From the NCBI RefSeq assembly GCF_958304185.1, contig NZ_OY284433.1:1178001-1242000 (forward strand): DNA of 64,000 nt. Reading direction: 5' to 3'. The notes under the pieces were generated by a model, which had not been told where the DNA came from, searched no databases, and saw only the letters and a program-made list of their open reading frames with translations. Position numbers and translations under genes: made by a program. The stretch is from an uncultured Erythrobacter sp. (GTDB taxonomy: Bacteria; Pseudomonadota; Alphaproteobacteria; Sphingomonadales; Sphingomonadaceae). Shown here in pieces: positions 1-64,000 of the stretch. How positions within the stretch are numbered: the stretch's first letter is position 1; each line of letters begins with the position of its first letter.

Positions 1-2
1 TG

Positions 3-194
3 CCGGTGATGCTCGGCCCGCATCCGGCCGAGCACACGGCGATCACCGCGACCCTGTGCAATGGCGGCACGATCACCATCCCGCTCAGCGATGATGCGCC
101 CGCGGACGATAGCGGCAACTGCCACCCCAAAGGCTGCCATGCAGGAACCTGCCGCGAAAAGAGCGAACAAAAAGGCCCGAAACGGACGATTTGA
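3..194 (+). CDS. C-terminal part of a small Cys-rich protein, 5' end outside the window
   Basis: The frame is open from the window edge to the TGA at 192-194 and shows the last ~63 residues of a protein that begins upstream. The visible part has one Cys in a hydrophobic/Gly stretch (LCNGGTITIPL) and a Cys-rich tail with three cysteines spaced C-x4-C-x4-C (CHPKGCHAGTC), followed by a basic end. The layout recalls small periplasmic metal-binding or DUF2946-like proteins, but I cannot assign a family. It lies 44 bp ahead of hemN on the same strand. GTG at 6 and ATG at 9 are unlikely starts because no ribosome-binding site is visible and the reading frame continues to the window edge. Confidence 0.5.
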   Translation, partial: PVMLGPHPAEHTAITATLCNGGTITIPLSDDAPADDSGNCHPKGCHAGTCREKSEQKGPKRTI

Positions 195-238
195 TCTCGC
201 GCAAAGACGGGCGACTGCCGCCGCGCTTTAAGCGCATT

Positions 239-1548
239 ATGTGGACCTATCACCCAGAACTCCTCGCCACGCCGGTGCCGCGCTACACCAGCTACCCCAC
301 CGCCGCCGATTTCGGCCCACTGGAGGGCGGCCATATCGAGCGCGCCATTGCCCAGGCATCGGGCGATATCTCGCTCTACCTCCACATCCGTTCTGCGAGA
401 AGATCTGCTACTATTGCGGGTGCAATACAGCCGCTTCAGGCAAGGCTGCGAGGGTCGAGAACTACCTCGCCGCCCTGCATCAGGAAATCGCCACGGTCGC
501 CAGCCTGCTCCCGCAAGGCACGCGGGTGCGGCGGATCGCCTTTGGCGGCGGGAGCCCCAATGCCATCGAACCGGGCGAATTCCTGAGCCTTGTGGATGCG
601 ATCCACGCGCACTTCCCGCTGTCCGCGCCGTCTTGGTCGATTGAACTCGATCCGCGCAGCCTCACCCCCGAATGGGCGCCGGTGCTGGGCGAAGTCGGCA
701 TCACCCGCGCCAGCATGGGCGTGCAGACCTTCGCCGCGCATTGCCAGAAGGCCATCGGGCGCGAACAATCGCTCACCATGATTGGCCGCAGCGTTGACCT
801 GCTGCGCGGCGCGGGCGTCACCAGCCTCAACTTCGATCTGATGTACGGGTTGCCACATCAAACCGAGGCGGACCTTGAAGACAGCCTCGAATACACCCGC
901 AAGCTCGGCGCGGACCGGGTTGCGGTGTTTGGCTATGCCCATGTCCCGCATCTGGTGCCGCGTCAGGCGATGATCCCCGAGGACGCTCTGCCCGGCGCGG
1001 CGGCGCGTTTCGCGATGGCGAGCCAAGCGCACGCGATGCTGACCGGGCACGGCTATGACGCAATCGGGTTCGATCACTTCGCGCTGCCGCATGATCCGAT
1101 GGCCCGCGCGGTGCGCGAAGGGACGCTGCGGCGCAATTTCCAGGGCTTCACGGATGACCCATCCGATGTGCTGATCGGCATGGGCGCGAGCGCGGTCAGC
1201 GGCTTTCCGGGCCTCCTCGCCCAGAACGAGAAACACACAGGCCGCTATCGCCAGCTTTCGGGCGAGGGGCGCTTGTCGGCAAACCAAGGAATCTTGCGCA
1301 AACCGCAAGATCGTCTGCGTGGCGGCGTGATCGAGGCGCTGCTGTGCCAAGGCGAGGCGGAGCTTTCGCCGTGCCTGCTGGCCGAGGTGCAGGACCGGCT
1401 GGGCCCCTTCACCGAAACCGGGCTGGCACGACTCAGTGGCAACCGGCTCGCCATTCTGCCCGGCGGACTGCCCTATGCCCGCGTGATCGCCGCTATGTTC
1501 GACAGCTACCGCGCTGCCAATCAACGCAGTTTCAGCTCGGCGATCTGA
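239..1548 (+). pseudogene. hemN: Oxygen-independent coproporphyrinogen III oxidase HemN, apparent one-base frameshift
   Basis: Radical-SAM enzyme that decarboxylates coproporphyrinogen III to protoporphyrinogen IX without oxygen, in the cytoplasm. The natural N-terminus starts at ATG 239 (MWTYHPELLATPVPRYTSYP, the usual HemN opening) and runs in that frame to residue 50 (YLHI). The expected continuation PFCEKICYYCGC is then found one frame over, starting at 388. The text there reads ATCCG where ATCCCG is expected, so one C is missing at about 388-389. After repair the protein would have 436 residues, with the [4Fe-4S]/SAM cysteines at C53, C57 and C60, a GGGSP element and YGLPHQT all present. 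A shorter frame from GTG 241 reads nonsense before the cysteine motif and is not the true start. Either a sequencing error in a C run or a real inactivating mutation. Confidence 0.85.
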
Positions 1549-1668
1549 CCACCATCCGACTGCACGCCTCACTCCTTGCATGAATTGCAATTTGCCCTGA
1601 TAGTTTGCCGCAAAACGACAAGCGGAGTCTCTATCGGGCGCATACACGCAATATTGGGGGGGAATATC

Positions 1669-3024
1669 ATGGCAGTCACCGATCACGTCGACCTGAATGG
1701 CTTCATGGAGGGCGTGAAGAAGCGCAATCCGCATCAGCCGGAGTTTGTGCAAGCGGTCCAAGAAGTGGCCGAAGACATCTTCGAATTCATGGAGGACAAA
1801 GAGGAGTATCACTCCCAGCAGATCCTCCGCCGCATTGCCGAGCCGGATCGCGTGGTGTCCTTCCGGGTGTGCTGGGAAGATGATGCCGGCAACATCCGCG
1901 TGCAGCGCGGCTGGCGCGTCCAGAACAACAACGCCATCGGCCCCTACAAGGGCGGCATCCGCTTCCACCCTTCGGTGACCGAAAGCGTGCTGAAATTCCT
2001 CGCCTTTGAACAGACCTTCAAAAACGCGCTCACCGGCCTGCCGATGGGCGGCGGCAAGGGCGGATCGAACTTCAACCCCAAGGGCAAAAGCGTGCGTGAG
2101 ATCATGCGCTTCTGCCAGAGCTTCATGACCGAACTTTACCGCCACATTGGCGCAGACATCGACGTCCCGGCGGGCGATATCGGCGTGGGCGGGCGCGAGA
2201 TCGGCTTCATGTTCGGCCAGTACAAGCGCATCACCAACAACTTCACCGGCGTGCTGACCGGCAAGGGCCTCGAATGGGGCGGCAGCCTGATCCGCACCGA
2301 GGCGACCGGCTACGGCGCGGTCTATTTCCTCGAGAACATGCTCGCGACCAAGGGCGAGAATCTTGAGGGCAAGACGGCGGTGATTTCCGGCTCGGGCAAT
2401 GTGGCAACCCACGCGGCAGAGAAGATCGTGCAACTGGGCGGAAAGGTGCTCACCCTGTCCGACAGCGGCGGCTTCATCCACGATCCCGACGGCATCACGC
2501 AGGACAAGATCGACTGGGTCAAAACCCACAAGACCCACCGCCGCGGGCGGATCGAAGAATATGTCGAGGCCTTCCCCAAGGCGACCTTCCACGCCGGCAA
2601 GACGCCGTGGGGCGTGCCCTGCGACATGGCCCTGCCCTGCGCGACGCAGAACGAATTGCTGGGTGAAGACGCCAAAATGCTGGTCGCCAATGGCTGCCGC
2701 GCGGTCTCTGAAGGCGCGAATATGCCGACCGATCTGGACGGCGTGCACATCTTCAAGGCCGCCAAGCTACTCTACGCGCCGGGCAAGGCGTCCAACGCGG
2801 GCGGGGTTGCGGTCTCGGGTCTGGAAATGAGCCAGAATTCCGAGCGCCGGTCATGGAAGGAAGACGAGCTTCAGCAGATGCTGAAAGACATCATGGCCGG
2901 CATCCACAATTCCTGCATCCGCTACGGCGATCAGGGCGGCGGGTACATCGACTATGTGAAGGGCGCGAACATCGCAGGCTTCAAGAAGGTTGCTGATGCG
3001 ATGCTGGCGTTCGGGGTGGTGTAA
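1669..3024 (+). CDS. gdhA: NADP-type glutamate dehydrogenase
   Basis: Catalyses reductive amination of 2-oxoglutarate with ammonium to L-glutamate in the cytoplasm. The start chosen is ATG 1669, preceded by a G-rich ribosome-binding stretch (GGGGGGGAATATC); the frame stays open upstream to 1576, but those codons are not conserved-looking. The 451-residue length fits hexameric family I GDH. The glutamate-site motif PMGGGKGGS begins near residue 125, the catalytic stretch DVPAGDIGVGGREIGFMFGQY follows, and a Rossmann motif VISGSGNVATHAAEK marks the dinucleotide domain. It stands alone between hemN and a long repeat-rich intergenic region and is probably monocistronic. Confidence 0.95.
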   Translation: MAVTDHVDLNGFMEGVKKRNPHQPEFVQAVQEVAEDIFEFMEDKEEYHSQQILRRIAEPDRVVSFRVCWEDDAGNIRVQRGWRVQNNNAIGPYKGGIRFHPSVTESVLKFLAFEQTFKNALTGLPMGGGKGGSNFNPKGKSVREIMRFCQSFMTELYRHIGADIDVPAGDIGVGGREIGFMFGQYKRITNNFTGVLTGKGLEWGGSLIRTEATGYGAVYFLENMLATKGENLEGKTAVISGSGNVATHAAEKIVQLGGKVLTLSDSGGFIHDPDGITQDKIDWVKTHKTHRRGRIEEYVEAFPKATFHAGKTPWGVPCDMALPCATQNELLGEDAKMLVANGCRAVSEGANMPTDLDGVHIFKAAKLLYAPGKASNAGGVAVSGLEMSQNSERRSWKEDELQQMLKDIMAGIHNSCIRYGDQGGGYIDYVKGANIAGFKKVADAMLAFGVV

Positions 3025-3039
3025 GGCGCACAGGTTCAT

Positions 3040-3132
3040 CCCGCCTTCCCGGGCTTGACCCGGGACCCCGCTTACTTTGGGTTGGCGCACGATGGAAGGC
3101 AGCGGGGCCCCGGATCAAGTCCGGGGAGGGGA
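3040..3132. repeat. Inverted-repeat element, family A, copy 1
   Basis: Two ~33-bp arms (3040-3072 and 3100-3132) are imperfect inverted copies of each other around a ~27-bp loop. Each arm carries its own small dyad of the type CCCGGGCTTGACCCGGG. The second copy of this family is at 11022-11117. It lies 15 bp behind the gdhA stop and may work as a bidirectional terminator or be a REP-like mobile element. Confidence 0.8.
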
Positions 3133-3200
3133 GATTGCTGGCTTTGGGCTGGTGCGGCGAACACCTGTCTTTCGGTCAGCGACCTCCTTTCTGCCCTCAC

Positions 3201-3282
3201 CGTCACCCCAGCGAAGGCTGGGGCCTAGGGCTACAAAAATCAGCGCTTGCCGCCCTAGGTCCCAGCGTTCGCTGGGATGACG
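3201..3282. repeat. Inverted-repeat element, family B, copy 1
   Basis: Arms starting CGTCACCCCAGCGAAGGCTG and ending in the inverted form (CGCTGGGATGACG) enclose a short loop; both arms contain GCCCTAGG-type inner ends. The same element recurs at 63361-63442. Short palindromes of this kind are frequent between sphingomonad genes. Confidence 0.8.
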
Positions 3283-3416
3283 AAGAGTGGCAGGAGTTCG
3301 CCCAATTCCGGTCTTGTGCGCTGGCCCAGTGCGATCCCGGACCTGCCAGACAGCTTCGGCAGGATTCAATTGGGAAACCGAAACACGCGCATCGGCCCTC
3401 TTGCAGCCGAGCTCCT

Positions 3417-3538
3417 CTCTCCCCTTGCGGGAGAGATACGAAGACTTGGCAGCTTGCTGCCTAGTCGCAGTTGAGAGGGGGCAGGGCCGGAGCTTTGCTC
3501 CGGACCCCTCTCGCGGGCCCTCTCCCGCAAGGGGAGAG
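3417..3538. repeat. Inverted-repeat element, family C
   Basis: Perfect 19-bp arms CTCTCCCCTTGCGGGAGAG (3417-3435) and its inverse (3520-3538) enclose ~84 bp with further internal hairpins, for example CCGGAGCTTTGCTCCGG. A related but diverged CCCCTCCCC-type palindrome lies at 61898-61988. Gene-free and probably a dispersed REP/MITE-like unit. Confidence 0.75.
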
Positions 3539-3610
3539 GGCTAAGGCGACAATCCCCCGATCACCGATCATGGGTGCCAGCCTCGCCCCGTCCCGAAAGC
3601 TGCCCCTGCA

Positions 3611-3805
3611 CGATTTCCTACACCTGCATGAGCCTCTACAAAGGGCAGGCTCTTTCCCATCGTTGTCCCGCGCACCGACCGGTGCACGACCCTCCCCCCC
3701 CGCAGCCTGCGAAGTGTCAACTTCGATTTTTCAGCTTACTAATCTGATTTAAAACGAAAAATCCTGAAATCCGGCGCTTGACAGGGTGTCAACTTTGTCA
3801 ACTTC
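3611..3805. repeat. Family D noncoding element, copy 1
   Basis: This ~195-bp block matches a second copy at 63501-63706 in the same orientation over many separate segments: TTTCCTACAC, GGGCAG-CTCTTT, ATCGTTG, CCTCCCCCCCCGC, AGTGTCAACTTCG, CGAAAAATC, GGCGCTTGACA and TGTCAACTTTGTCAA. A near-palindrome TTGACA-GGG-TGTCAA sits at 3778-3792. The block ends 26 bp beyond the stop codon of the minus-strand TPR gene. No open frame is shared by both copies, so it looks like a structured or protein-bound noncoding element rather than a gene. Confidence 0.7.
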
Positions 3806-3831
3806 AACAGGCTCGGGCCTAAACGCGATGG

Positions 3832-4782
3832 CTACTTAACCCCCAGCCCCGCTGCCTGCGCGCGCAAATCCGCCGCTGCACCGGGGTTCGCCTTCACCGC
3901 CGCTTCCAGCGCGGCCTTGGCCTTGGCCGGTTCGCCCAGCGTCATGCGGCTGCGCATCAGCATCACCCAGCCATCGACGTTTTTGGGCTCGCTCTGAAGC
4001 CGCGCCTCTAGCTGCGCGACCATGCCTTCGGCCATCTGGAGTTGTTCGCTCGGCTTCATCGCGCCTGCCGCCGCGACATCCGCCGCGCTCGGCCCACGTA
4101 GCGCTGGCGAGGCGGCCTCGCCCGCGACGCTGCCCGATCCCGGCGCGAGCAGCGCGGGCTTGCGTGTCGCTTGCGCCTTGGAGATGCGGGCGGAGACGTC
4201 GATGCTGTTCATCTTGCCGACCTGTTCGATGGTTCGCACCAGATCGGCCTCCCACGGCGCACCCGGAGGGCTATCGGCGAGCAGATCGAGCCACGCGGCC
4301 AGCGCGCCTTCATGATCCTTGTCGAGATCCTTTTTCGCCGCGAGGAAATACCGCGCGCGCGGATCGGTGGCGTCCAGCGCGACCGCTTTCTGGAACGCGG
4401 CCAAAGCCTCGGCTGGCAGCGGATCACGCTCGCTCGCCAGCACCAGCGTCTCGCCCAACGCCGACCACAGCACCGCCTCATCCGGCGCAATTTCAAGCGC
4501 GCGGCGATAGGCGGCGGCGGCCTCGGCATATTGGCCCTGCCCGAAATAGGCGAAGGCGAGGTCGCCCCACGGGCCGGCATCGTCCTTCGATGCCTCTGCC
4601 GCAGCGCGCAATTGTTCGATCGTGGCGGTCCCGTCCGCCGGGGCCGCAGGCGCGTTCTCGCCCCCTGATCCCTGATACACATTGAACCCGATCGAGCCTG
4701 CCGCCAGCAGCAAAGCCGCTCCCAGCAGAACCCAGCCCGCCTTGGACGCTCCGCCCGCTGCCTGTTGTGTGTCTGACGCCAT
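3832..4782 (-). CDS. CcmI/CycH-like TPR protein (cytochrome c maturation type)
   Basis: A 316-residue protein with one N-terminal membrane segment (about residues 17-35, WVLLGAALLLAAGSIGFNVY) followed by a periplasmic TPR domain. TPR units are visible near residues 60-190 (WGDLAFAYFGQGQYAEAAAA, then ALAAFQKAVALDATDPRARY) and again near 250-310. The stretch with ARYFLAAKKDLDKDHEGALA and APWEADL resembles the C-terminal domain of CcmI/CycH, which presents apocytochrome c for heme attachment. Start ATG 4782 was preferred over an upstream in-frame codon at 4818 because it gives a short n-region. It is divergent from the redox operon starting at 4891 (108 bp between starts), which would fit a maturation helper for the many c-type hemes nearby. 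Confidence 0.7.
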   Translation of the reverse strand: MASDTQQAAGGASKAGWVLLGAALLLAAGSIGFNVYQGSGGENAPAAPADGTATIEQLRAAAEASKDDAGPWGDLAFAYFGQGQYAEAAAAYRRALEIAPDEAVLWSALGETLVLASERDPLPAEALAAFQKAVALDATDPRARYFLAAKKDLDKDHEGALAAWLDLLADSPPGAPWEADLVRTIEQVGKMNSIDVSARISKAQATRKPALLAPGSGSVAGEAASPALRGPSAADVAAAGAMKPSEQLQMAEGMVAQLEARLQSEPKNVDGWVMLMRSRMTLGEPAKAKAALEAAVKANPGAAADLRAQAAGLGVK

Positions 4783-4890
4783 GGCAAAGCGGCTAGCACC
4801 AGTGGCCGAGCGGGGCAATTCGCTCTGGTGTCAGGGGCGGTTTTGGGTATGGTGCCGCTTGGGGTGCGCGCTATCCAAGGGGGAGGATAG

Positions 4891-7428
4891 GTGGGCGATG
4901 TTTACACAGTCGCGATCATCGGGTCTGGCCCTGCCGGACTAAGCGCAGCCGCGCGTGCAGCGGCCCTCGGGCTGAGCCATGTGCTGCTCGAAAAGACCGA
5001 CCACCTCTCGGACACGATCTACAAATACCAGAAGGGCAAGCACGTCATGGCGACGCCCAGCAATCTGGTGCTGCGCTCCGACATCGATTTCGAGGCTGGC
5101 AAGCGCGAGGTGATCCTCGGATTGTGGGACGAACAGATCGCGGGCCACAAAGTCAATGTGAAGTACCACGCCGAAGCCAAGGCGATCCGCGGCACCGGCG
5201 CGGCGATCCCCGGCAGCGTGCAGCAACTCGTCACCCGCGCGAGGGACGGCACCAAGTCCGTGCGCGAGATTCAGCGCCACGCTCCGCCCTATGCGATCGA
5301 GTTGACAAGCGGCGAGGTCGTGATGGCGCAAAACATCATCCTCGCCATCGGCACGCAGGGCAATCCCAATCGGATGCGCTGCCCCGGAGCGGACCTGCCG
5401 CACGTGCAATACCAACTCGACGATCCGGCGGAGTATGTCGACGAGCATATCATCATCGTCGGCACCGGAGACGCCGGGATCGAGAACGCGCGCGGCCTCG
5501 CCGAAGACCCGGCGCAGCGCAACACCGTCTCGATCCTCAACCGTGGCACGGAGTTTCCGACCGCCAAGGACGCCAACGTCAAGGCGCTGAACGCCGACCA
5601 CGAAGCCGGCAAGCTGATGATCCGCACCGAGAGCGAGACCAAGTCGATTGAGCCGGGCTGGATCACACTAACCACCCGCGATGGCGAAATTCGCATTCCG
5701 TGTGACCGGATCATCGCCCGCATCGGTTCGGCCCCGCCGCGCGCCTTCGTCGAGGAATGCGGGATCGAATTTTCGAGTGAGGACCGCAGCGCCTTCCCCA
5801 AGCTGTCCCCGGTGTTCGAAAGCACCGCGCCGGGCATCTTCGTGATCGGGGCGCTGGCAGGCTATCCGCTGATCAAGCACTGCATGAACCAGGGCCACGA
5901 TGTCATCGAGTTCATCAACGGCAACACCGAACTAAAACCCGCCGACGAGCCGATCATCGCCGCCAAGTTTGCAGGGCTTCCCGGCAACCGCAGCACCGGC
6001 GAATGGCTCGAATTCCTGCGGACCAATGTGTCGATCCTGGGCGGCATGAACCCGCTGCAGATGCGCGAATTCATGCTCGACAGCGAAGCGAAGTTCTTCG
6101 CGCCCGGCGAGGTGATCTTTGAACGCAATGCCCCCGGATCATCGCTGTTCGGCATCGCCAGCGGATCGGTCGCGGTCGAGGTCAATCCGGCTGACCCGTC
6201 GATCACCATTCCCATCGAAGCCGGATCGATCTTTGGCGAAGTCGGCCTGATCTCGGGACGCCGTCGGGGTGCGACGATCCGCGCGGCGGAAGACACCATC
6301 GTGGTCGAAATCTCGCGCCTCGCCGCGCTCAAGCTGCAATCGCAGGTGCCCTCGGCCAAAGCGGAGATCCAGCGCATCTCGATCGAGCGGCAATTGCTCC
6401 AGATGTTCGGATCGGGCCTGACCCGCGAGGATGTCGCGCCGCTGGTCGATGCGGCGCAGGTGATGGAAAAGCGCGCAGGCGAGGTGGTGGTCACCGAAGG
6501 CGCGGACGACAAGGACGTCTTTATCATCCGGCGCGGGTCGATGATCGTCGAAAAGCAGATCGGCGACCGGCCGGTGTTCCTGTCCTACCTCCCCGCAGGC
6601 TCATACTTCGGCGAGATGGCGGTGATCGACGGCAGCTTGCGCACTGCCACCGTCAAGGCCGCGATCAAATCCGAAGTCATCCGTCTGCCGGGCGAAGGCT
6701 TCCTCGAATTGCTCGAGCGCAACCCCAAGCTGCGTGAGCGGGCGATGACTGACATGGCCACGCGCCGCGCCACCAACGCCTTTATCGAAGGGCAGAAAGA
6801 CAGCTTTTCCGGCGCAGTCGATCTCTATTCCAAAACCGCGCAGTTCCTCGTCGACAACGGGATCGGCGAGGCGACCGATGTACTGCTGATCGACGAGCAA
6901 CTGTGCATCGGCTGCGACAATTGCGAGAAAGCCTGCGCTGACAGCCATGACGGCCTCTCGCGCTTGGACCGAGAGGCGGGCAAGACCTACGCGCACCTCC
7001 ACGTCCCGACATCGTGCCGCCACTGCGAACACCCGCACTGCATGGCCGATTGCCCGCCCAACGCAATCAAGCGCGGCCCCGATGGCGAGGTGTTCATCGA
7101 TGAAACCTGCATCGGCTGCGGCAATTGCCAGCGCAACTGCCCCTATGGCGTGATCCGCATGGACGCCAAACCGCCCAAGAAGCCCAGCCTGCTCCAGTGG
7201 ATGCTGTTCGGCAAAGGCCCTGGCCCGGGCGAAGCGTCCTATAGCTGGCGCAAGAAGGCGGCCGAGAAAGAAGGCCCGGCCAAGCCCAAGCAGGCGATCA
7301 AGTGCGATATGTGCTCCGGCATCGATGGCGGCCCTGCCTGCGTGCGCGCCTGCCCGACGGGCGCTGCGATTCGTGTCAGCCCTGATAAGTTCCTGACCTT
7401 CACCAAGCTGACCGAGGACGCCGAGTAA
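4891..7428 (+). CDS. FAD/NAD(P) oxidoreductase fused to two cNMP-binding domains and a four-cluster ferredoxin
   Basis: An 845-residue cytoplasmic multidomain protein starting at GTG 4891 behind GGGGGAGGATAG. Residues 1-340 are a two-dinucleotide flavoprotein of the TrxB/YpdA fold: FAD motif GSGPAG at 11-16 and NAD(P) motif GTGDAG near 191. The redox CxxC of thioredoxin reductase is absent. Residues ~395-510 and ~518-640 are two cyclic-nucleotide-binding domains, each with a phosphate-binding cassette (FGEVGLISG-RRRGAT and FGEMAVIDGSLRTAT) that keeps the Glu and Arg. Residues ~668-835 are a DmsB/HycB-like ferredoxin with four cysteine groups beginning C672-C675-C678-C682 (CIGCDNCEKAC). Inferred role: NAD(P)H-driven electron entry gated by cAMP or cGMP, delivering to the membrane protein encoded next. 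First gene of a tightly packed operon. Confidence 0.85.
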   Translation: MGDVYTVAIIGSGPAGLSAAARAAALGLSHVLLEKTDHLSDTIYKYQKGKHVMATPSNLVLRSDIDFEAGKREVILGLWDEQIAGHKVNVKYHAEAKAIRGTGAAIPGSVQQLVTRARDGTKSVREIQRHAPPYAIELTSGEVVMAQNIILAIGTQGNPNRMRCPGADLPHVQYQLDDPAEYVDEHIIIVGTGDAGIENARGLAEDPAQRNTVSILNRGTEFPTAKDANVKALNADHEAGKLMIRTESETKSIEPGWITLTTRDGEIRIPCDRIIARIGSAPPRAFVEECGIEFSSEDRSAFPKLSPVFESTAPGIFVIGALAGYPLIKHCMNQGHDVIEFINGNTELKPADEPIIAAKFAGLPGNRSTGEWLEFLRTNVSILGGMNPLQMREFMLDSEAKFFAPGEVIFERNAPGSSLFGIASGSVAVEVNPADPSITIPIEAGSIFGEVGLISGRRRGATIRAAEDTIVVEISRLAALKLQSQVPSAKAEIQRISIERQLLQMFGSGLTREDVAPLVDAAQVMEKRAGEVVVTEGADDKDVFIIRRGSMIVEKQIGDRPVFLSYLPAGSYFGEMAVIDGSLRTATVKAAIKSEVIRLPGEGFLELLERNPKLRERAMTDMATRRATNAFIEGQKDSFSGAVDLYSKTAQFLVDNGIGEATDVLLIDEQLCIGCDNCEKACADSHDGLSRLDREAGKTYAHLHVPTSCRHCEHPHCMADCPPNAIKRGPDGEVFIDETCIGCGNCQRNCPYGVIRMDAKPPKKPSLLQWMLFGKGPGPGEASYSWRKKAAEKEGPAKPKQAIKCDMCSGIDGGPACVRACPTGAAIRVSPDKFLTFTKLTEDAE

Positions 7429-8306
7429 TGGCGAGCCGGGCGAAGTCTGGGGCAGGCGGCACGGGCCGGTTCTCGCAGGACGAGAAGCGGCGCGATTCCG
7501 ATCATGTCAGCTTCCTCAAGCATCGCGGCTACCGCTGGCTATGGATCGCGCTGGCGCTCAGCGCGGCGAGTATTGCGGGCTATGCTTTGATCGATCAGGA
7601 GCCGCGCCCCAATGGCGGCACGTGGTATGGCTACACGCTCGGCACCATCGGGGTTGGGCTTATCGTTTGGCTTTCGCTGCTGGGCGTGAGGAAGCGGCGG
7701 ATCAATCCGGGCGCGTGGAGCCTCAAGGCATGGACTTCCGCCCACGTCTATCTCGGCCTGTCGCTGGTGGTGGTGGGGACGCTGCACACCGGCTTCCAGA
7801 TCGGGTGGAACGTCCACACGCTCGCCTATGTGCTGATGCTGCTGGTGATTGCGACGGGGATTTACGGCGTGGTGGTCTATGCGACCCTCCCCGCCAGCCT
7901 CAGCGCCAACCGCAAGGAAATGACCCGCGCGCAGATGCTCGACGCGCTGACCGCGATTGACCGCCAGCTGGAAAGCGCCGCGCAGCCGCTGGGGCGGGCC
8001 GAGGCCGACTTGGTGATCGCAGCCTTGGCGCAGGATGTGTTCTATGGCGGGCCGATTGCGCGACTGACGGGGCGTTATCCCGGCTGCGCGACGGCGCGCG
8101 CCTTGCAGGGCATGGGCGGCGGCTCGGATGCGACGGCGCGGGTGGCCGCGCTGCTGGAGCGGCGGCGTGAGCAGCTTGCCCAGATTCGCGGAGCCTTGCG
8201 CATTCGCGCGATGCTGGAAATCTGGCTGTTCATCCATATCCCGCTCACCATCGCCTTGATCGCTGCGCTGACCGCGCATGTGATCTCCGTGTTCTACTAT
8301 TGGTGA
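7428..8306 (+). CDS. Membrane cytochrome b-like protein
   Basis: A 292-residue integral membrane protein whose ATG shares one base with the preceding TAA (TAATG), implying translational coupling. About five hydrophobic segments are visible: near 38-55, 68-88, 103-125, 128-152 and 265-290. Histidines lie in or at the ends of helices: TSAHVYLG and GTLHTGFQ in the third, WNVHTLAY before the fourth, and IHIPLTIAL and LTAHVISVFYYW in the last. Paired helix histidines are typical of heme b ligands in cytochrome b561/ferric-reductase-like proteins. A soluble loop of ~100 residues (about 155-262) separates the fourth and last helices. Inferred role: accept electrons from the Fe-S domain of the upstream protein and pass them to the periplasmic cytochromes. 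No exact family is assigned. Confidence 0.65.
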   Translation: MASRAKSGAGGTGRFSQDEKRRDSDHVSFLKHRGYRWLWIALALSAASIAGYALIDQEPRPNGGTWYGYTLGTIGVGLIVWLSLLGVRKRRINPGAWSLKAWTSAHVYLGLSLVVVGTLHTGFQIGWNVHTLAYVLMLLVIATGIYGVVVYATLPASLSANRKEMTRAQMLDALTAIDRQLESAAQPLGRAEADLVIAALAQDVFYGGPIARLTGRYPGCATARALQGMGGGSDATARVAALLERRREQLAQIRGALRIRAMLEIWLFIHIPLTIALIAALTAHVISVFYYW

Positions 8307-8316
8307 CGGAGCGAAG

Positions 8317-10131
8317 ATGGCGTTCCTGATCCGCACCATCGATTTCACCGCTGCGGGGCGTGAGATTATCCGCGACCGTGTGCTGGAGCAGACCAGCCTC
8401 ACCGTAGGCCGCGCGGCTGAGAACGACATCCACCTCCCTGATCTGGCGGTGGAACAGAACCATGTGCGGATTGATTTGCAAGGCGATGGCACGCTCGGCG
8501 TCGCTGCGCTCGGAACACTCGGCTTTGCACTAGATGGCAGGGTGGTCATGGAAGGCACCATCGACCCGCGCACCGGGGGTGAAATTGCGCTCGGCGCAGC
8601 GCGGTTGGCGGTTGCCAGCGAGGCGGACGGCAACACCTCCATCACCATCCGCCAGGTCGCCGCTGACGAGGGGAAAGGCGACGCCTTGCGCGGCTTCGCG
8701 CTCGCCAGCGTGCTGCCGTCCAAGCGCGCGATGAGCTGGGCCTTCGCGGGCGCAATCCTGCTATTGCTCCTGCTGGTGCCGGTCGCCAGCCACCTGCTGC
8801 GCTCGCCTGCCAAGCCTGACCCCACCGGCAAGACCCCAGGTCAGGTGGTGCTGGACGCAGCATGGTCGTCTGGCGAGCTATCGCTGAAGCACCACAGCCT
8901 CGAGGATAATTGCGAAAGCTGCCACGTCGATGCCTTCGAGAGCGTACAGGATCAAACCTGCGTCTCGTGCCACAAGGACACCGGCGATCACGCCCCGATG
9001 CCGCGCCTTGCCAAAGGCAGGCCTGCGCTGACACCGGGCGACGCGCTGCAATGGCGCATCGCGGAAGGCTTCGGCAAGGAAGGCCCGCTCGGCTGCGTGT
9101 CGTGCCATTCGGAACACGAAGGCCCCAAGCGCCAAGCGGCGGGCGGCGAGGCGTTCTGTTCGGACTGCCACAATAAACTCGACACCCGGCTGACCGATAC
9201 GGCGCTGGCGAACGCCCATGATTTCGGCAAGGGCCACCCGCAGTTCCGCCCGGTCTATTTCGCCAGCTTCGGCGCGGCCAAGCCCGTGCGCGCGGCGCCG
9301 GGGGCGAAACCGGTTGAACGCTCCGGCCTCGTCTTCCCGCACGATGTCCACATCAACGCGCGCGGCGGTGCGGCGCGTATGGCGGTCAGCCTTTCACAAT
9401 ATGGTAAGCCCTTGGAATGCAATGATTGTCATACCCTGACAGCCGACCGAATGTCGTTCAAGGAGGTGAAGATGGAGGACTCCTGCGAGGGCTGCCACAG
9501 TCTGGTCTCCGGGCGCACGGCGGCGGGCGGGTTCAGCAAGCTGCGCCACGGCGATATCAAGGATCTGGCCGAGGATCTCGCGCGGATCTCGTCCGGCCCG
9601 CGCCCGCGCGTCGGCCCCGCCCGCCAGCGGCCCGGACAGATTGGCAGCGCCTCTCCCTATCGCGCGGATTTCGGCCGCCCAGTGCGCGCCTATATCGGGC
9701 TATCGAACGCGTTGTCGGCGGGCGGGGTCTGCACCGAATGCCACTTGCCGACCCGCGGCCCGACCGGGCAGGCCGATCTCATGCCGGTCAACCTGCCCGA
9801 CCGCTTCCTCACCAGCGGCTATTTCAACCACGAGGCGCACAAACGCGAGAAGTGCACCGATTGCCACGCGGCGGACACCTCCAAGGTGGCGAGCGATCTG
9901 CTGATCCCTAATCTGACAAGCTGCCGTGAGTGTCACCTCGGAGCGACTGCGGTGAGGACCAAAAAGATCGTGCCGAGCGATTGCGCGATGTGCCACGCCT
10001 ATCACCTGCCCGCAGGACAATGGCAGGGCTTGAGGCCGCCCAAAGGCCCCGCGCCGCATTACAAGCCGCCGCCCGCTCCTCCCAAGACGAAGGTTGCAGC
10101 GGTCTCGGCCAAGGCTAGGCAAAAGCCATGA
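8317..10131 (+). CDS. FHA domain - transmembrane - decaheme cytochrome c fusion
   Basis: A 604-residue protein. Residues ~1-110 form an FHA phosphopeptide-binding domain (VGRAAENDIHLPDLAV...NHVRI). A single membrane helix at ~139-161 (MSWAFAGAILLLLLLVPVAS) follows, so the FHA part faces the cytoplasm and the rest the periplasm. Ten CxxCH heme motifs lie between residues 199 and 560: CESCH, CVSCH, CVSCH, CSDCH, CNDCH, CEGCH, CTECH, CTDCH, CRECH and CAMCH. The tail is Pro/Lys-rich. Starts 10 bp after the membrane gene. Inferred role: membrane-anchored periplasmic multiheme relay whose cytoplasmic FHA domain could recruit a phosphorylated partner. Joining FHA to a decaheme domain is unusual. Confidence 0.85.
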   Translation: MAFLIRTIDFTAAGREIIRDRVLEQTSLTVGRAAENDIHLPDLAVEQNHVRIDLQGDGTLGVAALGTLGFALDGRVVMEGTIDPRTGGEIALGAARLAVASEADGNTSITIRQVAADEGKGDALRGFALASVLPSKRAMSWAFAGAILLLLLLVPVASHLLRSPAKPDPTGKTPGQVVLDAAWSSGELSLKHHSLEDNCESCHVDAFESVQDQTCVSCHKDTGDHAPMPRLAKGRPALTPGDALQWRIAEGFGKEGPLGCVSCHSEHEGPKRQAAGGEAFCSDCHNKLDTRLTDTALANAHDFGKGHPQFRPVYFASFGAAKPVRAAPGAKPVERSGLVFPHDVHINARGGAARMAVSLSQYGKPLECNDCHTLTADRMSFKEVKMEDSCEGCHSLVSGRTAAGGFSKLRHGDIKDLAEDLARISSGPRPRVGPARQRPGQIGSASPYRADFGRPVRAYIGLSNALSAGGVCTECHLPTRGPTGQADLMPVNLPDRFLTSGYFNHEAHKREKCTDCHAADTSKVASDLLIPNLTSCRECHLGATAVRTKKIVPSDCAMCHAYHLPAGQWQGLRPPKGPAPHYKPPPAPPKTKVAAVSAKARQKP

Positions 10132-11015
10132 GCGGGGCGGCCCTTTCCGCCGGGCGTGCTGTGCTGATCGCACAAATGACCGACATTCACGTCGGCTTTG
10201 CCCCTGACGAACAGCCCGAGGAGCTGAACCTCACCCGCTTCCGCGCGACTTTGGCGCGGCTGCTCAATGGCCCCAACCGGCCCGATCTGCTGGTGCTATC
10301 GGGCGACATTACCGATCACGGCGATCCGGAGAGCTTCGCCAAGACCGCTGAACTGCTGAAGGACTGCCCCTGCCCGATCATCCCGCTGGTCGGCAATCAC
10401 GATAGCCGCGCTGGCCTGCTCAGCGCTTTCCCGCAGGTCGTTCCGGCTGAGGGCGGGTTTCTGCACTATGTGGTCGAAGCGCCGCTGGGCTTGCGGATCA
10501 TCTGCCTCGATACGCTGGAGGACGGCCGACACGGCGGCGCCTTCTGCGAAATGCGCGCCGCGTGGCTGGCGGCGCGGCTGGCCGAGGCTCCCGACACGCC
10601 GACGCTGATTTTCATGCATCACCCCCCGGTGGTCGCCGGGATCGACTGGATGGACCCCGCGCCGGACGAGCCTTGGATTATGCGGCTGCGCAGCGTGCTG
10701 GAAGGGCAGCATCATGTGCAGGCAATCCATTGCGGGCACTTGCACCGCCCGATCACCACGCGCTTTGCCGGCATCCCGCTCGGCGTGACGCCGTCGGTCG
10801 CGCCGCTGGTGGCGATGGATCTGAACCCGATCAACAAGGACGTGCCCGACAACCGCGAACTCATCACCACCGAGCCGCCGACCTATGCGCTGCACCGCTG
10901 GGACGGGGCTGCGCTGGTGTCCCACTACGAGCGCGTCGGTGATTGGGAAGTACTGGCGCGGTTCCATGCCGGGCTGCAACCGATGATCGAAGGAATGTTT
11001 GCGGAAAGAGATTAG
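10128..11015 (+). CDS. CpdA-like cyclic-nucleotide phosphodiesterase (class III metallophosphoesterase)
   Basis: A 295-residue calcineurin-like phosphoesterase overlapping the preceding stop by four bases (ATGA). The metal-binding motifs are complete and in order: MTDIHVG, LSGDITDHG, VGNHDS, MHHPP and HCGHLHRP. This set and the length match CpdA-type 3',5'-cAMP phosphodiesterases. No signal peptide or membrane segment, so it should be cytoplasmic. Its place as last gene behind a protein with two cNMP-binding domains suggests that it resets the cyclic-nucleotide signal that gates that protein; this is inference from context. Some members of the family hydrolyse other phosphodiesters, so substrate is not certain. 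Confidence 0.8.
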   Translation: MSGAALSAGRAVLIAQMTDIHVGFAPDEQPEELNLTRFRATLARLLNGPNRPDLLVLSGDITDHGDPESFAKTAELLKDCPCPIIPLVGNHDSRAGLLSAFPQVVPAEGGFLHYVVEAPLGLRIICLDTLEDGRHGGAFCEMRAAWLAARLAEAPDTPTLIFMHHPPVVAGIDWMDPAPDEPWIMRLRSVLEGQHHVQAIHCGHLHRPITTRFAGIPLGVTPSVAPLVAMDLNPINKDVPDNRELITTEPPTYALHRWDGAALVSHYERVGDWEVLARFHAGLQPMIEGMFAERD

Positions 11016-11021
11016 TTCTTT

Positions 11022-11117
11022 CCCCCGCCCCGGGCTTGACCCGGGGCCCTGCTCCCTTGCCGATCACCACTCTCTCATAAAGAAAAGCTAGGCCCCGGGT
11101 CAGGCCCGGGGCGGGGT
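11022..11117. repeat. Inverted-repeat element, family A, copy 2
   Basis: Arms around CCCCGGGCTTGACCCGGGGC (11026-11048) and the inverted GCCCCGGGTCAGGCCCGGGG (about 11091-11112) enclose ~40 bp. It fills the gap between two convergent operons (stop codons at 11015 and 11126) and could act as a bidirectional transcription terminator. Confidence 0.75.
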
Positions 11118-11125
11118 GTGTGGTA

Positions 11126-14100
11126 TTACTTCCCCACTGCCGCCCGCTGCGCTCCCGTCGGCGCCACCCCAACCCAGCGCCTCATGTCGACATCATCGCT
11201 GACCTTCCACGGCACGCCGCTGCGGGTCATGAACAGGCGCTCCATCTCGGGCCGGGTGAAGGGCCGCGAGCCCAATCGCCCGAACACCGCCATCTGCCCG
11301 CCGGTCTCGTCCACCGCACGGTCGCGGTCGAGGCCCTTGGAAAGCGCAATCGCAGGCGAAGGCGTCTTGGCCCAGGCGATCAGCTCCGGCACCGGCGCGG
11401 GGCTGAAGCCGTAGAAATTGCGCTGGCTGTCCGGGCTGGTGAGTTGCAGCACCTTCATCCCGTTCCGCCCATCCGCCACGTAAGCGAACAGCGAGGCGTT
11501 GGTGGTGCCGACGATCACGTCCTCGGCGTCGTTGAGGGTGCCGTCCAACGTCACCTTCTGGAAAATGCGGGGGCTGCGCGGGTTTGTCACGTCGAGGATC
11601 ACCAACCCCTCACCCTTGGCGGCGACATAGGCATAGGTGCGCGCGATATACATCCGCCGCGCGTTGGCGAGCGGCACGGTTCCCTCTGGCACCGCAACCG
11701 GCGCGCGGAGCGAGGTGATGTCGAACAGCTTTACCCCGTCCGCGTCCGTGACCCAGAGGTAGCGGAACTGCACGGCCGAAGCGCGCGCATTGCGAAGCTC
11801 GCGCACGGCAGCGACCTTGGGCGCATCGGGGTTGGCGAGATCGACTACTACCAGCCCCTTGTCGGCTGTGATGAAGGCAACCTCGCCCGCCAGCGTGATG
11901 TGCTGCGCCCCGGTCAGCACCCCGCCGGGGTTCCACGCGTCCGAGCCATCGGTGAACACCTTGCGGGTCAACTTGTTGTTGCGGAATTCTCCGTCCGCCA
12001 GCGTGTTGACGTTGACGAGGATCAGGCCCTCGACCGCATCGGTCACGACCGCATAGTTGTAGATCGGCAGGAAGGCCTGCTCCTGATTGATCACGCGCAT
12101 CTCCGGCGTGCTGCGGGTCGGCGCGATAGGCTGGTTGGTGGGCAGCGCCATGCAGGTGGCGTTGGCGGTCTTGACGTTGGTGTCATGCCCGAGCGCCGAG
12201 AACGGCCCCTTCAGGATCCGCTCCGAGGTGCCCTTGTTGGCGATGCTCGCCACGTCATAGGCGGTGAACCCGCCCTTGCCGCTCGCGACGAACATATACT
12301 CGCCGCGCAGTTGCAGGCAGCCGACCCGGTCGCTGGTGCCTTCGTGGACGTTGACGAATTCCTCAAGCGGCTGAGTCTCACCGCTCATCTTGGCATCGAA
12401 AGTCTTGCCCCGCACCCAGTTCTTCAGCTCGCGCCCATTCTGGTCGACATGCAGCCCCCACCAATCGGGATAGGCATAGCGGTGGAGGTAGGAGCCGATC
12501 ACCGCCTGCGGCTCGTCATATTCGGTGACGCGGGTGGCTTGGAACCCGCCTTCGAGGCCAGTCCATGCGTTTAGCCCGACGAAGTTGACGTAGTTGGTGC
12601 CCAGCAGGAAGAGCTGCGCCATGATCGCGTTGTTATCGTCCTTGGCCGACAGGTGGCAATCGGTGCAGGTCTTGGTCTCGGTCTTGCGCACAGTGTGAGG
12701 GAAGTGCGGCGCGAAGGCTTGGCTGGAGAACCCGATGGCCGAAATCGGCGGCTGCTGCACATAGATCCGCTCGCGGTTGATATTGGTCGAGGACAACACC
12801 AGCGCCGAGGATGACCGCACCGGCGCGACCTGATTGCCCTTGGTGGTCTGGTGCTTGCCGAGCTGGAACATCTCGTCACGCGCGACCTGCGGGTTATAGG
12901 TGGCGAAGTTGCGCATCTCCCCGCCTTCGTATTTGTGCGATTTGGTCTTCCAGTTGGCCTCAATCGGCAGGTGGCATCCGCCACAACTCGTCGTCCACGA
13001 AAGGTGGCAGGTGAAGCACGCCATCTCCGGATCGCGGTGCGCACGGTCGTCGATCCCGATGCCGGTGCCGAATTCGAAATTGCCGGTTTCCGCGCCGTAA
13101 CGGCTGACGAGCTTCGCCCGCGCGGCCTTGGCGTTGAACACCGGAGTGGCAGGATCGACCGAGTCCTTGACGAGGCTCATCTCCCATTCGAGCTTGGGAT
13201 CGACGATTGATCGCTGGACCAGCTTTCGCCTGCCGTCTGCGCCTTCCATCCATTCGAACCGGCGCTTGCCATCGGGGTTGCGCAGCAGGCTGAGGTCGTG
13301 GCCTTCGGGCGGCGCGGCGGGGCCGCTGGTGCGCAGGGTGGGATAGGCATCGGGCGTGCCGTGGCAATCCTTGCAGGTGATCTCGATCGCGTTGGCAACT
13401 TCGCCATAGATCAGGCCATTGCCGTGGCTGTCCTGCTCGAAATGGCAATCGGCGCATTGCAGGCCGACTTCGGCGTGGATGTCCATCATGTGGACCGCCT
13501 TGCCGGGGTTCACACCGGCGGGGACGAACTTGCCCTCGCCTTCCTTGCGCCACTTATCCGGATCGTCGGGGTCGACGATCTTGCCGTCCGCATCGAGCAG
13601 ATTGCCTTCGCGGTCGCGCTTAAAGATCGCGCGGAAGTTCCAGCCGTGGCCGTGATAATCGGCGAACTGGGTGTCCTTGAGTTTGGGGTTGAGGTCATAG
13701 ACGTTGCGCACGAATTCCAGATCGCCCCACTTCCCGCGCGCCGCTGCGGCTTCCGGGTTGCGGTCGTTGATCGCGCGCACTTCCTCGGCCGTGGGGTATT
13801 TCTGCTGTTCGGGCCACATTGATTGGGCGTCGCTCTCGTAATCCCACATGGTGTAGCCGAGGAACGAGTTCAGGAAGATGTTGGGCTGGTGCATGTGGCA
13901 GTTCATGCACTGGCTGGTCGGGATCGCGCGGGTGAAGACGTGTTGGAGCGGGTGGCCCTTCTCCTTCAGCTGACCGCCCACCGTCAGCCCGTCATCGGCG
14001 CGCTTACCCGGAGCCGCTTCGTGATCGTGATCGTCATGGCCCGGCTGCTTCACCGCGCCGTGCTTCGTCTCACCATGGCCCGCTGCCGCGTGCTCGATCT

Positions 14101-15241
14101 TTTCCGCGATGGTCGGATCGGCGGTGATGCTCTGCCCGTCACGCCCGTATTGCGCATAGATCAGCGAGTGGCGTGGCTCGCGGTCATTGGCATAGACCAC
14201 GTGGCAGCTCGCACAGCCTGAATGGCGGTAATCGCCCGGCTGGTCATTGGTGCCAAGGAACCACGTGAAAGGATCATTGAGGCGGGTCTTGTGAATGTTA
14301 AGCGCCGGGATCGCCACGCGCAGACCCGTGCCGGGGCCGCGATTGGATTGCTTGAGGTCGGGCCGACCGGGCTCTTCGAGCCGCTGGATCGCGCCGCTCG
14401 GGTTAGGCAGGCCGATCTCGGGGAACTGCGAGTTGATCGTGCGACCGCCGCGTTCGAACACGCGGAACACATCGCCTGGCGGGATCACCTGCCAGGTGGG
14501 GAGCGGATACATCTCGGCCAAAACGCCGCGAGCGACTTGATCTTCCGACAACACGCCCCCTGGACCCGCGCCGGGCGAGGTGATCTTCGCGGGCAACCCA
14601 TCGCGGGTGTAGGCCTCGCCCAGCAGGTAATTCTTGAACGGCAGAATCCCGTTATTGTAGCTCGCCCCGCCCCACAGCATCGCGCCTGACGCCATGATCG
14701 AGCGTTCCGCCGCCTCGATCGACTGAATGTGACACGACCCGCAGGCCTCGCGCGCCACGCGGTAGTCGGAGGGGTTCACGAACTTCACGAACTCCGGCGC
14801 TTCCTTGTTGAGCAAGGTGTAGGACCGCTTCGGGTTGGCCGAGGAGGGGAAGTGCCAGCTGTCAGGATATGTCGGCAGCACGTGGGCGGTGTCGCGGGCG
14901 GCGACGTAATCGGGGTGATCGTGGGGAAGCTCGGAATTGCCGCGCACCTTGGGGTTGCCGCCGTGGCAATCGGTGCAACCCAGCCGCACTGCGGGTGAGA
15001 CGTGCATGGTCGGCGCGTCGGTCTTGACGTGGCAGGTGTTGCAGCCTTCGGACTTGGCATTCATCTCGGCGACTGATTGCCGCTGCGGCGCGGGCGGCGC
15101 GAAGACGGCGGTGTAATCGCGCTTGACCGGCTTTTCCTTGTCCGCCGCCTGCGGAGCGCCTGCGAACAGTGACACAGCGAGCACCAGCGCCGCAGCCAGT
15201 AGCGCGAAGTGTCGGGTGAGAGATTGGCCAAGCTTCAACAT
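11126..15241 (-). CDS. Periplasmic decaheme cytochrome c with C-terminal LVIVD beta-propeller
   Basis: A 1371-residue exported protein with a signal peptide (about residues 1-33, ending APQAA). Ten CxxCH motifs run from C67 to about residue 861: CNTCH, CTDCH, CGSCH, CASCH, CMNCH, CADCH, CKDCH, CFTCH, CGGCH and CTDCH. Extra histidine-rich stretches (HDDHDHEAAPG) may supply axial ligands. The last ~400 residues carry LVIVD-type repeats (GLVVVDLANPDAPKVA, GLVILDVTNPRSPRIF), which form a surface beta-propeller in other proteins. The chosen ATG shares a base with the TGA of the barrel gene upstream (TGATG). Last gene of the minus-strand operon. Inferred role: large electron-transfer module docking on the outer-membrane barrel; substrate unknown. 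Confidence 0.85.
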   Translation of the reverse strand: MLKLGQSLTRHFALLAAALVLAVSLFAGAPQAADKEKPVKRDYTAVFAPPAPQRQSVAEMNAKSEGCNTCHVKTDAPTMHVSPAVRLGCTDCHGGNPKVRGNSELPHDHPDYVAARDTAHVLPTYPDSWHFPSSANPKRSYTLLNKEAPEFVKFVNPSDYRVAREACGSCHIQSIEAAERSIMASGAMLWGGASYNNGILPFKNYLLGEAYTRDGLPAKITSPGAGPGGVLSEDQVARGVLAEMYPLPTWQVIPPGDVFRVFERGGRTINSQFPEIGLPNPSGAIQRLEEPGRPDLKQSNRGPGTGLRVAIPALNIHKTRLNDPFTWFLGTNDQPGDYRHSGCASCHVVYANDREPRHSLIYAQYGRDGQSITADPTIAEKIEHAAAGHGETKHGAVKQPGHDDHDHEAAPGKRADDGLTVGGQLKEKGHPLQHVFTRAIPTSQCMNCHMHQPNIFLNSFLGYTMWDYESDAQSMWPEQQKYPTAEEVRAINDRNPEAAAARGKWGDLEFVRNVYDLNPKLKDTQFADYHGHGWNFRAIFKRDREGNLLDADGKIVDPDDPDKWRKEGEGKFVPAGVNPGKAVHMMDIHAEVGLQCADCHFEQDSHGNGLIYGEVANAIEITCKDCHGTPDAYPTLRTSGPAAPPEGHDLSLLRNPDGKRRFEWMEGADGRRKLVQRSIVDPKLEWEMSLVKDSVDPATPVFNAKAARAKLVSRYGAETGNFEFGTGIGIDDRAHRDPEMACFTCHLSWTTSCGGCHLPIEANWKTKSHKYEGGEMRNFATYNPQVARDEMFQLGKHQTTKGNQVAPVRSSSALVLSSTNINRERIYVQQPPISAIGFSSQAFAPHFPHTVRKTETKTCTDCHLSAKDDNNAIMAQLFLLGTNYVNFVGLNAWTGLEGGFQATRVTEYDEPQAVIGSYLHRYAYPDWWGLHVDQNGRELKNWVRGKTFDAKMSGETQPLEEFVNVHEGTSDRVGCLQLRGEYMFVASGKGGFTAYDVASIANKGTSERILKGPFSALGHDTNVKTANATCMALPTNQPIAPTRSTPEMRVINQEQAFLPIYNYAVVTDAVEGLILVNVNTLADGEFRNNKLTRKVFTDGSDAWNPGGVLTGAQHITLAGEVAFITADKGLVVVDLANPDAPKVAAVRELRNARASAVQFRYLWVTDADGVKLFDITSLRAPVAVPEGTVPLANARRMYIARTYAYVAAKGEGLVILDVTNPRSPRIFQKVTLDGTLNDAEDVIVGTTNASLFAYVADGRNGMKVLQLTSPDSQRNFYGFSPAPVPELIAWAKTPSPAIALSKGLDRDRAVDETGGQMAVFGRLGSRPFTRPEMERLFMTRSGVPWKVSDDVDMRRWVGVAPTGAQRAAVGK

Positions 15242-17094
15242 CAGTAGGTCAGCACCACGTTGGCGAGGATCGAAACAAACTCCTGTCCGCCGCCGCGCGC
15301 GGTGAACAGGTCCTTGAAGCCGTCGCCTGCAACAAGTGTCGCGGCAGACAGGCGAAAAACGAGGTTCTGATTGGCCTTGGGCCGCCAGATCGCGGCGGCC
15401 GATAGGTCGAAGCCGATCTCGCGCGGGATCGAGCCTTCGTTGCGCAGCACTTGCAGCGTCGCGGTGTTCTCGAACCACAGGTGATTGGCGTTGGCCGACA
15501 GGCGAAACTGCGGCGTCAGATCGAAATCCGCCCCGACTCCGGCGAGGATCAGGCCGGGGTTGTTGAAATTGCTCTGCCCCTGCTCCTTGGAACTGCGCAG
15601 CGAATTCAGCAGGCCATTTCTGCCGTTGATGCTGACCGCCCTGCCCCCGCCCGCAAAGGGGATGGTCTGGCGGATCCAGTAGGACGTATCCGCGCCCGCA
15701 AAGACCGGGTTTTCAAAGATCGCGTCGAACCCGCCTTCGGTGTCGTCATAGGGATCGCTGTCCCCGCTGGCATAGGCGGCAGACAGGCGGAAACGCATCC
15801 AGTTGCGGTCGTAACTCGCCTCAACCGCCGCAAACTGCGCGTTGATATTGGCGGGGCGATCGGTGAAGAAACTGTTCCGGTCCTCCCCCAGCGCCCAGTA
15901 GAAACTGCCGGTGAGGTTTACCCGCCCCAGCCGCCCGTCAACATTGTAGCCGAGATAGACCGCGTCATATTCCCGGCCCCGCAGTGTGCCGAGCAAGGCC
16001 GGGCGGACTGGGAAGCCGTTGGTGTCGATCTGGATGTCGTCCGCCTCGCGGTTCATGTTGTAGACCACGGTGATCTGGCTGGTCAGCGCCGGGATCAGGA
16101 AGTCCTGACGATAGGCATTGGCGACGAACACGAAATCATCCCGCGGGCTGCGCAGGATCGCGTTGAGGCCGGAATTGGTGTCCTTCTCTAGCCGCCAGAA
16201 CGCGCCGAGATTGAACTGGAAGCGGTTGTTGTCGCGCGAGCCGAACAGGCGCACGCCTAGCTGCTGATCGTTGAACAGGAAGCCGCGGAAATCCGACTGG
16301 AACGGCTGGATGCCCGCGCGCAGTGAGATGAAGTCGAACCGGTCATTGTCGAACTGGCTGAAGTGGTAATCGACGAAGGCTTCCTGCACCCCGAGGAAAT
16401 GGTCGAGCCGGTGCGACGGGCGCGAGGGTTCCACAAACAGCACGCGCCTTTCGGGCACGTCGACATAGTTGACGTTGTAAGCCAGCGTGACGCGGTATTC
16501 GATGCTCGGCGGCTTGAAGGTGGTCGAGCCTTTTAGCAGCGCGAAACCGGCGATGAAGGTCTGGCTGAAGACCTGGCTGAAGTCGTTCCCGAACACGTCA
16601 TTGCGGTCAGGGTCTTCGGTGGTTTGAACGCCGACGGGGATGGGGAAGGTGCGCGGTTCGTACACGCTATCGCTGATGAGGTTGGCGACGAAGAACCAGT
16701 CGTCTTCCTTGATCGGCAGCCACGGCACCTTGGCACGGTTGATCGGCCGGTCGCCCTTGTAGGTGTTCTGGTTGTAAGGATCGAGCAGGTTCTCTTTGAC
16801 CAGCCCAAGGCTCTCGATCAGTCGCCAGCGATCGGGGATGGGCAGTTGGTCGGTCGGAAAGGCGCTGGGCGGCGGTGCGCGGATGGCACCTTCGTTGCTT
16901 TGCTCGATCCGCTCGGGCAGCGCAGGCGTGTAGCCGGGGCGCTGGCGGCCATCGATGATGTCGGGATCGACCGGGGGGACATCTTGCTCCCAGTCCTGCG
17001 ACGGTTCTTCGCCGGGCGGCGCGGGCGGTGGCTTCATGTCCTCAGGCGGCGGGGCTGCCTGAAGCAGCAGCAGAGCGGGCAGCAGCGAGCCCAT
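15241..17094 (-). CDS. Outer-membrane beta-barrel protein of the multiheme cluster
   Basis: A 617-residue protein with a short hydrophobic N-terminus (MGSLLPALLLLQAAPPP), a Pro-rich linker to about residue 90, and then a long series of alternating amphipathic strands. It ends in an aromatic residue (ANVVLTY), as expected for BamA-assembled barrels. No cysteine or heme motif is present. The start is ATG 17094, directly abutting the stop of the lipoprotein gene. Position between a surface-type lipoprotein gene and a periplasmic decaheme cytochrome gene parallels the porin-cytochrome arrangement of MtrB or PioB, but I cannot show sequence membership in either family. An alginate-export-like porin is the alternative. 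Confidence 0.65.
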   Translation of the reverse strand: MGSLLPALLLLQAAPPPEDMKPPPAPPGEEPSQDWEQDVPPVDPDIIDGRQRPGYTPALPERIEQSNEGAIRAPPPSAFPTDQLPIPDRWRLIESLGLVKENLLDPYNQNTYKGDRPINRAKVPWLPIKEDDWFFVANLISDSVYEPRTFPIPVGVQTTEDPDRNDVFGNDFSQVFSQTFIAGFALLKGSTTFKPPSIEYRVTLAYNVNYVDVPERRVLFVEPSRPSHRLDHFLGVQEAFVDYHFSQFDNDRFDFISLRAGIQPFQSDFRGFLFNDQQLGVRLFGSRDNNRFQFNLGAFWRLEKDTNSGLNAILRSPRDDFVFVANAYRQDFLIPALTSQITVVYNMNREADDIQIDTNGFPVRPALLGTLRGREYDAVYLGYNVDGRLGRVNLTGSFYWALGEDRNSFFTDRPANINAQFAAVEASYDRNWMRFRLSAAYASGDSDPYDDTEGGFDAIFENPVFAGADTSYWIRQTIPFAGGGRAVSINGRNGLLNSLRSSKEQGQSNFNNPGLILAGVGADFDLTPQFRLSANANHLWFENTATLQVLRNEGSIPREIGFDLSAAAIWRPKANQNLVFRLSAATLVAGDGFKDLFTARGGGQEFVSILANVVLTY

Positions 17095-19047
17095 CTAGAG
17101 CCCCTCGCACACGTTCTGCGCGGCCGTATCGAGGAACGGCGCAAACGGGCAATTGACGTAGCGCAGCCGCACTTGCCGAGAGCCGACCGCGACCACGATC
17201 CGGTCCGCGCGAATGGCGTTCGGTGCGTTGCTCAGCCCGCCACCGGCCCGCAGCGCGCCATTGTTGAGGCCGAGAAAGCTGATCATGTCGTCTTGATCGA
17301 TCCCGTCGCCCGAAACCCCGATGCCTCCAACCAGCACATTGCCGCGATAGACCGGCACCGATCCGGGGAAGATCTGGATGCCATTGTCGAGCCGCGTCGC
17401 GCCCGCCGTGACTTGCGGCAGGCTAGTGCAAATACGCGGGGTGTCCTGCGCGCTGGCTCCGGTGACGAATGCGAGATGCTGCGCGAGATTGCCCACGATC
17501 AACGCGCTTTGCAGCCCGGTCGAGAACGGGTTGAACTGCGCAATCGGGCGTGACAGCGGGCCGTTGGGCTGCCCTACCTCGCCATCGGGGAAGTAGGGCC
17601 GCGACAGGTTGCCGCCCGCGCGGTCGGAGAAGGCGAAGCCGCCGGTCAGCGCCGTAGGATCGCCGAGGAACGAGCGCGTTCGGGCAACGAACTGCGGCAC
17701 TTCTCCGCCAGCCGCCAGCAATTCATTGGCGGCGAATGCGCCCGAGAAGAAATTGGCCGTCCGCGCCTTCTGCAAGCTCACATCGATGCCGAAGATCGGC
17801 GCATCGGGGGAGCGCACAAGGCCCAGCACCTGCCCCCGCGTATCGACCAGACTGATGGTCACCTGCGCGCGGCTGTCGAGCGGCTGGCGGATCTGCGCCC
17901 GCGCGCGGCTCATCACAGTGAAGGCTTCTTCGAGGATCACCCGCGCCTCTGCGGCGGTCAGCGGGCTCGCCACATCGCCCACGTCCGTTCCGCCGCGCAC
18001 CGGAAAACGGTTCGCCCCCGCGCCGTTCGACAGCACGAAGGCATCGCGGTTGGCGAACTCCGCTGACGTCGAGGCGCGCACGCCCGAAGCCTCACTGCCA
18101 TAGGTCGCGCCCGCCAGCAGCGCCGTGCCCATGTAATAGCCGGTCACCGGCACCAATGCGCCCGCCGTTCCTGCAAAGCTGGCACCTGCGACATTGCTGA
18201 TCTGATTATACTCGACGTCGGTGTAACGCAGCGATGTGCCGTCGGCGGTGATGCGGTCGGCGCGGATGTTGATCGGGGCTTCGAAGCCCACCGTCCCGGC
18301 GAGCGCAATCGCCTCGTCCAGATCGACATCGCGGTCGAGCACGTTGGGGTCGAAGCTGTAGCTGCCGTCAGCGATCACCCCGATGCCGCCGACCACCACG
18401 CCGTTCTGGTAGAGCGGGAAGCCGCCGGGGTCGGCTGCGAGGCCCAGCGGCGAACGCTTGGGACCAATGAAGCCGTCGCTCGCCCGCGCGGCGAGGTCGG
18501 AACAGGGCAGCTGGCTGAACTGCACCCCGAACAGCGGGCCGCTTTCCAAGCCTGCGGTGGTCGGCGCAGGTGGGAAATGTTCCTGCACGATGAAGCTCGC
18601 CGTGCGGCTGGAAAAGGCATTGCCGCCGCTCGAAAGATAGGCGCCGGTGATCGCCTTGGCGATGGCCGCTCCGGCGCTCGGGATGGTGAGGCCCTGCGCG
18701 TCCTGATTGGTGCCATCGGGCGCGGAGGGAATGCGCGCGGTGGGTGCGGCTCCCGGCATGGCGAAGACGCCTAGCACATTGCCCACCCGATCCGTCACCG
18801 CAATGGTCGCCGCCACTCCGCGCGCCCGCGCTTCGGCGGCGGCCTGAGCGATAATCGTGCCGACCTCCGCGCTGGTGAGACTTTCGGCGGCAGGGACGGA
18901 AAACACCTGCCCGGCAGGCGGCGGCGTGGGAGTCGGCGCGGGCCCACCGCCGGTCGCGCCGCCTCCACCCGAGCTGCTGCCCCCACCCCCGCAGGAGGCG
19001 AGCACCAAGGCGCTTGCCGCAACCCAGAATGTCCCACCCTTGCGCAT
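17095..19047 (-). CDS. Lipoprotein with two GlcG/HbpS-like (DUF336-type) domains
   Basis: A 650-residue protein with a lipobox LVLASC placing the lipidated Cys at residue 19, followed by a Gly/Ser/Pro linker to about residue 48. Two homologous halves follow, each opening with an AEARARGVAATIAVTD-like helix/strand and containing the HbpS/GlcG signature (GGIGVIADG near residue 230, GGIGVSGDGIDQDD near 575). HbpS-type domains are known to bind heme or act as extracellular redox sensors. It lies 2 bp after the pentaheme cytochrome gene and directly before the barrel gene, so an outer-membrane lipoprotein partner of the barrel is likely. It contains no CxxCH motif, so it is not an MtrC-type cytochrome. 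Confidence 0.7.
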   Translation of the reverse strand: MRKGGTFWVAASALVLASCGGGGSSSGGGGATGGGPAPTPTPPPAGQVFSVPAAESLTSAEVGTIIAQAAAEARARGVAATIAVTDRVGNVLGVFAMPGAAPTARIPSAPDGTNQDAQGLTIPSAGAAIAKAITGAYLSSGGNAFSSRTASFIVQEHFPPAPTTAGLESGPLFGVQFSQLPCSDLAARASDGFIGPKRSPLGLAADPGGFPLYQNGVVVGGIGVIADGSYSFDPNVLDRDVDLDEAIALAGTVGFEAPINIRADRITADGTSLRYTDVEYNQISNVAGASFAGTAGALVPVTGYYMGTALLAGATYGSEASGVRASTSAEFANRDAFVLSNGAGANRFPVRGGTDVGDVASPLTAAEARVILEEAFTVMSRARAQIRQPLDSRAQVTISLVDTRGQVLGLVRSPDAPIFGIDVSLQKARTANFFSGAFAANELLAAGGEVPQFVARTRSFLGDPTALTGGFAFSDRAGGNLSRPYFPDGEVGQPNGPLSRPIAQFNPFSTGLQSALIVGNLAQHLAFVTGASAQDTPRICTSLPQVTAGATRLDNGIQIFPGSVPVYRGNVLVGGIGVSGDGIDQDDMISFLGLNNGALRAGGGLSNAPNAIRADRIVVAVGSRQVRLRYVNCPFAPFLDTAAQNVCEGL

Positions 19048-19049
19048 GG

Positions 19050-20435
19050 CTATTGCAGCCTGCCAATCGCGCCGCTGGCCGATTTGAGCGCAGCGCGGAA
19101 ATCGGCCGGGCGATAGGCGTTGGGTTCTTCCACCGCCTTGTATGCCCGGGCGATATCGCCGCGGATGCCTGCCGCTGCGCCCTGTGTCACCCGGCCTTCG
19201 CGCACCAGCGCATTGAGCAGCGTGTCGACCGCCATCACCGCCTGCACCGATCCGGCATAGTCGGTAAAGCGCGGCGTCGTCGCCTCACCTGCAATGATCG
19301 CGATCACCTTGAAAGCGTCTGCATCGGCGTAGGCACGAGCCGACAATGCATCGGCCAAGACCCCCGCATGGGCCGACAAGGCCTGCGCAGCGGCACGCGC
19401 CTCGCCCGGCCCTTGCCCCATCGCTGCGTGGAAGCCGCGCGCGGCATTTTGGAACTTCGCCGCCTCGCCCGGCACCAGCGCGCCTGCGACCGCTTGGAGC
19501 ATGATCATGTTCTCATCATTAAACGGCGGGTTGCCAAATGGGATCGGCCGCGCGGGATTGGTCTCGAAGGTGAGCTTGCGCTGCGGGCCATCGGTGATCG
19601 TCCGGTGGCACGAATGGCAATCGTAGAAATAGAACTGCGGGAAGGCGCCCTCGTAAGCGAATTTGGGCTGCGCGAAGAGGCTTGTCGCGCGGCGCACCGC
19701 CTCGGCCTGCCCCACGGCCCAGAACCGCACTGAATTGGGCGTAGCCTTTCGCGCGGTGTAATCGCCGTCGATATTGTGGTGCTGCTGAAGCGCGCTGAAC
19801 AGATCAAGCTCGAACGAGACGCGCGGGTGGCCCGCGGCCATCATCGCATGGGTGACGAACTGGCCCGGCTTGGATGATCCGTAATGGCAATCGAGGCAGA
19901 CGTTGGCCCGCGCCTTGGGGTTGTCGAGCGGCGTCAGCCCGGCCGCGACGTTCGAGGCATGGGTGGCGGGCAGCGCATAGTGCTCTGCCAGCCATGTCCC
20001 GCCCGAAGGCCCATGGCAGCTTTCGCACCCGACCCCGTCGGTGACAGTGAACTTCGCACCGCGCTGACCGGCGGGGACATTGGTGGAATGGCATCCGAGG
20101 CACGCCGGGGCCGATTGCGCATTACCCAGCCCGAGGCTCGCTGCAATTTGCTGGCCGCGCCGGCCGCCGAGCACGGCATAGGCGCGGGAATGGGCGCCGC
20201 TGGGGGATGAAGGTTCCTGCCAGGTCGCGATCTCGTCCTGCTGGACAACCGCGCCATTGCCTTCGGCCCGGCCGTGGCAGGTCGATCCGGCGCAGCTGGC
20301 GACGCCTTCGAATGTGCCGTTACCGATAGCGACAGAGGCAGGGTAGAGCGCGGCGATTGCGAACACCGCCGCGACGCGCAAGGCTCCCCGCCGCTGCGCA
20401 AGGCCTGTGATCACATCCGCCCAAAATCGCCTCAT
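19050..20435 (-). CDS. Pentaheme cytochrome c (cytochrome c554-like), with one CX4CH site
   Basis: A 461-residue exported protein starting at ATG 20435, nine bases after AGGGGG. The signal sequence is about residues 18-38 (GALRVAAVFAIAALYPAS). The heme motifs are CAGSTCH (C48-x4-C53-H54, one residue spacing longer than usual by two), CLGCH, CESCH, CLDCH and CHSCH. The first half resembles the cytochrome c554/multiheme NrfB-type fold; the last ~170 residues are helical and heme-free. First gene of the operon that continues with the lipoprotein, barrel and decaheme genes (gaps of 2, 0 and -1 bp), so the 183 bp upstream must hold the promoter. Confidence 0.8.
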   Translation of the reverse strand: MRRFWADVITGLAQRRGALRVAAVFAIAALYPASVAIGNGTFEGVASCAGSTCHGRAEGNGAVVQQDEIATWQEPSSPSGAHSRAYAVLGGRRGQQIAASLGLGNAQSAPACLGCHSTNVPAGQRGAKFTVTDGVGCESCHGPSGGTWLAEHYALPATHASNVAAGLTPLDNPKARANVCLDCHYGSSKPGQFVTHAMMAAGHPRVSFELDLFSALQQHHNIDGDYTARKATPNSVRFWAVGQAEAVRRATSLFAQPKFAYEGAFPQFYFYDCHSCHRTITDGPQRKLTFETNPARPIPFGNPPFNDENMIMLQAVAGALVPGEAAKFQNAARGFHAAMGQGPGEARAAAQALSAHAGVLADALSARAYADADAFKVIAIIAGEATTPRFTDYAGSVQAVMAVDTLLNALVREGRVTQGAAAGIRGDIARAYKAVEEPNAYRPADFRAALKSASGAIGRLQ

Positions 20436-20618
20436 CCCATCCCCCTGAGATGCCCGAGAGCCGGATTGCCCTAAACCGTAACAGGCTAGCACTCGCCCCG
20501 ATGCGATGCTTGTAACCCTGCGTCTGGTTTGATCGTCCGCCTACCGATTCCCCCGTATGGCCGACCCCTGCCCCCCTTGTCCCAAGCTTGGGGCCGGGAT
20601 GCAACAGGCAATGCGGTT
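20436..20618. promoter_or_regulatory. Intergenic region carrying the multiheme operon promoter
   Basis: This 183-bp gap separates the start of the minus-strand multiheme operon from the end of the secretion/cyclase operon. No sigma-70 promoter with good spacing stands out. A perfect 12-bp palindrome CCCAAGCTTGGG lies at about 20580-20591 and could end the upstream transcript. The promoter is inferred from gene layout only. Confidence 0.35.
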
Positions 20619-21365
20619 TCAGCCCCCGCTGGCTTCGGCCGACGCCTCTAGGCTGGAGGCCAGCGCTTCGAGCTGCACCGTGCAGCCCTTGGCGATCAGC
20701 GCTTCAGCGAGCGCATCGGGCGCCTCGTAATCTTCGGGCAGCAGCACGAAATCGATCTGCGCGCTGGTGGCGTTGTCCGGCCCGGTGATGGTGTAGGGCG
20801 CGCCCTCGACGATCGGCAGGCGCGCCGGATCAAGCGCAGCGATCATAACCGTGTCGTCGAATGTGACATCGACGGCTGCACCATTCTCGCGGTTGAACAT
20901 CCGGTAGGTGCTGGTGCCGGGCGTGCCGGGCCGCCACAGGCGCACGGTGGCAAGGTCGTAAAGGCAGATCGTGCCCGAACGGGTAACGTCGACATACCAC
21001 AGGCTGGGATTGGTCGGGTTCTCGTCAGTCTCGCCGCGCACGGCCCCGGTCCGCACGCGGGTGGCGGCGCGCTTGCGGGTGAGGGAGGCGAAGCGGTCAG
21101 CAGCGACCTGCGGACGGTCGCCCACGCGGAAAGTGCCAGCCCCCTTGATGACGCGCGTGCCGTCTGCGGTGAGCACGGTGATCACATCCCCCGCCTTCAG
21201 CGTGATCGAGGCATTGTCATCAACCTTGGTGCCAACCGGGTACTTGGTCGAGGAGGGGCCGGTGGATTTCACCACCACCCCGGCCATCGCCGCAACCGGC
21301 AGCGCCAGCGCCGCTCCCGCCAAAGCGAGCGCCGTCAGCCGCGATTTCATGTTATCCGAGAACAT
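20619..21365 (-). CDS. Exported protein of unknown function, FecR-like beta segment
   Basis: A 248-residue protein starting at ATG 21365 behind GGAGGAAC; the start overlaps the last 14 bases of the cyclase gene, so the two are co-translated. A signal peptide is visible (MKSRLTALALAGAALALPVA, cleavage near AMAG). The first half has a strand-rich segment with YPVGTKVDDNASITLKAGD and GAGTFRVGD, similar in style to FecR/SH3-like sensors; the second half is less regular. No catalytic motif is recognised. As last gene of the operon it may act in the periplasm with the CHASE2 cyclase, whose sensor domain faces the same compartment. Confidence 0.6.
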   Translation of the reverse strand: MFSDNMKSRLTALALAGAALALPVAAMAGVVVKSTGPSSTKYPVGTKVDDNASITLKAGDVITVLTADGTRVIKGAGTFRVGDRPQVAADRFASLTRKRAATRVRTGAVRGETDENPTNPSLWYVDVTRSGTICLYDLATVRLWRPGTPGTSTYRMFNRENGAAVDVTFDDTVMIAALDPARLPIVEGAPYTITGPDNATSAQIDFVLLPEDYEAPDALAEALIAKGCTVQLEALASSLEASAEASGG

Positions 21366-23409
21366 AGGTTCCTCCCTCGTCCATTGCTTCCATGCGCCTT
21401 GCAAGATTGCTCAACGCTGTATCGTCAGGGTGGCGCGCCGCCACCTGCTGCGCCAACCGCAGCGCAACAGCGCGGTCCGTCGCGGCGAGCTTGCAAGCCT
21501 CAGCCAGCAGCGTGCGATCTTCGGCCGGGAAATCGGGCGCGGGTTCAAACAGATCCACCGCCCGCGCCCGCCCGCGCAATTGCACCCGCCCCATCGGCCG
21601 CCACCAGTCGAGCCCCGAAGCCTCAGCGAATTCGCGGCTTGCCATCACCGCTGAATCGAGCGCCTTGTTGGCCGCCTCAAGCCGCGCAGCCGTGTTCATT
21701 GAGTCGCCGAGCGCAGTATACTGGATGCGGGTCGCTCCGCCAAAGTTCCCGATCACCGCCTCCCCGAAGTGGAGACCGACGCGGGTCTTGCCGATGGGAG
21801 GCAGGCTGGCATCCATCGCTGCCACCTCACGCCGGAACGCCTCGCCCGCTTGCCACATCGCATAGCCCGCGCGCGCGGCCCGTGTGCCATCGTCCGGACG
21901 GCTGATCGGCGCACCCCAGAAAGCCACCACCGCATCGCCCACGAACTTATCGATCACGCCGCCATGATCGAGCACCACCTGGCTCAGCAGATCAAGATAG
22001 CGGTTGAGCAGCTTTGCCACCATTTCCGGCTCGATCGCGTGGCTCATCTTGGTGAAGCCCTCCAGATCGCTGAACAGCACGAAAATCTCGCGCTTCTCGC
22101 CGCCCAATGACAGCAATTCGGGCTTGTCGATGATCGCCAAAGCAATGTCGCGCGGGATGTATTTGCCCAGCGCCCCGGTCGCGAAGTTACGCTGCACTGC
22201 GCCCGATGCGCGCGCGGCGGTGGTCACGGCTGTGAAGACAATGATCCACCCGATCAACCAGCCGACAACCGGCAATCCATAGGTATCAACATTGCGAACC
22301 TGCAACAGCACCGGCACGCCCTGAAAAATCACGAGCTGCGCGACGCCAAACAGAGCAAGCCGCCGTGCGGGCCATTCGAGCAGTGCCGTCAAAACCGCGA
22401 CCAAAATCACCAGAACCGCCATGACCCACAGCACCCAAGTCGGGATCGGGGTGAGAACGCGGTGATCGAGCATCTGGGCGATGATCTCGGCATGGACGGC
22501 GATCCCGGCGGGCACTTCGCCGTTGATCGAGGTGAAGGTCGTCTCGACCCGGTCATAGTCGACGATGTCCCCGCCGATCAGGATGTATTTGCCGGCATAT
22601 TGCTCCTTGAGGAAGGGCAGGATCTCCGGGTCGGGATCGACGAAAAGGTCGATCTGGGCCGAGGGGAACAGCACCGAATCCTGGAATTTGGGTCGCCGGT
22701 AATCGATCGCGCCCTCGTAACCGGCAAAGGCGGTGGCAGGCTCGCCCGCATCGGCCAGCATCACGCGCCCGAGCAGCGGCGGCAGACCCTCGCGGATATC
22801 GGGCCACAGCCGGGTTGCGCCGAAGGTGTTGTCGAGCCGGATGCTCGCCGGGCGCGCCTTGCTGCCCTTCAGGCGCGCCATGAACGCCTCGAGATATTGT
22901 TGCTGTTCGAACTCGATATCGTCCGGGTTGGTCGCCTTGGCGGCATAGGCGACCGCGACCGGGGTCTTCATCCCGCGCAGCGTTGCGATCAGTTCCTCGT
23001 CCTCGTCCTGCGGCTGATCGAACAGGATGTCGATCCCGATCGCCTTGGGCTCGAAGGTGTCGAGCGTGCGCAGGGTCTTGGCCAGTAGCCCCCGGTCGAG
23101 CGGCGAGCGTTTGCGCGCGGCGATCAGGGTCTGGTCGGTATAGACGACGAGCACGACCCGCTTGTCTTCCTCGACCAGGTCGGCGGAATAATAGGCCCTG
23201 AGATCATAAAACGCGCGCTCAGCCTCGCTGGTGAGCGGGGTGGGCTCGGAACCATCGGGCAGAACCCAGCTATAGCGCGCGATGAACAACGCCACGCACA
23301 GAAGCATGACGGTCAAGCCCAGTTGCACGCTGCCCGCTTCGCGGACATTGCGCCAGCCGCGTCTGATCCAGCCAAAACGCGAGGCGGTGCTGGATTGCGG
23401 CTCGGTCAT
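21352..23409 (-). CDS. CHASE2-domain adenylate cyclase (class III)
   Basis: A 685-residue membrane enzyme. One N-terminal helix (~30-48) leads into a periplasmic CHASE2 sensor (~50-335, with GIDILFDQPQDEDEEL and YILIGGDIVDYDR). Three membrane helices follow (~345-430) and then a class III nucleotide cyclase domain (~455-640). Catalytic features are present: metal Asp in FSDLEGFT, a second in VGDAVVAFWG, the Asn/Arg pair in GDSMNTAARLE. The purine-selecting positions read Lys (DKFVGD) and Thr (QYTALGD), the usual combination of class IIIb adenylate cyclases. The start ATG 23409 lies 14 bp after the CHAT gene stop. It makes cAMP in response to a periplasmic cue; two candidate receptors domains lie in the redox operon upstream. 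Confidence 0.88.
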   Translation of the reverse strand: MTEPQSSTASRFGWIRRGWRNVREAGSVQLGLTVMLLCVALFIARYSWVLPDGSEPTPLTSEAERAFYDLRAYYSADLVEEDKRVVLVVYTDQTLIAARKRSPLDRGLLAKTLRTLDTFEPKAIGIDILFDQPQDEDEELIATLRGMKTPVAVAYAAKATNPDDIEFEQQQYLEAFMARLKGSKARPASIRLDNTFGATRLWPDIREGLPPLLGRVMLADAGEPATAFAGYEGAIDYRRPKFQDSVLFPSAQIDLFVDPDPEILPFLKEQYAGKYILIGGDIVDYDRVETTFTSINGEVPAGIAVHAEIIAQMLDHRVLTPIPTWVLWVMAVLVILVAVLTALLEWPARRLALFGVAQLVIFQGVPVLLQVRNVDTYGLPVVGWLIGWIIVFTAVTTAARASGAVQRNFATGALGKYIPRDIALAIIDKPELLSLGGEKREIFVLFSDLEGFTKMSHAIEPEMVAKLLNRYLDLLSQVVLDHGGVIDKFVGDAVVAFWGAPISRPDDGTRAARAGYAMWQAGEAFRREVAAMDASLPPIGKTRVGLHFGEAVIGNFGGATRIQYTALGDSMNTAARLEAANKALDSAVMASREFAEASGLDWWRPMGRVQLRGRARAVDLFEPAPDFPAEDRTLLAEACKLAATDRAVALRLAQQVAARHPDDTALSNLARRMEAMDEGGTYVLG

Positions 23410-23423
23410 TGCCGTCCTGGCGC

Positions 23424-26400
23424 TCAGCGCGTGAGGTGCGCCGCGCCGTCGCCCACCACGGCAAAGGCCGACCAGTAGAACGGGTGCGAGGTTTCGGCGT
23501 CGTCCATCAGCGCTTCCTGCGAGGCTTTGAGCGCTTCGGCGGTTCCGCGGCCGTCCTCGGCAAACAGGCCCGCAATCAGGCGTCCGGTCGCGTTGAAATC
23601 GTCGGGCACCGGCCAATGGCTCGCCAGCACGGTCCGTCCGCCTGCACCCACGAAGGCGCGGACCAGCCCATCAAGCGCGAACTCGCCGCCGCCGGTGACC
23701 CCTGCCTCGCGGGTCGCTCCCACCGTCGCGCTGCCCGCCGTGTCGCAGGCCGACAGGATTACGAGATCAGCATCGATCCGCAGGCCGAAGATCTCGGCGA
23801 AGCTCAATAGGCCGTCCGAACCTGCTTCGCTGTCGAAGCTGGTCAGCAGCGCCGGGCGCGGCGGACATTGCGGCTGCGGCGCGGTGACTAGGCCGTGGGT
23901 GGCGAAGTGCAGAATACGGTATTCGGACAGGTCAGGCAGAGCGGCAATCGCGTTGTCAGTGAAGGCAGCCCCGGTCAGGACCCGAGCGCCCTCGCCAAAG
24001 CGGGCCGCCGCGCCGCGCAGTTCGTCAGCCTTGATCGGATTGGCCCAGATATTGGGCGACCACAGGCACTTCTCGCCCGCCTCCAAAGCGGCACGGGTGC
24101 GCGCCGCGCCGGGCGTGGCGGTGCCGATCGGCGCGTTTTCGCCGAGACCGAGATAGGCGCGCTTGCCATCCGAAGGCGGTGCCGCCCGCACATCGCGGAA
24201 TGCCGAAGCGGCCACCGAAGTGCTGATCTGGGTGGTGCGCCCAAGCCACTTGGTGCCGCGCAGGTCATATTCGTCCGCGCCTTTTTGTTTCATCCGCGCC
24301 TGATAGGCCGCAACGCTGGCATCGTCGGTCACCAAGAGGTTGATCGGCAGTTTGAGCAGCGCGCCATCGGGCTCGAACACAATGTGGCGGGCCTTGGGCA
24401 GTTCGTCTGCCACCGGGGTGAACAGGCGCACATAAAGCTCTCGCGCACGCTCGATATCGAAAGGATAGGTCAGCACCTGCCCGCCTTCGACCACCGCGAT
24501 GCTCTCACGAATCTGGCTCACCAGCTTGTCGAGCTGCGCCGGAGTGGCGTCGGCCCGCCAAGCCATCGCGGCATCGCGAGTGGCGTAGATGACATAGGCA
24601 TCGCTTTCGAGCGTTGCCAGCTTCACATAGGCCTCGCCCTCGGTGAGCGTAGCTTGCAGGTCGGGGAGCGTGATCGCCTGTTCGGTGACAGCACGATAGC
24701 GCGGAAAGGCAGCGAGCTTATCCAGCACTTCGGCCTGTTGCTGCCGCAGCAATTCCAGCCGCGCGGCCCTCTCGGCGATCAGCGCCGTCTGGCGGGCGTC
24801 GGGTTCGGGGATGGTCTCCAGTTCGAGCAGCGAGGTGCGCAGCTGTTCGATCCCGCGGCCAAGATTGGTGGCGGTGCGGAACATTTGCGAGGCTTCGTCA
24901 CTGCCGCCCGAAAGCTCGCGCGCCAAGGCCGCCTGCGTCTGCGCGAGGCCGGGTCGCTGGAGCAACTGACTGGCGGCAAATAGATCGCTCGCTGCGCTCG
25001 CATTGCCGCGGCCCCCGTCGATCAGCAGCCCGAAATAGGGCGTCAGCAAGCTGCGGAGCGACGGCATGGCCCGGCCATCGGCATCGGCGATGATCGCACG
25101 GTAGAGCGTCAGCGCCTCGTCACGGCGACCGCTGCGCGCATAAAGCCCGGCCAGCTGCGCACGGGCGGTGCCCAGCGCGGGCGAATCGGGATAGGTCGCT
25201 TCGAGCAAGGTGATCCCCTGCTGATGCAGGCGCTCAGCCTCCCCCTGCTTGCCAGAGCGTTCGGCAAGTTCGGCAAGCTCACCCAGCACCTGCGCTCGCA
25301 GCCACATGATCGACACCACGCGTCCGCCGCGCACATCGCCAAAGATCGCTTCGGCGGTGCGCAGGAAGCTCGCGGCGTCCTCAGTCCGGCCCATCTGCCG
25401 CAGCACTGTGGCCTTGAGATAGGCGTGCTGCCCATCGAGCAGTTGCGCGCGTTCCAACGGGGTCAGGCTCAGCGCATAGTCACCCGTGACCCGCCCGCTT
25501 TCGCTGGCCAGCTGTCCCGCCAGCGCCGGCCCGATCTGGAGGCTGGCGAGCGCGGCGCTATCGGCGAATTCGATCGGCAGTGGCGCATCGAGCAGCGCGA
25601 GCGCGCGTGCCGACTGGCGCTGGTTGAGCGCGTCCATCGCTTCGTAATTGCGTTGCAGGCGCGCCAGCACTGGGCTGGTCGCGCTGACGCTGCGCAGGTC
25701 GGCCAAACGGCGGCGGCTTTCCGCGAAATTGCCGAGATTGGATTGTTGCAGCGCTTCATTAAGGCGCGCTTCGGCGGCACCCGGCCCGGCCAGCGCGGCC
25801 GAAGATGCCGCGAAAAATTCCGCTGCTTCGGCAAATTCTCCGGCGTTGCCACGGCGGTAGGCTTCGATCAGTGCCTGATCCGCTGCAATCGCTTCGGCCT
25901 GCTGGCGCGCAAAGGCGACCGCATCTGTGGTGCTGGTGAGCGGGATTTCGACGATGCCGGGCGCCACCGCATCGCTCACCAATGATGCCATGCCGAGTTC
26001 GAGCGCCTTGGCATAGGCCGTCAATCCGCTGGCCGCATAGGTGCGTCCGCCGCGGTTGCCGATCAGCAAATCCGAGCGCAGCACGCTGCCATCCTTGGCG
26101 CAGGAGAAGCGTTGCGCGGTGGCGATTCCCGTCACGGCGCCTGCATCGCCGGCTCCATCGGTGCAGCGCGCATCCGCCCCGGCAAAGCGCGCGGGTGCGG
26201 GTACCGCGCTGCCGGTTTTTACCACCCACAGCGTACCGACCGGCGCGGCCGCATCGCGGCAGATCACCGAATAACGCCGGTCGAACAGCCCAGCGCCGGG
26301 CTCGGGGGCGAGGATTTGCGCTTCGCACAAGCCGTTGGAGCCGATCGGGAAAGTGTCCCGCAGGCTGAGGCTGGAGGTGCCCGGCTCACGCGCGGTAGTC

Positions 26401-26483
26401 TCGCTGGCTGCTAAAATCCCCATCAGCCCGAGAGCCGCCAGCGCGGGCAGGATGAAGCGCGCCTTGTCTTTGGACTGGGTCAT
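23424..26483 (-). CDS. Exported TPR-CHAT (caspase-like) protein
   Basis: A 1019-residue protein with an N-terminal signal segment (FILPALAALGLMGILAAS), a long helical TPR-type middle region (~200-600) and a C-terminal CHAT domain (~700-1015). The caspase-like dyad is intact: His in LHFATHGLV and Cys in LVILSACDTAG, with the following SHWPV element. Start ATG 26483 has GGGAGGG eight bases upstream and lies one base after the tpsA stop (TGACATG). CHAT proteins are clan CD cysteine proteases or their scaffold relatives. Because the signal segment would place it in the periplasm, and it is encoded between TpsA and a cyclase, processing or surveillance of the secreted TpsA is a reasonable inference. 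Confidence 0.82.
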   Translation of the reverse strand: MTQSKDKARFILPALAALGLMGILAASETTAREPGTSSLSLRDTFPIGSNGLCEAQILAPEPGAGLFDRRYSVICRDAAAPVGTLWVVKTGSAVPAPARFAGADARCTDGAGDAGAVTGIATAQRFSCAKDGSVLRSDLLIGNRGGRTYAASGLTAYAKALELGMASLVSDAVAPGIVEIPLTSTTDAVAFARQQAEAIAADQALIEAYRRGNAGEFAEAAEFFAASSAALAGPGAAEARLNEALQQSNLGNFAESRRRLADLRSVSATSPVLARLQRNYEAMDALNQRQSARALALLDAPLPIEFADSAALASLQIGPALAGQLASESGRVTGDYALSLTPLERAQLLDGQHAYLKATVLRQMGRTEDAASFLRTAEAIFGDVRGGRVVSIMWLRAQVLGELAELAERSGKQGEAERLHQQGITLLEATYPDSPALGTARAQLAGLYARSGRRDEALTLYRAIIADADGRAMPSLRSLLTPYFGLLIDGGRGNASAASDLFAASQLLQRPGLAQTQAALARELSGGSDEASQMFRTATNLGRGIEQLRTSLLELETIPEPDARQTALIAERAARLELLRQQQAEVLDKLAAFPRYRAVTEQAITLPDLQATLTEGEAYVKLATLESDAYVIYATRDAAMAWRADATPAQLDKLVSQIRESIAVVEGGQVLTYPFDIERARELYVRLFTPVADELPKARHIVFEPDGALLKLPINLLVTDDASVAAYQARMKQKGADEYDLRGTKWLGRTTQISTSVAASAFRDVRAAPPSDGKRAYLGLGENAPIGTATPGAARTRAALEAGEKCLWSPNIWANPIKADELRGAAARFGEGARVLTGAAFTDNAIAALPDLSEYRILHFATHGLVTAPQPQCPPRPALLTSFDSEAGSDGLLSFAEIFGLRIDADLVILSACDTAGSATVGATREAGVTGGGEFALDGLVRAFVGAGGRTVLASHWPVPDDFNATGRLIAGLFAEDGRGTAEALKASQEALMDDAETSHPFYWSAFAVVGDGAAHLTR

Positions 26484-26484
26484 G

Positions 26485-29400
26485 TCACTGCCCTCCCGTC
26501 GGGGGTGTCTGGCCGCCGCTATAGAGCGAGGCATCGCCGCCGCTGGTCACCGGTTCATCGAGGAGCTCGTCCTCCGAGATCAACGACGCATCCGCGCGCT
26601 CCGGGAAGTCGATGCCGAAGCGTTCGTCCTCTTCCTCGTCAGTGAGCGCAGGCGGAGATTGGCCGATGCCGTTCAGGATCGCCAATAGGGTAGAGTTGTT
26701 GAACGCGGGCGGGGTTGGCGGGACGGTGATGGTGAGCGCCCCGGGCTCGAAGGTGGTGACGTAATTGGGCCCGGCGACGAGCGTACCTTGCCGGATGACG
26801 AAGATGCCGCGGGTCTCCCCCGGATCGCGCGAGAGGCTGCCGGTCAGCTGGTCGTTGTTGACCAGACCGTTTTCTCCGAGGGTAAAGGTGAACAGCGGAT
26901 CGGGCTCGCCGGCCAGCTTTTCCTTGTCATCCGCCCTGATGGTGATGGGGCGCGGCGTGATCGTCAGCTGGCCATTGGTGAAGCTCACCGAATAATTCGC
27001 GCCAGCCGTAAGCGTGCCTTGCGTGATGGCGACATTGCCGACCCCGGTGGTGACGCCAGCGGTGGTCGTCAGCGCGCCGGTCAGCTGATCGCCGTTCACC
27101 AGACCCGACCCGCCGAGCGTGAAGGTTAGTGCTGGGTTGGCGTTGCCGTAGATGCGCGTCACATTGTCGGCCGTGATCGTGATCGGACGCGGCGTGATCG
27201 TCAGCTGGCCAGCCACAAAAGCGATCGAATAGTTGGAACTCGCCCCCAGCGTGCCCTGCGTGATCGCGACATTGCCGACCCCGGTTGTCGCGCCAGCGGT
27301 GGTCGCCAAGGCTCCGGTCAGTTGATCGCCGTTCACCAGCCCAGCTCCGCCCAGCGTGAAGGTCAGCGCCGGGTTAGCGTCGCCATAGATCCGGCTGAAG
27401 TTGTTCGCCGTGATCGTCAGCCCGCGCGGGGTGATCGTCAGCTGGCCGTCCACAAAAGTCAGCGCGTAGTTGGAACTGGCCGCCAGCGTGCCTTGCGTGA
27501 TCGCGATGTTGCCGACCGGGGTCGTCACGTCAGCCGTAGTCGCCAGCGCCCCCGTCAACTGATCGCCGTTCACCAGCCCCAAATCGCCGACCGTAAAGGT
27601 CAGCGCCGGGTTGGCGTTGCCATAGACCCGGCCGAGATTATTCGCTGTCACTGTGATGGGACGCGGCGCGATCGTCAGCTGGCCGGGGTTGAAGGTGAAC
27701 TGATACCCCTGCTCGCTGAGCAACGATCCCTGCGCCGCGTTGATGGCGAACAGGCCGACATTGGAGGTGCTATCGGCCAAGGTCGTCAGCAGCGGCGCGC
27801 CGGACAGGTTCGCAACCCCGTCACCCGGCAGGAAACCGGTGAAGCTGGCGGTTAGCACCGGGTCCAAGCTGCCATAGAAGCGGGTGAGATCATTCGCGGT
27901 CACGGTCAGAACCGGCACGATCCGGAAGGCTGCGAAATTGCCCCCCGGGTTCAGCGCATCATAGGCCGCCTCGTTCGCGACGCTGTAACGCCGCGCATAA
28001 TTGCCGAAGGAGCCGATCTGCGATCCCGTGGGTGTCGCAGCGAAGATGCCGAAGTGCCCGCCGCCGGTCAGGATCAAACCGGCATCGCCATTAAGGTTGA
28101 TGACCTCGCCATTGAGCGAGGCAAGGTCGATCGCGCGACCGGTGCCCGAAGCGGTCAAGACGCCCGAGCCGATCACCGCAATGTCGCTGCCGGGCGTGGT
28201 GCCGAAGTTGCGTGCGTCGATCTGGCCGGCGGTGATATTCGCCAGAGTGATGGCGCCGCTCTCTTGTCCGGGGACGCCGCCGCCATCAAACATCCGCAGC
28301 GTCACCGTGCCGGTGCCAGCATTGATCGAGCTGCCCTGCGCCATCGTGATGACCGCGGGACCGGCAGAGCCCGGCGGAGGCGGAAGCGTTCCGGCAACGT
28401 TGGCAAGCAGGTCGACCGTGCCATCGCCCACCGCAAGATTGGCATCGAGCAGGATCGAGCGGCCCGCGTTGAGACTGATCGATTGCCCGCCAAGGCTGAT
28501 CCCGCCGCTATTGTCGTCGGTGATCTCGATCCCGCCGCGCGAGGTGATCGTGATCGCCGTGGTGGTGGCGGCGACAGGCTGGCTGCCGATGATCGATCCG
28601 GCCCCGGTGATGATCTGAATATCGTCATAGGCCGAGACGTCGAACTGGCCCGCCACATTCAGATTGCCACCTTGGGCGATCAACTGCGATGCTGGCGGAT
28701 CGCCGATGATCGCATCGCCCAGCGCCGTGACCAGCATGGTGCCGGAATTGACGTTGCCGCCGCCAAGATTGACCAAGAACCGGCCTGCGGCATTGGCCAA
28801 GGTGCCGGGGCTACCTCCGCTCGCATCGGCGGACATGGTGAGCACGGCAGTGTTGATCACCGCTTGGCTGCCGCCAGCACCCTGGAGCAACGTTCTGCCT
28901 GCAGCCGCGCTGCCGCCGCTGGAAGTCTGGGCATTGCTGGTGATGCTGATCAGGTTGGTATCGACCTGGGTTGCACCGCCATATTCGAGGCGCGTGAACC
29001 CGCCAGTGGCGATCCCGCCTGTCTGCCCTGCATCGGAGGCCTCCGCAAAGGCGCGCGCCTCGATATAGAGCTGGCCCGCATCAAGGGTCGAATTCGTCAG
29101 GTTCAGCGAAGCTCTGCCGCTCGAGGCGTTGCCGGTGATTGCCCCTCCGCCGCCATTGGCTTGCGAGCGCACCCGCAGGACACCAGGGAGCCCGACAGCG
29201 CTGGTCACGATGTTGAGGGTGGAGCCCGTTACCACCACATCGGCATTGGCGCTGGTTGCCGTGCCGCCCGTTCCGTCAGTCGCTCCCGCCCCGCCAAGCG
29301 CATCAACCGCGATGACATTCTGGCCGATCAGACCGATATTCGAGCCGGTGATCGCAACCGTCATGTTCGCGCCGACCGCGTTGCCGCCGATCCCGCCAGT

Positions 29401-32400
29401 GCCGGTCGCAGCGCCGCCCAGCGCGGTTGCGAGGAATTCGAAATTGCTGCCGGTAAAGGTGCTGTCGGTGATGGTAACCGTGGCCGGTGTGGAGCGCGCA
29501 TTGCCGCCCGCCACGTCGCCCGCGCCGCCTTCATTGATCCCGCCGACTGAAATGCCTGACTGGCCGCTCGCATTGGGGAAGAAGTTGATCGTCGCCTGAT
29601 CGGCGGTGAAGCTGGCCAGCCCGCTTTCACTGCTTTCGAAGGCATCCCCGCCGCTGCGGCCGGTGCCGCCTGTGACCTGATCGAGCACCACCATCTTGCC
29701 GACGATGTTGAGCGTCGCCCCGATAACTTCAAGCGAGCTGCGACCGCCAAACGCGTCACCGCCGTCGCCGGTACCCGAGCCATTGCCGCCCACGCCGCCA
29801 GCTATGCCGCCGAGCAATTCCAGCGTTGCCGTGCCGCCATTGAGCACACGAATCTGGCGGTTGCCGCCTCTGGCGTTACCGCCGCTGATGTTGCTGCTGG
29901 GCAGCAGGCTCGACCCGCCTTCGGCAAACACCGAGAACAGCGTCTCGCCCATGGTCATGGTGCCGCCATCGACTTCGATCAGGCCTGTGCCGCCGAAGGC
30001 CGCGCCGCCGGTGCCGCCGTCCGCCAGCGAGCCGCCGCCCAATCCGCGCGCGAGCAGCCGGTTGAAACCGGCACTGCCCGGATCATTGTTCGGATTGGCG
30101 GGCAGAGCCATCGCCCCGCCTTGCGCCGCGCGCAGCACAATTGATCCGCCATTGCCCGCGCCGCCAATACCGGTGCCGCCCGTGGTGATGCCGCCAATCC
30201 CGAGCGCAGCGACAATCGCGCCGCCGTTGAGGGGGTCGGCAAAGAAGTTGAAATTAAAATTGCGCTCGACGATCAGGCTGCTGCCCAAGCCCAAGCTGCG
30301 CAGTTCAGCAGAACCGCCAAACCCGTCGCCGCCGACATAGGCGACCTGATCACCCTCACTCTCGCCGCCGCGCCCGCTGGCGGTTACCTGCAGGGAGCCG
30401 AAGCGGACCACACTGGCCGCTTGCGCCTGCGCATAGGCAACCCCGCCACGTCCAGTGCCGCCGATCCCACCTTCGCTCGTCGGGCCGCCAAAGCCATTGG
30501 CAAGGATCGCGGTGTTGCCCGAGAAGGTGCCGTTGCCCCGCGTGGCGTTAGTCACGGCGATATAGGCTGTGCCACCAGTGCCATCACCGGCATTGCCGGT
30601 CTGGGCAAATCCGCCAGCGCCGTTCGCCTCGATGATTGTGTCACCCGAAACCGTGACGCTGATGCCCTGCAAAGCGATGGCCGCTTCACCGCCTTGGCCA
30701 AGCCCGCCGGTTGACGAACCGCTGCCACCGCCAACGCCGGTGGCGAAGGCGCTGAACTGCGTCGTGGCCACATTGCCGCCTAAGCTGCCGATCGCTTGGG
30801 CCGCGCCGCCGGTCCCGATGCCGCCCACGCGTCCCTCGCCGCCGAGGCCCAAGGATTCGAGCGTGATCTGATTGGCAGTTATGTCGCCCGCCTGCACCGT
30901 CAGCGCTGCAAAGCCGCCGGAGCCGTTGCCTCCGTCGCCGGTCGCAAAGTCGGATTCCGAACTGCCACCGCTGCCGCCACTGCCGCTGGCGATTGCCACG
31001 ACGTTGCGGAAGTTAGCGGTTCCCAGACCGACCGAGCCATTCTGATCAAGCAGCGCCAGACCAGATTGCGCCAACCCGCCAAACCCGTCGCCGCCGCGCC
31101 CGCCGTCGATCAACAAGTCTCCAGCCCCGCCGCCGCCGCCAGTGCCTGTGGCTGCGAGCAGCGCACTTCCAGTCACCGTGAGGTTGCCCCTGTCACCGCC
31201 GGCGAGAATGAAGGCTCCGTTAGTGAAGTTCGGATCGGCCTGATTGGGGACGGCAAAATCCCCGCCAAAGCCATCGCCGCCGCGTCCGGGAGCAATCGCC
31301 GAACCATCAGTCCGCCCGCCTGCACCGCCAATGCCATGTGCCAGCACGCTGGCATCGCCGCCGATGGTGAGCGTGGCATTCTGTGTCAGCGTGCCGCTAG
31401 CCCGCAAGAACGCAGTACCGCCCCGGCCAATCCCGCCATCGCCGCCGAACGCGAACGTCGCGTTGCCGCCAACACCGTCGCTGGTCGCCTGAGCGCGGCC
31501 CACGATAGTAACCGTGCCGATTTCGGCGAGCGCTCCGGCAATGCCGCCGAACCCGTTGCCGCCATCCACCCCGGCGCCGCCTTCGCCGCGCGCGTCGGCC
31601 CGGAAGCTGGCGTCGATTGTTCCGCCGATGGCAATCGTTCCGCCAGACAAGGTCGCCGCCGAAGCGCGGCCGCCTAGCCCGACGCCGCCGGTGCCGCCAC
31701 CATTGGCGCCGCCGAACCCTTGCGCATCAAGCTGCATCCGTCCGGTGATGGTGATCAGCCCCGGCCCGTTGATCGTGGCCGCAGCTGTCCCGGCGTCGCC
31801 AATAGAACCAGCCCCCGCGCTGTTCGAAGAACCGCCACGGGCATTCGCATTGGCCTCGACTTCGCCGCCGATGGTCAGGGTGCCGCCGCCAGCAGCCACA
31901 GTCATCAACGCTTGCCCACCATAGGCGTTCGACACGGTCGAGAGGCTGACCAGTGAACCCTCGGCTGCAATCGCCTCAGCGAATAGGCTGAGCTTTTGGG
32001 CGACATTGACCGAGCCCCCCTGACTTGCCGCAAGCTGCGCCAGCCCGCCGCGGGCTTCGGCGCCCACTACGGCACCCGAGGTTGTGGTCGCGAGCCCGCG
32101 CGCCTTGATGGTTGCGTCCCCGCCGATGCTGATATCGCCGCCAGCTGCACTGACCACCGCCGAGCCGGCTATGGCCCTGCCTGCTGTCAGATTGCCGGAA
32201 TCATATCCGCCAAAGGCATCAGCCGTCACCAGCGCGCTGCCGGAGATGGTTACATCACTGCCGACCCCAGCAAGGATCAGCGACGACCCGCCTTGCGCAT
32301 TGATCGCATCAAGCGATTGCTGGCTGGAGCCGCTCTCCCCGTAATCGCGCGAATCGACCAGCATATCGCCAGTGACGGTGAAACCCTGGCCGTTTTGCGC

Positions 32401-33609
32401 GATCAGCTCGGCATTCTGGCGGCCGACGAGCAGTATGTTGCCGGCGACCGAACTGGCGATATCGAAGGATGTCGCCTGCACCCGGTGGGTGCCAATCGCG
32501 AGCAGGCTGCTGCTGGCGACAAAATCATCGATGAAGATATCGGCGCGAACATCGCTCAGCTCGGAATTGCCGTTGAAAGTTGCCGCGATCCCGTTGCTGA
32601 TGGTGTCGCCGTTCACAGAGCGGCCGGACACGTTGTAATTGGCAGACAGGATGATCTCGCCATTGACGATACCTGCGCCTTGCGCAGGATCGAAGCCGAG
32701 ATTGCCGCTGAACAGCATACTGATCGGGTCAGCACCGGCGCGGGCGGCGCCGTAGATCATGTGATTGTCGCCCGACCCGTTGCTCGATGGGCCGCCGACA
32801 TTGCCGTTGACCGTCACCACCTCGCCGGACGCCGCCGTGCCGACCGGGACCAAGATGCTGAACAGCCCGTTCGAGAAGCCGAGATTGACCACCTCGCCCG
32901 CGACATAGGCATGGCTGCCGTTGATCCGCGCCGTACCCAGCATTTCGACATCGGCTGCGACCACCGCGAAATAGGCGTTTTCCGGCGTCGCGAGAATCTG
33001 CGCGCCGGGATTGATTTGGACACGCGCGGTCGATCCTGCTGCGCCGGTGAAAGTCGCAAGGGCGCCTTGCCCGAAAGCCTCGAAATCGCCCGGCTGGATA
33101 TCCAGCGTGGTCAGCAGCAGGCTGCCGACATCGAAGGTTGCAGTGCCGCCGATCAGGATCCCGGTCGGCGAATAGAAGGCGACCGTACCGGCCGGCGTGC
33201 TCCCGCTGCTTTGGTCGAAGAAGCGCGACAGGACCGTACCGTTAATGGTCACGACGTTGCCATTGGCGGTCGGCAGGATGCGGTTCAAAACCGCGAAGTT
33301 TGGCGTTTGAAAGTTGCGGAACAAGGCGCTGGCGTCTTCACGGATGAAATCCAGTGCGTCGCCATTGTTATCGACGAACGGCGACCAGTCGATCACCACC
33401 GTCGGCGTGAACAGGTCGACCGTCGTGCTGGTCGGCCCGGTATCGACGATGCTCGCATCGCCGAACACCACGGTCCCCTCCGCAAGAATACCCTGCGCTT
33501 CGGCGCGGGTGGGCAGCAACAGCGCCAGCGCCAGCGCGGCACTGCCGCAGCCGAGCATCAGGTGCGAGCGCTTGGCATGAGGATGGCGGCTCCGGGTCGC
33601 ACTGGTCAT
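26485..33609 (-). CDS. Giant two-partner-secretion exoprotein (TpsA, filamentous-haemagglutinin-like) with MBG repeats
   Basis: A 2374-residue secreted protein. The signal region (LALALLLPTRAEAQ) is followed by a TPS domain (~35-280: NFAVLNRILP, FYSPTGILIGGTATFDVG) recognised by the TpsB partner. Residues ~480-1780 are a very Gly-rich beta-helix-like region with recurring GGxGxGGxAxL units. Residues ~1900-2296 hold five MBG/YDG-type repeats, four of them of nearly constant ~75-79-residue length (RIYGNANPALTF, GLVNGDQLTGAL, QGTLxxxxNY, GQLTITPRP). The acidic tail has no obvious cell-wall or membrane anchor. It starts one base behind the tpsB stop. Likely a surface adhesin or biofilm fibre. Confidence 0.88.
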   Translation of the reverse strand: MTSATRSRHPHAKRSHLMLGCGSAALALALLLPTRAEAQGILAEGTVVFGDASIVDTGPTSTTVDLFTPTVVIDWSPFVDNNGDALDFIREDASALFRNFQTPNFAVLNRILPTANGNVVTINGTVLSRFFDQSSGSTPAGTVAFYSPTGILIGGTATFDVGSLLLTTLDIQPGDFEAFGQGALATFTGAAGSTARVQINPGAQILATPENAYFAVVAADVEMLGTARINGSHAYVAGEVVNLGFSNGLFSILVPVGTAASGEVVTVNGNVGGPSSNGSGDNHMIYGAARAGADPISMLFSGNLGFDPAQGAGIVNGEIILSANYNVSGRSVNGDTISNGIAATFNGNSELSDVRADIFIDDFVASSSLLAIGTHRVQATSFDIASSVAGNILLVGRQNAELIAQNGQGFTVTGDMLVDSRDYGESGSSQQSLDAINAQGGSSLILAGVGSDVTISGSALVTADAFGGYDSGNLTAGRAIAGSAVVSAAGGDISIGGDATIKARGLATTTSGAVVGAEARGGLAQLAASQGGSVNVAQKLSLFAEAIAAEGSLVSLSTVSNAYGGQALMTVAAGGGTLTIGGEVEANANARGGSSNSAGAGSIGDAGTAAATINGPGLITITGRMQLDAQGFGGANGGGTGGVGLGGRASAATLSGGTIAIGGTIDASFRADARGEGGAGVDGGNGFGGIAGALAEIGTVTIVGRAQATSDGVGGNATFAFGGDGGIGRGGTAFLRASGTLTQNATLTIGGDASVLAHGIGGAGGRTDGSAIAPGRGGDGFGGDFAVPNQADPNFTNGAFILAGGDRGNLTVTGSALLAATGTGGGGGAGDLLIDGGRGGDGFGGLAQSGLALLDQNGSVGLGTANFRNVVAIASGSGGSGGSSESDFATGDGGNGSGGFAALTVQAGDITANQITLESLGLGGEGRVGGIGTGGAAQAIGSLGGNVATTQFSAFATGVGGGSGSSTGGLGQGGEAAIALQGISVTVSGDTIIEANGAGGFAQTGNAGDGTGGTAYIAVTNATRGNGTFSGNTAILANGFGGPTSEGGIGGTGRGGVAYAQAQAASVVRFGSLQVTASGRGGESEGDQVAYVGGDGFGGSAELRSLGLGSSLIVERNFNFNFFADPLNGGAIVAALGIGGITTGGTGIGGAGNGGSIVLRAAQGGAMALPANPNNDPGSAGFNRLLARGLGGGSLADGGTGGAAFGGTGLIEVDGGTMTMGETLFSVFAEGGSSLLPSSNISGGNARGGNRQIRVLNGGTATLELLGGIAGGVGGNGSGTGDGGDAFGGRSSLEVIGATLNIVGKMVVLDQVTGGTGRSGGDAFESSESGLASFTADQATINFFPNASGQSGISVGGINEGGAGDVAGGNARSTPATVTITDSTFTGSNFEFLATALGGAATGTGGIGGNAVGANMTVAITGSNIGLIGQNVIAVDALGGAGATDGTGGTATSANADVVVTGSTLNIVTSAVGLPGVLRVRSQANGGGGAITGNASSGRASLNLTNSTLDAGQLYIEARAFAEASDAGQTGGIATGGFTRLEYGGATQVDTNLISITSNAQTSSGGSAAAGRTLLQGAGGSQAVINTAVLTMSADASGGSPGTLANAAGRFLVNLGGGNVNSGTMLVTALGDAIIGDPPASQLIAQGGNLNVAGQFDVSAYDDIQIITGAGSIIGSQPVAATTTAITITSRGGIEITDDNSGGISLGGQSISLNAGRSILLDANLAVGDGTVDLLANVAGTLPPPPGSAGPAVITMAQGSSINAGTGTVTLRMFDGGGVPGQESGAITLANITAGQIDARNFGTTPGSDIAVIGSGVLTASGTGRAIDLASLNGEVINLNGDAGLILTGGGHFGIFAATPTGSQIGSFGNYARRYSVANEAAYDALNPGGNFAAFRIVPVLTVTANDLTRFYGSLDPVLTASFTGFLPGDGVANLSGAPLLTTLADSTSNVGLFAINAAQGSLLSEQGYQFTFNPGQLTIAPRPITVTANNLGRVYGNANPALTFTVGDLGLVNGDQLTGALATTADVTTPVGNIAITQGTLAASSNYALTFVDGQLTITPRGLTITANNFSRIYGDANPALTFTLGGAGLVNGDQLTGALATTAGATTGVGNVAITQGTLGASSNYSIAFVAGQLTITPRPITITADNVTRIYGNANPALTFTLGGSGLVNGDQLTGALTTTAGVTTGVGNVAITQGTLTAGANYSVSFTNGQLTITPRPITIRADDKEKLAGEPDPLFTFTLGENGLVNNDQLTGSLSRDPGETRGIFVIRQGTLVAGPNYVTTFEPGALTITVPPTPPAFNNSTLLAILNGIGQSPPALTDEEEDERFGIDFPERADASLISEDELLDEPVTSGGDASLYSGGQTPPTGGQ
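26947..27905. repeat. In-gene tandem repeats coding for MBG units
   Basis: Within tpsA, three consecutive 237-bp units (about 26947-27658) are nearly identical in translation and strongly alike in DNA. A fourth, more diverged unit lies at about 27658-27905, and a fifth degenerate one beyond the 3' side (26722-26947). Such runs can expand or contract by recombination, changing stalk length. Confidence 0.75.
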
Positions 33610-33610
33610 C

Positions 33611-35482
33611 TCAATATCTCCACGGCAGCAGGCGGGCAGTGAGCGTGAACATGAAGCGGACATCGCCTCGGTCAGTGGCAAGATCGGGCCGCTGGAGCGG
33701 CACCGCGATCAGAAAATCGCTCTGAACCCCCGGCGCCCAGCTGACGCGCAGGCCCCCGCCTGCCGACCACAGCCGGTCGGGGTTGGTGGGGGAGCGGCTG
33801 GGGTCTTCGTTCCAGACGTAGGCGACATCGGTGAACAGATAGGGCTGGTAGGCAAGCCCGCTCGCATTCTTGGAGACGAGCGAGCCGTAGCGCATTTCGA
33901 ACGCGCTCATGATCCCGCTATCGCCCAGCACCGCGCCCGGGTCATAACCGCGCCCGATTGAGAAACTGCCTGCCGCAATTTCCTCGAAGGCGGGCAGCGG
34001 ATCGTTGGTGATTTGCGCTTGGGTATCCAGCGCGAAGGTCAACTTCGGGGTGGGTCGATATTCAAAATCGGCATTGATCCGCACCAGCAGCGGCGTGGGG
34101 TCAGCCTCAATCCGGCTCGGCGGAACAGCCGCGCCGATGAGGCAGCCAAGCAGATTGGGGCGGCAGTCCGGGCTGGTATTGAACACATCCAGCCCGTGGC
34201 GCGCTTCGATGCCGTAGCGCAGCCGCAGCTTGGGCTCGTACGGGGAATAGCCGCCTGCGCGGAGGACGGATTGCTGATCGGTCCATTCGCCTGCCAGCCG
34301 GGCATAGGCCATCCGCACCCGGTCATCGGTCAGGCCGAAATTGTTCAGTTGCACTTCCTGATCGACATAATCGAAGCCGACATCGGCAAACAGGCTGTGG
34401 CCGCGCGTGCGCACCAGCGGATAGCTGGCGAACAGGCTGGCAAAGATGGTTTCGGATTCGACATCAATGCCGGCCAGCCCGACTGCGGGGTTGGAGGTGC
34501 TGAAAGTGAACTGCCCCCCCAATCGCAGACCTTCGCTGCCGACGCGGAAGTCGTGCCCGATCTGGACGGTCTGCTGCTCGGTAAACTCCAGCGTGCTGAA
34601 CAAGGCCACCGTGGTCCGGTCGCCAAGACCCGTCAGATCATAAAGCTCGCCGCGCAGCGTTCCGCCGAACCGGCCAATCGCCTTGGAGCCAAAGTTCTGC
34701 ACGTTGAAATCAACCACGCCGCGCTGGCGCAGCACTGCGATCTCGCCGACCAGATCGCCCGGCGCGCCGCCCGCCGCTGGCCGCAGCGAGAGGCGGACAT
34801 CCAGACCCGGCACATCATCGGCGAGCAGCAGATAGCGCTCGGCCGCGTTGGTGTTGAACACGTCCTGCTGGGTGAGCTTTTCGAGATAGCCCGCCACCAG
34901 CTTTTCCGAAGGCCCGGCATCGCCGCGCACCCGCACCGCTGTCAGGCGACCGAACACCACGTTGAAATCGGGGATGTTGTCGGCAAGGTTCTGCTCTGGG
35001 ATTTCGACCGTCGCGAGATAGCCCTGACGGCGCAGGATCGCATTGGCTTCGGCGCGGATATCGCACAGCACCGACACCGGCAGCTCGCGCCCGAGATAGT
35101 CGGCATAGGCGCTCTCAAGCGAGAGGCCCGGCACCCGGTCGAGCCCGTTGAACTGCGCACCGGCAACCGTGAATTTGATCCCGGCAAACTCAGGCCGGTC
35201 GAGCGCGCACGGAGGGCGCTCAAAATCGCCGTCGATGGTGAGGGTGACACTGCGCTCGTCGCGGCGCAGTTCGGGCGGGATCAGGTCGCTACGGTTGGGC
35301 GGCGTGACCTGGGCGGCTTGGGCAAAGGCCGGATCGCTCGCGATGGACAACCCGGCGGACAGTGCGAGTGCTGACACAAGAACGCGCAGACCGACGGCGC
35401 GCGAAGCCCGACGATGCCGGGCGGGCCGGTTCGAAAAGACGGCAGACTGCACCTGATGCAGACAGGTATGAGCGTGCGACAA
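33611..35482 (-). CDS. TpsB outer-membrane transporter (ShlB/FhaC/HecB family)
   Basis: About 620 residues. A signal peptide (LVSALALSAGLSIASDPAFA) is followed by two POTRA-type domains (~60-230, with LSLESAYADYLGRELPVSVL and IRAEANAILRRQGYLATVEI) and a 16-strand-type barrel. The conserved loop-6 motif is seen as FSIGRGYDPG. The start is uncertain: no ATG fits. TTG at 35482, shortly behind a GGGGGGGA stretch, is chosen; TTG 35494 and GTG 35452 are alternatives. It exports the TpsA encoded next (one-base gap) and heads the five-gene operon down to 20619. The 257 bp upstream should contain the promoter. Confidence 0.85.
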   Translation of the reverse strand: MSHAHTCLHQVQSAVFSNRPARHRRASRAVGLRVLVSALALSAGLSIASDPAFAQAAQVTPPNRSDLIPPELRRDERSVTLTIDGDFERPPCALDRPEFAGIKFTVAGAQFNGLDRVPGLSLESAYADYLGRELPVSVLCDIRAEANAILRRQGYLATVEIPEQNLADNIPDFNVVFGRLTAVRVRGDAGPSEKLVAGYLEKLTQQDVFNTNAAERYLLLADDVPGLDVRLSLRPAAGGAPGDLVGEIAVLRQRGVVDFNVQNFGSKAIGRFGGTLRGELYDLTGLGDRTTVALFSTLEFTEQQTVQIGHDFRVGSEGLRLGGQFTFSTSNPAVGLAGIDVESETIFASLFASYPLVRTRGHSLFADVGFDYVDQEVQLNNFGLTDDRVRMAYARLAGEWTDQQSVLRAGGYSPYEPKLRLRYGIEARHGLDVFNTSPDCRPNLLGCLIGAAVPPSRIEADPTPLLVRINADFEYRPTPKLTFALDTQAQITNDPLPAFEEIAAGSFSIGRGYDPGAVLGDSGIMSAFEMRYGSLVSKNASGLAYQPYLFTDVAYVWNEDPSRSPTNPDRLWSAGGGLRVSWAPGVQSDFLIAVPLQRPDLATDRGDVRFMFTLTARLLPWRY

Positions 35483-35739
35483 GGTCCCCCCCAAAAGCTC
35501 ACGCCCGGGCAGGCGCTATGCGCGCGCTCGCGGCGTTGTGCCTTTCCCCATGATCCACACGCCAACAGCTAATGTCGCCGGTGAACCTACGACCCCTCGT
35601 ATGCAAGGAGACTACTCGGGCCCACCGCAAACACAAGCGCGCAAAGGCCAGCAAGGGCGCTTGCAGGACACTTTGTCGCGTTTGAGCAACTTTAGGAGGC
35701 GCAACCAGCGCCGGGCAGGGAGCTTAAGGGGAGAAAGCG
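35483..35739. promoter_or_regulatory. Region upstream of the tpsB operon
   Basis: Gene-free 257 bp between the lipoprotein stop and the tpsB start, both on the minus strand. I see no clean sigma-70 hexamer pair, no strong hairpin and no repeat family shared with other gaps here. A promoter is expected only because the operon starts after it. Confidence 0.3.
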
Positions 35740-36600
35740 TCAGCCCGCAGCCGCGAGCATCACCTTGGCCGACGCTCCTGACACCGCACCGGGTTCAACC
35801 GGCAGCTTGGCCGGACGGGCAGCGCCGGGATAGGCCTGGCCCAGGACGCCGAGCGCTTCAGTGATGCGGGCATGGGCGGCGGGGTTCTCGGCCTTGATCG
35901 CCGCGCCATTGGTCGCGAAGGCAGACGCAGCGACCTTGGCGAAGCCGTAACCGTCGAGATAGGGCTCGTAAGCATCGTTCTTGGGCAGGGTGCGATACAT
36001 CGCGCTCGCCCGCTCGATCTGGTCAGCGATGATACCGCTGGCGACCTTCGCCGACGTTCCGTCTGACTTGGGAGCCTTTTGGGCGGCACCCCGCAGCGCG
36101 GCGATGATCGCGTCATAGGCCTTGCCGACTTCGGCAACGCTCTTGCCATCATTGGCGGCGAGCGATGCTGCCGTGAACAGCTCCTTGAAATCATTGACAC
36201 CAAGCTTGGCGAAGACCGGGTCCATGTCGACCAGCACTTCGCTCACCGGGTGAGCGAACATTTCCGCCGCCGCTTCCTTCTTACCCGCCGCATAGGCATC
36301 GCGCGCGGCGACCACATGCGCTTCGGCGACCGCGAGCGCGATCCCGTAGGCGACCGGATCGGTGGCCGCATCGGTGACGGCAACGCCGCCCTCGCCCTCG
36401 CCGCCAGCCGACTCGCCGCCGCCGCCTTCGCCAGCGCCGCTGCCACCTTCACCCTCGCCTGCGGTCGCAGCCGTTTCACCGCCCGCCGCGCCAGTCGCTG
36501 CACCCTCACCGCCCGCTTCGCCGCCGCAGGCCGCCAGCAGCCCACCGGCGAGTGCAGTGCCGAGGCCAAGCTGGGTCCAGAGTTTGAGCGTGCTGTTCAT
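35740..36600 (-). CDS. Lipoprotein of unknown function with Gly/Glu/Ala-rich linker
   Basis: A 286-residue protein starting at ATG 36600, chosen because it places a lipobox (GLLAACGG, lipidated Cys about residue 25) correctly. A low-complexity Gly/Ala/Glu linker (~27-80) leads to a helical domain with AEAHVVAARDAYAAGKKEAA, a conserved-looking HPVSEV segment, DGKSVAEVGKAYDAIIAALR and PYLDGYGFAKVAAS. The helical pattern is loosely reminiscent of imelysin/EfeM-type lipoproteins, but no metal-binding motif can be confirmed. Divergent from the DUF1826 gene. Confidence 0.6.
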   Translation of the reverse strand: MNSTLKLWTQLGLGTALAGGLLAACGGEAGGEGAATGAAGGETAATAGEGEGGSGAGEGGGGESAGGEGEGGVAVTDAATDPVAYGIALAVAEAHVVAARDAYAAGKKEAAAEMFAHPVSEVLVDMDPVFAKLGVNDFKELFTAASLAANDGKSVAEVGKAYDAIIAALRGAAQKAPKSDGTSAKVASGIIADQIERASAMYRTLPKNDAYEPYLDGYGFAKVAASAFATNGAAIKAENPAAHARITEALGVLGQAYPGAARPAKLPVEPGAVSGASAKVMLAAAG

Positions 36601-36764
36601 GGGAAACGGTATCCTTCGCGCCGGGAGATATGTCGCGGCCTCATGGCCCAGATGATAATGGTTCGCAAGAGACTTTCGCATCCCGAGCCTTGCCAGTGAT
36701 CCAACGAATGCCTAAAAAAATGATACAACGTCTCATAAATTGCTGGGTAGGATCAAAACCGTCG

Positions 36765-37418
36765 ATGGCAACGCTGCTCGCTCCCATGTCCCGTATTTCC
36801 GGAAGTCCCGAGGTGCTGCACGCTATCGGGGAGCCCGACTGCAACCTTGCGATCTGGCAGCGCGCACGCTTCGCGGACTTTGCACCGCTGGTCCAAGGCA
36901 CGCCGGAAGACCTGCGCTTCACCTGCGATGTGGCAGGCCTGCCTGCGCAGCTGGCCAAGGGTTTGAAGCAAGGCGGGTTTGGCGGCAGCGCAGCCCTGCA
37001 CCGCGCGCTGGTTGAGGACGCCGCCCGGCTCGCCGAGCTGTTCTGCACCGCGATGGACCTCGCCACGCTGGAACTGCGGCTTGAAGTCGTGCGCACCGAT
37101 TCCTGCCGCAAGTTCCACGCCGACTACGTCACCGCTCGTCTGATCACGACCTATGTCGGCGCGGGCACCGATTGGCTGGACGAGGATGATACCGCCCGCG
37201 TCGCCGCAGGCGAAACGCCCCGGCGTATTAGCCGCCTCGCCCCCTTCGATATCGGGCTGTTCAAAGGCAAGCTCGCGACTGATCGGCCCGCAATCCACCG
37301 CTCACCGCCGATAGCCGGGACGGGCACCGCGCGGCTGCTGCTGGTCCTCAACCCGGCAAGCAAGTCAATCGGAGATGGAACCGATTCGGGTCTTTCGCAG
37401 CCTCCGCATCTGGCCTAA
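36765..37418 (+). CDS. DUF1826 family protein
   Basis: A 217-residue cytoplasmic protein recognised by the DUF1826 core: TDSCRKFHADYVTARLITTY followed by GAGTDWL, LFKGK and IHRSPP plus LLLVL at the end. The conserved His and Cys residues suggest metal binding; in many genomes the family sits with zinc-responsive genes, so a role in zinc shortage is possible, though no Zur gene is near. Start ATG 36765 is weakly supported (TAGGATC about nine bases upstream); in-frame ATGs at 36708 and 36720 are alternatives. It shares a 164-bp divergent region with the lipoprotein gene. Confidence 0.7.
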   Translation: MATLLAPMSRISGSPEVLHAIGEPDCNLAIWQRARFADFAPLVQGTPEDLRFTCDVAGLPAQLAKGLKQGGFGGSAALHRALVEDAARLAELFCTAMDLATLELRLEVVRTDSCRKFHADYVTARLITTYVGAGTDWLDEDDTARVAAGETPRRISRLAPFDIGLFKGKLATDRPAIHRSPPIAGTGTARLLLVLNPASKSIGDGTDSGLSQPPHLA

Positions 37419-37510
37419 CAGCCCCACATGCGCCCGCGGGCGCGATCCACTCCGATGGCTGCCGCTGCCTTCGTGCGCGCCGCCCATCGCTCGCAAGAGG
37501 TATCTGCTCG

Positions 37511-39649
<2,139 letters not shown>

Positions 39650-39653
39650 AATC

Positions 39654-39667
39654 TGAATAAGTATGCG
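39654..39667 (+). promoter_or_regulatory. 14-bp motif upstream of glk, also found upstream of zwf
   Basis: TGAATAAGTATGCG ends 66 bp before the glk ATG. An identical copy at 46177-46190 ends 63 bp before the zwf ATG. A GC hairpin (GGCGCG...CGCGCC) follows directly here. A shared regulator or promoter element for the two Entner-Doudoroff genes is inferred. Confidence 0.45.
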
Positions 39668-39733
39668 GCGCGTGGGTTTTCCGCGCGCCGCCTGCTATTG
39701 CCTCCCCTGCGCTTGCATTCAGACGGGGAGAGT

Positions 39734-40723
39734 ATGATGCACGAAGTGGTGGTGGTCGACATCGGCGGCACCCATGCCCGGTTCGCGATTGCCCGCATCG
39801 GCGATGACGGGGCTATCGCACTTGATGCACCAGACACGCTCCACACCGCCGATCACGCCAGCTTCCAGACGGCATGGCAGCATTTCCGCGAATTGCGCGG
39901 CGGCACCCTGCCTGCGGCCGTCAGCATGGCGATTGCAGGGCCAGTCGGCAGCCCCGGCAACCCCAATCCGGTGATCCGCTTTACCAACAATCCGTGGATC
40001 ATCCGCCCGGCGCTCATCAACGAGAAGCTTGAGGTGGAGCGCTTCACCCTCGTCAATGATTTCGCCGCAGTCGCCCATGCGGTCGCGCGGGCCGATGACA
40101 GCCAGTTCCTGCACCTCGCGGGGCCTGAAACGCCGCTGGGGAGCGAAGGCACGATCAGCGTGCTCGGCCCCGGCACCGGCCTCGGCGTCGCGCATCTGTG
40201 GCGCTCGGGCAGCCAGTACCGCGTGCAGGCGACTGAGGGCGGGCATATCGACTTTGCCCCACTGGACAGCATCGAGGACGCGATCCTCGCCCGGTTGCGC
40301 AGCCGCCACAACCGCGTCTCGGTGGAGCGCGTGGTGTCCGGCCCCGCGATCGTCGACATCTATGAAGCGCTCGCCGCGCTGGAAGGCCGCAGCGTGCCCG
40401 AACTTGATGCAATCACCATCTGGGGACTTGGCACCAGCGGCGAAGACAGCCTTGCCGCCGCCGCTGTCGACCGGTTCTGCCTGTCGCTAGGGTCAGCTGC
40501 GGGCGATCTCGCCCTGGCGCAGGGTGGCTTTGCCGGTGTGGTGATCGCAGGCGGCCTTGGCTACCGCATCCGGGACACGCTGCTGACCTCGGGCTTTGCC
40601 GCGCGGTTCAAGGCCAAGGGGCGGTTTGAAAGCCTGATGGCGAATATCCCGGTCAAGCTGATCGTCCACCCGCAGCCCGGCCTGTTCGGAGCAGCGGCGG
40701 CCTTCGCTTCCGAACACGCATGA
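39734..40723 (+). CDS. glk: Glucokinase
   Basis: ATP-dependent phosphorylation of glucose to glucose 6-phosphate. The 329-residue protein is of the bacterial group A glucokinase type (not ROK): VVVVDIGGTHARFAIAR at the N-terminus, LVNDFAA with the catalytic Asp, GPGTGLGVA phosphate loop and TEGGHIDFAP. Start ATG 39734 follows GGGGAGAG by a few bases; a second ATG lies at 39737. The stop overlaps the next start by four bases (ATGA), coupling it to the ppc-like gene. It supplies zwf, encoded 5.5 kb downstream. Confidence 0.93.
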   Translation: MMHEVVVVDIGGTHARFAIARIGDDGAIALDAPDTLHTADHASFQTAWQHFRELRGGTLPAAVSMAIAGPVGSPGNPNPVIRFTNNPWIIRPALINEKLEVERFTLVNDFAAVAHAVARADDSQFLHLAGPETPLGSEGTISVLGPGTGLGVAHLWRSGSQYRVQATEGGHIDFAPLDSIEDAILARLRSRHNRVSVERVVSGPAIVDIYEALAALEGRSVPELDAITIWGLGTSGEDSLAAAAVDRFCLSLGSAAGDLALAQGGFAGVVIAGGLGYRIRDTLLTSGFAARFKAKGRFESLMANIPVKLIVHPQPGLFGAAAAFASEHA

Positions 40724-43476
40724 AGACGATAGCCGCCCTCGAAGCCCGGCTGGGCGAGTTGCACCAGCGCACGCGCGAAACACCGCTGTTCAACCCGGTG
40801 TTCCAGCTCTCGCTCGACCTGTCGCGCGCGCTTGAGGGGGATGATCTGACCCTCGATGATTTGACCGCACTGGTGGCAGAACTGGAATGCGACGGGCTGA
40901 AAGCGCGCGCGGGCAAGCTGCGCACGTTGCTCGCCCCGCCGCAGCAGCCTTCTCCGCTGGCGGGCGAAGACGAGGATTTTGAAGCCTTCGCGGCGCGTTG
41001 GGAACGCCCGCAGCTCCACGCCGTGTTCACCGCGCACCCGACCTTCCTGCTCGCGCCAGCACAGGCCGAGGCGGTCGCCGCTGCGGCATCGGGCGATGAT
41101 GACGCAGCCGCCTGCGCCGTGCCATCCACCCGCACCGCCGTGACGCTCGATCATGAACACCGCGCCGCGATGGACGCTATGGCCCGCGCGCAAGACGCCC
41201 GCGATGTGATCGTTGCCCGCTTGCTGGAGGAAGCGCGCAGCCGCTGGCCGCAGGATTGGCGCGCGCTGCGCCCGATGCCGTTCCGCTTTGCCAGCTGGGT
41301 CGGCTACGACATGGATGGGCGCACCGATATCGGCTGGCATACCTCGATCGCCTTCCGGCTACAGGAAAAGGCCGAGCGGCTGGCGCGTTATACCGCCAGC
41401 CTGGAAGCGATTGATGCAGCCCATCCGCTGCTCGCCGCTCTCACGCCTGCCGCCGCCTTCGCCGTCGCGCGGGCCGAGGACTTTGCTGCCGATCTGTCGA
41501 GCGCGGAGGCCCTTGCCGCCGCTGCCAACCGCCTGACCACGCACAGCGCTGACAACCTGCTGTCGCTGACGCCGCTGATCGCTGCGCTGGAAGCCGAGGC
41601 CGAGACAGCCGATCCCACCCGCGCCGTCCGCCTGTTCACCCTTGCTGCTGCGATGCGCGCGGACGGGCTGGGCATGGGCTGGATCCACTTCCGGGTGAAC
41701 GCCAAACAGCTCCACAACGCCATCCGCCGCCGTCTCGCCGATGACGAGGCGATCGACCTCGCCAGCAAGGGCGCGATTGCCACTCTGCGCAGGATGGTGG
41801 AGGAAGCCCGCCCGCTGCGCACCAATTTTGCCGCCCTCGCGACCGAAAGCTCGACCGCGATCCGGCAGTTCCTCGCGATGGCGCAAATCCTCAAGCATAT
41901 CGATGCAGACGCGCCGATCCGGATGCTGGTGGCTGAATGCGAACAGCCCGCCACGGTGCTCGCCGCGCTCTATTTCGCCAAGCTGTTCGGGGTGGAGGAC
42001 AAGGTCGATGTCTCGCCCCTGTTTGAGACCGAGACCGCGCTGGAGCACGGCGGACGCTTCCTCGACGCCCTTTTGGCCGAGCCTGCCTATCGCGCCTACG
42101 CCCGGACGCGCGGCCGGGTGGCGGTGCAGACCGGGTTCTCCGATGCGGGGCGCTTCGTGGGGCAAGTCCCGGCCGCCCTCGCCATCGAGCGCCTGCAAGG
42201 CCGCCTCGCCGAGGCGATGGCCGCCAACGGCCTGTCAGACATCGCCGCGCTGGTGTTCAACACCCACGGCGAGAGCATGGGCCGCGGGGCGCATCCGGCG
42301 TCGTTTCGCGACCGCCTCGAATGGCCGCTTTCCCCCTGGGCGCGGCGGCGGTTTGCGCGGGCGGGCGTCCGGCTGGAGCCCGAGGTCAGCTTTCAGGGCG
42401 GCGACGGCTACCTGTTTTTCGCCACGCCCGAACTGGCGCTCGCCACCCTCACCCGCATCGCCGAACTGCGCCCGGCGGAGACCGACCTCGCCGCGCCGGC
42501 CGACCCGTTCTACCACCGCACCGATATCAGCCTCGATTTCTACCGTGCGGTGAAGGAGCATCAGGGCGATCATCTGGCCAGCCGCACCTATGCCCGCGCG
42601 GTGACCGCCTTCGGCCTCGGCCTGCTCAACCCCACCGGCAGCCGGGTGTCGCGCCGCCAATCCGACATCAACGCCGACCGCGAGATGAGCCTGCGACAGA
42701 TCCGCGCCATCCCGCACAACGCGATCCTCCAGCAGCTCGGCTACCCGGTCAATGTCATCGCCGGGATCGGCAGCGCCGCCGACAGCAACCGCGAGGAAAT
42801 CGCCGCGCTGCTGACCGATAGCCCGCGCGGGAGCCAGATCCTGCGGCTGGTGCGCTCCGCCAATGCGCTCGCCAGCATCAAAACCGTGGCGGCTTTTGGC
42901 GAGCTGTTCAACTCGGCCTATTGGGCCAGCCGCACCTATCGCGGGACCGAGGATCACCTTGCGGGAAGCTGCGCCGCGCTGGCGGAATATCTCGTCGGCG
43001 ATGACCGGACGGGGGTGTTCCGGCGCCTCGCCTCACGCCTCAGGATCGATGCGATCAAGCTGCACCGGCTGACCGATCTGCTACCGGATGAAGCGCCGAG
43101 CGAAGCCCGTGAACACGTGCGCCGCCGCATCGGGGTGCTTCAGGCGCTGCGGCTGGCGCTGCTCCAGCATATGTTCCTGAAAGCAGTGGCCGTCCCCGCC
43201 TTCAGCCGCGCCAACGACATCAGCCGCCGCGATGTGATCGAGATGGTCATGACCTTGCGCGTCGAGGAAGCCCTCGCGCAGCTGCGCCGTGCCTTCCCGG
43301 TGCGGATACCCGGCCCGCGTGACTTCCCTTTGGATGAGCCAAGCGATTACCCCGATGGCGGCGAGGAAGGCTACGGCGCGATCGAGCGTGACTTCATGAC
43401 GCCCATCGCCCGCGCGCAGGAATTGAGCCTCAGGATCAGTACCGCGATTGCCAACGAATTTGGCGCGCACGGGTAG
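40720..43476 (+). CDS. Phosphoenolpyruvate carboxylase-like protein with altered active-site motifs
   Basis: A 918-residue protein of PEPC length and overall pattern, which in normal members converts PEP and bicarbonate to oxaloacetate. The usual landmarks are recognisable but changed. The His motif reads VFTAHPTFLL instead of TAHPTE. The YSDSxKD element appears as TGFSDAGRFVG, with the Lys position occupied by Arg. FHGRGG-x-x-GRGG reads THGESMGRGAHP, shorter and without the first Arg. The C-terminus lacks the RNTG ending (TAIANEFGAHG). It is translationally coupled to glk. It may be an active divergent PEPC of this lineage, or a paralogue with another role. Confidence 0.7.
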   Translation: MKTIAALEARLGELHQRTRETPLFNPVFQLSLDLSRALEGDDLTLDDLTALVAELECDGLKARAGKLRTLLAPPQQPSPLAGEDEDFEAFAARWERPQLHAVFTAHPTFLLAPAQAEAVAAAASGDDDAAACAVPSTRTAVTLDHEHRAAMDAMARAQDARDVIVARLLEEARSRWPQDWRALRPMPFRFASWVGYDMDGRTDIGWHTSIAFRLQEKAERLARYTASLEAIDAAHPLLAALTPAAAFAVARAEDFAADLSSAEALAAAANRLTTHSADNLLSLTPLIAALEAEAETADPTRAVRLFTLAAAMRADGLGMGWIHFRVNAKQLHNAIRRRLADDEAIDLASKGAIATLRRMVEEARPLRTNFAALATESSTAIRQFLAMAQILKHIDADAPIRMLVAECEQPATVLAALYFAKLFGVEDKVDVSPLFETETALEHGGRFLDALLAEPAYRAYARTRGRVAVQTGFSDAGRFVGQVPAALAIERLQGRLAEAMAANGLSDIAALVFNTHGESMGRGAHPASFRDRLEWPLSPWARRRFARAGVRLEPEVSFQGGDGYLFFATPELALATLTRIAELRPAETDLAAPADPFYHRTDISLDFYRAVKEHQGDHLASRTYARAVTAFGLGLLNPTGSRVSRRQSDINADREMSLRQIRAIPHNAILQQLGYPVNVIAGIGSAADSNREEIAALLTDSPRGSQILRLVRSANALASIKTVAAFGELFNSAYWASRTYRGTEDHLAGSCAALAEYLVGDDRTGVFRRLASRLRIDAIKLHRLTDLLPDEAPSEAREHVRRRIGVLQALRLALLQHMFLKAVAVPAFSRANDISRRDVIEMVMTLRVEEALAQLRRAFPVRIPGPRDFPLDEPSDYPDGGEEGYGAIERDFMTPIARAQELSLRISTAIANEFGAHG

Positions 43477-43675
43477 AGACGGGATGGCGGCGCAGCCGCA
43501 GTAAGGTTCGCGCCAAGCCGCCAAGCAAGCCAAGAGCGAGCACACGGGCGCGGCTGTGCCTGACATCTTGGCTTCTTGGCGGCTTGGCGCGAACCCCTTT
43601 GAGCGCCTGCGACAACATAGAGACGGCTCGCCCCTCCCCCACCTTCGGTGCCCCCCCTCCCCTGAAGGGGAGGAT
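43477..43675. repeat. Intergenic hairpin between convergent genes
   Basis: A long stem is formed by 43505-43535 and 43566-43595, 30 pairs with one bulged base around a 30-nt loop; the arms read GGTTCGCGCCAAGCCGCCAA and its inverse. A second small palindrome (CTCCCCTGAAGGGGAGG, about 43656-43672) ends next to the LacI gene stop. The stretch is gene-free and may terminate transcription from both sides. Confidence 0.75.
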
Positions 43676-44695
43676 TTAGCGCAGCGTGCTCCCCCGCGCG
43701 ACCAGCTTGACCGGGACGCGGCGGCGGGCGGCTTCGCCTTCGTCGAGCACCGCTTCGACCAGCGCCACGCCGGCCTCCGCCGGATCGGGGGCAATGGTGG
43801 TCAAAGGTGGACGGCTGAACCGGCCTGCGACCAGATCGTCAAAGCCCATCACACCCATGCTTTGCGGTATCGCAATATCAGCGGCGGCAAAGGCTTCCAG
43901 CGCGCCCAGCGCCATTGCATCGCAGGCAGCGAAGACGGCGTCGATATCCTCCCCCCGTTCGATCAGGCGGCGCGCGGCGCGGCGGCCCTCCTCTTCGCGG
44001 GTGGGGGCGTTGACGGTGGGGGCCAGACACGGCTCAAGCCCGGCGGCACGCATCGCCTCGGCATAGCCTTCGTAGCGTTCGGTGAATTGCACCTGCGGCG
44101 TGTTCAGCGCGCCGAGGAAGCACGGGCGGCGGTATCCGGCGGCGAGCAGGTGCTCGACCGCTAGCCGCCCTGCCGCGCGGTTGTCCGAGCGCACCCAGTC
44201 CAGCTCATCGAAAGGCGATCCCCAATAGGCCACCTTGCGCCCATCGCCATCGAGCGCGCGGAAATGCTCCCAAGCGGGTGCATTGGTGGTTGTGCCGATC
44301 ACCACGAGGCCATCGGCCCGGCCCTGTTCCTGGTAATGGCCAAAGAAATCCTCGGGGCGCGCCTGGAACGACACGAGCGTCTCGAACCCGCGTTCGGACG
44401 CCGCGACGCACACGCTCCCGAGCAGCGCATAGGCGAAGGGATTGATGCTGGCGGCATTGTCGCCCTCGCGGCAGATCACCACCACCGCAAGCGTCCCGGT
44501 CGATCCCCGGCGCAGCCGCGCGGCGCGTTCATCGACGAAGTAACCGAGCGCCTCGGCCGCCTCAATCACCTTGCGGCGGGTAGCTTCGGCAATGGCGGGC
44601 GAGCCGGACAGCGCGCGGCTGACGGTCGGCTGGCTAACGCCTGCCCGCTCCGCCACATCGAACGATGTCGGCCGTCTGCGTGATCCCCCGCTCAT
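43676..44695 (-). CDS. LacI-family transcriptional regulator (hexose/ED locus)
   Basis: A 339-residue repressor-type protein. The N-terminal helix-turn-helix reads FDVAERAGVSQPTVSRALSG (residues ~12-31), followed by the hinge region and a periplasmic-binding-like sensor domain (DGLVVIGT, SDNRAAGRLAVEHLLAAGY, MGFDDL). It is divergent from the FucP-type transporter gene with 177 bp between the starts, the usual place for its operator. By position it probably responds to a sugar or ED intermediate and controls the transporter and perhaps zwf-edd-eda. Effector unknown. Confidence 0.88.
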   Translation of the reverse strand: MSGGSRRRPTSFDVAERAGVSQPTVSRALSGSPAIAEATRRKVIEAAEALGYFVDERAARLRRGSTGTLAVVVICREGDNAASINPFAYALLGSVCVAASERGFETLVSFQARPEDFFGHYQEQGRADGLVVIGTTTNAPAWEHFRALDGDGRKVAYWGSPFDELDWVRSDNRAAGRLAVEHLLAAGYRRPCFLGALNTPQVQFTERYEGYAEAMRAAGLEPCLAPTVNAPTREEEGRRAARRLIERGEDIDAVFAACDAMALGALEAFAAADIAIPQSMGVMGFDDLVAGRFSRPPLTTIAPDPAEAGVALVEAVLDEGEAARRRVPVKLVARGSTLR

Positions 44696-44729
44696 GGCTC
44701 AGGCTTCTAGGGCGGGACAGTGCACAGGC

Positions 44730-44745
44730 GCAAGCATATGCGTGC
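44730..44745. promoter_or_regulatory. Candidate LacI-type operator
   Basis: GCAAGCATATGCGTGC is a 16-bp near-palindrome (GC-aa-GCATATGC-gt-GC) in the divergent region between the LacI gene and the sugar transporter gene. An outer TGCAC/GTGCA pair at 44721-44725 and 44742-44746 adds symmetry. Assignment to this regulator is by position only. Confidence 0.4.
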
Positions 44746-44872
44746 ATCGAAGGGTGCGGGGGTCTGCATTGCTATTCGCACTGGATTTGTGCGCGCGGGT
44801 CTTGCAAATCGGAAGCAGCGCGCGGATTGTGAACGTTAGCAGAAAACTGCGCGGGCTGGGGAGAGAGCGACA

Positions 44873-46183
44873 ATGGCAATGGCACCGGGTGTGGGCGCGG
44901 CAACCGCCGTGGGGGATGGCGCGAGCGATGCGCCGCAGGTCGATGCACCGGGTCTCAACTATTTCGTCTTTGCGCTGTTTTTCATCTTCGGCGGGATCAC
45001 CTCCCTCAACGATGTGATCATCCCCAAGCTGAAAGAGCTTTTCACGCTCAACTTCTTTGAAGCGAGCCTGGTGCAGTTCTGCTTCTTCATCGCTTACGCG
45101 GTGGTCGGCATCCCCGGCGCGCGGCTGGTCAAGAAGCTGGGCTATATGCGCGGCGCAGTGGCGGGCTTGGTGACGATGATGGCAGGCTGCCTGCTCTTCA
45201 TCCCGGCGAGCCAGACCGCGCTGTTCCCGATGTTCCTGTTCGCCTATTTCATCCTCGCAACCGGCGTGGTGCTGGTGCAGATCGTCGCGAACCCCCTGAT
45301 CAGCCTGCTCGGGCCGGAACGCACAACTCACAGCCGCCTTACCTTCGCACAAGCGTTCAATTCGCTGGGGACGACGCTGTTTCCCCTTGTTGGCGCGGGC
45401 ATTATTCTCGGCAGCATCGCCAATGTCACCGCCGCCGACCTGTCGGGCGAGGCTTTGCAGACCTATCGCCAGACCGAAAGCGCGATCATCACCAGCACAT
45501 ATATGAGCCTCGCTGCGGCGCTCGCGCTGGTGGCGGGAGCCGTATGGCTGTTCCGCAACCGGCTGAAAGGCGAAACGCACGAACAGACCAGCCTTGCGGA
45601 TGGTCTTGCGCTATTGAAGCGCCCGCGCTTCGGCTACGGCGCAGCGTGCATCTTCCTATATGTAGGCGCGGAAGTCGCGATCGGCAGCTTCATCATCAAC
45701 TATCTCGCGCAGGAAGAAATCCTTGGCCGGCCGGAAAGCGTGATCGGATGGATGGTGACGTTGTACTGGCTGGGCGCTCTTATCGGACGGTTTATTGGGT
45801 CGTTGGTGCTGCGGCTGGTGAGCCCCGGATTGACGCTGGCTGCCGTAGCGGCAGGCGCGATCACGTTGATCCTGATTTCCGCCAACACCACCGGGACACT
45901 CGCAGGCTATTCACTGCTTGCGGTGGGCCTGATGAACGCGATCATGTTCCCGACCATTTTCTCTCTTGCGTGTGAAAAGCTTGGGCCGCGTGCGGCGGAC
46001 GGATCGGGGATCATCAACGTCGCAATTTGCGGCGGGGCGATTGTCCCGGTGATGTTCGGCGCGCTGGCCGATGCCACCAGTCTCGCCTTTGCACTGGTGC
46101 TCCCTGCGGTATGCTATGCGATCATCGGCGCCTTCGGTTTCTATGCCCGCAGGCCCGCCGTCGATACCGCAACATTTGAATAA
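44873..46183 (+). CDS. FucP/GluP-type sugar:H+ symporter (MFS)
   Basis: A 436-residue inner-membrane transporter with twelve predicted helices. Family markers include LNDVIIPKLKELF after the first helix, FFIAYAVVGIPGARLVKKLG, VLVQIVANPLISLLGP and FAQAFNSLGT, all typical of the glucose/galactose-fucose (FHS) branch. Start ATG 44873 follows GGGGAGAG. Next to glk, zwf, edd and eda, glucose is the likely substrate. Its stop codon lies inside the 14-bp motif upstream of zwf. Confidence 0.88.
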   Translation: MAMAPGVGAATAVGDGASDAPQVDAPGLNYFVFALFFIFGGITSLNDVIIPKLKELFTLNFFEASLVQFCFFIAYAVVGIPGARLVKKLGYMRGAVAGLVTMMAGCLLFIPASQTALFPMFLFAYFILATGVVLVQIVANPLISLLGPERTTHSRLTFAQAFNSLGTTLFPLVGAGIILGSIANVTAADLSGEALQTYRQTESAIITSTYMSLAAALALVAGAVWLFRNRLKGETHEQTSLADGLALLKRPRFGYGAACIFLYVGAEVAIGSFIINYLAQEEILGRPESVIGWMVTLYWLGALIGRFIGSLVLRLVSPGLTLAAVAAGAITLILISANTTGTLAGYSLLAVGLMNAIMFPTIFSLACEKLGPRAADGSGIINVAICGGAIVPVMFGALADATSLAFALVLPAVCYAIIGAFGFYARRPAVDTATFE

Positions 46184-46190
46184 GTATGCG
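46177..46190 (+). promoter_or_regulatory. 14-bp motif upstream of zwf, also found upstream of glk
   Basis: TGAATAAGTATGCG, identical to 39654-39667, includes the stop codon of the transporter gene and ends 63 bp before the zwf start. Confidence 0.45.
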
Positions 46191-46253
46191 CCGGACTGGC
46201 GGATGACCCGTCGCGCGCCTAGGTAGGGCGCTCGAAAAAAAGGGCCATCCGCC

Positions 46254-47693
46254 ATGAGCTTCACCGCTGACCGCCTGCTGCTGTTCGGAGCCACCGGCGA
46301 TCTTGCCCAGCGTATGCTGTTGCCCAGCCTGTTCGCGCTCGACGCCGATGGGTTGCTCGCGCCCGATCTCAAGATCGTCGGCACGGCCCGCAGCAGCATG
46401 ACCGATGGCGAGTACCGCAATTTCGCGCGCGCGGCGCTGGAGAAGTATCTCCCGGCTGACAGGCGCGGGCGGATGGCGGAATTCCTCAACCGGCTCGCCT
46501 ACCAGACGCTGGATGCCACCACGCTTGAAGGTTACGACGCACTGGCCGAAAAGGTCGGCACGCCTGCCCGTGGCCTCGCAATCTTCCTCTCGACCGCGCC
46601 GAGCCTGTTCGGCCCCACCATCAGAGGCCTGCAATCGGCGGGGCTGACGGGCGAGAATGTCCGGATGTGCCTCGAAAAGCCGCTCGGCACGGATCTCGCT
46701 TCCAGCCGCGAGATCAATGACGCGGTGGCAGGTGCCTTCCCCGAAAGCCGGATTTTCCGGATCGATCACTATCTCGGCAAGGAGACGGTGCAGAACCTGC
46801 TGGCGCTGCGCTTCGCCAACATCATGTTCGAGCCCCTGTGGAACGCGGCGCATATCGAGCATGTGCAGATCACGGTCGCCGAGACCGTAGGCCTCGAAGG
46901 CCGTGTCGCCTTCTATGATGATGCGGGTGCGATCCGCGATATGGTGCAGAACCATATGCTGCAACTGCTCGCGCTGGTCGCGATGGAGCCGCCTGCGCAT
47001 TTCGATGCGACCGCCGTGCGGGACGAGAAGGTCAAGGTGCTGCGCGCCTTACGCCCCGTCTCCGCCAACGAGACCGTCACCGGCCAATATCGCGCGGGCG
47101 CTATCACGGGACAGGCGGTGCCGGGCTATGACGAGGAACTGGGCAAGGACAGCGACACCGAAACCTTCGTCGCGATCAAGGGCCACGTCGATAACTGGCG
47201 CTGGAAGGGCGTGCCCTTCTACCTGCGCACCGGCAAGCGCCTACCCAAGCGTGTGACCGAAATCGTGATCCAGTTCCGCTGCGTCCCGCACTCGATCTTC
47301 GCGGGCAAGGGCGCGACGATGCAGCCCAACCGGCTGGTGATCGGCATCCAGCCCGAAGAGAACATCACGCTGTCGCTGATGGCCAAGGTGCCGGGTCTCG
47401 ACCGCGAAGGCATCCGCCTGCGGCAGGTGCCGCTCAATATCGCCATGCCCGATGTGTTCAGCGGCGCGGTGCGGCGGATCGCCTATGAGCGCCTGCTGCT
47501 CGATCTGGTCGAGGGTGATCAGACCCTGTTCGTGCGCCGCGACGAGGTCGAGGCGCAATGGGAATGGGTCGATGCGATCCGCGCCGGGTGGGAAGCGGAA
47601 GGCCTCACCCCCAAAATCTATACCGCCGGCAGCTGGGGCCCGAGCGCGGCCATCGCGCTGGCAGAACGCGACGGAGTGACGTGGCATGAGTAA
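46254..47693 (+). CDS. zwf: Glucose-6-phosphate 1-dehydrogenase
   Basis: Oxidises glucose 6-phosphate to 6-phosphogluconolactone with NAD(P)+, the first committed step of the Entner-Doudoroff route. The 479-residue protein has the dinucleotide motif [19 protein letters not shown] at the N-terminus and the active-site signature [19 protein letters not shown] (residues ~163-181). First gene of zwf-edd-eda; its last eight bases overlap the edd start. No pgl gene for 6-phosphogluconolactonase is in this operon, so that step is encoded elsewhere or occurs spontaneously. Confidence 0.96.
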
Positions 47694-49497
47694 CCTCAAC
47701 GACACCCTCCACAAGGTGACGCAGCGGGTGATCGAGCGATCGAAGCCGAGCCGCAGCGCCTATCTCGACCTGATCCGCCGCGAAGGCGACAATATGGGCG
47801 AGCGCAACGCCGTATCGTGCTCGAACCTCGCCCATGCCTATGCTGGCGCGCTGGAGGATCAGGCGACGTTGGTCTCGGGCCGCGGCGCGAATATCGGGAT
47901 CGTTACCAGCTACAACGATATGCTGTCGGCCCACCAGCCGTATGGCCGCTATCCCGATAGGCTGAAGATCTACGCCCGCGAAATCGGCGCGACGGCGCAG
48001 GTCGCTGGCGGCACCCCAGCGATGTGCGATGGGGTGACGCAGGGCGAGGTCGGCATGGAGCTGTCGCTGTTCAGCCGCGATGTGATCGCGTTGTCGGCGG
48101 CGGTGGCCTTGAGCCACGCGATGTACGACGGCGCGTTGATGCTCGGCATCTGCGACAAGATCGTGCCGGGACTGTTGATGGGCGCGCTGCGGTTCGGTCA
48201 CCTGCCGACGATCTTCGTGCCTAGCGGCCCGATGCCCACCGGCATTCCCAACAAGGAAAAGCAGCGCGTCCGCCAGCTCTATGCCGAAGGCAAGGCGACC
48301 CGCGCCGAACTGCTGGCGAGCGAGATGGCGAGCTACCATTCGCCCGGCACCTGCACCTTCTTCGGCACGGCCAATTCGAACCAGATGATGATGGAGATGA
48401 TGGGCCTGCACATTCCGGGCAGCGCCTTCATCCAACCGGGCACGCAGTTGCGGCAAGCCTTGGACCGAGAGGCAGTGCACCGCGTCGCGGCGCTAGGGCG
48501 CAAGGGTGACGACTATCGCCCGCTCGGCCTGTGTGTCGACGAAAAGGCAGTGATCAACGCGGCTGTCGGCCTGCTGGCGACGGGCGGATCGACCAATCAC
48601 GCGATCCACCTGCCCGCTATGGCGCGCGCGGCGGGCGTGATCTTCGACTGGGACGACCTTTCCGAACTGTCCCACGCCGTCCCGCTGATCGCGCAGGTCT
48701 ATCCCAATGGCTCGGGCGATGTGAACAATTTCCACAGCGCCGGCGGCATGGGTTACGTAATCGGCGAGCTGCTGGAGGCGGGTCTGGCCCACCCTGACAT
48801 CCTCACCGTCGGACGCGGCGATTTTTCCGATTATGCGCGTGAACCGGGGCTGGAGGGCGAAGAACTCGTCTGGCGCGAGGTTGGCCCCAGCATGGACGAC
48901 ACCATGCTTCGCCCCGTCAACAATCCGTTCAAGCCCGATGGCGGGATGCGGCTGCTGCAAGGCAATCTTGGGCGGGCGTGCTTCAAGACCTCGGCGGTTG
49001 ATGAAAGCCGCTGGACCATCGAAGCCCCGTGCCGCGTGTTCGAGGATCAAGCGAGTGTCGCTGCCGCTTTCAAGGCGGGCGAGCTTGACCGCGACGTTGT
49101 GGTGGTCGTGCGCTTCCAGGGCCCGCGCGCCAACGGGATGCCGGAACTTCACAAACTGACCCCGGCGCTCGGCGTCTTGCAGGATCGCGGGTTCAAGGTC
49201 GCGCTGGTCACCGATGGCCGGATGTCGGGCGCTTCCGGCAAGGTGCCTGCGGCGATCCACTGCACCCCCGAAGCATTGGGCGGCGGTCCGCTGGCGCGGT
49301 TGCGCGATGGCGATGTGGTGCGGGTCTGCGCGGCGACGGGCGATCTCAACACCGATGCCGATCTGGCGAACCGGGAACCGGCGCGCGATCCGATTGCAGA
49401 CAGCGGCACGGGCCGCGAATTGTTCGGCATGATGCGCCGCTTCGCCGACGGGGCCGAACAAGGCGCTTCTGCGATGCTGGCCACCGGAGGAATGTAA
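47686..49497 (+). CDS. edd: Phosphogluconate dehydratase
   Basis: Dehydrates 6-phosphogluconate to 2-keto-3-deoxy-6-phosphogluconate. The 603-residue protein belongs to the IlvD/Edd family: [53 protein letters not shown] and [20 protein letters not shown] are the expected Fe-S/active-site stretches, and [15 protein letters not shown] lies near the C-terminus. It overlaps zwf by 8 bp and precedes eda by 3 bp, giving one polycistronic ED unit. Confidence 0.96.
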
Positions 49498-49500
49498 CCC

Positions 49501-50109
49501 ATGAATATCGACGCCATCATGCGCACTGCGCCGGTGATCCCAGTGATCGTGATCGACGATGTCGACCACGCCGTTCCGCTCGCCGAAGCGCTGGTGGCGG
49601 GCGGTTTGCGGGTGCTTGAGGTGACATTGCGCACTCCTGCGGCGCTCGCCGCGATCCGGGCGATGAAGGAGGTGCCGGGCGCGATTGTCGGCGCGGGCAC
49701 CGTGACCGGGGTTGCCGATCTCAACAAGGCGCTGGCGGCAGGGGCCGAATTCATCGTCTCCCCCGGCCTGACCGACAAGCTCGGCAAGGCAGCGGTGGCG
49801 GCGGGTGTGCCGTTCCTTCCCGGCATCGCCAATGCGGGCGACATCATGCGCGGATTGGAATTGGGCCTTGATCGCTTCAAGTTCTTCCCGGCGATGGCGG
49901 CGGGCGGGCTGCCTGCGCTGAAGGCGCTGGCCGCACCCTTCATCCAGTGCCGCTTCTGCCCCACCGGCGGGATCAGCTTGGACAATGCTGCCGAATGGCT
50001 CGCGTTCGATCCGGTGCTGTGCGTCGGCGGCAGTTGGGTGTCGCCCAAAGGCGCGCCAGACAAGGCCGTGATCGAGGCTCTGGCGCGCGAGGCCTTCGGC
50101 TTACGCTAA
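49501..50109 (+). CDS. eda: KDPG aldolase (2-dehydro-3-deoxy-phosphogluconate aldolase)
   Basis: Cleaves KDPG to pyruvate and glyceraldehyde 3-phosphate. The 202-residue TIM-barrel protein shows VLEVTLRTPAAL with the catalytic Glu, GAGTV, the Schiff-base Lys in RFKFFPAM and the CPTGGI phosphate site. It ends in a nine-base tail-to-tail overlap with the fructokinase gene on the other strand, leaving no space for a classical terminator between the ED operon and the sucrose locus. Confidence 0.95.
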   Translation: MNIDAIMRTAPVIPVIVIDDVDHAVPLAEALVAGGLRVLEVTLRTPAALAAIRAMKEVPGAIVGAGTVTGVADLNKALAAGAEFIVSPGLTDKLGKAAVAAGVPFLPGIANAGDIMRGLELGLDRFKFFPAMAAGGLPALKALAAPFIQCRFCPTGGISLDNAAEWLAFDPVLCVGGSWVSPKGAPDKAVIEALAREAFGLR

Positions 50110-50958
50110 GGCGCGTTGTGCCAGCATCATCGCACCGGTGATCCCCGCATCGCTGCCGAGCCGGGGGCGGATGACGCGGTGGCGGGCGGTGCCGGGCAGG
50201 TAACCTGCATCAAGCTCACGGGCGCGCTGAGCGATCCGCTCAACGAGGCCGGGCGTATTTGCCACGCCGCCGCCAACCACCACTTCCTCGACCGCGACGC
50301 TGGCGAACAGCACGTGGCAGGCTTGCGCGATATAGTCGGCGATAATCGCGTGGCCGGGGTGATCGGTGGGGAGATGCGAGAGGGACGTCCCCCAGCGCGC
50401 CCTGATCGCCGGGCCGCTGGCGAGGCCTTCGAGGCAATCGCCGTGGCTCGGGCAGGTGCCGGGAAAGTCGCAATCTGCCGGGTGACGGCGCGGGTAGATG
50501 TGGCCCACTTCCGGGTGGGCGATGCCGTGGACCGGCTGGCCATCCAGCACCAAACCGCCACCGATTCCGGTGCCGACCGTGAGGTAGGCGAGGCTCCCCC
50601 CCGCCGATCCGGACGCGGCATGTTCGGCCAGAGCAGCGGCGTTCACATCAGTGTCGAACCCCACCGGCACGCCCAGCGCTCCGGCGAAGTATCCCGCGAT
50701 GTCGCAGTCTGCCCAGCCCGGCTTGGGAGTGGTGGTGATGAAGCCCCACCGCGGCGAGGTGCGATCCAGTTCAACCGGGCCGAAGCTGCCGATGCCGAGC
50801 GCGGTGATCCCGCCCTGCCCCGCCAGCCATTCCGCCGCCTCGGCCAGAGTCGTCTCCGGATCGCGGGTCGGGATGGTGTGGCGCGCGGTGATCCGGTCAG
50901 GCGAAGGGCCAACCGCGAGCACGAACTTGGTGCCGCCTGCCTCAATCGCACCCAGCAT
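50101..50958 (-). CDS. Fructokinase, ROK family
   Basis: Phosphorylates fructose to fructose 6-phosphate. The 285-residue protein has the ROK ATP motif (GAIEAGGTKFVLAV), the catalytic FDTDVNAAALAE, VGTGIGGGLV, and the zinc-site stretch HPEVGHIYPRRHPADCDFPG with further Cys in GTCPSHGDCLEG, an arrangement typical of ScrK/YdhR-type fructokinases. Its ATG shares a base with the GH68 stop (TGATG), so both products of sucrose cleavage are handled from one transcript (glucose by glk). Confidence 0.9.
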   Translation of the reverse strand: MLGAIEAGGTKFVLAVGPSPDRITARHTIPTRDPETTLAEAAEWLAGQGGITALGIGSFGPVELDRTSPRWGFITTTPKPGWADCDIAGYFAGALGVPVGFDTDVNAAALAEHAASGSAGGSLAYLTVGTGIGGGLVLDGQPVHGIAHPEVGHIYPRRHPADCDFPGTCPSHGDCLEGLASGPAIRARWGTSLSHLPTDHPGHAIIADYIAQACHVLFASVAVEEVVVGGGVANTPGLVERIAQRARELDAGYLPGTARHRVIRPRLGSDAGITGAMMLAQRALA

Positions 50959-52037
50959 CAGGCGACCTGCTCTGCCGCGTGGACACTCGCCCGGTCGCCG
51001 TGCAGCGCCAGCCGGAGCAAGGGCGCGGGTACGCCGCCAAAACTGCCATCGGGCATCACATCGACAAAGCTACAAACCGTCAACGAGGCGTCGACGAACC
51101 AGCTATAAGTCTGCAACGGCCGGTCAACCGGATTGGCAAGCACCAGTCCCGTTCCGTTCAACGGCCGCCACGGGCCTGCCATGCTGTTAGCCACCATTCC
51201 GTACAATCCCCCCGGCGCATGACGCAGATCGGGCGCGAAGGTTGCCGTCTGCGTCGACCAGAAGGCGTAGTAATGTTTGGCGTGAAACACCAGATGGGCA
51301 CGCTCTAACTCGTTGTTAACGCCCTCTGCATGGAGGCAAGGCGGCATCAGGATCCATCCGTTTGCGCCCTTCAGCGCCAAGCCAAACGCCCCGTTGAACG
51401 CACTGGCAGACCCTGCAAGCGAGGCGGTAAAGGCGAGGTATTCGGCATCGTCAGCCGGATCGCGAAAATAGGCCGGATCGCGGAACGCCTTGATCTTTCC
51501 GGCCTCACCCTCATGAGCATCGGCGGCCATGTAGTGCGGGCCATATCCCGTCACCAGCGGGGTCGGAAACGACCATTCGCGCGGCCACCCATCCGCTCCC
51601 AGCGGCGCGCTGGCCGACCACAATTCCTGTTGGTAGCCCCCCGCCCGCGCGGCCGTTCCGGCGGCGGTGAAGAACAGTGTGACCACGCCTTGATCGAGCA
51701 GCGCGGAGCCTGCCCATTCGCGTTCATAGGGGACGGCCCAATCAGGCAAGACCGGGCCGATGTCATGCCAAGCCCCGCCGAGGCGCTCAATCCAGTGGAT
51801 CTTCGCTTCGAAATGGCGGAGCGCCGGATCGCCGCGATCGGGCGCGGTCAGCGCCATCCACAGCTCCCGCCCGGCGATCATTGCGCGCGCGCCGTGCGCG
51901 TCCTGCACCGGCCACATATCCCAGTAGAGCCGCACGGCATCCAGACCCGAACGGTCAGGCGCCACCAACGGCGGAATGACGCCGCCCTGCCCCGGCTCAA
52001 TCCGGCCCACGTGATCGGCTGTCCAGGCGCTCGTCAT
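50958..52037 (-). CDS. Glycoside hydrolase family 68 enzyme, probably an intracellular sucrose hydrolase
   Basis: A 359-residue five-bladed-propeller enzyme acting on sucrose. The GH68 triad can be read directly: nucleophile Asp40 in YWDMWPVQD, transition-state Asp187 in FRDP, and acid/base Glu245 in NNELERAH; EWAGSA is also conserved. It lacks a signal peptide and is shorter than secreted levansucrases, so cytoplasmic hydrolysis of imported sucrose is more likely than polymer synthesis. Caveat: some Zymomonas GH68 enzymes leave the cell without a classical signal. Coupled to fructokinase downstream. Confidence 0.9.
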   Translation of the reverse strand: MTSAWTADHVGRIEPGQGGVIPPLVAPDRSGLDAVRLYWDMWPVQDAHGARAMIAGRELWMALTAPDRGDPALRHFEAKIHWIERLGGAWHDIGPVLPDWAVPYEREWAGSALLDQGVVTLFFTAAGTAARAGGYQQELWSASAPLGADGWPREWSFPTPLVTGYGPHYMAADAHEGEAGKIKAFRDPAYFRDPADDAEYLAFTASLAGSASAFNGAFGLALKGANGWILMPPCLHAEGVNNELERAHLVFHAKHYYAFWSTQTATFAPDLRHAPGGLYGMVANSMAGPWRPLNGTGLVLANPVDRPLQTYSWFVDASLTVCSFVDVMPDGSFGGVPAPLLRLALHGDRASVHAAEQVA

Positions 52038-52073
52038 GGCGGCAATCTATCCCAATTCGTGCAACAAGAAACA

Positions 52074-52104
52074 GGCTGGCCGCCGGGGAGAATGGCGGCC
52101 AGCC
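52074..52104 (-). terminator. Intrinsic terminator between the TonB receptor and GH68 genes
   Basis: A perfect 11-bp stem (52074-52084 with 52094-52104, GGCTGGCCGCC and its inverse) with a nine-base loop lies 21 bp behind the receptor stop. On the minus strand the stem is followed by TGTTTCTTGTT. It could stop or reduce read-through into the GH68-fructokinase pair. Confidence 0.65.
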
Positions 52105-52125
52105 CGTGTGCTTCCGGTGAGGCTC

Positions 52126-54597
52126 CTAGAAGTCGAACCGCACCGAAGCGAGTACCGTACGTCCGGCAATCGAGCGCGCGCGCACGATGCCATTGGTGGG
52201 GATCGAACCTTCCTCCGCCTCGGTGAAGCCGGTGGCGTTGAACAGGTTCTGGGCATTGAGGCCAACCTCGATCCGCTCCATAGGGCGGAAGGCGAGGAAG
52301 GCGTTCACCTGCGCGAAGGCCGGCAGCACCAGATCATTGTTGTCCTGCGTGAAGCTTTCGGTGGTGCCGACCACGTTGGCGCCGATGGTGAACATGTCGG
52401 CGTCATATTGCGCGGTCGCCTGATAGACGAGATCGGCCTGACGGCGCGGGGTATTGCCGATGGTGCCGGCCGCCAGAGCGTCGACGATCTCGGCATCGGT
52501 CCAGGTGGCCCCGGCCGACAGCGTGAACGGGCCGGTGCGATAGGCGCCTTCCAGCTCGATCCCGTAGGCTTCATACTCAGTGTCGAACAGTTCCAGCGGG
52601 GCGAGTTCGACATTGGTTTCCGCGGTCTTGGCAAAGAACCCGGTGGCGAACAGCGACAGGCCATTGGCCTGATACTTGAGGCCCATTTCCAGCTGATCGA
52701 CCGAAGCGACAACGCCCTGATCGCCGCCCGGCAGGCTGCCATCGACCGCGCTCACCGCAGGTGAGAACAGGCTGCGATCCGCCGTGTGACGCCCCCCCTG
52801 GCTGTAGCGCGCGAAGACGCCCAGATCGTCAGTCACAAGGTAGTTCGCACCCAGCGAGAAGCTGAAATAGTCGAACGCGTAATTGACCGGCCGAGCATTG
52901 CCGAGCGGCAGGATCGCCGTCTGTGCTTCCGCCGGGCTGATCGTGCCGTTGCGGTCAAAATCGAAGCTGCCGATCCCCGTGCCAAAACCGCTGTCCGATC
53001 CGGTGATCGTCCCGCTGGCATCGCCATAATCGTAGCGGATTGAGGCATCGATCGTCAGGCGGTCCAGCTCGACCGAGAGCGAGGCGAACGGCGCATAGGT
53101 GCTATAGTCGACGTCATAGTTCCGGCGGCAGCAATTGCCGAAGAAGCTGGCGCTGTAACCCACCGTGCCGTTCTGCGTGACGAGGTTGCCGCCCGCATTG
53201 CGGATGTCGACCAAGACGGCCTGCCCATCGCCCTGAACGGTCTGGACGTGGCTGGTCCACAGCCAATCGGTGTTGATCGTCTGGCGCGACAGGTAGAAGC
53301 CGGTGGTGAAGTTGGCCGTGCCGCCGCCAATGTCGAACGCCTTGTTGACGCGGAAATCATTGGTGACGTTGTCGAGGCTATTCAGCCGGACGTTGAACAC
53401 CACGACATTGGCGAGGAGCCCATTGCCGCCGATGGTCGAAGCATTGGCGTTCTGCCCGGCATTCGGCCCGCTGGCGAAGACGATGCTGGAACCCGCGCCG
53501 CCGATGCCATTGGCGATGTTCTGCGCGGTATCTGCGCCCGCCGGGAAGGGTGACTGGAAGCTGCCCGAATTATCGGCGAAGCGGAACCGGTTGGTCAGCG
53601 TCCAGCCGCCGCCCACGTCGATCTCACTCTCGATCCCGAAGGCGAGGCTCTGCACCGAAAGCCCGTCGCGGAAATCGTAGCTTGTCGGATTGTTGTTGCC
53701 GTCGAGCGACTGCGCAGGCGTCAGGAACGGGCTGTAAAGCGCTGCGGTGCGCGGGTCGAAGCCGGCGATCGCTTGATAGTCGGGGTTGCCGCCGCTGCCC
53801 GTCACCCGCACCGGTTGCGGCAGGATGGTGGGGGTGCGGTCGTCGAGATACTTGGCGTGGAAGCGGATGTAGCCGCCGTCGAATTCCTTGGTGATGTTGG
53901 CCTTGATCTGGCCGCCGTCATAGCCGTTGTAGCCGATGTCACGCGGGCCCTCGCCCGTGCGATAGAAGCCGCCGACGTGGAAATAGAGATCGTCCGCCAG
54001 CGGCGCGCCGTAATCGAAATCGAGCCGGTAGCTTTCGAAATCGAGACCGACCGAGCCCTGGATCGCGCCGCCTTCCTGCTCGCCGGTCTTGGAGATGAAG
54101 TTGATCACCGCGCCCGGCGCGTTCGACGCGAAGGTCGAGGCCGAACCGCCGCGCACCGCTTCGACGCGGGCGACCGAGCGGTCAGCGCGCAGGAAGTTGT
54201 CGGCATTGCCGAAGATGATGTCGCCAAATTCGAGGATCGGCAGGCCGTCTTCCTGAAGCTGGATATAGCGCGCGCCGCCAGTCGAGACGGGAATCCCGCG
54301 CACGGCAATGTTGGCGTTGCCTTCGCCGCCCGAAGCTTCGGAGCGGATGCCGGGGATCTGGCGGATCAGGTCGGCCGAAGACGGCGCAGCAAGGTTGGTG
54401 ATCGCCTGCGACCCGATGGTGCTGACCGAGACCGAGCTTTCGATCCGGTTCTGCCCGCGGGCCACCGCAGTGACGATGATTTCCTCGCCCTCGGTTTCGG
54501 TCGCGGCATCGGTGGCGGCAACATCCTGTGCCAGAGCCGGGCTCATCAGCAGACTCGACACGGCTGCACTGGCGCAAAGCGCGGTACGCAATTTCAT
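52126..54597 (-). CDS. TonB-dependent receptor of the sucrose locus
   Basis: An 823-residue outer-membrane gated barrel. Signal peptide (~1-23), then a plug with EEIIVTAVARGQNRIESSVS (TonB-box-like start of the plug), ADLIRQIPGIR, and VARVEAVRGGSA, and a barrel ending FDF. Start ATG 54597 follows GGAGAG; the frame upstream lacks a signal. At 546-557 a loop reads DFDRNGTISPAE, a canonical EF-hand calcium loop. It is divergent from the sucrose MFS with two LacI operators between them and is probably the outer-membrane route for sucrose or related oligosaccharides. Confidence 0.88.
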   Translation of the reverse strand: MKLRTALCASAAVSSLLMSPALAQDVAATDAATETEGEEIIVTAVARGQNRIESSVSVSTIGSQAITNLAAPSSADLIRQIPGIRSEASGGEGNANIAVRGIPVSTGGARYIQLQEDGLPILEFGDIIFGNADNFLRADRSVARVEAVRGGSASTFASNAPGAVINFISKTGEQEGGAIQGSVGLDFESYRLDFDYGAPLADDLYFHVGGFYRTGEGPRDIGYNGYDGGQIKANITKEFDGGYIRFHAKYLDDRTPTILPQPVRVTGSGGNPDYQAIAGFDPRTAALYSPFLTPAQSLDGNNNPTSYDFRDGLSVQSLAFGIESEIDVGGGWTLTNRFRFADNSGSFQSPFPAGADTAQNIANGIGGAGSSIVFASGPNAGQNANASTIGGNGLLANVVVFNVRLNSLDNVTNDFRVNKAFDIGGGTANFTTGFYLSRQTINTDWLWTSHVQTVQGDGQAVLVDIRNAGGNLVTQNGTVGYSASFFGNCCRRNYDVDYSTYAPFASLSVELDRLTIDASIRYDYGDASGTITGSDSGFGTGIGSFDFDRNGTISPAEAQTAILPLGNARPVNYAFDYFSFSLGANYLVTDDLGVFARYSQGGRHTADRSLFSPAVSAVDGSLPGGDQGVVASVDQLEMGLKYQANGLSLFATGFFAKTAETNVELAPLELFDTEYEAYGIELEGAYRTGPFTLSAGATWTDAEIVDALAAGTIGNTPRRQADLVYQATAQYDADMFTIGANVVGTTESFTQDNNDLVLPAFAQVNAFLAFRPMERIEVGLNAQNLFNATGFTEAEEGSIPTNGIVRARSIAGRTVLASVRFDF
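52927..52962 (-). other. EF-hand-like calcium-binding loop inside the TonB receptor
   Basis: These 36 bases encode D546-F-D-R-N-G-T-I-S-P-A-E557, matching the EF-hand loop pattern D-x-D-x-N-G-x-I-x-x-x-E at all twelve positions. It lies within the barrel part of the receptor, presumably in an external loop. Confidence 0.7.
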
Positions 54598-54657
54598 GGC
54601 TTTCTCTCCTCTCGGGTGCGCGCTTCTTTGGCGACGACGATGCAGAACTAACTTTCC

Positions 54658-54671
54658 TGCAAACGATTGCA
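54658..54671. promoter_or_regulatory. LacI-type operator 1 of the sucrose locus
   Basis: TGCAAACGATTGCA follows the LacI-family operator pattern TGCAAnCGnTTGCA with a central CG. It lies 60 bp upstream of the TonB receptor start and 103 bp upstream of the MFS start. Its centre is 24 bp from that of operator 2. Confidence 0.8.
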
Positions 54672-54681
54672 ACAGGAATCT

Positions 54682-54695
54682 TGCAATCGTTTGCA
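54682..54695. promoter_or_regulatory. LacI-type operator 2 of the sucrose locus
   Basis: TGCAATCGTTTGCA is the inverted partner of operator 1, and the two together form a larger symmetric site (54658-54696) in the 176-bp divergent promoter region. The LacI gene at 56105 encodes the obvious binding protein. Confidence 0.8.
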
Positions 54696-54773
54696 AATTG
54701 CGTGGAATCATGTCACTCCAAAAGCACAGCGCGGCGACATGATCGTGCGGAATAGAGGATCGGACAGGCGGAC

Positions 54774-56102
54774 ATGATCGATAAGCCCCGGCTTTCGCTG
54801 CTGCGAATCATCGAAATGAACATCGGCTTCTTCGGCTTGCAGTTCAGCTTTGGGCTGCAACAGGCCAATATGGGGCCGATCTACGGCTTCCTCGGCGCGG
54901 ACGAGGCGACCATGCCGCTGTTGTGGCTGGCAGGCCCGATGACCGGGCTGCTGATCCAGCCGATTGTCGGCGCGATGAGTGACCGCACCAACACCCGGAT
55001 GGGCCGCCGCACGCCATACTTCCTGATCGGCGCGGTGATCTGCACGCTCTCGCTGTTCGCCATGCCCTATTCCAGCACCCTGTGGATGGCGGCCAGCCTG
55101 CTGTGGATCCTCGATGCGGGCAACAATATCACGATGGAGCCCTACCGCGCCTATGTGGCCGACCGGCTGGCCCCTGACCAGCGCTCGACCGGGTTCCTGA
55201 CGCAAAGCGCGTTCACCGGGCTTGCACAAACCCTCTCCTACCTCGCGCCCTCGCTGCTGACGGCGTTTGTGGCGCGCGATGTGCTCGACGCCAATGGCAT
55301 TCCGGTGATTGTGCGCATTGCCTTCGTGATCGGTGCCATCCTGTCGATCTCGACCATCGTGTGGTCGGTGTTCCGGGTGCCGGAGTTGCCGCTCGATGAA
55401 GCCGAACAGGCCGAACTCGCCAACAAGCCCCTCACCGCGCGCGCCACCCTTGCCGAAATCCGCGACGCCATCCGCGAAATGCCGCGCCCGATGCGCCAGC
55501 TGGCGGGCGCCATGCTGTGCCAGTGGTATGCGATGTTCGCTTACTGGCAGTACATCACCTTTGCCGTGGGCCGCAGCATCTACAACACCAGCGATCCTGC
55601 CAGCACCGCCTTCCGCGAAGCGACGCTGACCGCGCAGCAGGCGGGCGCGATCTACAACTTCATCGCCTTCCTCGGCGCGTTGGCGCTCATCCCTGTGGTC
55701 AAGCGCTTCGGCGCACGCCATGTCCACGCGGTGTGCCTGGCCGCTTCAGGCGCGGCGATGTTGATGATTCCGGGAGCCTCGACCCCTGCCGCACTGTTCG
55801 TGCTGATGCTCGGCATCGGGATCGGCTGGGCCGGAATGATGGGCAACACCTATGTCATGCTCGCCGATTGTATCCCCCCGGCGAGGAACGGAATTTACAT
55901 GGGCATCTTCAACCTGTTCATCGTCATTCCCATGCTGATCCAGACGCTCACCATGCCGCTGATCTATCGCCCGCTGCTGGGCGGCGATCCGCGCCACGTG
56001 CTGATGCTGGGCGGCGTCTTGATGCTGGCGGGCGCGCTGGCTACGCTGCTGGTGGATGCGGGGCACAGGCAGCCGCGCACGCAGGGGCTGGCGACAAGCT
56101 GA
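54774..56102 (+). CDS. Sucrose-type MFS/GPH transporter
   Basis: A 442-residue inner-membrane permease with about twelve helices. [20 protein letters not shown] followed by [19 protein letters not shown] is the hallmark of the SUT/SUC-like GPH cation symporters that carry sucrose or maltose. The LacI gene follows after two bases, so both are one transcript from the divergent operator region. With GH68 and fructokinase on the other arm, sucrose is the most probable substrate. Confidence 0.85.
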
Positions 56103-56104
56103 CG

Positions 56105-57130
56105 ATGGACGAGGACAAGACCACCCGCGTGACGGTGCGCAACATCACCGATCTGGCGCGGCTGGCGGGTGTCTCGCCCGGCACGGTGAGCCGCGCGCTG
56201 GCCGGCAAGAGCCTCGTCAACACCAAGACCCGCGAGAAGATCGAAGCGCTCGCGCGCGAACACGGCTTCCGCCCCAACCAAATGGCGAGCGGATTGCGCC
56301 GCCAAAAGACCGGCGTGATCGGGGTCGTCATCCCGCTCGGCCATGACAGCCGCCAGCAAATTTCCGACAGCTTCTTCATGACCTTGCTCGGCCATCTCGC
56401 CGACGAGCTGACGCGCGAAGGCTATGACCTGATGCTGCGCCGCGTGGTGCCGGAAGACGATGCCGACTGGCTCGACCGGTTCATCGGTTCGGGCATGATC
56501 GACGGGGTGATCGTGATCGGCCAGTCCGACCAGTTCGACCGGATCGAGGATGTCGCCGATGGCTACGGCCCGATGGTGGTGTGGGGCAACCACACCGAAG
56601 GCCAGCGGCACTGCGTGGTCGGCACCGACAACCGCTTGGGCGGCAGGTTGGCGGCAGAACGTCTGATCGCCGCCGGAGCCACCCGCCTCGCCTTCCTGGG
56701 CGACACTACCGCGATGGAGTTCGCCGCGCGGTTCGCCGGGGCGCAGGACATTGCCACCCGCATGGGCCTGCCGCCGATCATCACCCTGCCCACCCACCTC
56801 TCGCCCGACCGCGCGAGCGAGGAGATCGCCCAGCACCTCGCCGCCCGCGCCAGAGACATTGACGGGATTTTCGCCGCCACCGATACGCTCGCCGCGCTGT
56901 GCCTCACCGAGCTTCGCGCCTGCGGGATCGCCGTGCCGGGCGACATGAAGCTCGCCGGGTTCGACGATCTGCCGATCGCGCGCCAGACCGTCCCGCCGCT
57001 CACCACCGTACGGCAGGATATCGCGGCGGGTGCACGCGGGCTGGTCGATCTGCTGCTGCGGCGGCTGGCGGGCGAGAAGACGGAAAGCCTCGTCCTGCCC
57101 CCAGAGCTGGTCGTGCGCGCCACCGCCTGA
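56105..57130 (+). CDS. LacI-family repressor of the sucrose locus
   Basis: A 341-residue regulator. ATG 56105 is two bases behind the MFS stop; a longer open frame extends upstream through the MFS gene in another frame and is not coding. Helix-turn-helix ITDLARLAGVSPGTVSRALA (residues ~14-33), hinge with GFRPNQMASGLR, then the sugar-binding domain (GVIVIGQSD, GTDNRLGGRLAAERLIAAGA, LAGFDDLPIARQTVPPLTTV). It is expected to bind the two TGCAAnCGnTTGCA sites at 54658-54695, controlling the receptor and its own operon. Confidence 0.9.
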   Translation: MDEDKTTRVTVRNITDLARLAGVSPGTVSRALAGKSLVNTKTREKIEALAREHGFRPNQMASGLRRQKTGVIGVVIPLGHDSRQQISDSFFMTLLGHLADELTREGYDLMLRRVVPEDDADWLDRFIGSGMIDGVIVIGQSDQFDRIEDVADGYGPMVVWGNHTEGQRHCVVGTDNRLGGRLAAERLIAAGATRLAFLGDTTAMEFAARFAGAQDIATRMGLPPIITLPTHLSPDRASEEIAQHLAARARDIDGIFAATDTLAALCLTELRACGIAVPGDMKLAGFDDLPIARQTVPPLTTVRQDIAAGARGLVDLLLRRLAGEKTESLVLPPELVVRATA

Positions 57131-57180
57131 GGCTCTACGCCCGGTAGGCAAACGGCCCTGCGTGCGATAGGGACGTGAGC

Positions 57181-57441
57181 ATGGACATGGCTGACCTCTT
57201 GCAACGCTATTTCGGCACCCGTGATCTGGACGCCGTATCCCCCGCCGCCCTGCCTGACGGGGTCGAGCGGATGCGGGTCGATTTCGGCATGACGCAGGAC
57301 CGGGGACAACGTTTTGCCTTGTGGACGCTGCTGATGGTGCTGGGCGATGCCCCCGATCTCGATGTCGCTTTCGCGCATGAGGAAGACCGCGAGGCCGCGC
57401 GCAATCTGATGGATATGCTGGCCGCCGCCGCACCAGAATAG
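57181..57441 (+). CDS. Small acidic protein of unknown function
   Basis: An 86-residue protein starting at ATG 57181, behind AGGGA; GTG 57175 is an alternative. It is acidic and helical (LLQRYFGTRDLDAV, FALWTLLMVLGDAPDLDVAF, DREAARNLMDMLAAA). No family recognised. Codon use matches its neighbours and it has a plausible ribosome site, so it is likely real. It stands between the LacI gene and the helicase gene. Confidence 0.6.
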   Translation: MDMADLLQRYFGTRDLDAVSPAALPDGVERMRVDFGMTQDRGQRFALWTLLMVLGDAPDLDVAFAHEEDREAARNLMDMLAAAAPE

Positions 57442-57617
57442 GTATAGCGGAACGCCCGCGTAATTTAATTGCAAGCCAAACACACCGAAACTGTGTAAGG
57501 GCCGCGCATCGACGCTCTGCGCGCGGTTGGCCTGGTGGCCCGATCCGCGCTCCGCTGTCCCCCTTGTCTCTCCGCCTGCCCCCTGTGGCGGCGCCCTTGT
57601 CTGAAAGCCTTCTCCCC

Positions 57618-59417
57618 ATGCCATTTCCCCATATCGCCGCTGGCCTCGCCGAGGCCCTGGCCACACGCGGCTATGAAACGCTTACCCCGGTGCAGTCCGC
57701 TGTGCTCGAACCGGAAGCGCATGGCCGCGATCTGGTCGTCTCGGCGCAGACCGGCTCGGGCAAGACAGTCGCCTTCGGCCTCGCTTTCGCCGATCAGGTG
57801 CTGGAAGAAGATGGCCGCGTGCGCCGCGCCACAGGCCCGCTGGCGCTGGTGATCGCGCCGACCCGCGAATTGGCGCTGCAAGTCGCGCGCGAACTCGATT
57901 GGCTCTACAAGTCGGCAGGTGCCCGCATCGCCACTTGCGTGGGCGGTATGAACCCGCAGGTCGAACGCCGCGCGCTGGCAGGCGGTGCGAGCATCGTGGT
58001 TGGCACCCCCGGCCGCTTGCGCGATCACCTTGAACGCGGCGCGCTTGACCTATCGGCGCTGTCCGCCGTGGTGCTCGATGAAGCGGACGAAATGCTCGAC
58101 ATGGGCTTCCGCGAGGAGCTCGAAGAAATCCTCGACGCGACACCGGAAGAACGGCGCGTGCTGATGTTCTCGGCCACCATGCCGCGTCCGATCGAAGCCC
58201 TCGCCCGCCGCTATCAGCGCGATGCCCTGCGCATCCAGACCGGCGGCAGCGAGCGCGGGCATGGGGACATTGCGTATCAGGCGGTCACCGTCTCGCCTTC
58301 GGAAATCGAGAACGCGGTCATCAACCTGCTGCGCTTCCACGAAGCGGAGACCGCCATCCTGTTCTGTGCCACGCGGGACAACGTCCGCCACCTGCACGCG
58401 ACCTTGCAGGAACGCGGCTTCGGCGTCGTGGCGCTGTCAGGCGAGCATTCGCAGCAGGAGCGCAACCAAGCGCTTCAGGCCCTGCGCGATCGCCGTGCCC
58501 GCGTCTGCGTGGCGACTGACGTTGCCGCGCGCGGGATTGACCTGCCCTCGCTCAGCCTCGTCGTCCACGTGGAAATCCCCCGCGATGCCGAAACCTTGCA
58601 GCACCGTTCGGGCCGCACCGGACGCGCGGGCAAGAAGGGCATCGCTGTGATTATCGTACCCTTCCCGCGCCGCCGCCGGGTGGAATCGATGCTCCATCAT
58701 GCCAAGATCAACGCCGAGTGGATCAATGCGCCCAGCCGTGAGGATATCATCGCGCAGGACCGGGTGCGGCTGCTCGACAAGCTGATGCAGCCCGTCGAAG
58801 TGACCGATGGTGACCGCGAGCTGGCCGACAAGCTGCTCGAAACCAAAAGCCCGCAGGAAATCGCCGCGATGCTGGTGCAGGCGCACCGCGCGTCGATGCC
58901 CGAGCCTGAGGAGCTGCTGGCGCAATCCGTCGATGCCCAGCGCGCCGCGCAGAAGGATCGTCACCGCGAAGGCTTTGAGGATACGGTCTGGTTCCGGATG
59001 GATATCGGCCGCCGCCAGAACGCCGATCCGCGCTGGGTCATGCCGCTGATCTGCCGCCGCGGGCATATCACCCGCAACGAAATCGGCGCGATCCGGATTG
59101 CTCAGGCAGAGACCTATTTCCAGATCCCCCGCGCCATCGCTGGCAAGTTTGCCGAAGCCGTTGCCGCGACGGCGGGCAGCGAGGAAAACGGCGGCTATGT
59201 CGCGATCGAGCAATCGAACGAGCCGCCGCGTATGGCCGCCCGCGAGAACGCCAAGCGCGGCAAGCCCAACGGCCCTGCCCCGCAGCGTCCGTTCAAGCCC
59301 AAGCCCGCCGGCCCCGGTGCCGCGCCCGGCGCTGGCTTTGCCAAGCCGAAGCATTTCGCCAAGGCAGGCGGCAAGCCGCAGGGCAAATTCAAGGGCAAGC
59401 CCAAGGGTCGCGATTAA
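57618..59417 (+). CDS. DEAD-box ATP-dependent RNA helicase with DbpA/CsdA-type C-terminal domain
   Basis: A 599-residue RNA helicase. In order: Q-motif TPVQSAVLEP, Walker A AQTGSGKT, PTRELALQ, TPGRLRDHL, DEAD motif VLDEADEML, SATMP, CATRDN, ATDVAARGIDLP and HRSGRTGRAGKKG. Residues ~455-530 resemble the DbpA RNA-binding domain (FRMDIGRRQNADPRWVMPLI, ITRNEIGAIRI). A Lys/Pro/Gly-rich tail (~545-599) is typical for CsdA/DeaD, which act in ribosome assembly and cold adaptation. ATG 57618 was chosen over 57564 because the helicase Q region begins soon after. Confidence 0.92.
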   Translation: MPFPHIAAGLAEALATRGYETLTPVQSAVLEPEAHGRDLVVSAQTGSGKTVAFGLAFADQVLEEDGRVRRATGPLALVIAPTRELALQVARELDWLYKSAGARIATCVGGMNPQVERRALAGGASIVVGTPGRLRDHLERGALDLSALSAVVLDEADEMLDMGFREELEEILDATPEERRVLMFSATMPRPIEALARRYQRDALRIQTGGSERGHGDIAYQAVTVSPSEIENAVINLLRFHEAETAILFCATRDNVRHLHATLQERGFGVVALSGEHSQQERNQALQALRDRRARVCVATDVAARGIDLPSLSLVVHVEIPRDAETLQHRSGRTGRAGKKGIAVIIVPFPRRRRVESMLHHAKINAEWINAPSREDIIAQDRVRLLDKLMQPVEVTDGDRELADKLLETKSPQEIAAMLVQAHRASMPEPEELLAQSVDAQRAAQKDRHREGFEDTVWFRMDIGRRQNADPRWVMPLICRRGHITRNEIGAIRIAQAETYFQIPRAIAGKFAEAVAATAGSEENGGYVAIEQSNEPPRMAARENAKRGKPNGPAPQRPFKPKPAGPGAAPGAGFAKPKHFAKAGGKPQGKFKGKPKGRD

Positions 59418-59435
59418 ACCCGGCTGGGCGCTCGC

Positions 59436-60086
59436 CTACCAGCGGATCAGGCGGGGCACCATGATGCGGCCGAGCCCCGCCATCGCCAGCACCACCGCGC
59501 TGTGCCAGATGCCGATATGGACGATGTCATTGTCCGGGCAATGGAGCGAGAAAGCGAAGGTGCCGAACGCGCCCGCCGCCACGCCTGCGATGAGCCCCGC
59601 GCGGTCCGGCGCGGTCGGCGCGCCGCGGCGCAGCCACAGCACCAGCATTGCGAACACCAGCAATGATGCGGCGCCGCCAATGAGCAAGCAATCTGTCCCG
59701 TGATCCATTTCCTGCGCCAGAGCCATATGACCGCCCCGGCTCAGCCCCACAATCAACCCGGCGAGCGGTAGCAAACCGGCCATCACCGCCGCCCAGCGCC
59801 AGCCGCTGTGATCGCTGCCAACCTGCGGGCGGCTCATCACCACCACCGTCACTGTCGCCGCCAGCGCGAGGCCGAGATAGAGCCCGGTGCTGACCAGATG
59901 CATCGGGTTGACCACGCCCGCCGCGAGATCAGCCCTCAGGCCGAACCACCCAATCACGATCAGGGTTGCAACCGTCGCAGACCCCAGCGCCAGCGCCATG
60001 CCCGTCCCAAACCGCAGCGGCTTGACCGGTTCAAGACCGCCCACCAGCTCGGCAATCAGGGCTTCAGAACTAAGCTGCATTATCAT
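59436..60086 (-). CDS. nrsF: NrsF-family membrane anti-sigma factor
   Basis: A 216-residue inner-membrane protein with six hydrophobic segments, of the DUF1109/NrsF family that holds the ECF factor SigF. The family signature FSLHCPDNDIVHIGIWH lies near the C-terminus. Two cysteines (133 and 183, or 131 and 181 if the second ATG at 60080 is the true start) match the pair reported to be conserved and functionally important in the Caulobacter protein. The ATG at 60086 overlaps the sigF stop (ATGA), so the two are translated together. Likely senses heavy-metal or oxidant stress. Confidence 0.9.
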   Translation of the reverse strand: MIMQLSSEALIAELVGGLEPVKPLRFGTGMALALGSATVATLIVIGWFGLRADLAAGVVNPMHLVSTGLYLGLALAATVTVVVMSRPQVGSDHSGWRWAAVMAGLLPLAGLIVGLSRGGHMALAQEMDHGTDCLLIGGAASLLVFAMLVLWLRRGAPTAPDRAGLIAGVAAGAFGTFAFSLHCPDNDIVHIGIWHSAVVLAMAGLGRIMVPRLIRW

Positions 60087-60607
60087 TCTTTCTCAATCAT
60101 ATGGGCGAGCTTTCTCAGCCCCCGGTGAATGTTCACTTTGACGAGCGCTTCGCTCTGTCCGGTCGCGGCCGAGGCTTCGGCGATGCTCAACCCTTCGATC
60201 TTCACCAGCGCAATGGCGCGCTCCTGCGCGGGCGGAAGCAGACCGAGCAGCCGGTCCAAACTGATGCGCGCGGCGACGGCGGGTTCGTCGTCCGTGCCGA
60301 TCAGCTCCTCGCGCAATTCATGCTCGTCAGCGCGGTACAGGCGGCGCAGGTGATCGACCCAGCGATAGCGCGCAATCGCGGCCAGCCACGGCAGGAACGG
60401 GCGCGCGGGATCCCACGATGCGCGCTTGGTATGGAGCGCGATCAGCGTTTCCTGCACCAGATCGTCGAGGCTGGAGGGCGCGATCCGGCGGCTGTAATAA
60501 CCGCGCAGCCAGCGCTGGCACGCCTCCAGCAGCACGCCATAGGCCTGCTTGTCGCCTTGCTGCGACAGCGCCATCAACCGGGCGAGCGAGGCTTCGTCGG
60601 CTCTCAT
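60083..60607 (-). CDS. sigF: ECF sigma factor, SigF type
   Basis: A 174-residue sigma factor with region 2 (SLDDLVQETLIALHTKRASW, FLPWLAAIARYRWVDHLRR) and region 4 (LLPPAQERAIALVKIEGLSI followed by AEASAATGQSEALVKVNIHR). It pairs with the NrsF gene directly downstream. A GTAACC-N16-CGAA promoter ends only ten bases ahead of the ATG, so the transcript would carry almost no leader. No ribosome-binding site is visible, and a later in-frame ATG (60574) has none either. Confidence 0.92.
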   Translation of the reverse strand: MRADEASLARLMALSQQGDKQAYGVLLEACQRWLRGYYSRRIAPSSLDDLVQETLIALHTKRASWDPARPFLPWLAAIARYRWVDHLRRLYRADEHELREELIGTDDEPAVAARISLDRLLGLLPPAQERAIALVKIEGLSIAEASAATGQSEALVKVNIHRGLRKLAHMIEKE

Positions 60608-60616
60608 GTCCGCCGG

Positions 60617-60642
60617 TTCGCGCCCCGCCAGCTGGCGGTTAC
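60617..60642 (-). promoter_or_regulatory. SigF-type promoter (autoregulatory)
   Basis: On the minus strand GTAACC (60642-60637) is followed after exactly 16 bases by CGAA (60620-60617). This is the -35/-10 pattern described for Caulobacter SigF targets. It faces sigF-nrsF and indicates self-activation. Confidence 0.8.
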
Positions 60643-60652
60643 ACGGCCCACG

Positions 60653-60687
60653 AAAAAGCCCCGCCCTCGGATGGCCGAGAGCGGGGC
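60653..60687 (-). terminator. Intrinsic terminator behind the acyl-CoA dehydrogenase gene
   Basis: A 13-bp stem with one G-T type mismatch (60675-60687 with 60658-60670) and a four-base loop is followed on the minus strand by TTTTT (60657-60653). It lies 23 bp after the stop codon at 60710 and separates this gene from the sigF promoter. Confidence 0.85.
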
Positions 60688-60709
60688 GGTATTCATCCGG
60701 GCCTGCGCC

Positions 60710-61840
60710 TCAACCGAGTGCGACGTGCCGCTTCATGTGGTGGTCGATATTGCCGAATTCGCTGTCGAAGATCGTCAGGCGCTTGAAGTAGTGGCCGATG
60801 GCATATTCATCGGTCACGCCGTTGCCGCCGTGGATCTGCACCGCTTCCTGTCCGATCAGCCGCGCCGATTGCCCGACACCGACCTTGGCGGCCGAGACCG
60901 CACGCTTGCGCTCGACCTCCCCTGAACCCAGCCGCAGCGTGGCGAGATAGGTCAGCGAAACAGCGGTTTCGTAAGCCGTGTACATATCGACCATGCGGTG
61001 CTGGAGCACCTGGAAGCTGCCAATCGGCACGCCGAACTGCTTGCGCTGGCGGCTGTATTCGACCGTCATCGCATGGGCGACCTTCATCGCCCCGCAGGCT
61101 TCGGCGCACAGCGCGGCGATGGCTTCGTCTGTGACCATCTCGATCAATGCGAGCCCTTCGCCCTCGGCGCCGATCAGCGCGTCAGCACCGACCGCGACGT
61201 TCTCGAAATAGACTTCCGCCGCGCGGCGACCATCGACGGTTACGTAATCGCGGGTGGTGATGCCCGCAGTGTCCTTGGCGACGACGAACACCGAAACGCC
61301 CGAGCGATCCCGCCGCTCACCGCCAGTGCGGGCGGTGACGATCAGGTGGCTCGCCCAAGGCGCGCCGATCACGACCGCCTTGTGGCCGTTCAGGACATAG
61401 CCCGAGCCGTCCTTCTTCGCAGTGGTTTCCAGATCGGCATAGTCGAACCGCCCGCGCGGTTCGGCGTAGGCGAAGGCGAACACGGCAGAGCCCGCCACGA
61501 TCCCGCCGATATGCTCTTCCTTCTGCGCCGCGGTGCCGCCGTGCTTCAGGAAGCCGCCTGCGCAGACCACGGTGGGGACGAACGGCTCGACCACGAGGCC
61601 CTTGCCGAACTCTTCCATGATGACCATCGCATCAATCGCGCCGCCGCCGAAGCCGCCATCGGCCTCGCTGAACGGCATCCCGAGAATGCCGAGCTCAGCC
61701 AATTGCGCCCAGACTTCGGGCCGCCATCCGGCTGCGCTGGCAATCGCCTTGCGACGATCTTCGAACCCGTATTGTTCACGCACCAGCCGCGACAACCCGT
61801 CGCGCACCATGCCTTGTTCTTCGGTGAAATTGAAATCCAC
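60710..61840 (-). CDS. Acyl-CoA dehydrogenase
   Basis: A 376-residue flavoprotein oxidising an acyl-CoA to the enoyl-CoA. N-terminal helical domain (MDFNFTEEQGMVRDGLSRLV), middle strand domain (GYVLNGHKAVVIGAPWASHL), and C-terminal helical domain (YSRQRKQFGVPIGSFQVLQH, QIHGGNGVTDEY). The C-terminus differs from that of the neighbouring dehydrogenase, lacking the GGSNEIQRN element. Adjacent, dissimilar ACAD genes often make heteromeric enzymes for bulky substrates such as steroid side chains; that is a possibility here, not shown. Confidence 0.9.
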   Translation of the reverse strand: MDFNFTEEQGMVRDGLSRLVREQYGFEDRRKAIASAAGWRPEVWAQLAELGILGMPFSEADGGFGGGAIDAMVIMEEFGKGLVVEPFVPTVVCAGGFLKHGGTAAQKEEHIGGIVAGSAVFAFAYAEPRGRFDYADLETTAKKDGSGYVLNGHKAVVIGAPWASHLIVTARTGGERRDRSGVSVFVVAKDTAGITTRDYVTVDGRRAAEVYFENVAVGADALIGAEGEGLALIEMVTDEAIAALCAEACGAMKVAHAMTVEYSRQRKQFGVPIGSFQVLQHRMVDMYTAYETAVSLTYLATLRLGSGEVERKRAVSAAKVGVGQSARLIGQEAVQIHGGNGVTDEYAIGHYFKRLTIFDSEFGNIDHHMKRHVALG

Positions 61841-61897
61841 GTATTCTCTCCCGTCCTCAGACGCTTGCTGCGCCGTTCGAGGTTGAAACTTGAATAG

Positions 61898-61988
61898 CCC
61901 TTCCCCGGGGGGAAGGGTTGGGATGGGGGGCCTGCCCTATCGGCGGCAGAGCCCCCACCCCCGGCCCCTCCCCGAAGGGAGGGGAGAC
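61898..61988. repeat. GC palindrome cluster between the two acyl-CoA dehydrogenase genes
   Basis: Two stems, CCCTTCCCCGGGGGGAAGGG (61898-61917) and CCCCTCCCCGAAGGGAGGGG (about 61965-61984), flank a further inverted pair (GGGGGGCC...GAGCCCCC). Related in style to family C at 3417-3538. It fills most of the 155-bp gap and may weaken read-through. Confidence 0.65.
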
Positions 61989-61995
61989 GAAGGCC

Positions 61996-63192
61996 TTAAA
62001 GGCCGAGGATCATCTTGGTGATGATGTTGCGCTGAATCTCGTTCGACCCGCCATAGATCGAGGTCTTGCGCATATTGAAGTATGTCGCCGCCGCGTGCTG
62101 GGCGTGGGCCGGGCCGACGGCATATTCGTTCGAGCCTGTGTCGTTGGCGATGCTGCCATAATAGGGCGCGCTGTAGGTGCCGACCGCTTCCAGCGTCAGT
62201 TCGGTGAGGCGTTGCTGGATTTCGGTGCCCTTGATCTTGAGGATCGAGCTTTCCGGCCCCGGCCCCTTGCCTGCCTGCTCACCAGCGAGGGTGCGCAGCT
62301 CGGTGATTTCCAGCGCGGCGAGATCAATTTCGAGCTGGCTCACCTTCTTGGCGAAGTCGAAGTCCTTGATCAGCGGCGCGCCGTCCAGCGTCTCGTTCGC
62401 GGCGATTTCGCGCAGCTTTTCAACGCCGCGCTTCGAGCGAGCGACACCGGCGATCCCCGAGCGTTCATGAGCGAGCAGGAACTTGGCATAGGTCCAGCCC
62501 TTGTTCTCAACCCCGACCAGGTTTTCGACCGGCACCCGCACATCGGTCAGCCAGGTTTCATTGACCTCATACCCGCCGTCGAGCAGCTTGATCGGCTTCA
62601 CTTCCACGCCGGGCGTCTTCATGTCGACGAGGATGAAGCTGATGCCTTCCTGCGCCTTGGCGGTCGGATCGGTGCGGCACAGGAAGAAGCCCCAATCGGC
62701 GTGCTGGGCCAGCGTGGTCCAGGTCTTCTGGCCGTTGATGATGTAGTGATCGCCGTCCCGCACCGCGGTGGTCTTGAGGCTGGCAAGGTCGGAGCCGGCG
62801 CCCGGTTCCGAGTAACCCTGACACCACCACACTTCGCCGCTGCGGATGCCGGGCAGGTGGCGGGCTTTCTGTTCGGCATTGCCGAAAGTGTAGATCACCG
62901 GACCGACCATCGATACGCCGAAGGGCAGCGGCATGAAGGTGTTGGCACGGGCGTTTTCTTCCGACCAGATATAGCGCTGCGTCGGGGTCCAGCCGGTGCC
63001 GCCATATTCGACGGGCCATGCCGGGACGGACCAGCCCTTGGTGCCGAGGATCTTGTGCCAGGCGACCATTTCCTCGCGGGTCATGTCTTCGCGCATGCCG
63101 AAATCGCCCAACTCCTTGGGGTGGTTTTCGGCGATGAAGGCGCGGACTTCGTCGCGGAAGGCCTGTTCTTCGGCGGTGAATTCGAGGTTCAT
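61996..63192 (-). CDS. Acyl-CoA dehydrogenase
   Basis: A 398-residue acyl-CoA dehydrogenase starting at ATG 63192 behind GGAGAGAG. Landmarks: MNLEFTAEEQAFRDEVRAFI, the FAD/substrate loop CQGYSEPGAGSDLASL, GQKTWTTLAQHADW, and the C-terminal IYGGSNEIQRNIITKMILG. The ~400-residue form with a long insertion in the second domain belongs to the FadE-like group active on CoA esters of large acids. Upstream gene of the same-strand pair; the 539 bp before it are noncoding and hold repeats. Confidence 0.92.
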   Translation of the reverse strand: MNLEFTAEEQAFRDEVRAFIAENHPKELGDFGMREDMTREEMVAWHKILGTKGWSVPAWPVEYGGTGWTPTQRYIWSEENARANTFMPLPFGVSMVGPVIYTFGNAEQKARHLPGIRSGEVWWCQGYSEPGAGSDLASLKTTAVRDGDHYIINGQKTWTTLAQHADWGFFLCRTDPTAKAQEGISFILVDMKTPGVEVKPIKLLDGGYEVNETWLTDVRVPVENLVGVENKGWTYAKFLLAHERSGIAGVARSKRGVEKLREIAANETLDGAPLIKDFDFAKKVSQLEIDLAALEITELRTLAGEQAGKGPGPESSILKIKGTEIQQRLTELTLEAVGTYSAPYYGSIANDTGSNEYAVGPAHAQHAAATYFNMRKTSIYGGSNEIQRNIITKMILGL

Positions 63193-63360
63193 GGCGTGCT
63201 CTCTCCAGCAGATGGTCTGTGCTTTGCGATACGCTTTGTCACGCCCTGCGGACGCGGAAAAGAGGCAATTGCGCGAGGCCGCGTCGCCGTAGCGGCAAGG
63301 AGGTGGACAGATGCACCGCGCGCAGGCGACGGGGACGCGAATCGCTGGGTGCAAACCTAC

Positions 63361-63442
63361 CGTCATCCCAGCGAAAGCTGGGACCTAGGGCGGCAGGCGT
63401 TGCCCTATGAGGCCCTAGGCCCCAGCTTCCGCTGGGGTGACG
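63361..63442. repeat. Inverted-repeat element, family B, copy 2
   Basis: Opens CGTCATCCCAGCGAAAGCTG and closes with the inverted CAGCTTCCGCTGGGGTGACG; inner ends CCTAGGGC and GCCCTAGG as in the copy at 3201-3282. Confidence 0.8.
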
Positions 63443-63500
63443 GGAAAAGGGTTGCGGCGCACCAAATCGTGCGCATCGCTCAGGTTCCACCGCAGGCCAC

Positions 63501-63706
63501 GCGTTTCCTACACGTCTGCCGCGCGCTATCGGTCGGGCAGCTCTTTTCTATCGTTGAACCAACCCATGCCATGCGGAGGGAGCAAAAGGCCTCCCCCCCC
63601 CGCTACCCTGCAAAGTGTCAACTTCGCTTTCTCCAAGCAATATACCGGAATCTCAGCGAAAAATCGCAAAATGGGCGCTTGACACCCTGTCAACTTTGTC
63701 AATTTC
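63501..63706. repeat. Family D noncoding element, copy 2
   Basis: Matches 3611-3805 segment by segment and in the same orientation. The near-palindrome here is TTGACA-CCC-TGTCAA (63679-63693); only the three centre bases differ from copy 1. The element ends 24 bp beyond the stop codon of the minus-strand SsuD-like gene, the same placement as in copy 1. Confidence 0.7.
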
Positions 63707-63730
63707 GCGGCCGCGTTCAGGCCGTCTGCA

Positions 63731-64000
63731 TCACATCTCCAATGGCCCGTGCTGGATATGCGGCAGCACGTGGCGCGCGAACAGATCGGCTTCCTGTGCG
63801 TGGGGATAGCCCGACAGGATGAAGGCCTCGATCCCTTCGGCCTGATAGGCGCGCAGCTTGGCGAGCACCTGATCGGGCGTGCCGACAATCGCTGCGCCGC
63901 AGCCTGACCGCGCGCGGCCGATGCCGGTCCAAAGGTTTTCCTCGACAAAGCCGTCGCCGTCCGCCGCGCCGCGCAACTCCTGCTGGCGCTGGACGCCGTA
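63731..64000 (-). CDS. SsuD-like FMN-dependent monooxygenase (luciferase-like), C-terminal fragment
   Basis: The last 89 residues of a gene that begins beyond the right edge. ENLWTGIGRARSGCGAAIVG, then GTPDQVLAKLRAYQAEGIEA and FILSGYPHAQEADLFARHVL match the C-terminal end of alkanesulfonate monooxygenases, which release sulfite from organosulfonates using reduced flavin. Other luciferase-like monooxygenases share the fold, but the ILSGYPH stretch is characteristic of the SsuD branch. The family D element follows its stop codon. Confidence 0.8.
   Translation of the reverse strand, partial: YGVQRQQELRGAADGDGFVEENLWTGIGRARSGCGAAIVGTPDQVLAKLRAYQAEGIEAFILSGYPHAQEADLFARHVLPHIQHGPLEM

Follow-up and report, generated by a model that had tools for sequence, protein, structure and literature searches.

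The region between positions 4891 and 20435 of the window (the whole 64,000-nucleotide stretch of DNA that was analysed) encodes what has, in our judgement, an even chance of being a porin–cytochrome conduit that is related to the PCC4 type yet distinct from it, with an outer-membrane module of its own, a link to NAD(P)H and cyclic-nucleotide sensors. Eight genes, here designated A to H, form a tightly packed, convergent pair of operons, with A–D on the forward strand (4891–11015) and E–H on the reverse strand (11126–20435), and all eight ORFs were intact, in agreement with the original prediction. The gap between the operons (11016–11125) contains a GC-rich inverted repeat that is terminator-like on the reverse strand; the total count of terminator-like sites in the region was at the level of chance. 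Twenty-five c-type heme sites were counted, namely 10 CxxCH motifs each in C and E and four CxxCH plus one CX4CH in H, which bears out the predicted minimum of 25 (24 CxxCH and one CX4CH over three proteins), and these numbers were near-constant in relatives. Matches to the DNA pattern TGYN6TGYCAY in the entire 3.29-Mb genome numbered 262, compared with 93 for the reversed control, so the 24 in-frame motifs within 15.5 kb are not due to chance. With B as a predicted diheme cytochrome b, the total very probably comes to 25 c hemes and two b hemes.

Protein A (4891–7428, forward strand, 845 aa) combines, according to Pfam, an FAD/NAD(P) oxidoreductase domain of the disulphide-reductase fold, two cNMP-binding domains and a 4Fe-4S region; the match to PF13247 scored 43 bits (cut-off 26.2) and the gene precedes B. 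Sixteen Cys residues were invariant in 23 sequences, which would be enough for four [4Fe-4S] clusters. The residue pairs of both cNMP pockets (E450/R459 and E575/R584) were also invariant in 23 sequences, so that the cyclic-nucleotide domains of the original prediction have indeed kept their binding signature; the strict two-pocket pattern was present in 45 of 54, which counts against our preferred explanation. Protein B (7428–8306, forward strand) gave a weak match to cytochrome b561 that lay under the Pfam cut-off, and two WX3HX13H motifs were found in every B protein (54/54), a signature described for the inner-membrane protein of PCC3 and PCC4 (PMC5566968). As a plain count of the accompanying [S/T]GxxG motif proved unspecific, matching the N-terminus of the window's own B, the invariant pair G144/G147, preceded by S or T, was used instead. 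These motifs make it very likely that B is a diheme cytochrome b. The genes for A and B were fused in two genomes of another family.

Protein C (8317–10131, forward strand) is predicted to consist of an FHA-like cytoplasmic domain, a transmembrane helix and a periplasmic decaheme cytochrome. Pfam identified FHA (20.9 bits, cut-off 20.7) and cytochrome c7/c3 domains, and a YscD-type profile also matched the FHA-like domain. FHA domains that read phosphothreonine carry the signature GR and S-x-x-H; in 25 sequences of C, G31, R32 and H49 were invariant, and the position three residues before the His was occupied by E, D, N, M and others, without the usual phosphothreonine-contact Ser. Within the order, every one of the other 54 positive genomes encoded 10 CxxCH motifs in C. 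Invariant His residues outside the heme motifs numbered 16 in E, nine periplasmic plus one near-invariant in C, and six plus two near-invariant in H, which is enough for bis-His ligation. Protein D (10128–11015, forward strand, whose first 4 bases overlap with C) is a metallophosphoesterase (Pfam) of apparent CpdA/SpdA type. The motifs DxH, GD, GNH and GHxH, which make up the metallophosphoesterase set of CpdA/SpdA phosphodiesterases, were present in 53 of 53 sequences, and its scores lay under the NCBIfam cut-offs (SpdA, 125.2 of 400; CpdA, 75.4 of 225). Across 51 pairs, D followed C closely, at a median distance of 31 bases (range −29 to 290). For 16 genomes outside the order, the fetched stretches yielded no D, and G760 was the only genome outside the order in which one was seen; D is thus a lineage-specific addition and not part of the core, and a local phosphodiesterase is not essential.

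In the second operon, E (11126–15241, reverse strand, 1371 aa, ATG start at 15241) is a predicted exported decaheme cytochrome with a C-terminal LVIVD β-propeller (Pfam). Of the other 54 positive genomes in the order, 52 had ten heme motifs in E; the remaining two (L106 and L132) had nine, in ORFs whose chosen start falls within the tblastn match. A lipobox was found in none of 54 E proteins, and surface exposure, for E as for the other components, is at most putative. Of the predicted full path from cytoplasm to cell surface, the components from the cytoplasm via the inner membrane to the barrel were recovered, but not the surface step. The spacing of about 80 residues per heme in E, unlike that of a compact wire, also counts against the preferred explanation.

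Protein F (15241–17094, reverse strand) had no Pfam match, and neither E nor F had relatives among solved structures by sequence. The structural model of F (mean pLDDT 65) contained 18 long strands and was matched by Foldseek to AlgE (best entry, E 6e-16; TM 0.60–0.67 depending on the target; about 11 % identity), followed by chitoporin, MOMP and OprD-type porins; MtrB was absent among the best 50 of 814 PDB matches. A match of the barrel to a well-characterised unrelated porin family had been named as grounds for refuting the original prediction; this applies in part, since the modelled fold is AlgE-like with 18 strands, although by sequence the Alginate_exp profile (PF13372) failed, matching only one of 34 F members (E 0.063). 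The model suggests that F is an 18-stranded AlgE-like barrel rather than an MtrB-like one, and that it would be too narrow to sheath a decaheme protein as MtrB is thought to do.

These properties of E and F would also suit a reductase that acts on a soluble substrate in the periplasm or at the outer membrane, in which F would be an AlgE/OprD-like channel, E a decaheme enzyme, and the electrons would stay in the cell. The best structural matches of F are small-molecule and polysaccharide channels, E combines its wide heme spacing with the missing lipobox, and E has a short local similarity to ExtM from the selenite/tellurite cluster of Geobacter; the porin of that cluster, ExtI, has been linked to selenite and tellurite reduction (PMC5877670). 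The similarity to ExtM (NCBIfam NF040943) is, however, a local one over only 52 residues, its 55.7 bits do not reach the cut-off of 800, and the inner half is common to PCC4-type loci, PCC4 being described as a predicted external conduit (PMC5566968). Moreover, ExtB has 18 predicted transmembrane segments and belongs to a conduit cluster reported to be sufficient for electrode reduction (PMC6148476), so that 18 strands are compatible with a conduit. We regard a reductase as rather unlikely, and retain the conduit as the preferred reading.

Protein G (17095–19047, reverse strand) is a predicted lipoprotein with HbpS-like domains in three stretches (Pfam) and a lipobox-like motif in 44 of 53 sequences. 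Protein H (19050–20435, reverse strand, with a GTG at 20492 as a possible alternative upstream start) is a pentaheme cytochrome (CX4CH plus four CxxCH) with an N-terminal half of the cytochrome c554 type (Pfam) and a helical C-terminal half. Elsewhere in the order H was seen in 53 positive genomes, and 51 of them had the 4+1 arrangement, the exceptions being L083, where the stretch was cut at its edge, and L136, where the gene was split over two frames. The sequence profile of H matched cytochrome c554 (1bvb, E 8e-7). A lipobox count for H was an artefact of the first heme motif, which looks like a lipobox. An NrfA-like or other known reductase fold was considered for H and rejected, as the best E value of the fold search was 1.2 and the profiles favour cytochrome c554. 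Assimilation of iron or heme, in which external reduction would free Fe(II), G would handle heme and the barrel would import, draws on the HbpS-like domains of G, on a weak likeness of the H model to EfeO and the alginate-binding protein Algp7 (Foldseek E 1.5–3.5, prob 0.63–0.72), and on a TonB-receptor plug protein near A–B and C in L304. The structural match is non-significant, however, for a model with a mean pLDDT of 65, and 25 c hemes would be a costly outlay for such a purpose; we consider this explanation highly improbable.

The co-occurrence of the two halves was investigated in one set of 246 genomes from the host's order, which was searched for each of C, E, F and H. All four were found in an identical set of 55 genomes, representing 19 of 71 genera, and in eight of them (G230, G193, G203, G065, G119, G035, G080 and G110) the two modules lay far apart on one contig, separated by roughly 90 kb in the closest case and by more than 2 Mb in the widest. 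Outside the order, all 17 E-positive genomes had a match to C (fragments of both only in G252), compared with one weak partial match among seven E-negative genomes searched alongside. Other alphaproteobacterial families, represented by 16 fetched genomes, had the genes in one block without the phosphodiesterase, in the one-strand order A-B-C-G-F-E in 14 and B-C-G-F-E-A in two. Pairwise distances of C and E were correlated, with r of 0.87 in 51 genomes and 0.94 in 24 genomes whose modules were on different stretches, the species tree being ignored in both cases. Four genomes (G665, G531, G556 and G664) possessed A, B and C, one of them also H, and were absent from the E-positive genomes of a comparable draw (of the same size and kind, with two candidates scored per genome), indicating that the outer part is not universal. 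The identical distribution in 55 of 246 genomes and the single block in other families indicate from gene content that both halves are one system with the core A-B-C-G-F-E-H, as the original prediction had supposed.

Of the 40 largest clusters of neighbouring ORFs, the top one was a gene for a CcmI/CycH-type cytochrome c biogenesis TPR protein (Pfam; 3832–4818, reverse strand, the divergent neighbour of A), found in 48 of 97 loci compared. Outside the order it lay upstream of A in only two of seven loci scanned (L261 and L262, both from one family), and was therefore not counted as core. A scan of ten further neighbours outside the order revealed no recurring partner except a trypsin-like protein, which two genomes of a single family encoded. 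A CHASE2 cyclase adjoins H and had strong matches in 13 fetched loci; it was rejected as a member of the system because CHAT and two-partner-secretion genes share its cassette.

At least 545 stretches encoded a relative of E. Their hosts, which include Porphyrobacter, Erythrobacter, Sphingobium, Novosphingobium and others, are presumably mostly aerobic heterotrophs, and we take the same to hold for Sphingomonas and Caulobacteraceae, which also carry relatives of E. We infer the localisation of the proteins and the course of the electrons as follows. NAD(P)H would reduce the FAD of A, and four [4Fe-4S] clusters would relay the electrons to B with its two b hemes, on to the membrane-anchored periplasmic decaheme C and the pentaheme H, and then to the decaheme E, which the barrel F would hold in place together with lipoprotein G. 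From there the electrons would go to an external or outer-membrane acceptor. The two domains that lie between the flavin and Fe-S parts of A may, on binding cAMP or a related nucleotide, act as a switch of electron entry, and D would lower the nucleotide locally.

The same components could run inwards, with an external donor such as Fe(II), Mn(II) or humics oxidized at E and electrons delivered to B and on to quinone or NAD(P)+. Multiheme chains are reversible in principle, and in the published model of PCC4, which was found in iron oxidizers, an external donor feeds electrons into the quinone pool (PMC5566968). Against uptake, the flavin/NAD(P) domain fused to A suits the oxidation of NAD(P)H. 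The named hosts, moreover, are taken to be mostly aerobic heterotrophs. Uptake therefore appears distinctly unlikely, and export is the more likely direction for the preferred conduit. Beyond this, it is possible rather than probable that the locus represents a distinct and widespread family of trans-envelope conduits in aerobic Alphaproteobacteria, in which a second messenger gates the entry enzyme allosterically and so switches electron export at the protein level, and in which an AlgE-like barrel, an HbpS lipoprotein and a decaheme-propeller protein replace the PCC4 porin on a common inner core, as a new means of delivering electrons to the outer membrane or across it. If the conduit is real, bacteria that we assume to be aerobic heterotrophs carry a trans-envelope electron path, and both the use of 25 c-type hemes and the direct gating of electron transfer by a second messenger become testable in culturable strains. 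Predicted conduits of this kind would then share cyclic-nucleotide domains that went unnamed in the main text of the 2017 description of PCC4, where the wording 'cyclic nucleotide' was not found (PMC5566968).

No multiheme cytochrome with FHA or LVIVD domains, nor this sphingomonad cluster, was found in the titles and abstract openings of the papers listed from open-licence PMC. The combination of a periplasmic decaheme cytochrome with an outer-membrane barrel recalls MtrCAB, MtoAB and PioAB, but C (24.4 bits) and H (21.4 bits) both failed the cut-off of the DmsE decaheme family (TIGR03508, 192.2), and the barrels of Mto and Pio are described with 24–32 segments (PMC5566968), compared with 18 modelled strands in F. 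The Geobacter clusters ExtHIJKL and ExtKLMNOPQS likewise contain a porin-like protein, several multiheme cytochromes, and a b-type cytochrome with an Fe-S protein, but the latter is of the Rieske type, and the cluster descriptions in PMC5877670 do not mention a cyclic-nucleotide domain. The Uet pathway of Tenderiales has a porin, multiheme cytochromes and NHL repeat proteins; as far as its description goes, the NHL proteins are separate and the cytochromes are undecaheme, tetraheme and triheme (PMC10734462). PCC3 shares the inner-membrane protein with the same motif, a porin and multiheme cytochromes, but its cytochromes are reported with 34 and 21 heme sites as medians and its porins with up to 42 segments (PMC5566968), compared with 10, 10 and 5 sites and 18 strands here.

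The closest counterpart is PCC4, a predicted porin–cytochrome type described in 2017 (He et al., PMC5566968). It shares with the present locus an inner-membrane protein with two WX3HX13H and SGXXG, like B; an Fe-S (pfam13247) protein that in subgroup II precedes it, as A precedes B; a decaheme cytochrome following the inner-membrane protein; a multiheme cytochrome of the c554 type; flavin/NAD reductase domains; and cyclic-nucleotide domains, as seen in the PCC4-type loci compared. These four loci were assigned by layout, the porin-like proteins of L311 and L307 being named by position, and each of their A proteins carried at least one cNMP pocket motif. In PCC4, however, the reductase is a separate FNR-type protein, whereas here a flavin domain of the disulphide-reductase fold is fused to A; its three multiheme cytochromes have 4, 5 and 10 sites rather than 10, 10 and 5; and an FHA-like domain in C and five sites including CX4CH in H are features of the present locus. 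The profiles of E, F and G had no match in the four loci; in hhalign, E reached 28.5 % and 22.5 %, and F was not homologous to the porin-position proteins of L311 and L307 (0.7 %), which are without a Pfam match. In contrast, hhalign gave 100 % for the CNBD/Fe-S part of A, 98.9 % for B, 99.0 % for C and 98.8 % for H, with a further 66.5 % between H and the pentaheme protein of L311. Judged by these profile comparisons, the CNBD/Fe-S part of A, B, C and the N-terminal half of H are homologous to loci of PCC4 layout, so that the original claim of a system matching no named one, which holds for Mtr and Pio, does not extend to the inner half.

Both operons of the window are intact, closely packed and convergent. 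The forward strand carries open reading frames for A (a FAD/NAD(P) protein with two cyclic-nucleotide domains and Fe–S sites, 845 aa), B (a predicted diheme cytochrome b, 292 aa), C (an FHA–decaheme protein, 604 aa) and D (a CpdA/SpdA-type metallophosphoesterase, 295 aa), whose first 4 bases are also the last 4 of C. The reverse strand encodes H (a pentaheme protein, 461 aa), G (an HbpS-like lipoprotein, 650 aa), F (an outer-membrane barrel, 617 aa) and E (a decaheme–LVIVD propeller protein, 1371 aa, with its ATG at 15241), and the 110-base gap between the operons contains a GC-rich inverted repeat. Motif counts in the window gave 10 heme sites each for C and E, and four CxxCH plus one CX4CH for H. 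The multiheme gene system of the original prediction is real and well conserved.

Beside H lies a separate cassette (20619–35494, reverse strand) encoding a 261-aa protein, a CHASE2 adenylate/guanylate cyclase, a CHAT–TPR protein, a 2398-aa repetitive protein and an ShlB-type secretion barrel. The 261-aa protein had no Pfam match and is FecR-like by our reading; together with the cyclase it adjoins H, and strong matches to the pair were found in 13 fetched loci.

C, E, F and H were each searched separately in an identical set of 246 genomes of the order, and each was found in the same 55 genomes (19 of 71 genera), so that the two operon halves, predicted to form one system, do co-occur. Presence was patchy within genera (in one genus, 11 of 17 listed genomes were positive and six negative), from which we infer that the genes were gained or lost jointly and repeatedly. 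The 54 sets fetched from the remaining positives all contained A, B, C, E and F, and D, G and H were present in 53 each; D was missing from G155 and G from G245, and the G215 stretch was cut, H being matched on another contig of that genome. In one genome the H gene was split into two overlapping open frames (G133:C4:309569-310899). C and E shared a single 20-kb stretch in 28 genomes and lay on separate stretches in 26. In one of the latter (G159) both were at contig ends, probably reflecting an assembly break, and in G105 and G155 they were some 16–30 kb apart; in the remaining 23 they were farther apart still or on different contigs, including eight with both on one contig at about 90 kb to >2 Mb. 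Because co-occurrence, counted by genome irrespective of kinship, persists without linkage, it argues for joint function of the two modules.

An E profile search of the Alphaproteobacteria matched 20 of 289 genomes, 17 of them outside the order. All 17 also gave a C match (both genes being fragments in G252), compared with one weak partial match (G005) among seven of the 269 E-negative genomes searched alongside. Stretches were retrieved for each of the 17 except G252, giving 16: 14 had the single-strand order A-B-C-G-F-E and two, both of one family, B-C-G-F-E-A, one of these spanning two contigs. H lay within the fetched stretch in nine of the 16, once as an edge fragment. D was found in none of the 16 and therefore appears to have been added within the sphingomonad line; G760 was the single genome outside that line where it was seen. 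In a draw across the Pseudomonadota, E was found in six of 349 genomes, all from Alphaproteobacteria. At least 545 stretches in the named collection encode an E relative, and titles among the 80 matches listed included Porphyrobacter, Erythrobacter, Qipengyuania, Altererythrobacter, Sphingobium, Novosphingobium, Sphingomonas, Sphingopyxis, Blastomonas, Phenylobacterium and Caulobacteraceae.

A consists of a flavin/NAD(P) disulphide-reductase fold, in which no CxxC occurs (residues 1–400), followed by the two cyclic-nucleotide domains and 16 invariant Cys, which would be enough for four [4Fe–4S] clusters. Glu and Arg of cyclic-nucleotide domains hold the ribose and phosphate of the nucleotide; across 23 sequences neither varied in either domain, and A matched a stricter pocket pattern twice in 45 of 54. 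Four of the five invariant His in B fall within two W-x3-H-x13-H motifs, a motif pair linked to two b hemes (He et al., 2017; PMC5566968). G664 and G556, which belong to one family outside the class, encode A and B as a single fused open frame of ~1120 residues (L304 3052–6420; L305 7850–11203), which suggests that the two proteins are in direct contact. At a further locus (L310), a 24-heme cytochrome (7795–9744, reverse strand) adjoins a membrane protein with weak resemblance to B, and a flavoprotein encoded about 6 kb away matches A in the N-terminal part of the latter. Two genomes of another family (L261 and L262) have a CcmI/CycH gene for cytochrome c biogenesis upstream of A, which may encode a dedicated maturation factor. 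C comprises an N-terminal FHA-like domain, one transmembrane-like segment (136–165) and ten hemes in ~360 residues, a density similar to that of MtrA homologues (~33 residues per heme; PMC5566968).

The ten hemes of E are spread across ~800 residues ahead of the LVIVD propeller, and the invariant or near-invariant His of E, C and H would suffice to give each heme bis-His ligation. G carries a lipobox along with its HbpS-like domains. The most likely reading is a whole path from NAD(P)H via A to an outer acceptor: NAD(P)H electrons would enter at A and pass from its Fe–S clusters to the b hemes of B and on to C, H and E, the final acceptor lying at or beyond the outer membrane. A nucleotide bound between the flavin and Fe–S parts of A would gate electron entry, and D, where present, would trim the nucleotide signal. 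We infer the direction, substrate and gating of this path, and likewise its surface exposure, which the original prediction presupposed. The chief doubt about a conduit is the barrel: F was modelled with 18 long strands (mean pLDDT 65, pTM 0.67), which would leave little room inside for a decaheme, and its best PDB match was AlgE, followed by chitoporin, MOMP and OprD-type porins. The strongest rival is a reductase of a soluble substrate, with F serving as its channel. On the other side, ExtB, with 18 predicted segments against the 18 modelled strands of F, sits in a conduit cluster reported to be sufficient for electrode reduction (PMC6148476).

The closest known kin is PCC4, a predicted porin–cytochrome conduit type described as a porin, multiheme cytochromes of 4, 5 and 10 sites and an inner-membrane protein with two WX3HX13H motifs and SGXXG; in its subgroup II a pfam13247 Fe–S gene precedes the inner-membrane protein gene (He et al., 2017; PMC5566968). 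A search with B through the phylum was positive in 19 of 349 genomes, and ten loci were fetched. Two outside the class carried A-B-C-G-F (L302, G665) and A-B-C (L303, G531). L311 encodes a pentaheme protein, an unassigned 459-residue protein in porin position, an FNR-type flavin/2Fe–2S reductase and a tetraheme protein, and ends in a two-CNBD Fe–S protein, an inner-membrane protein and a decaheme; L307 and L308 have most of this layout and L309 its last three genes, all four being classed as PCC4-type from their gene layout. The decahemes of L307, L308 and L311 begin with a Cys-rich segment where C carries its FHA domain. In profile comparisons with these loci, the CNBD/Fe–S part of A scored 100 %, B 98.9, C 99.0 and the c554-type N-terminal half of H 98.8, a kinship missed in the original prediction that no named system matched; F scored only 0.7 against the porin-position proteins, and E 28.5 against the pentaheme and 22.5 against the decaheme. 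The two systems therefore share an inner core, including the cyclic-nucleotide domains, but differ in their outer modules. Judged by sequence, the A–H system, whose entry component bears conserved cyclic-nucleotide domains, is a variant of a PCC4-related kind, itself known by prediction only.
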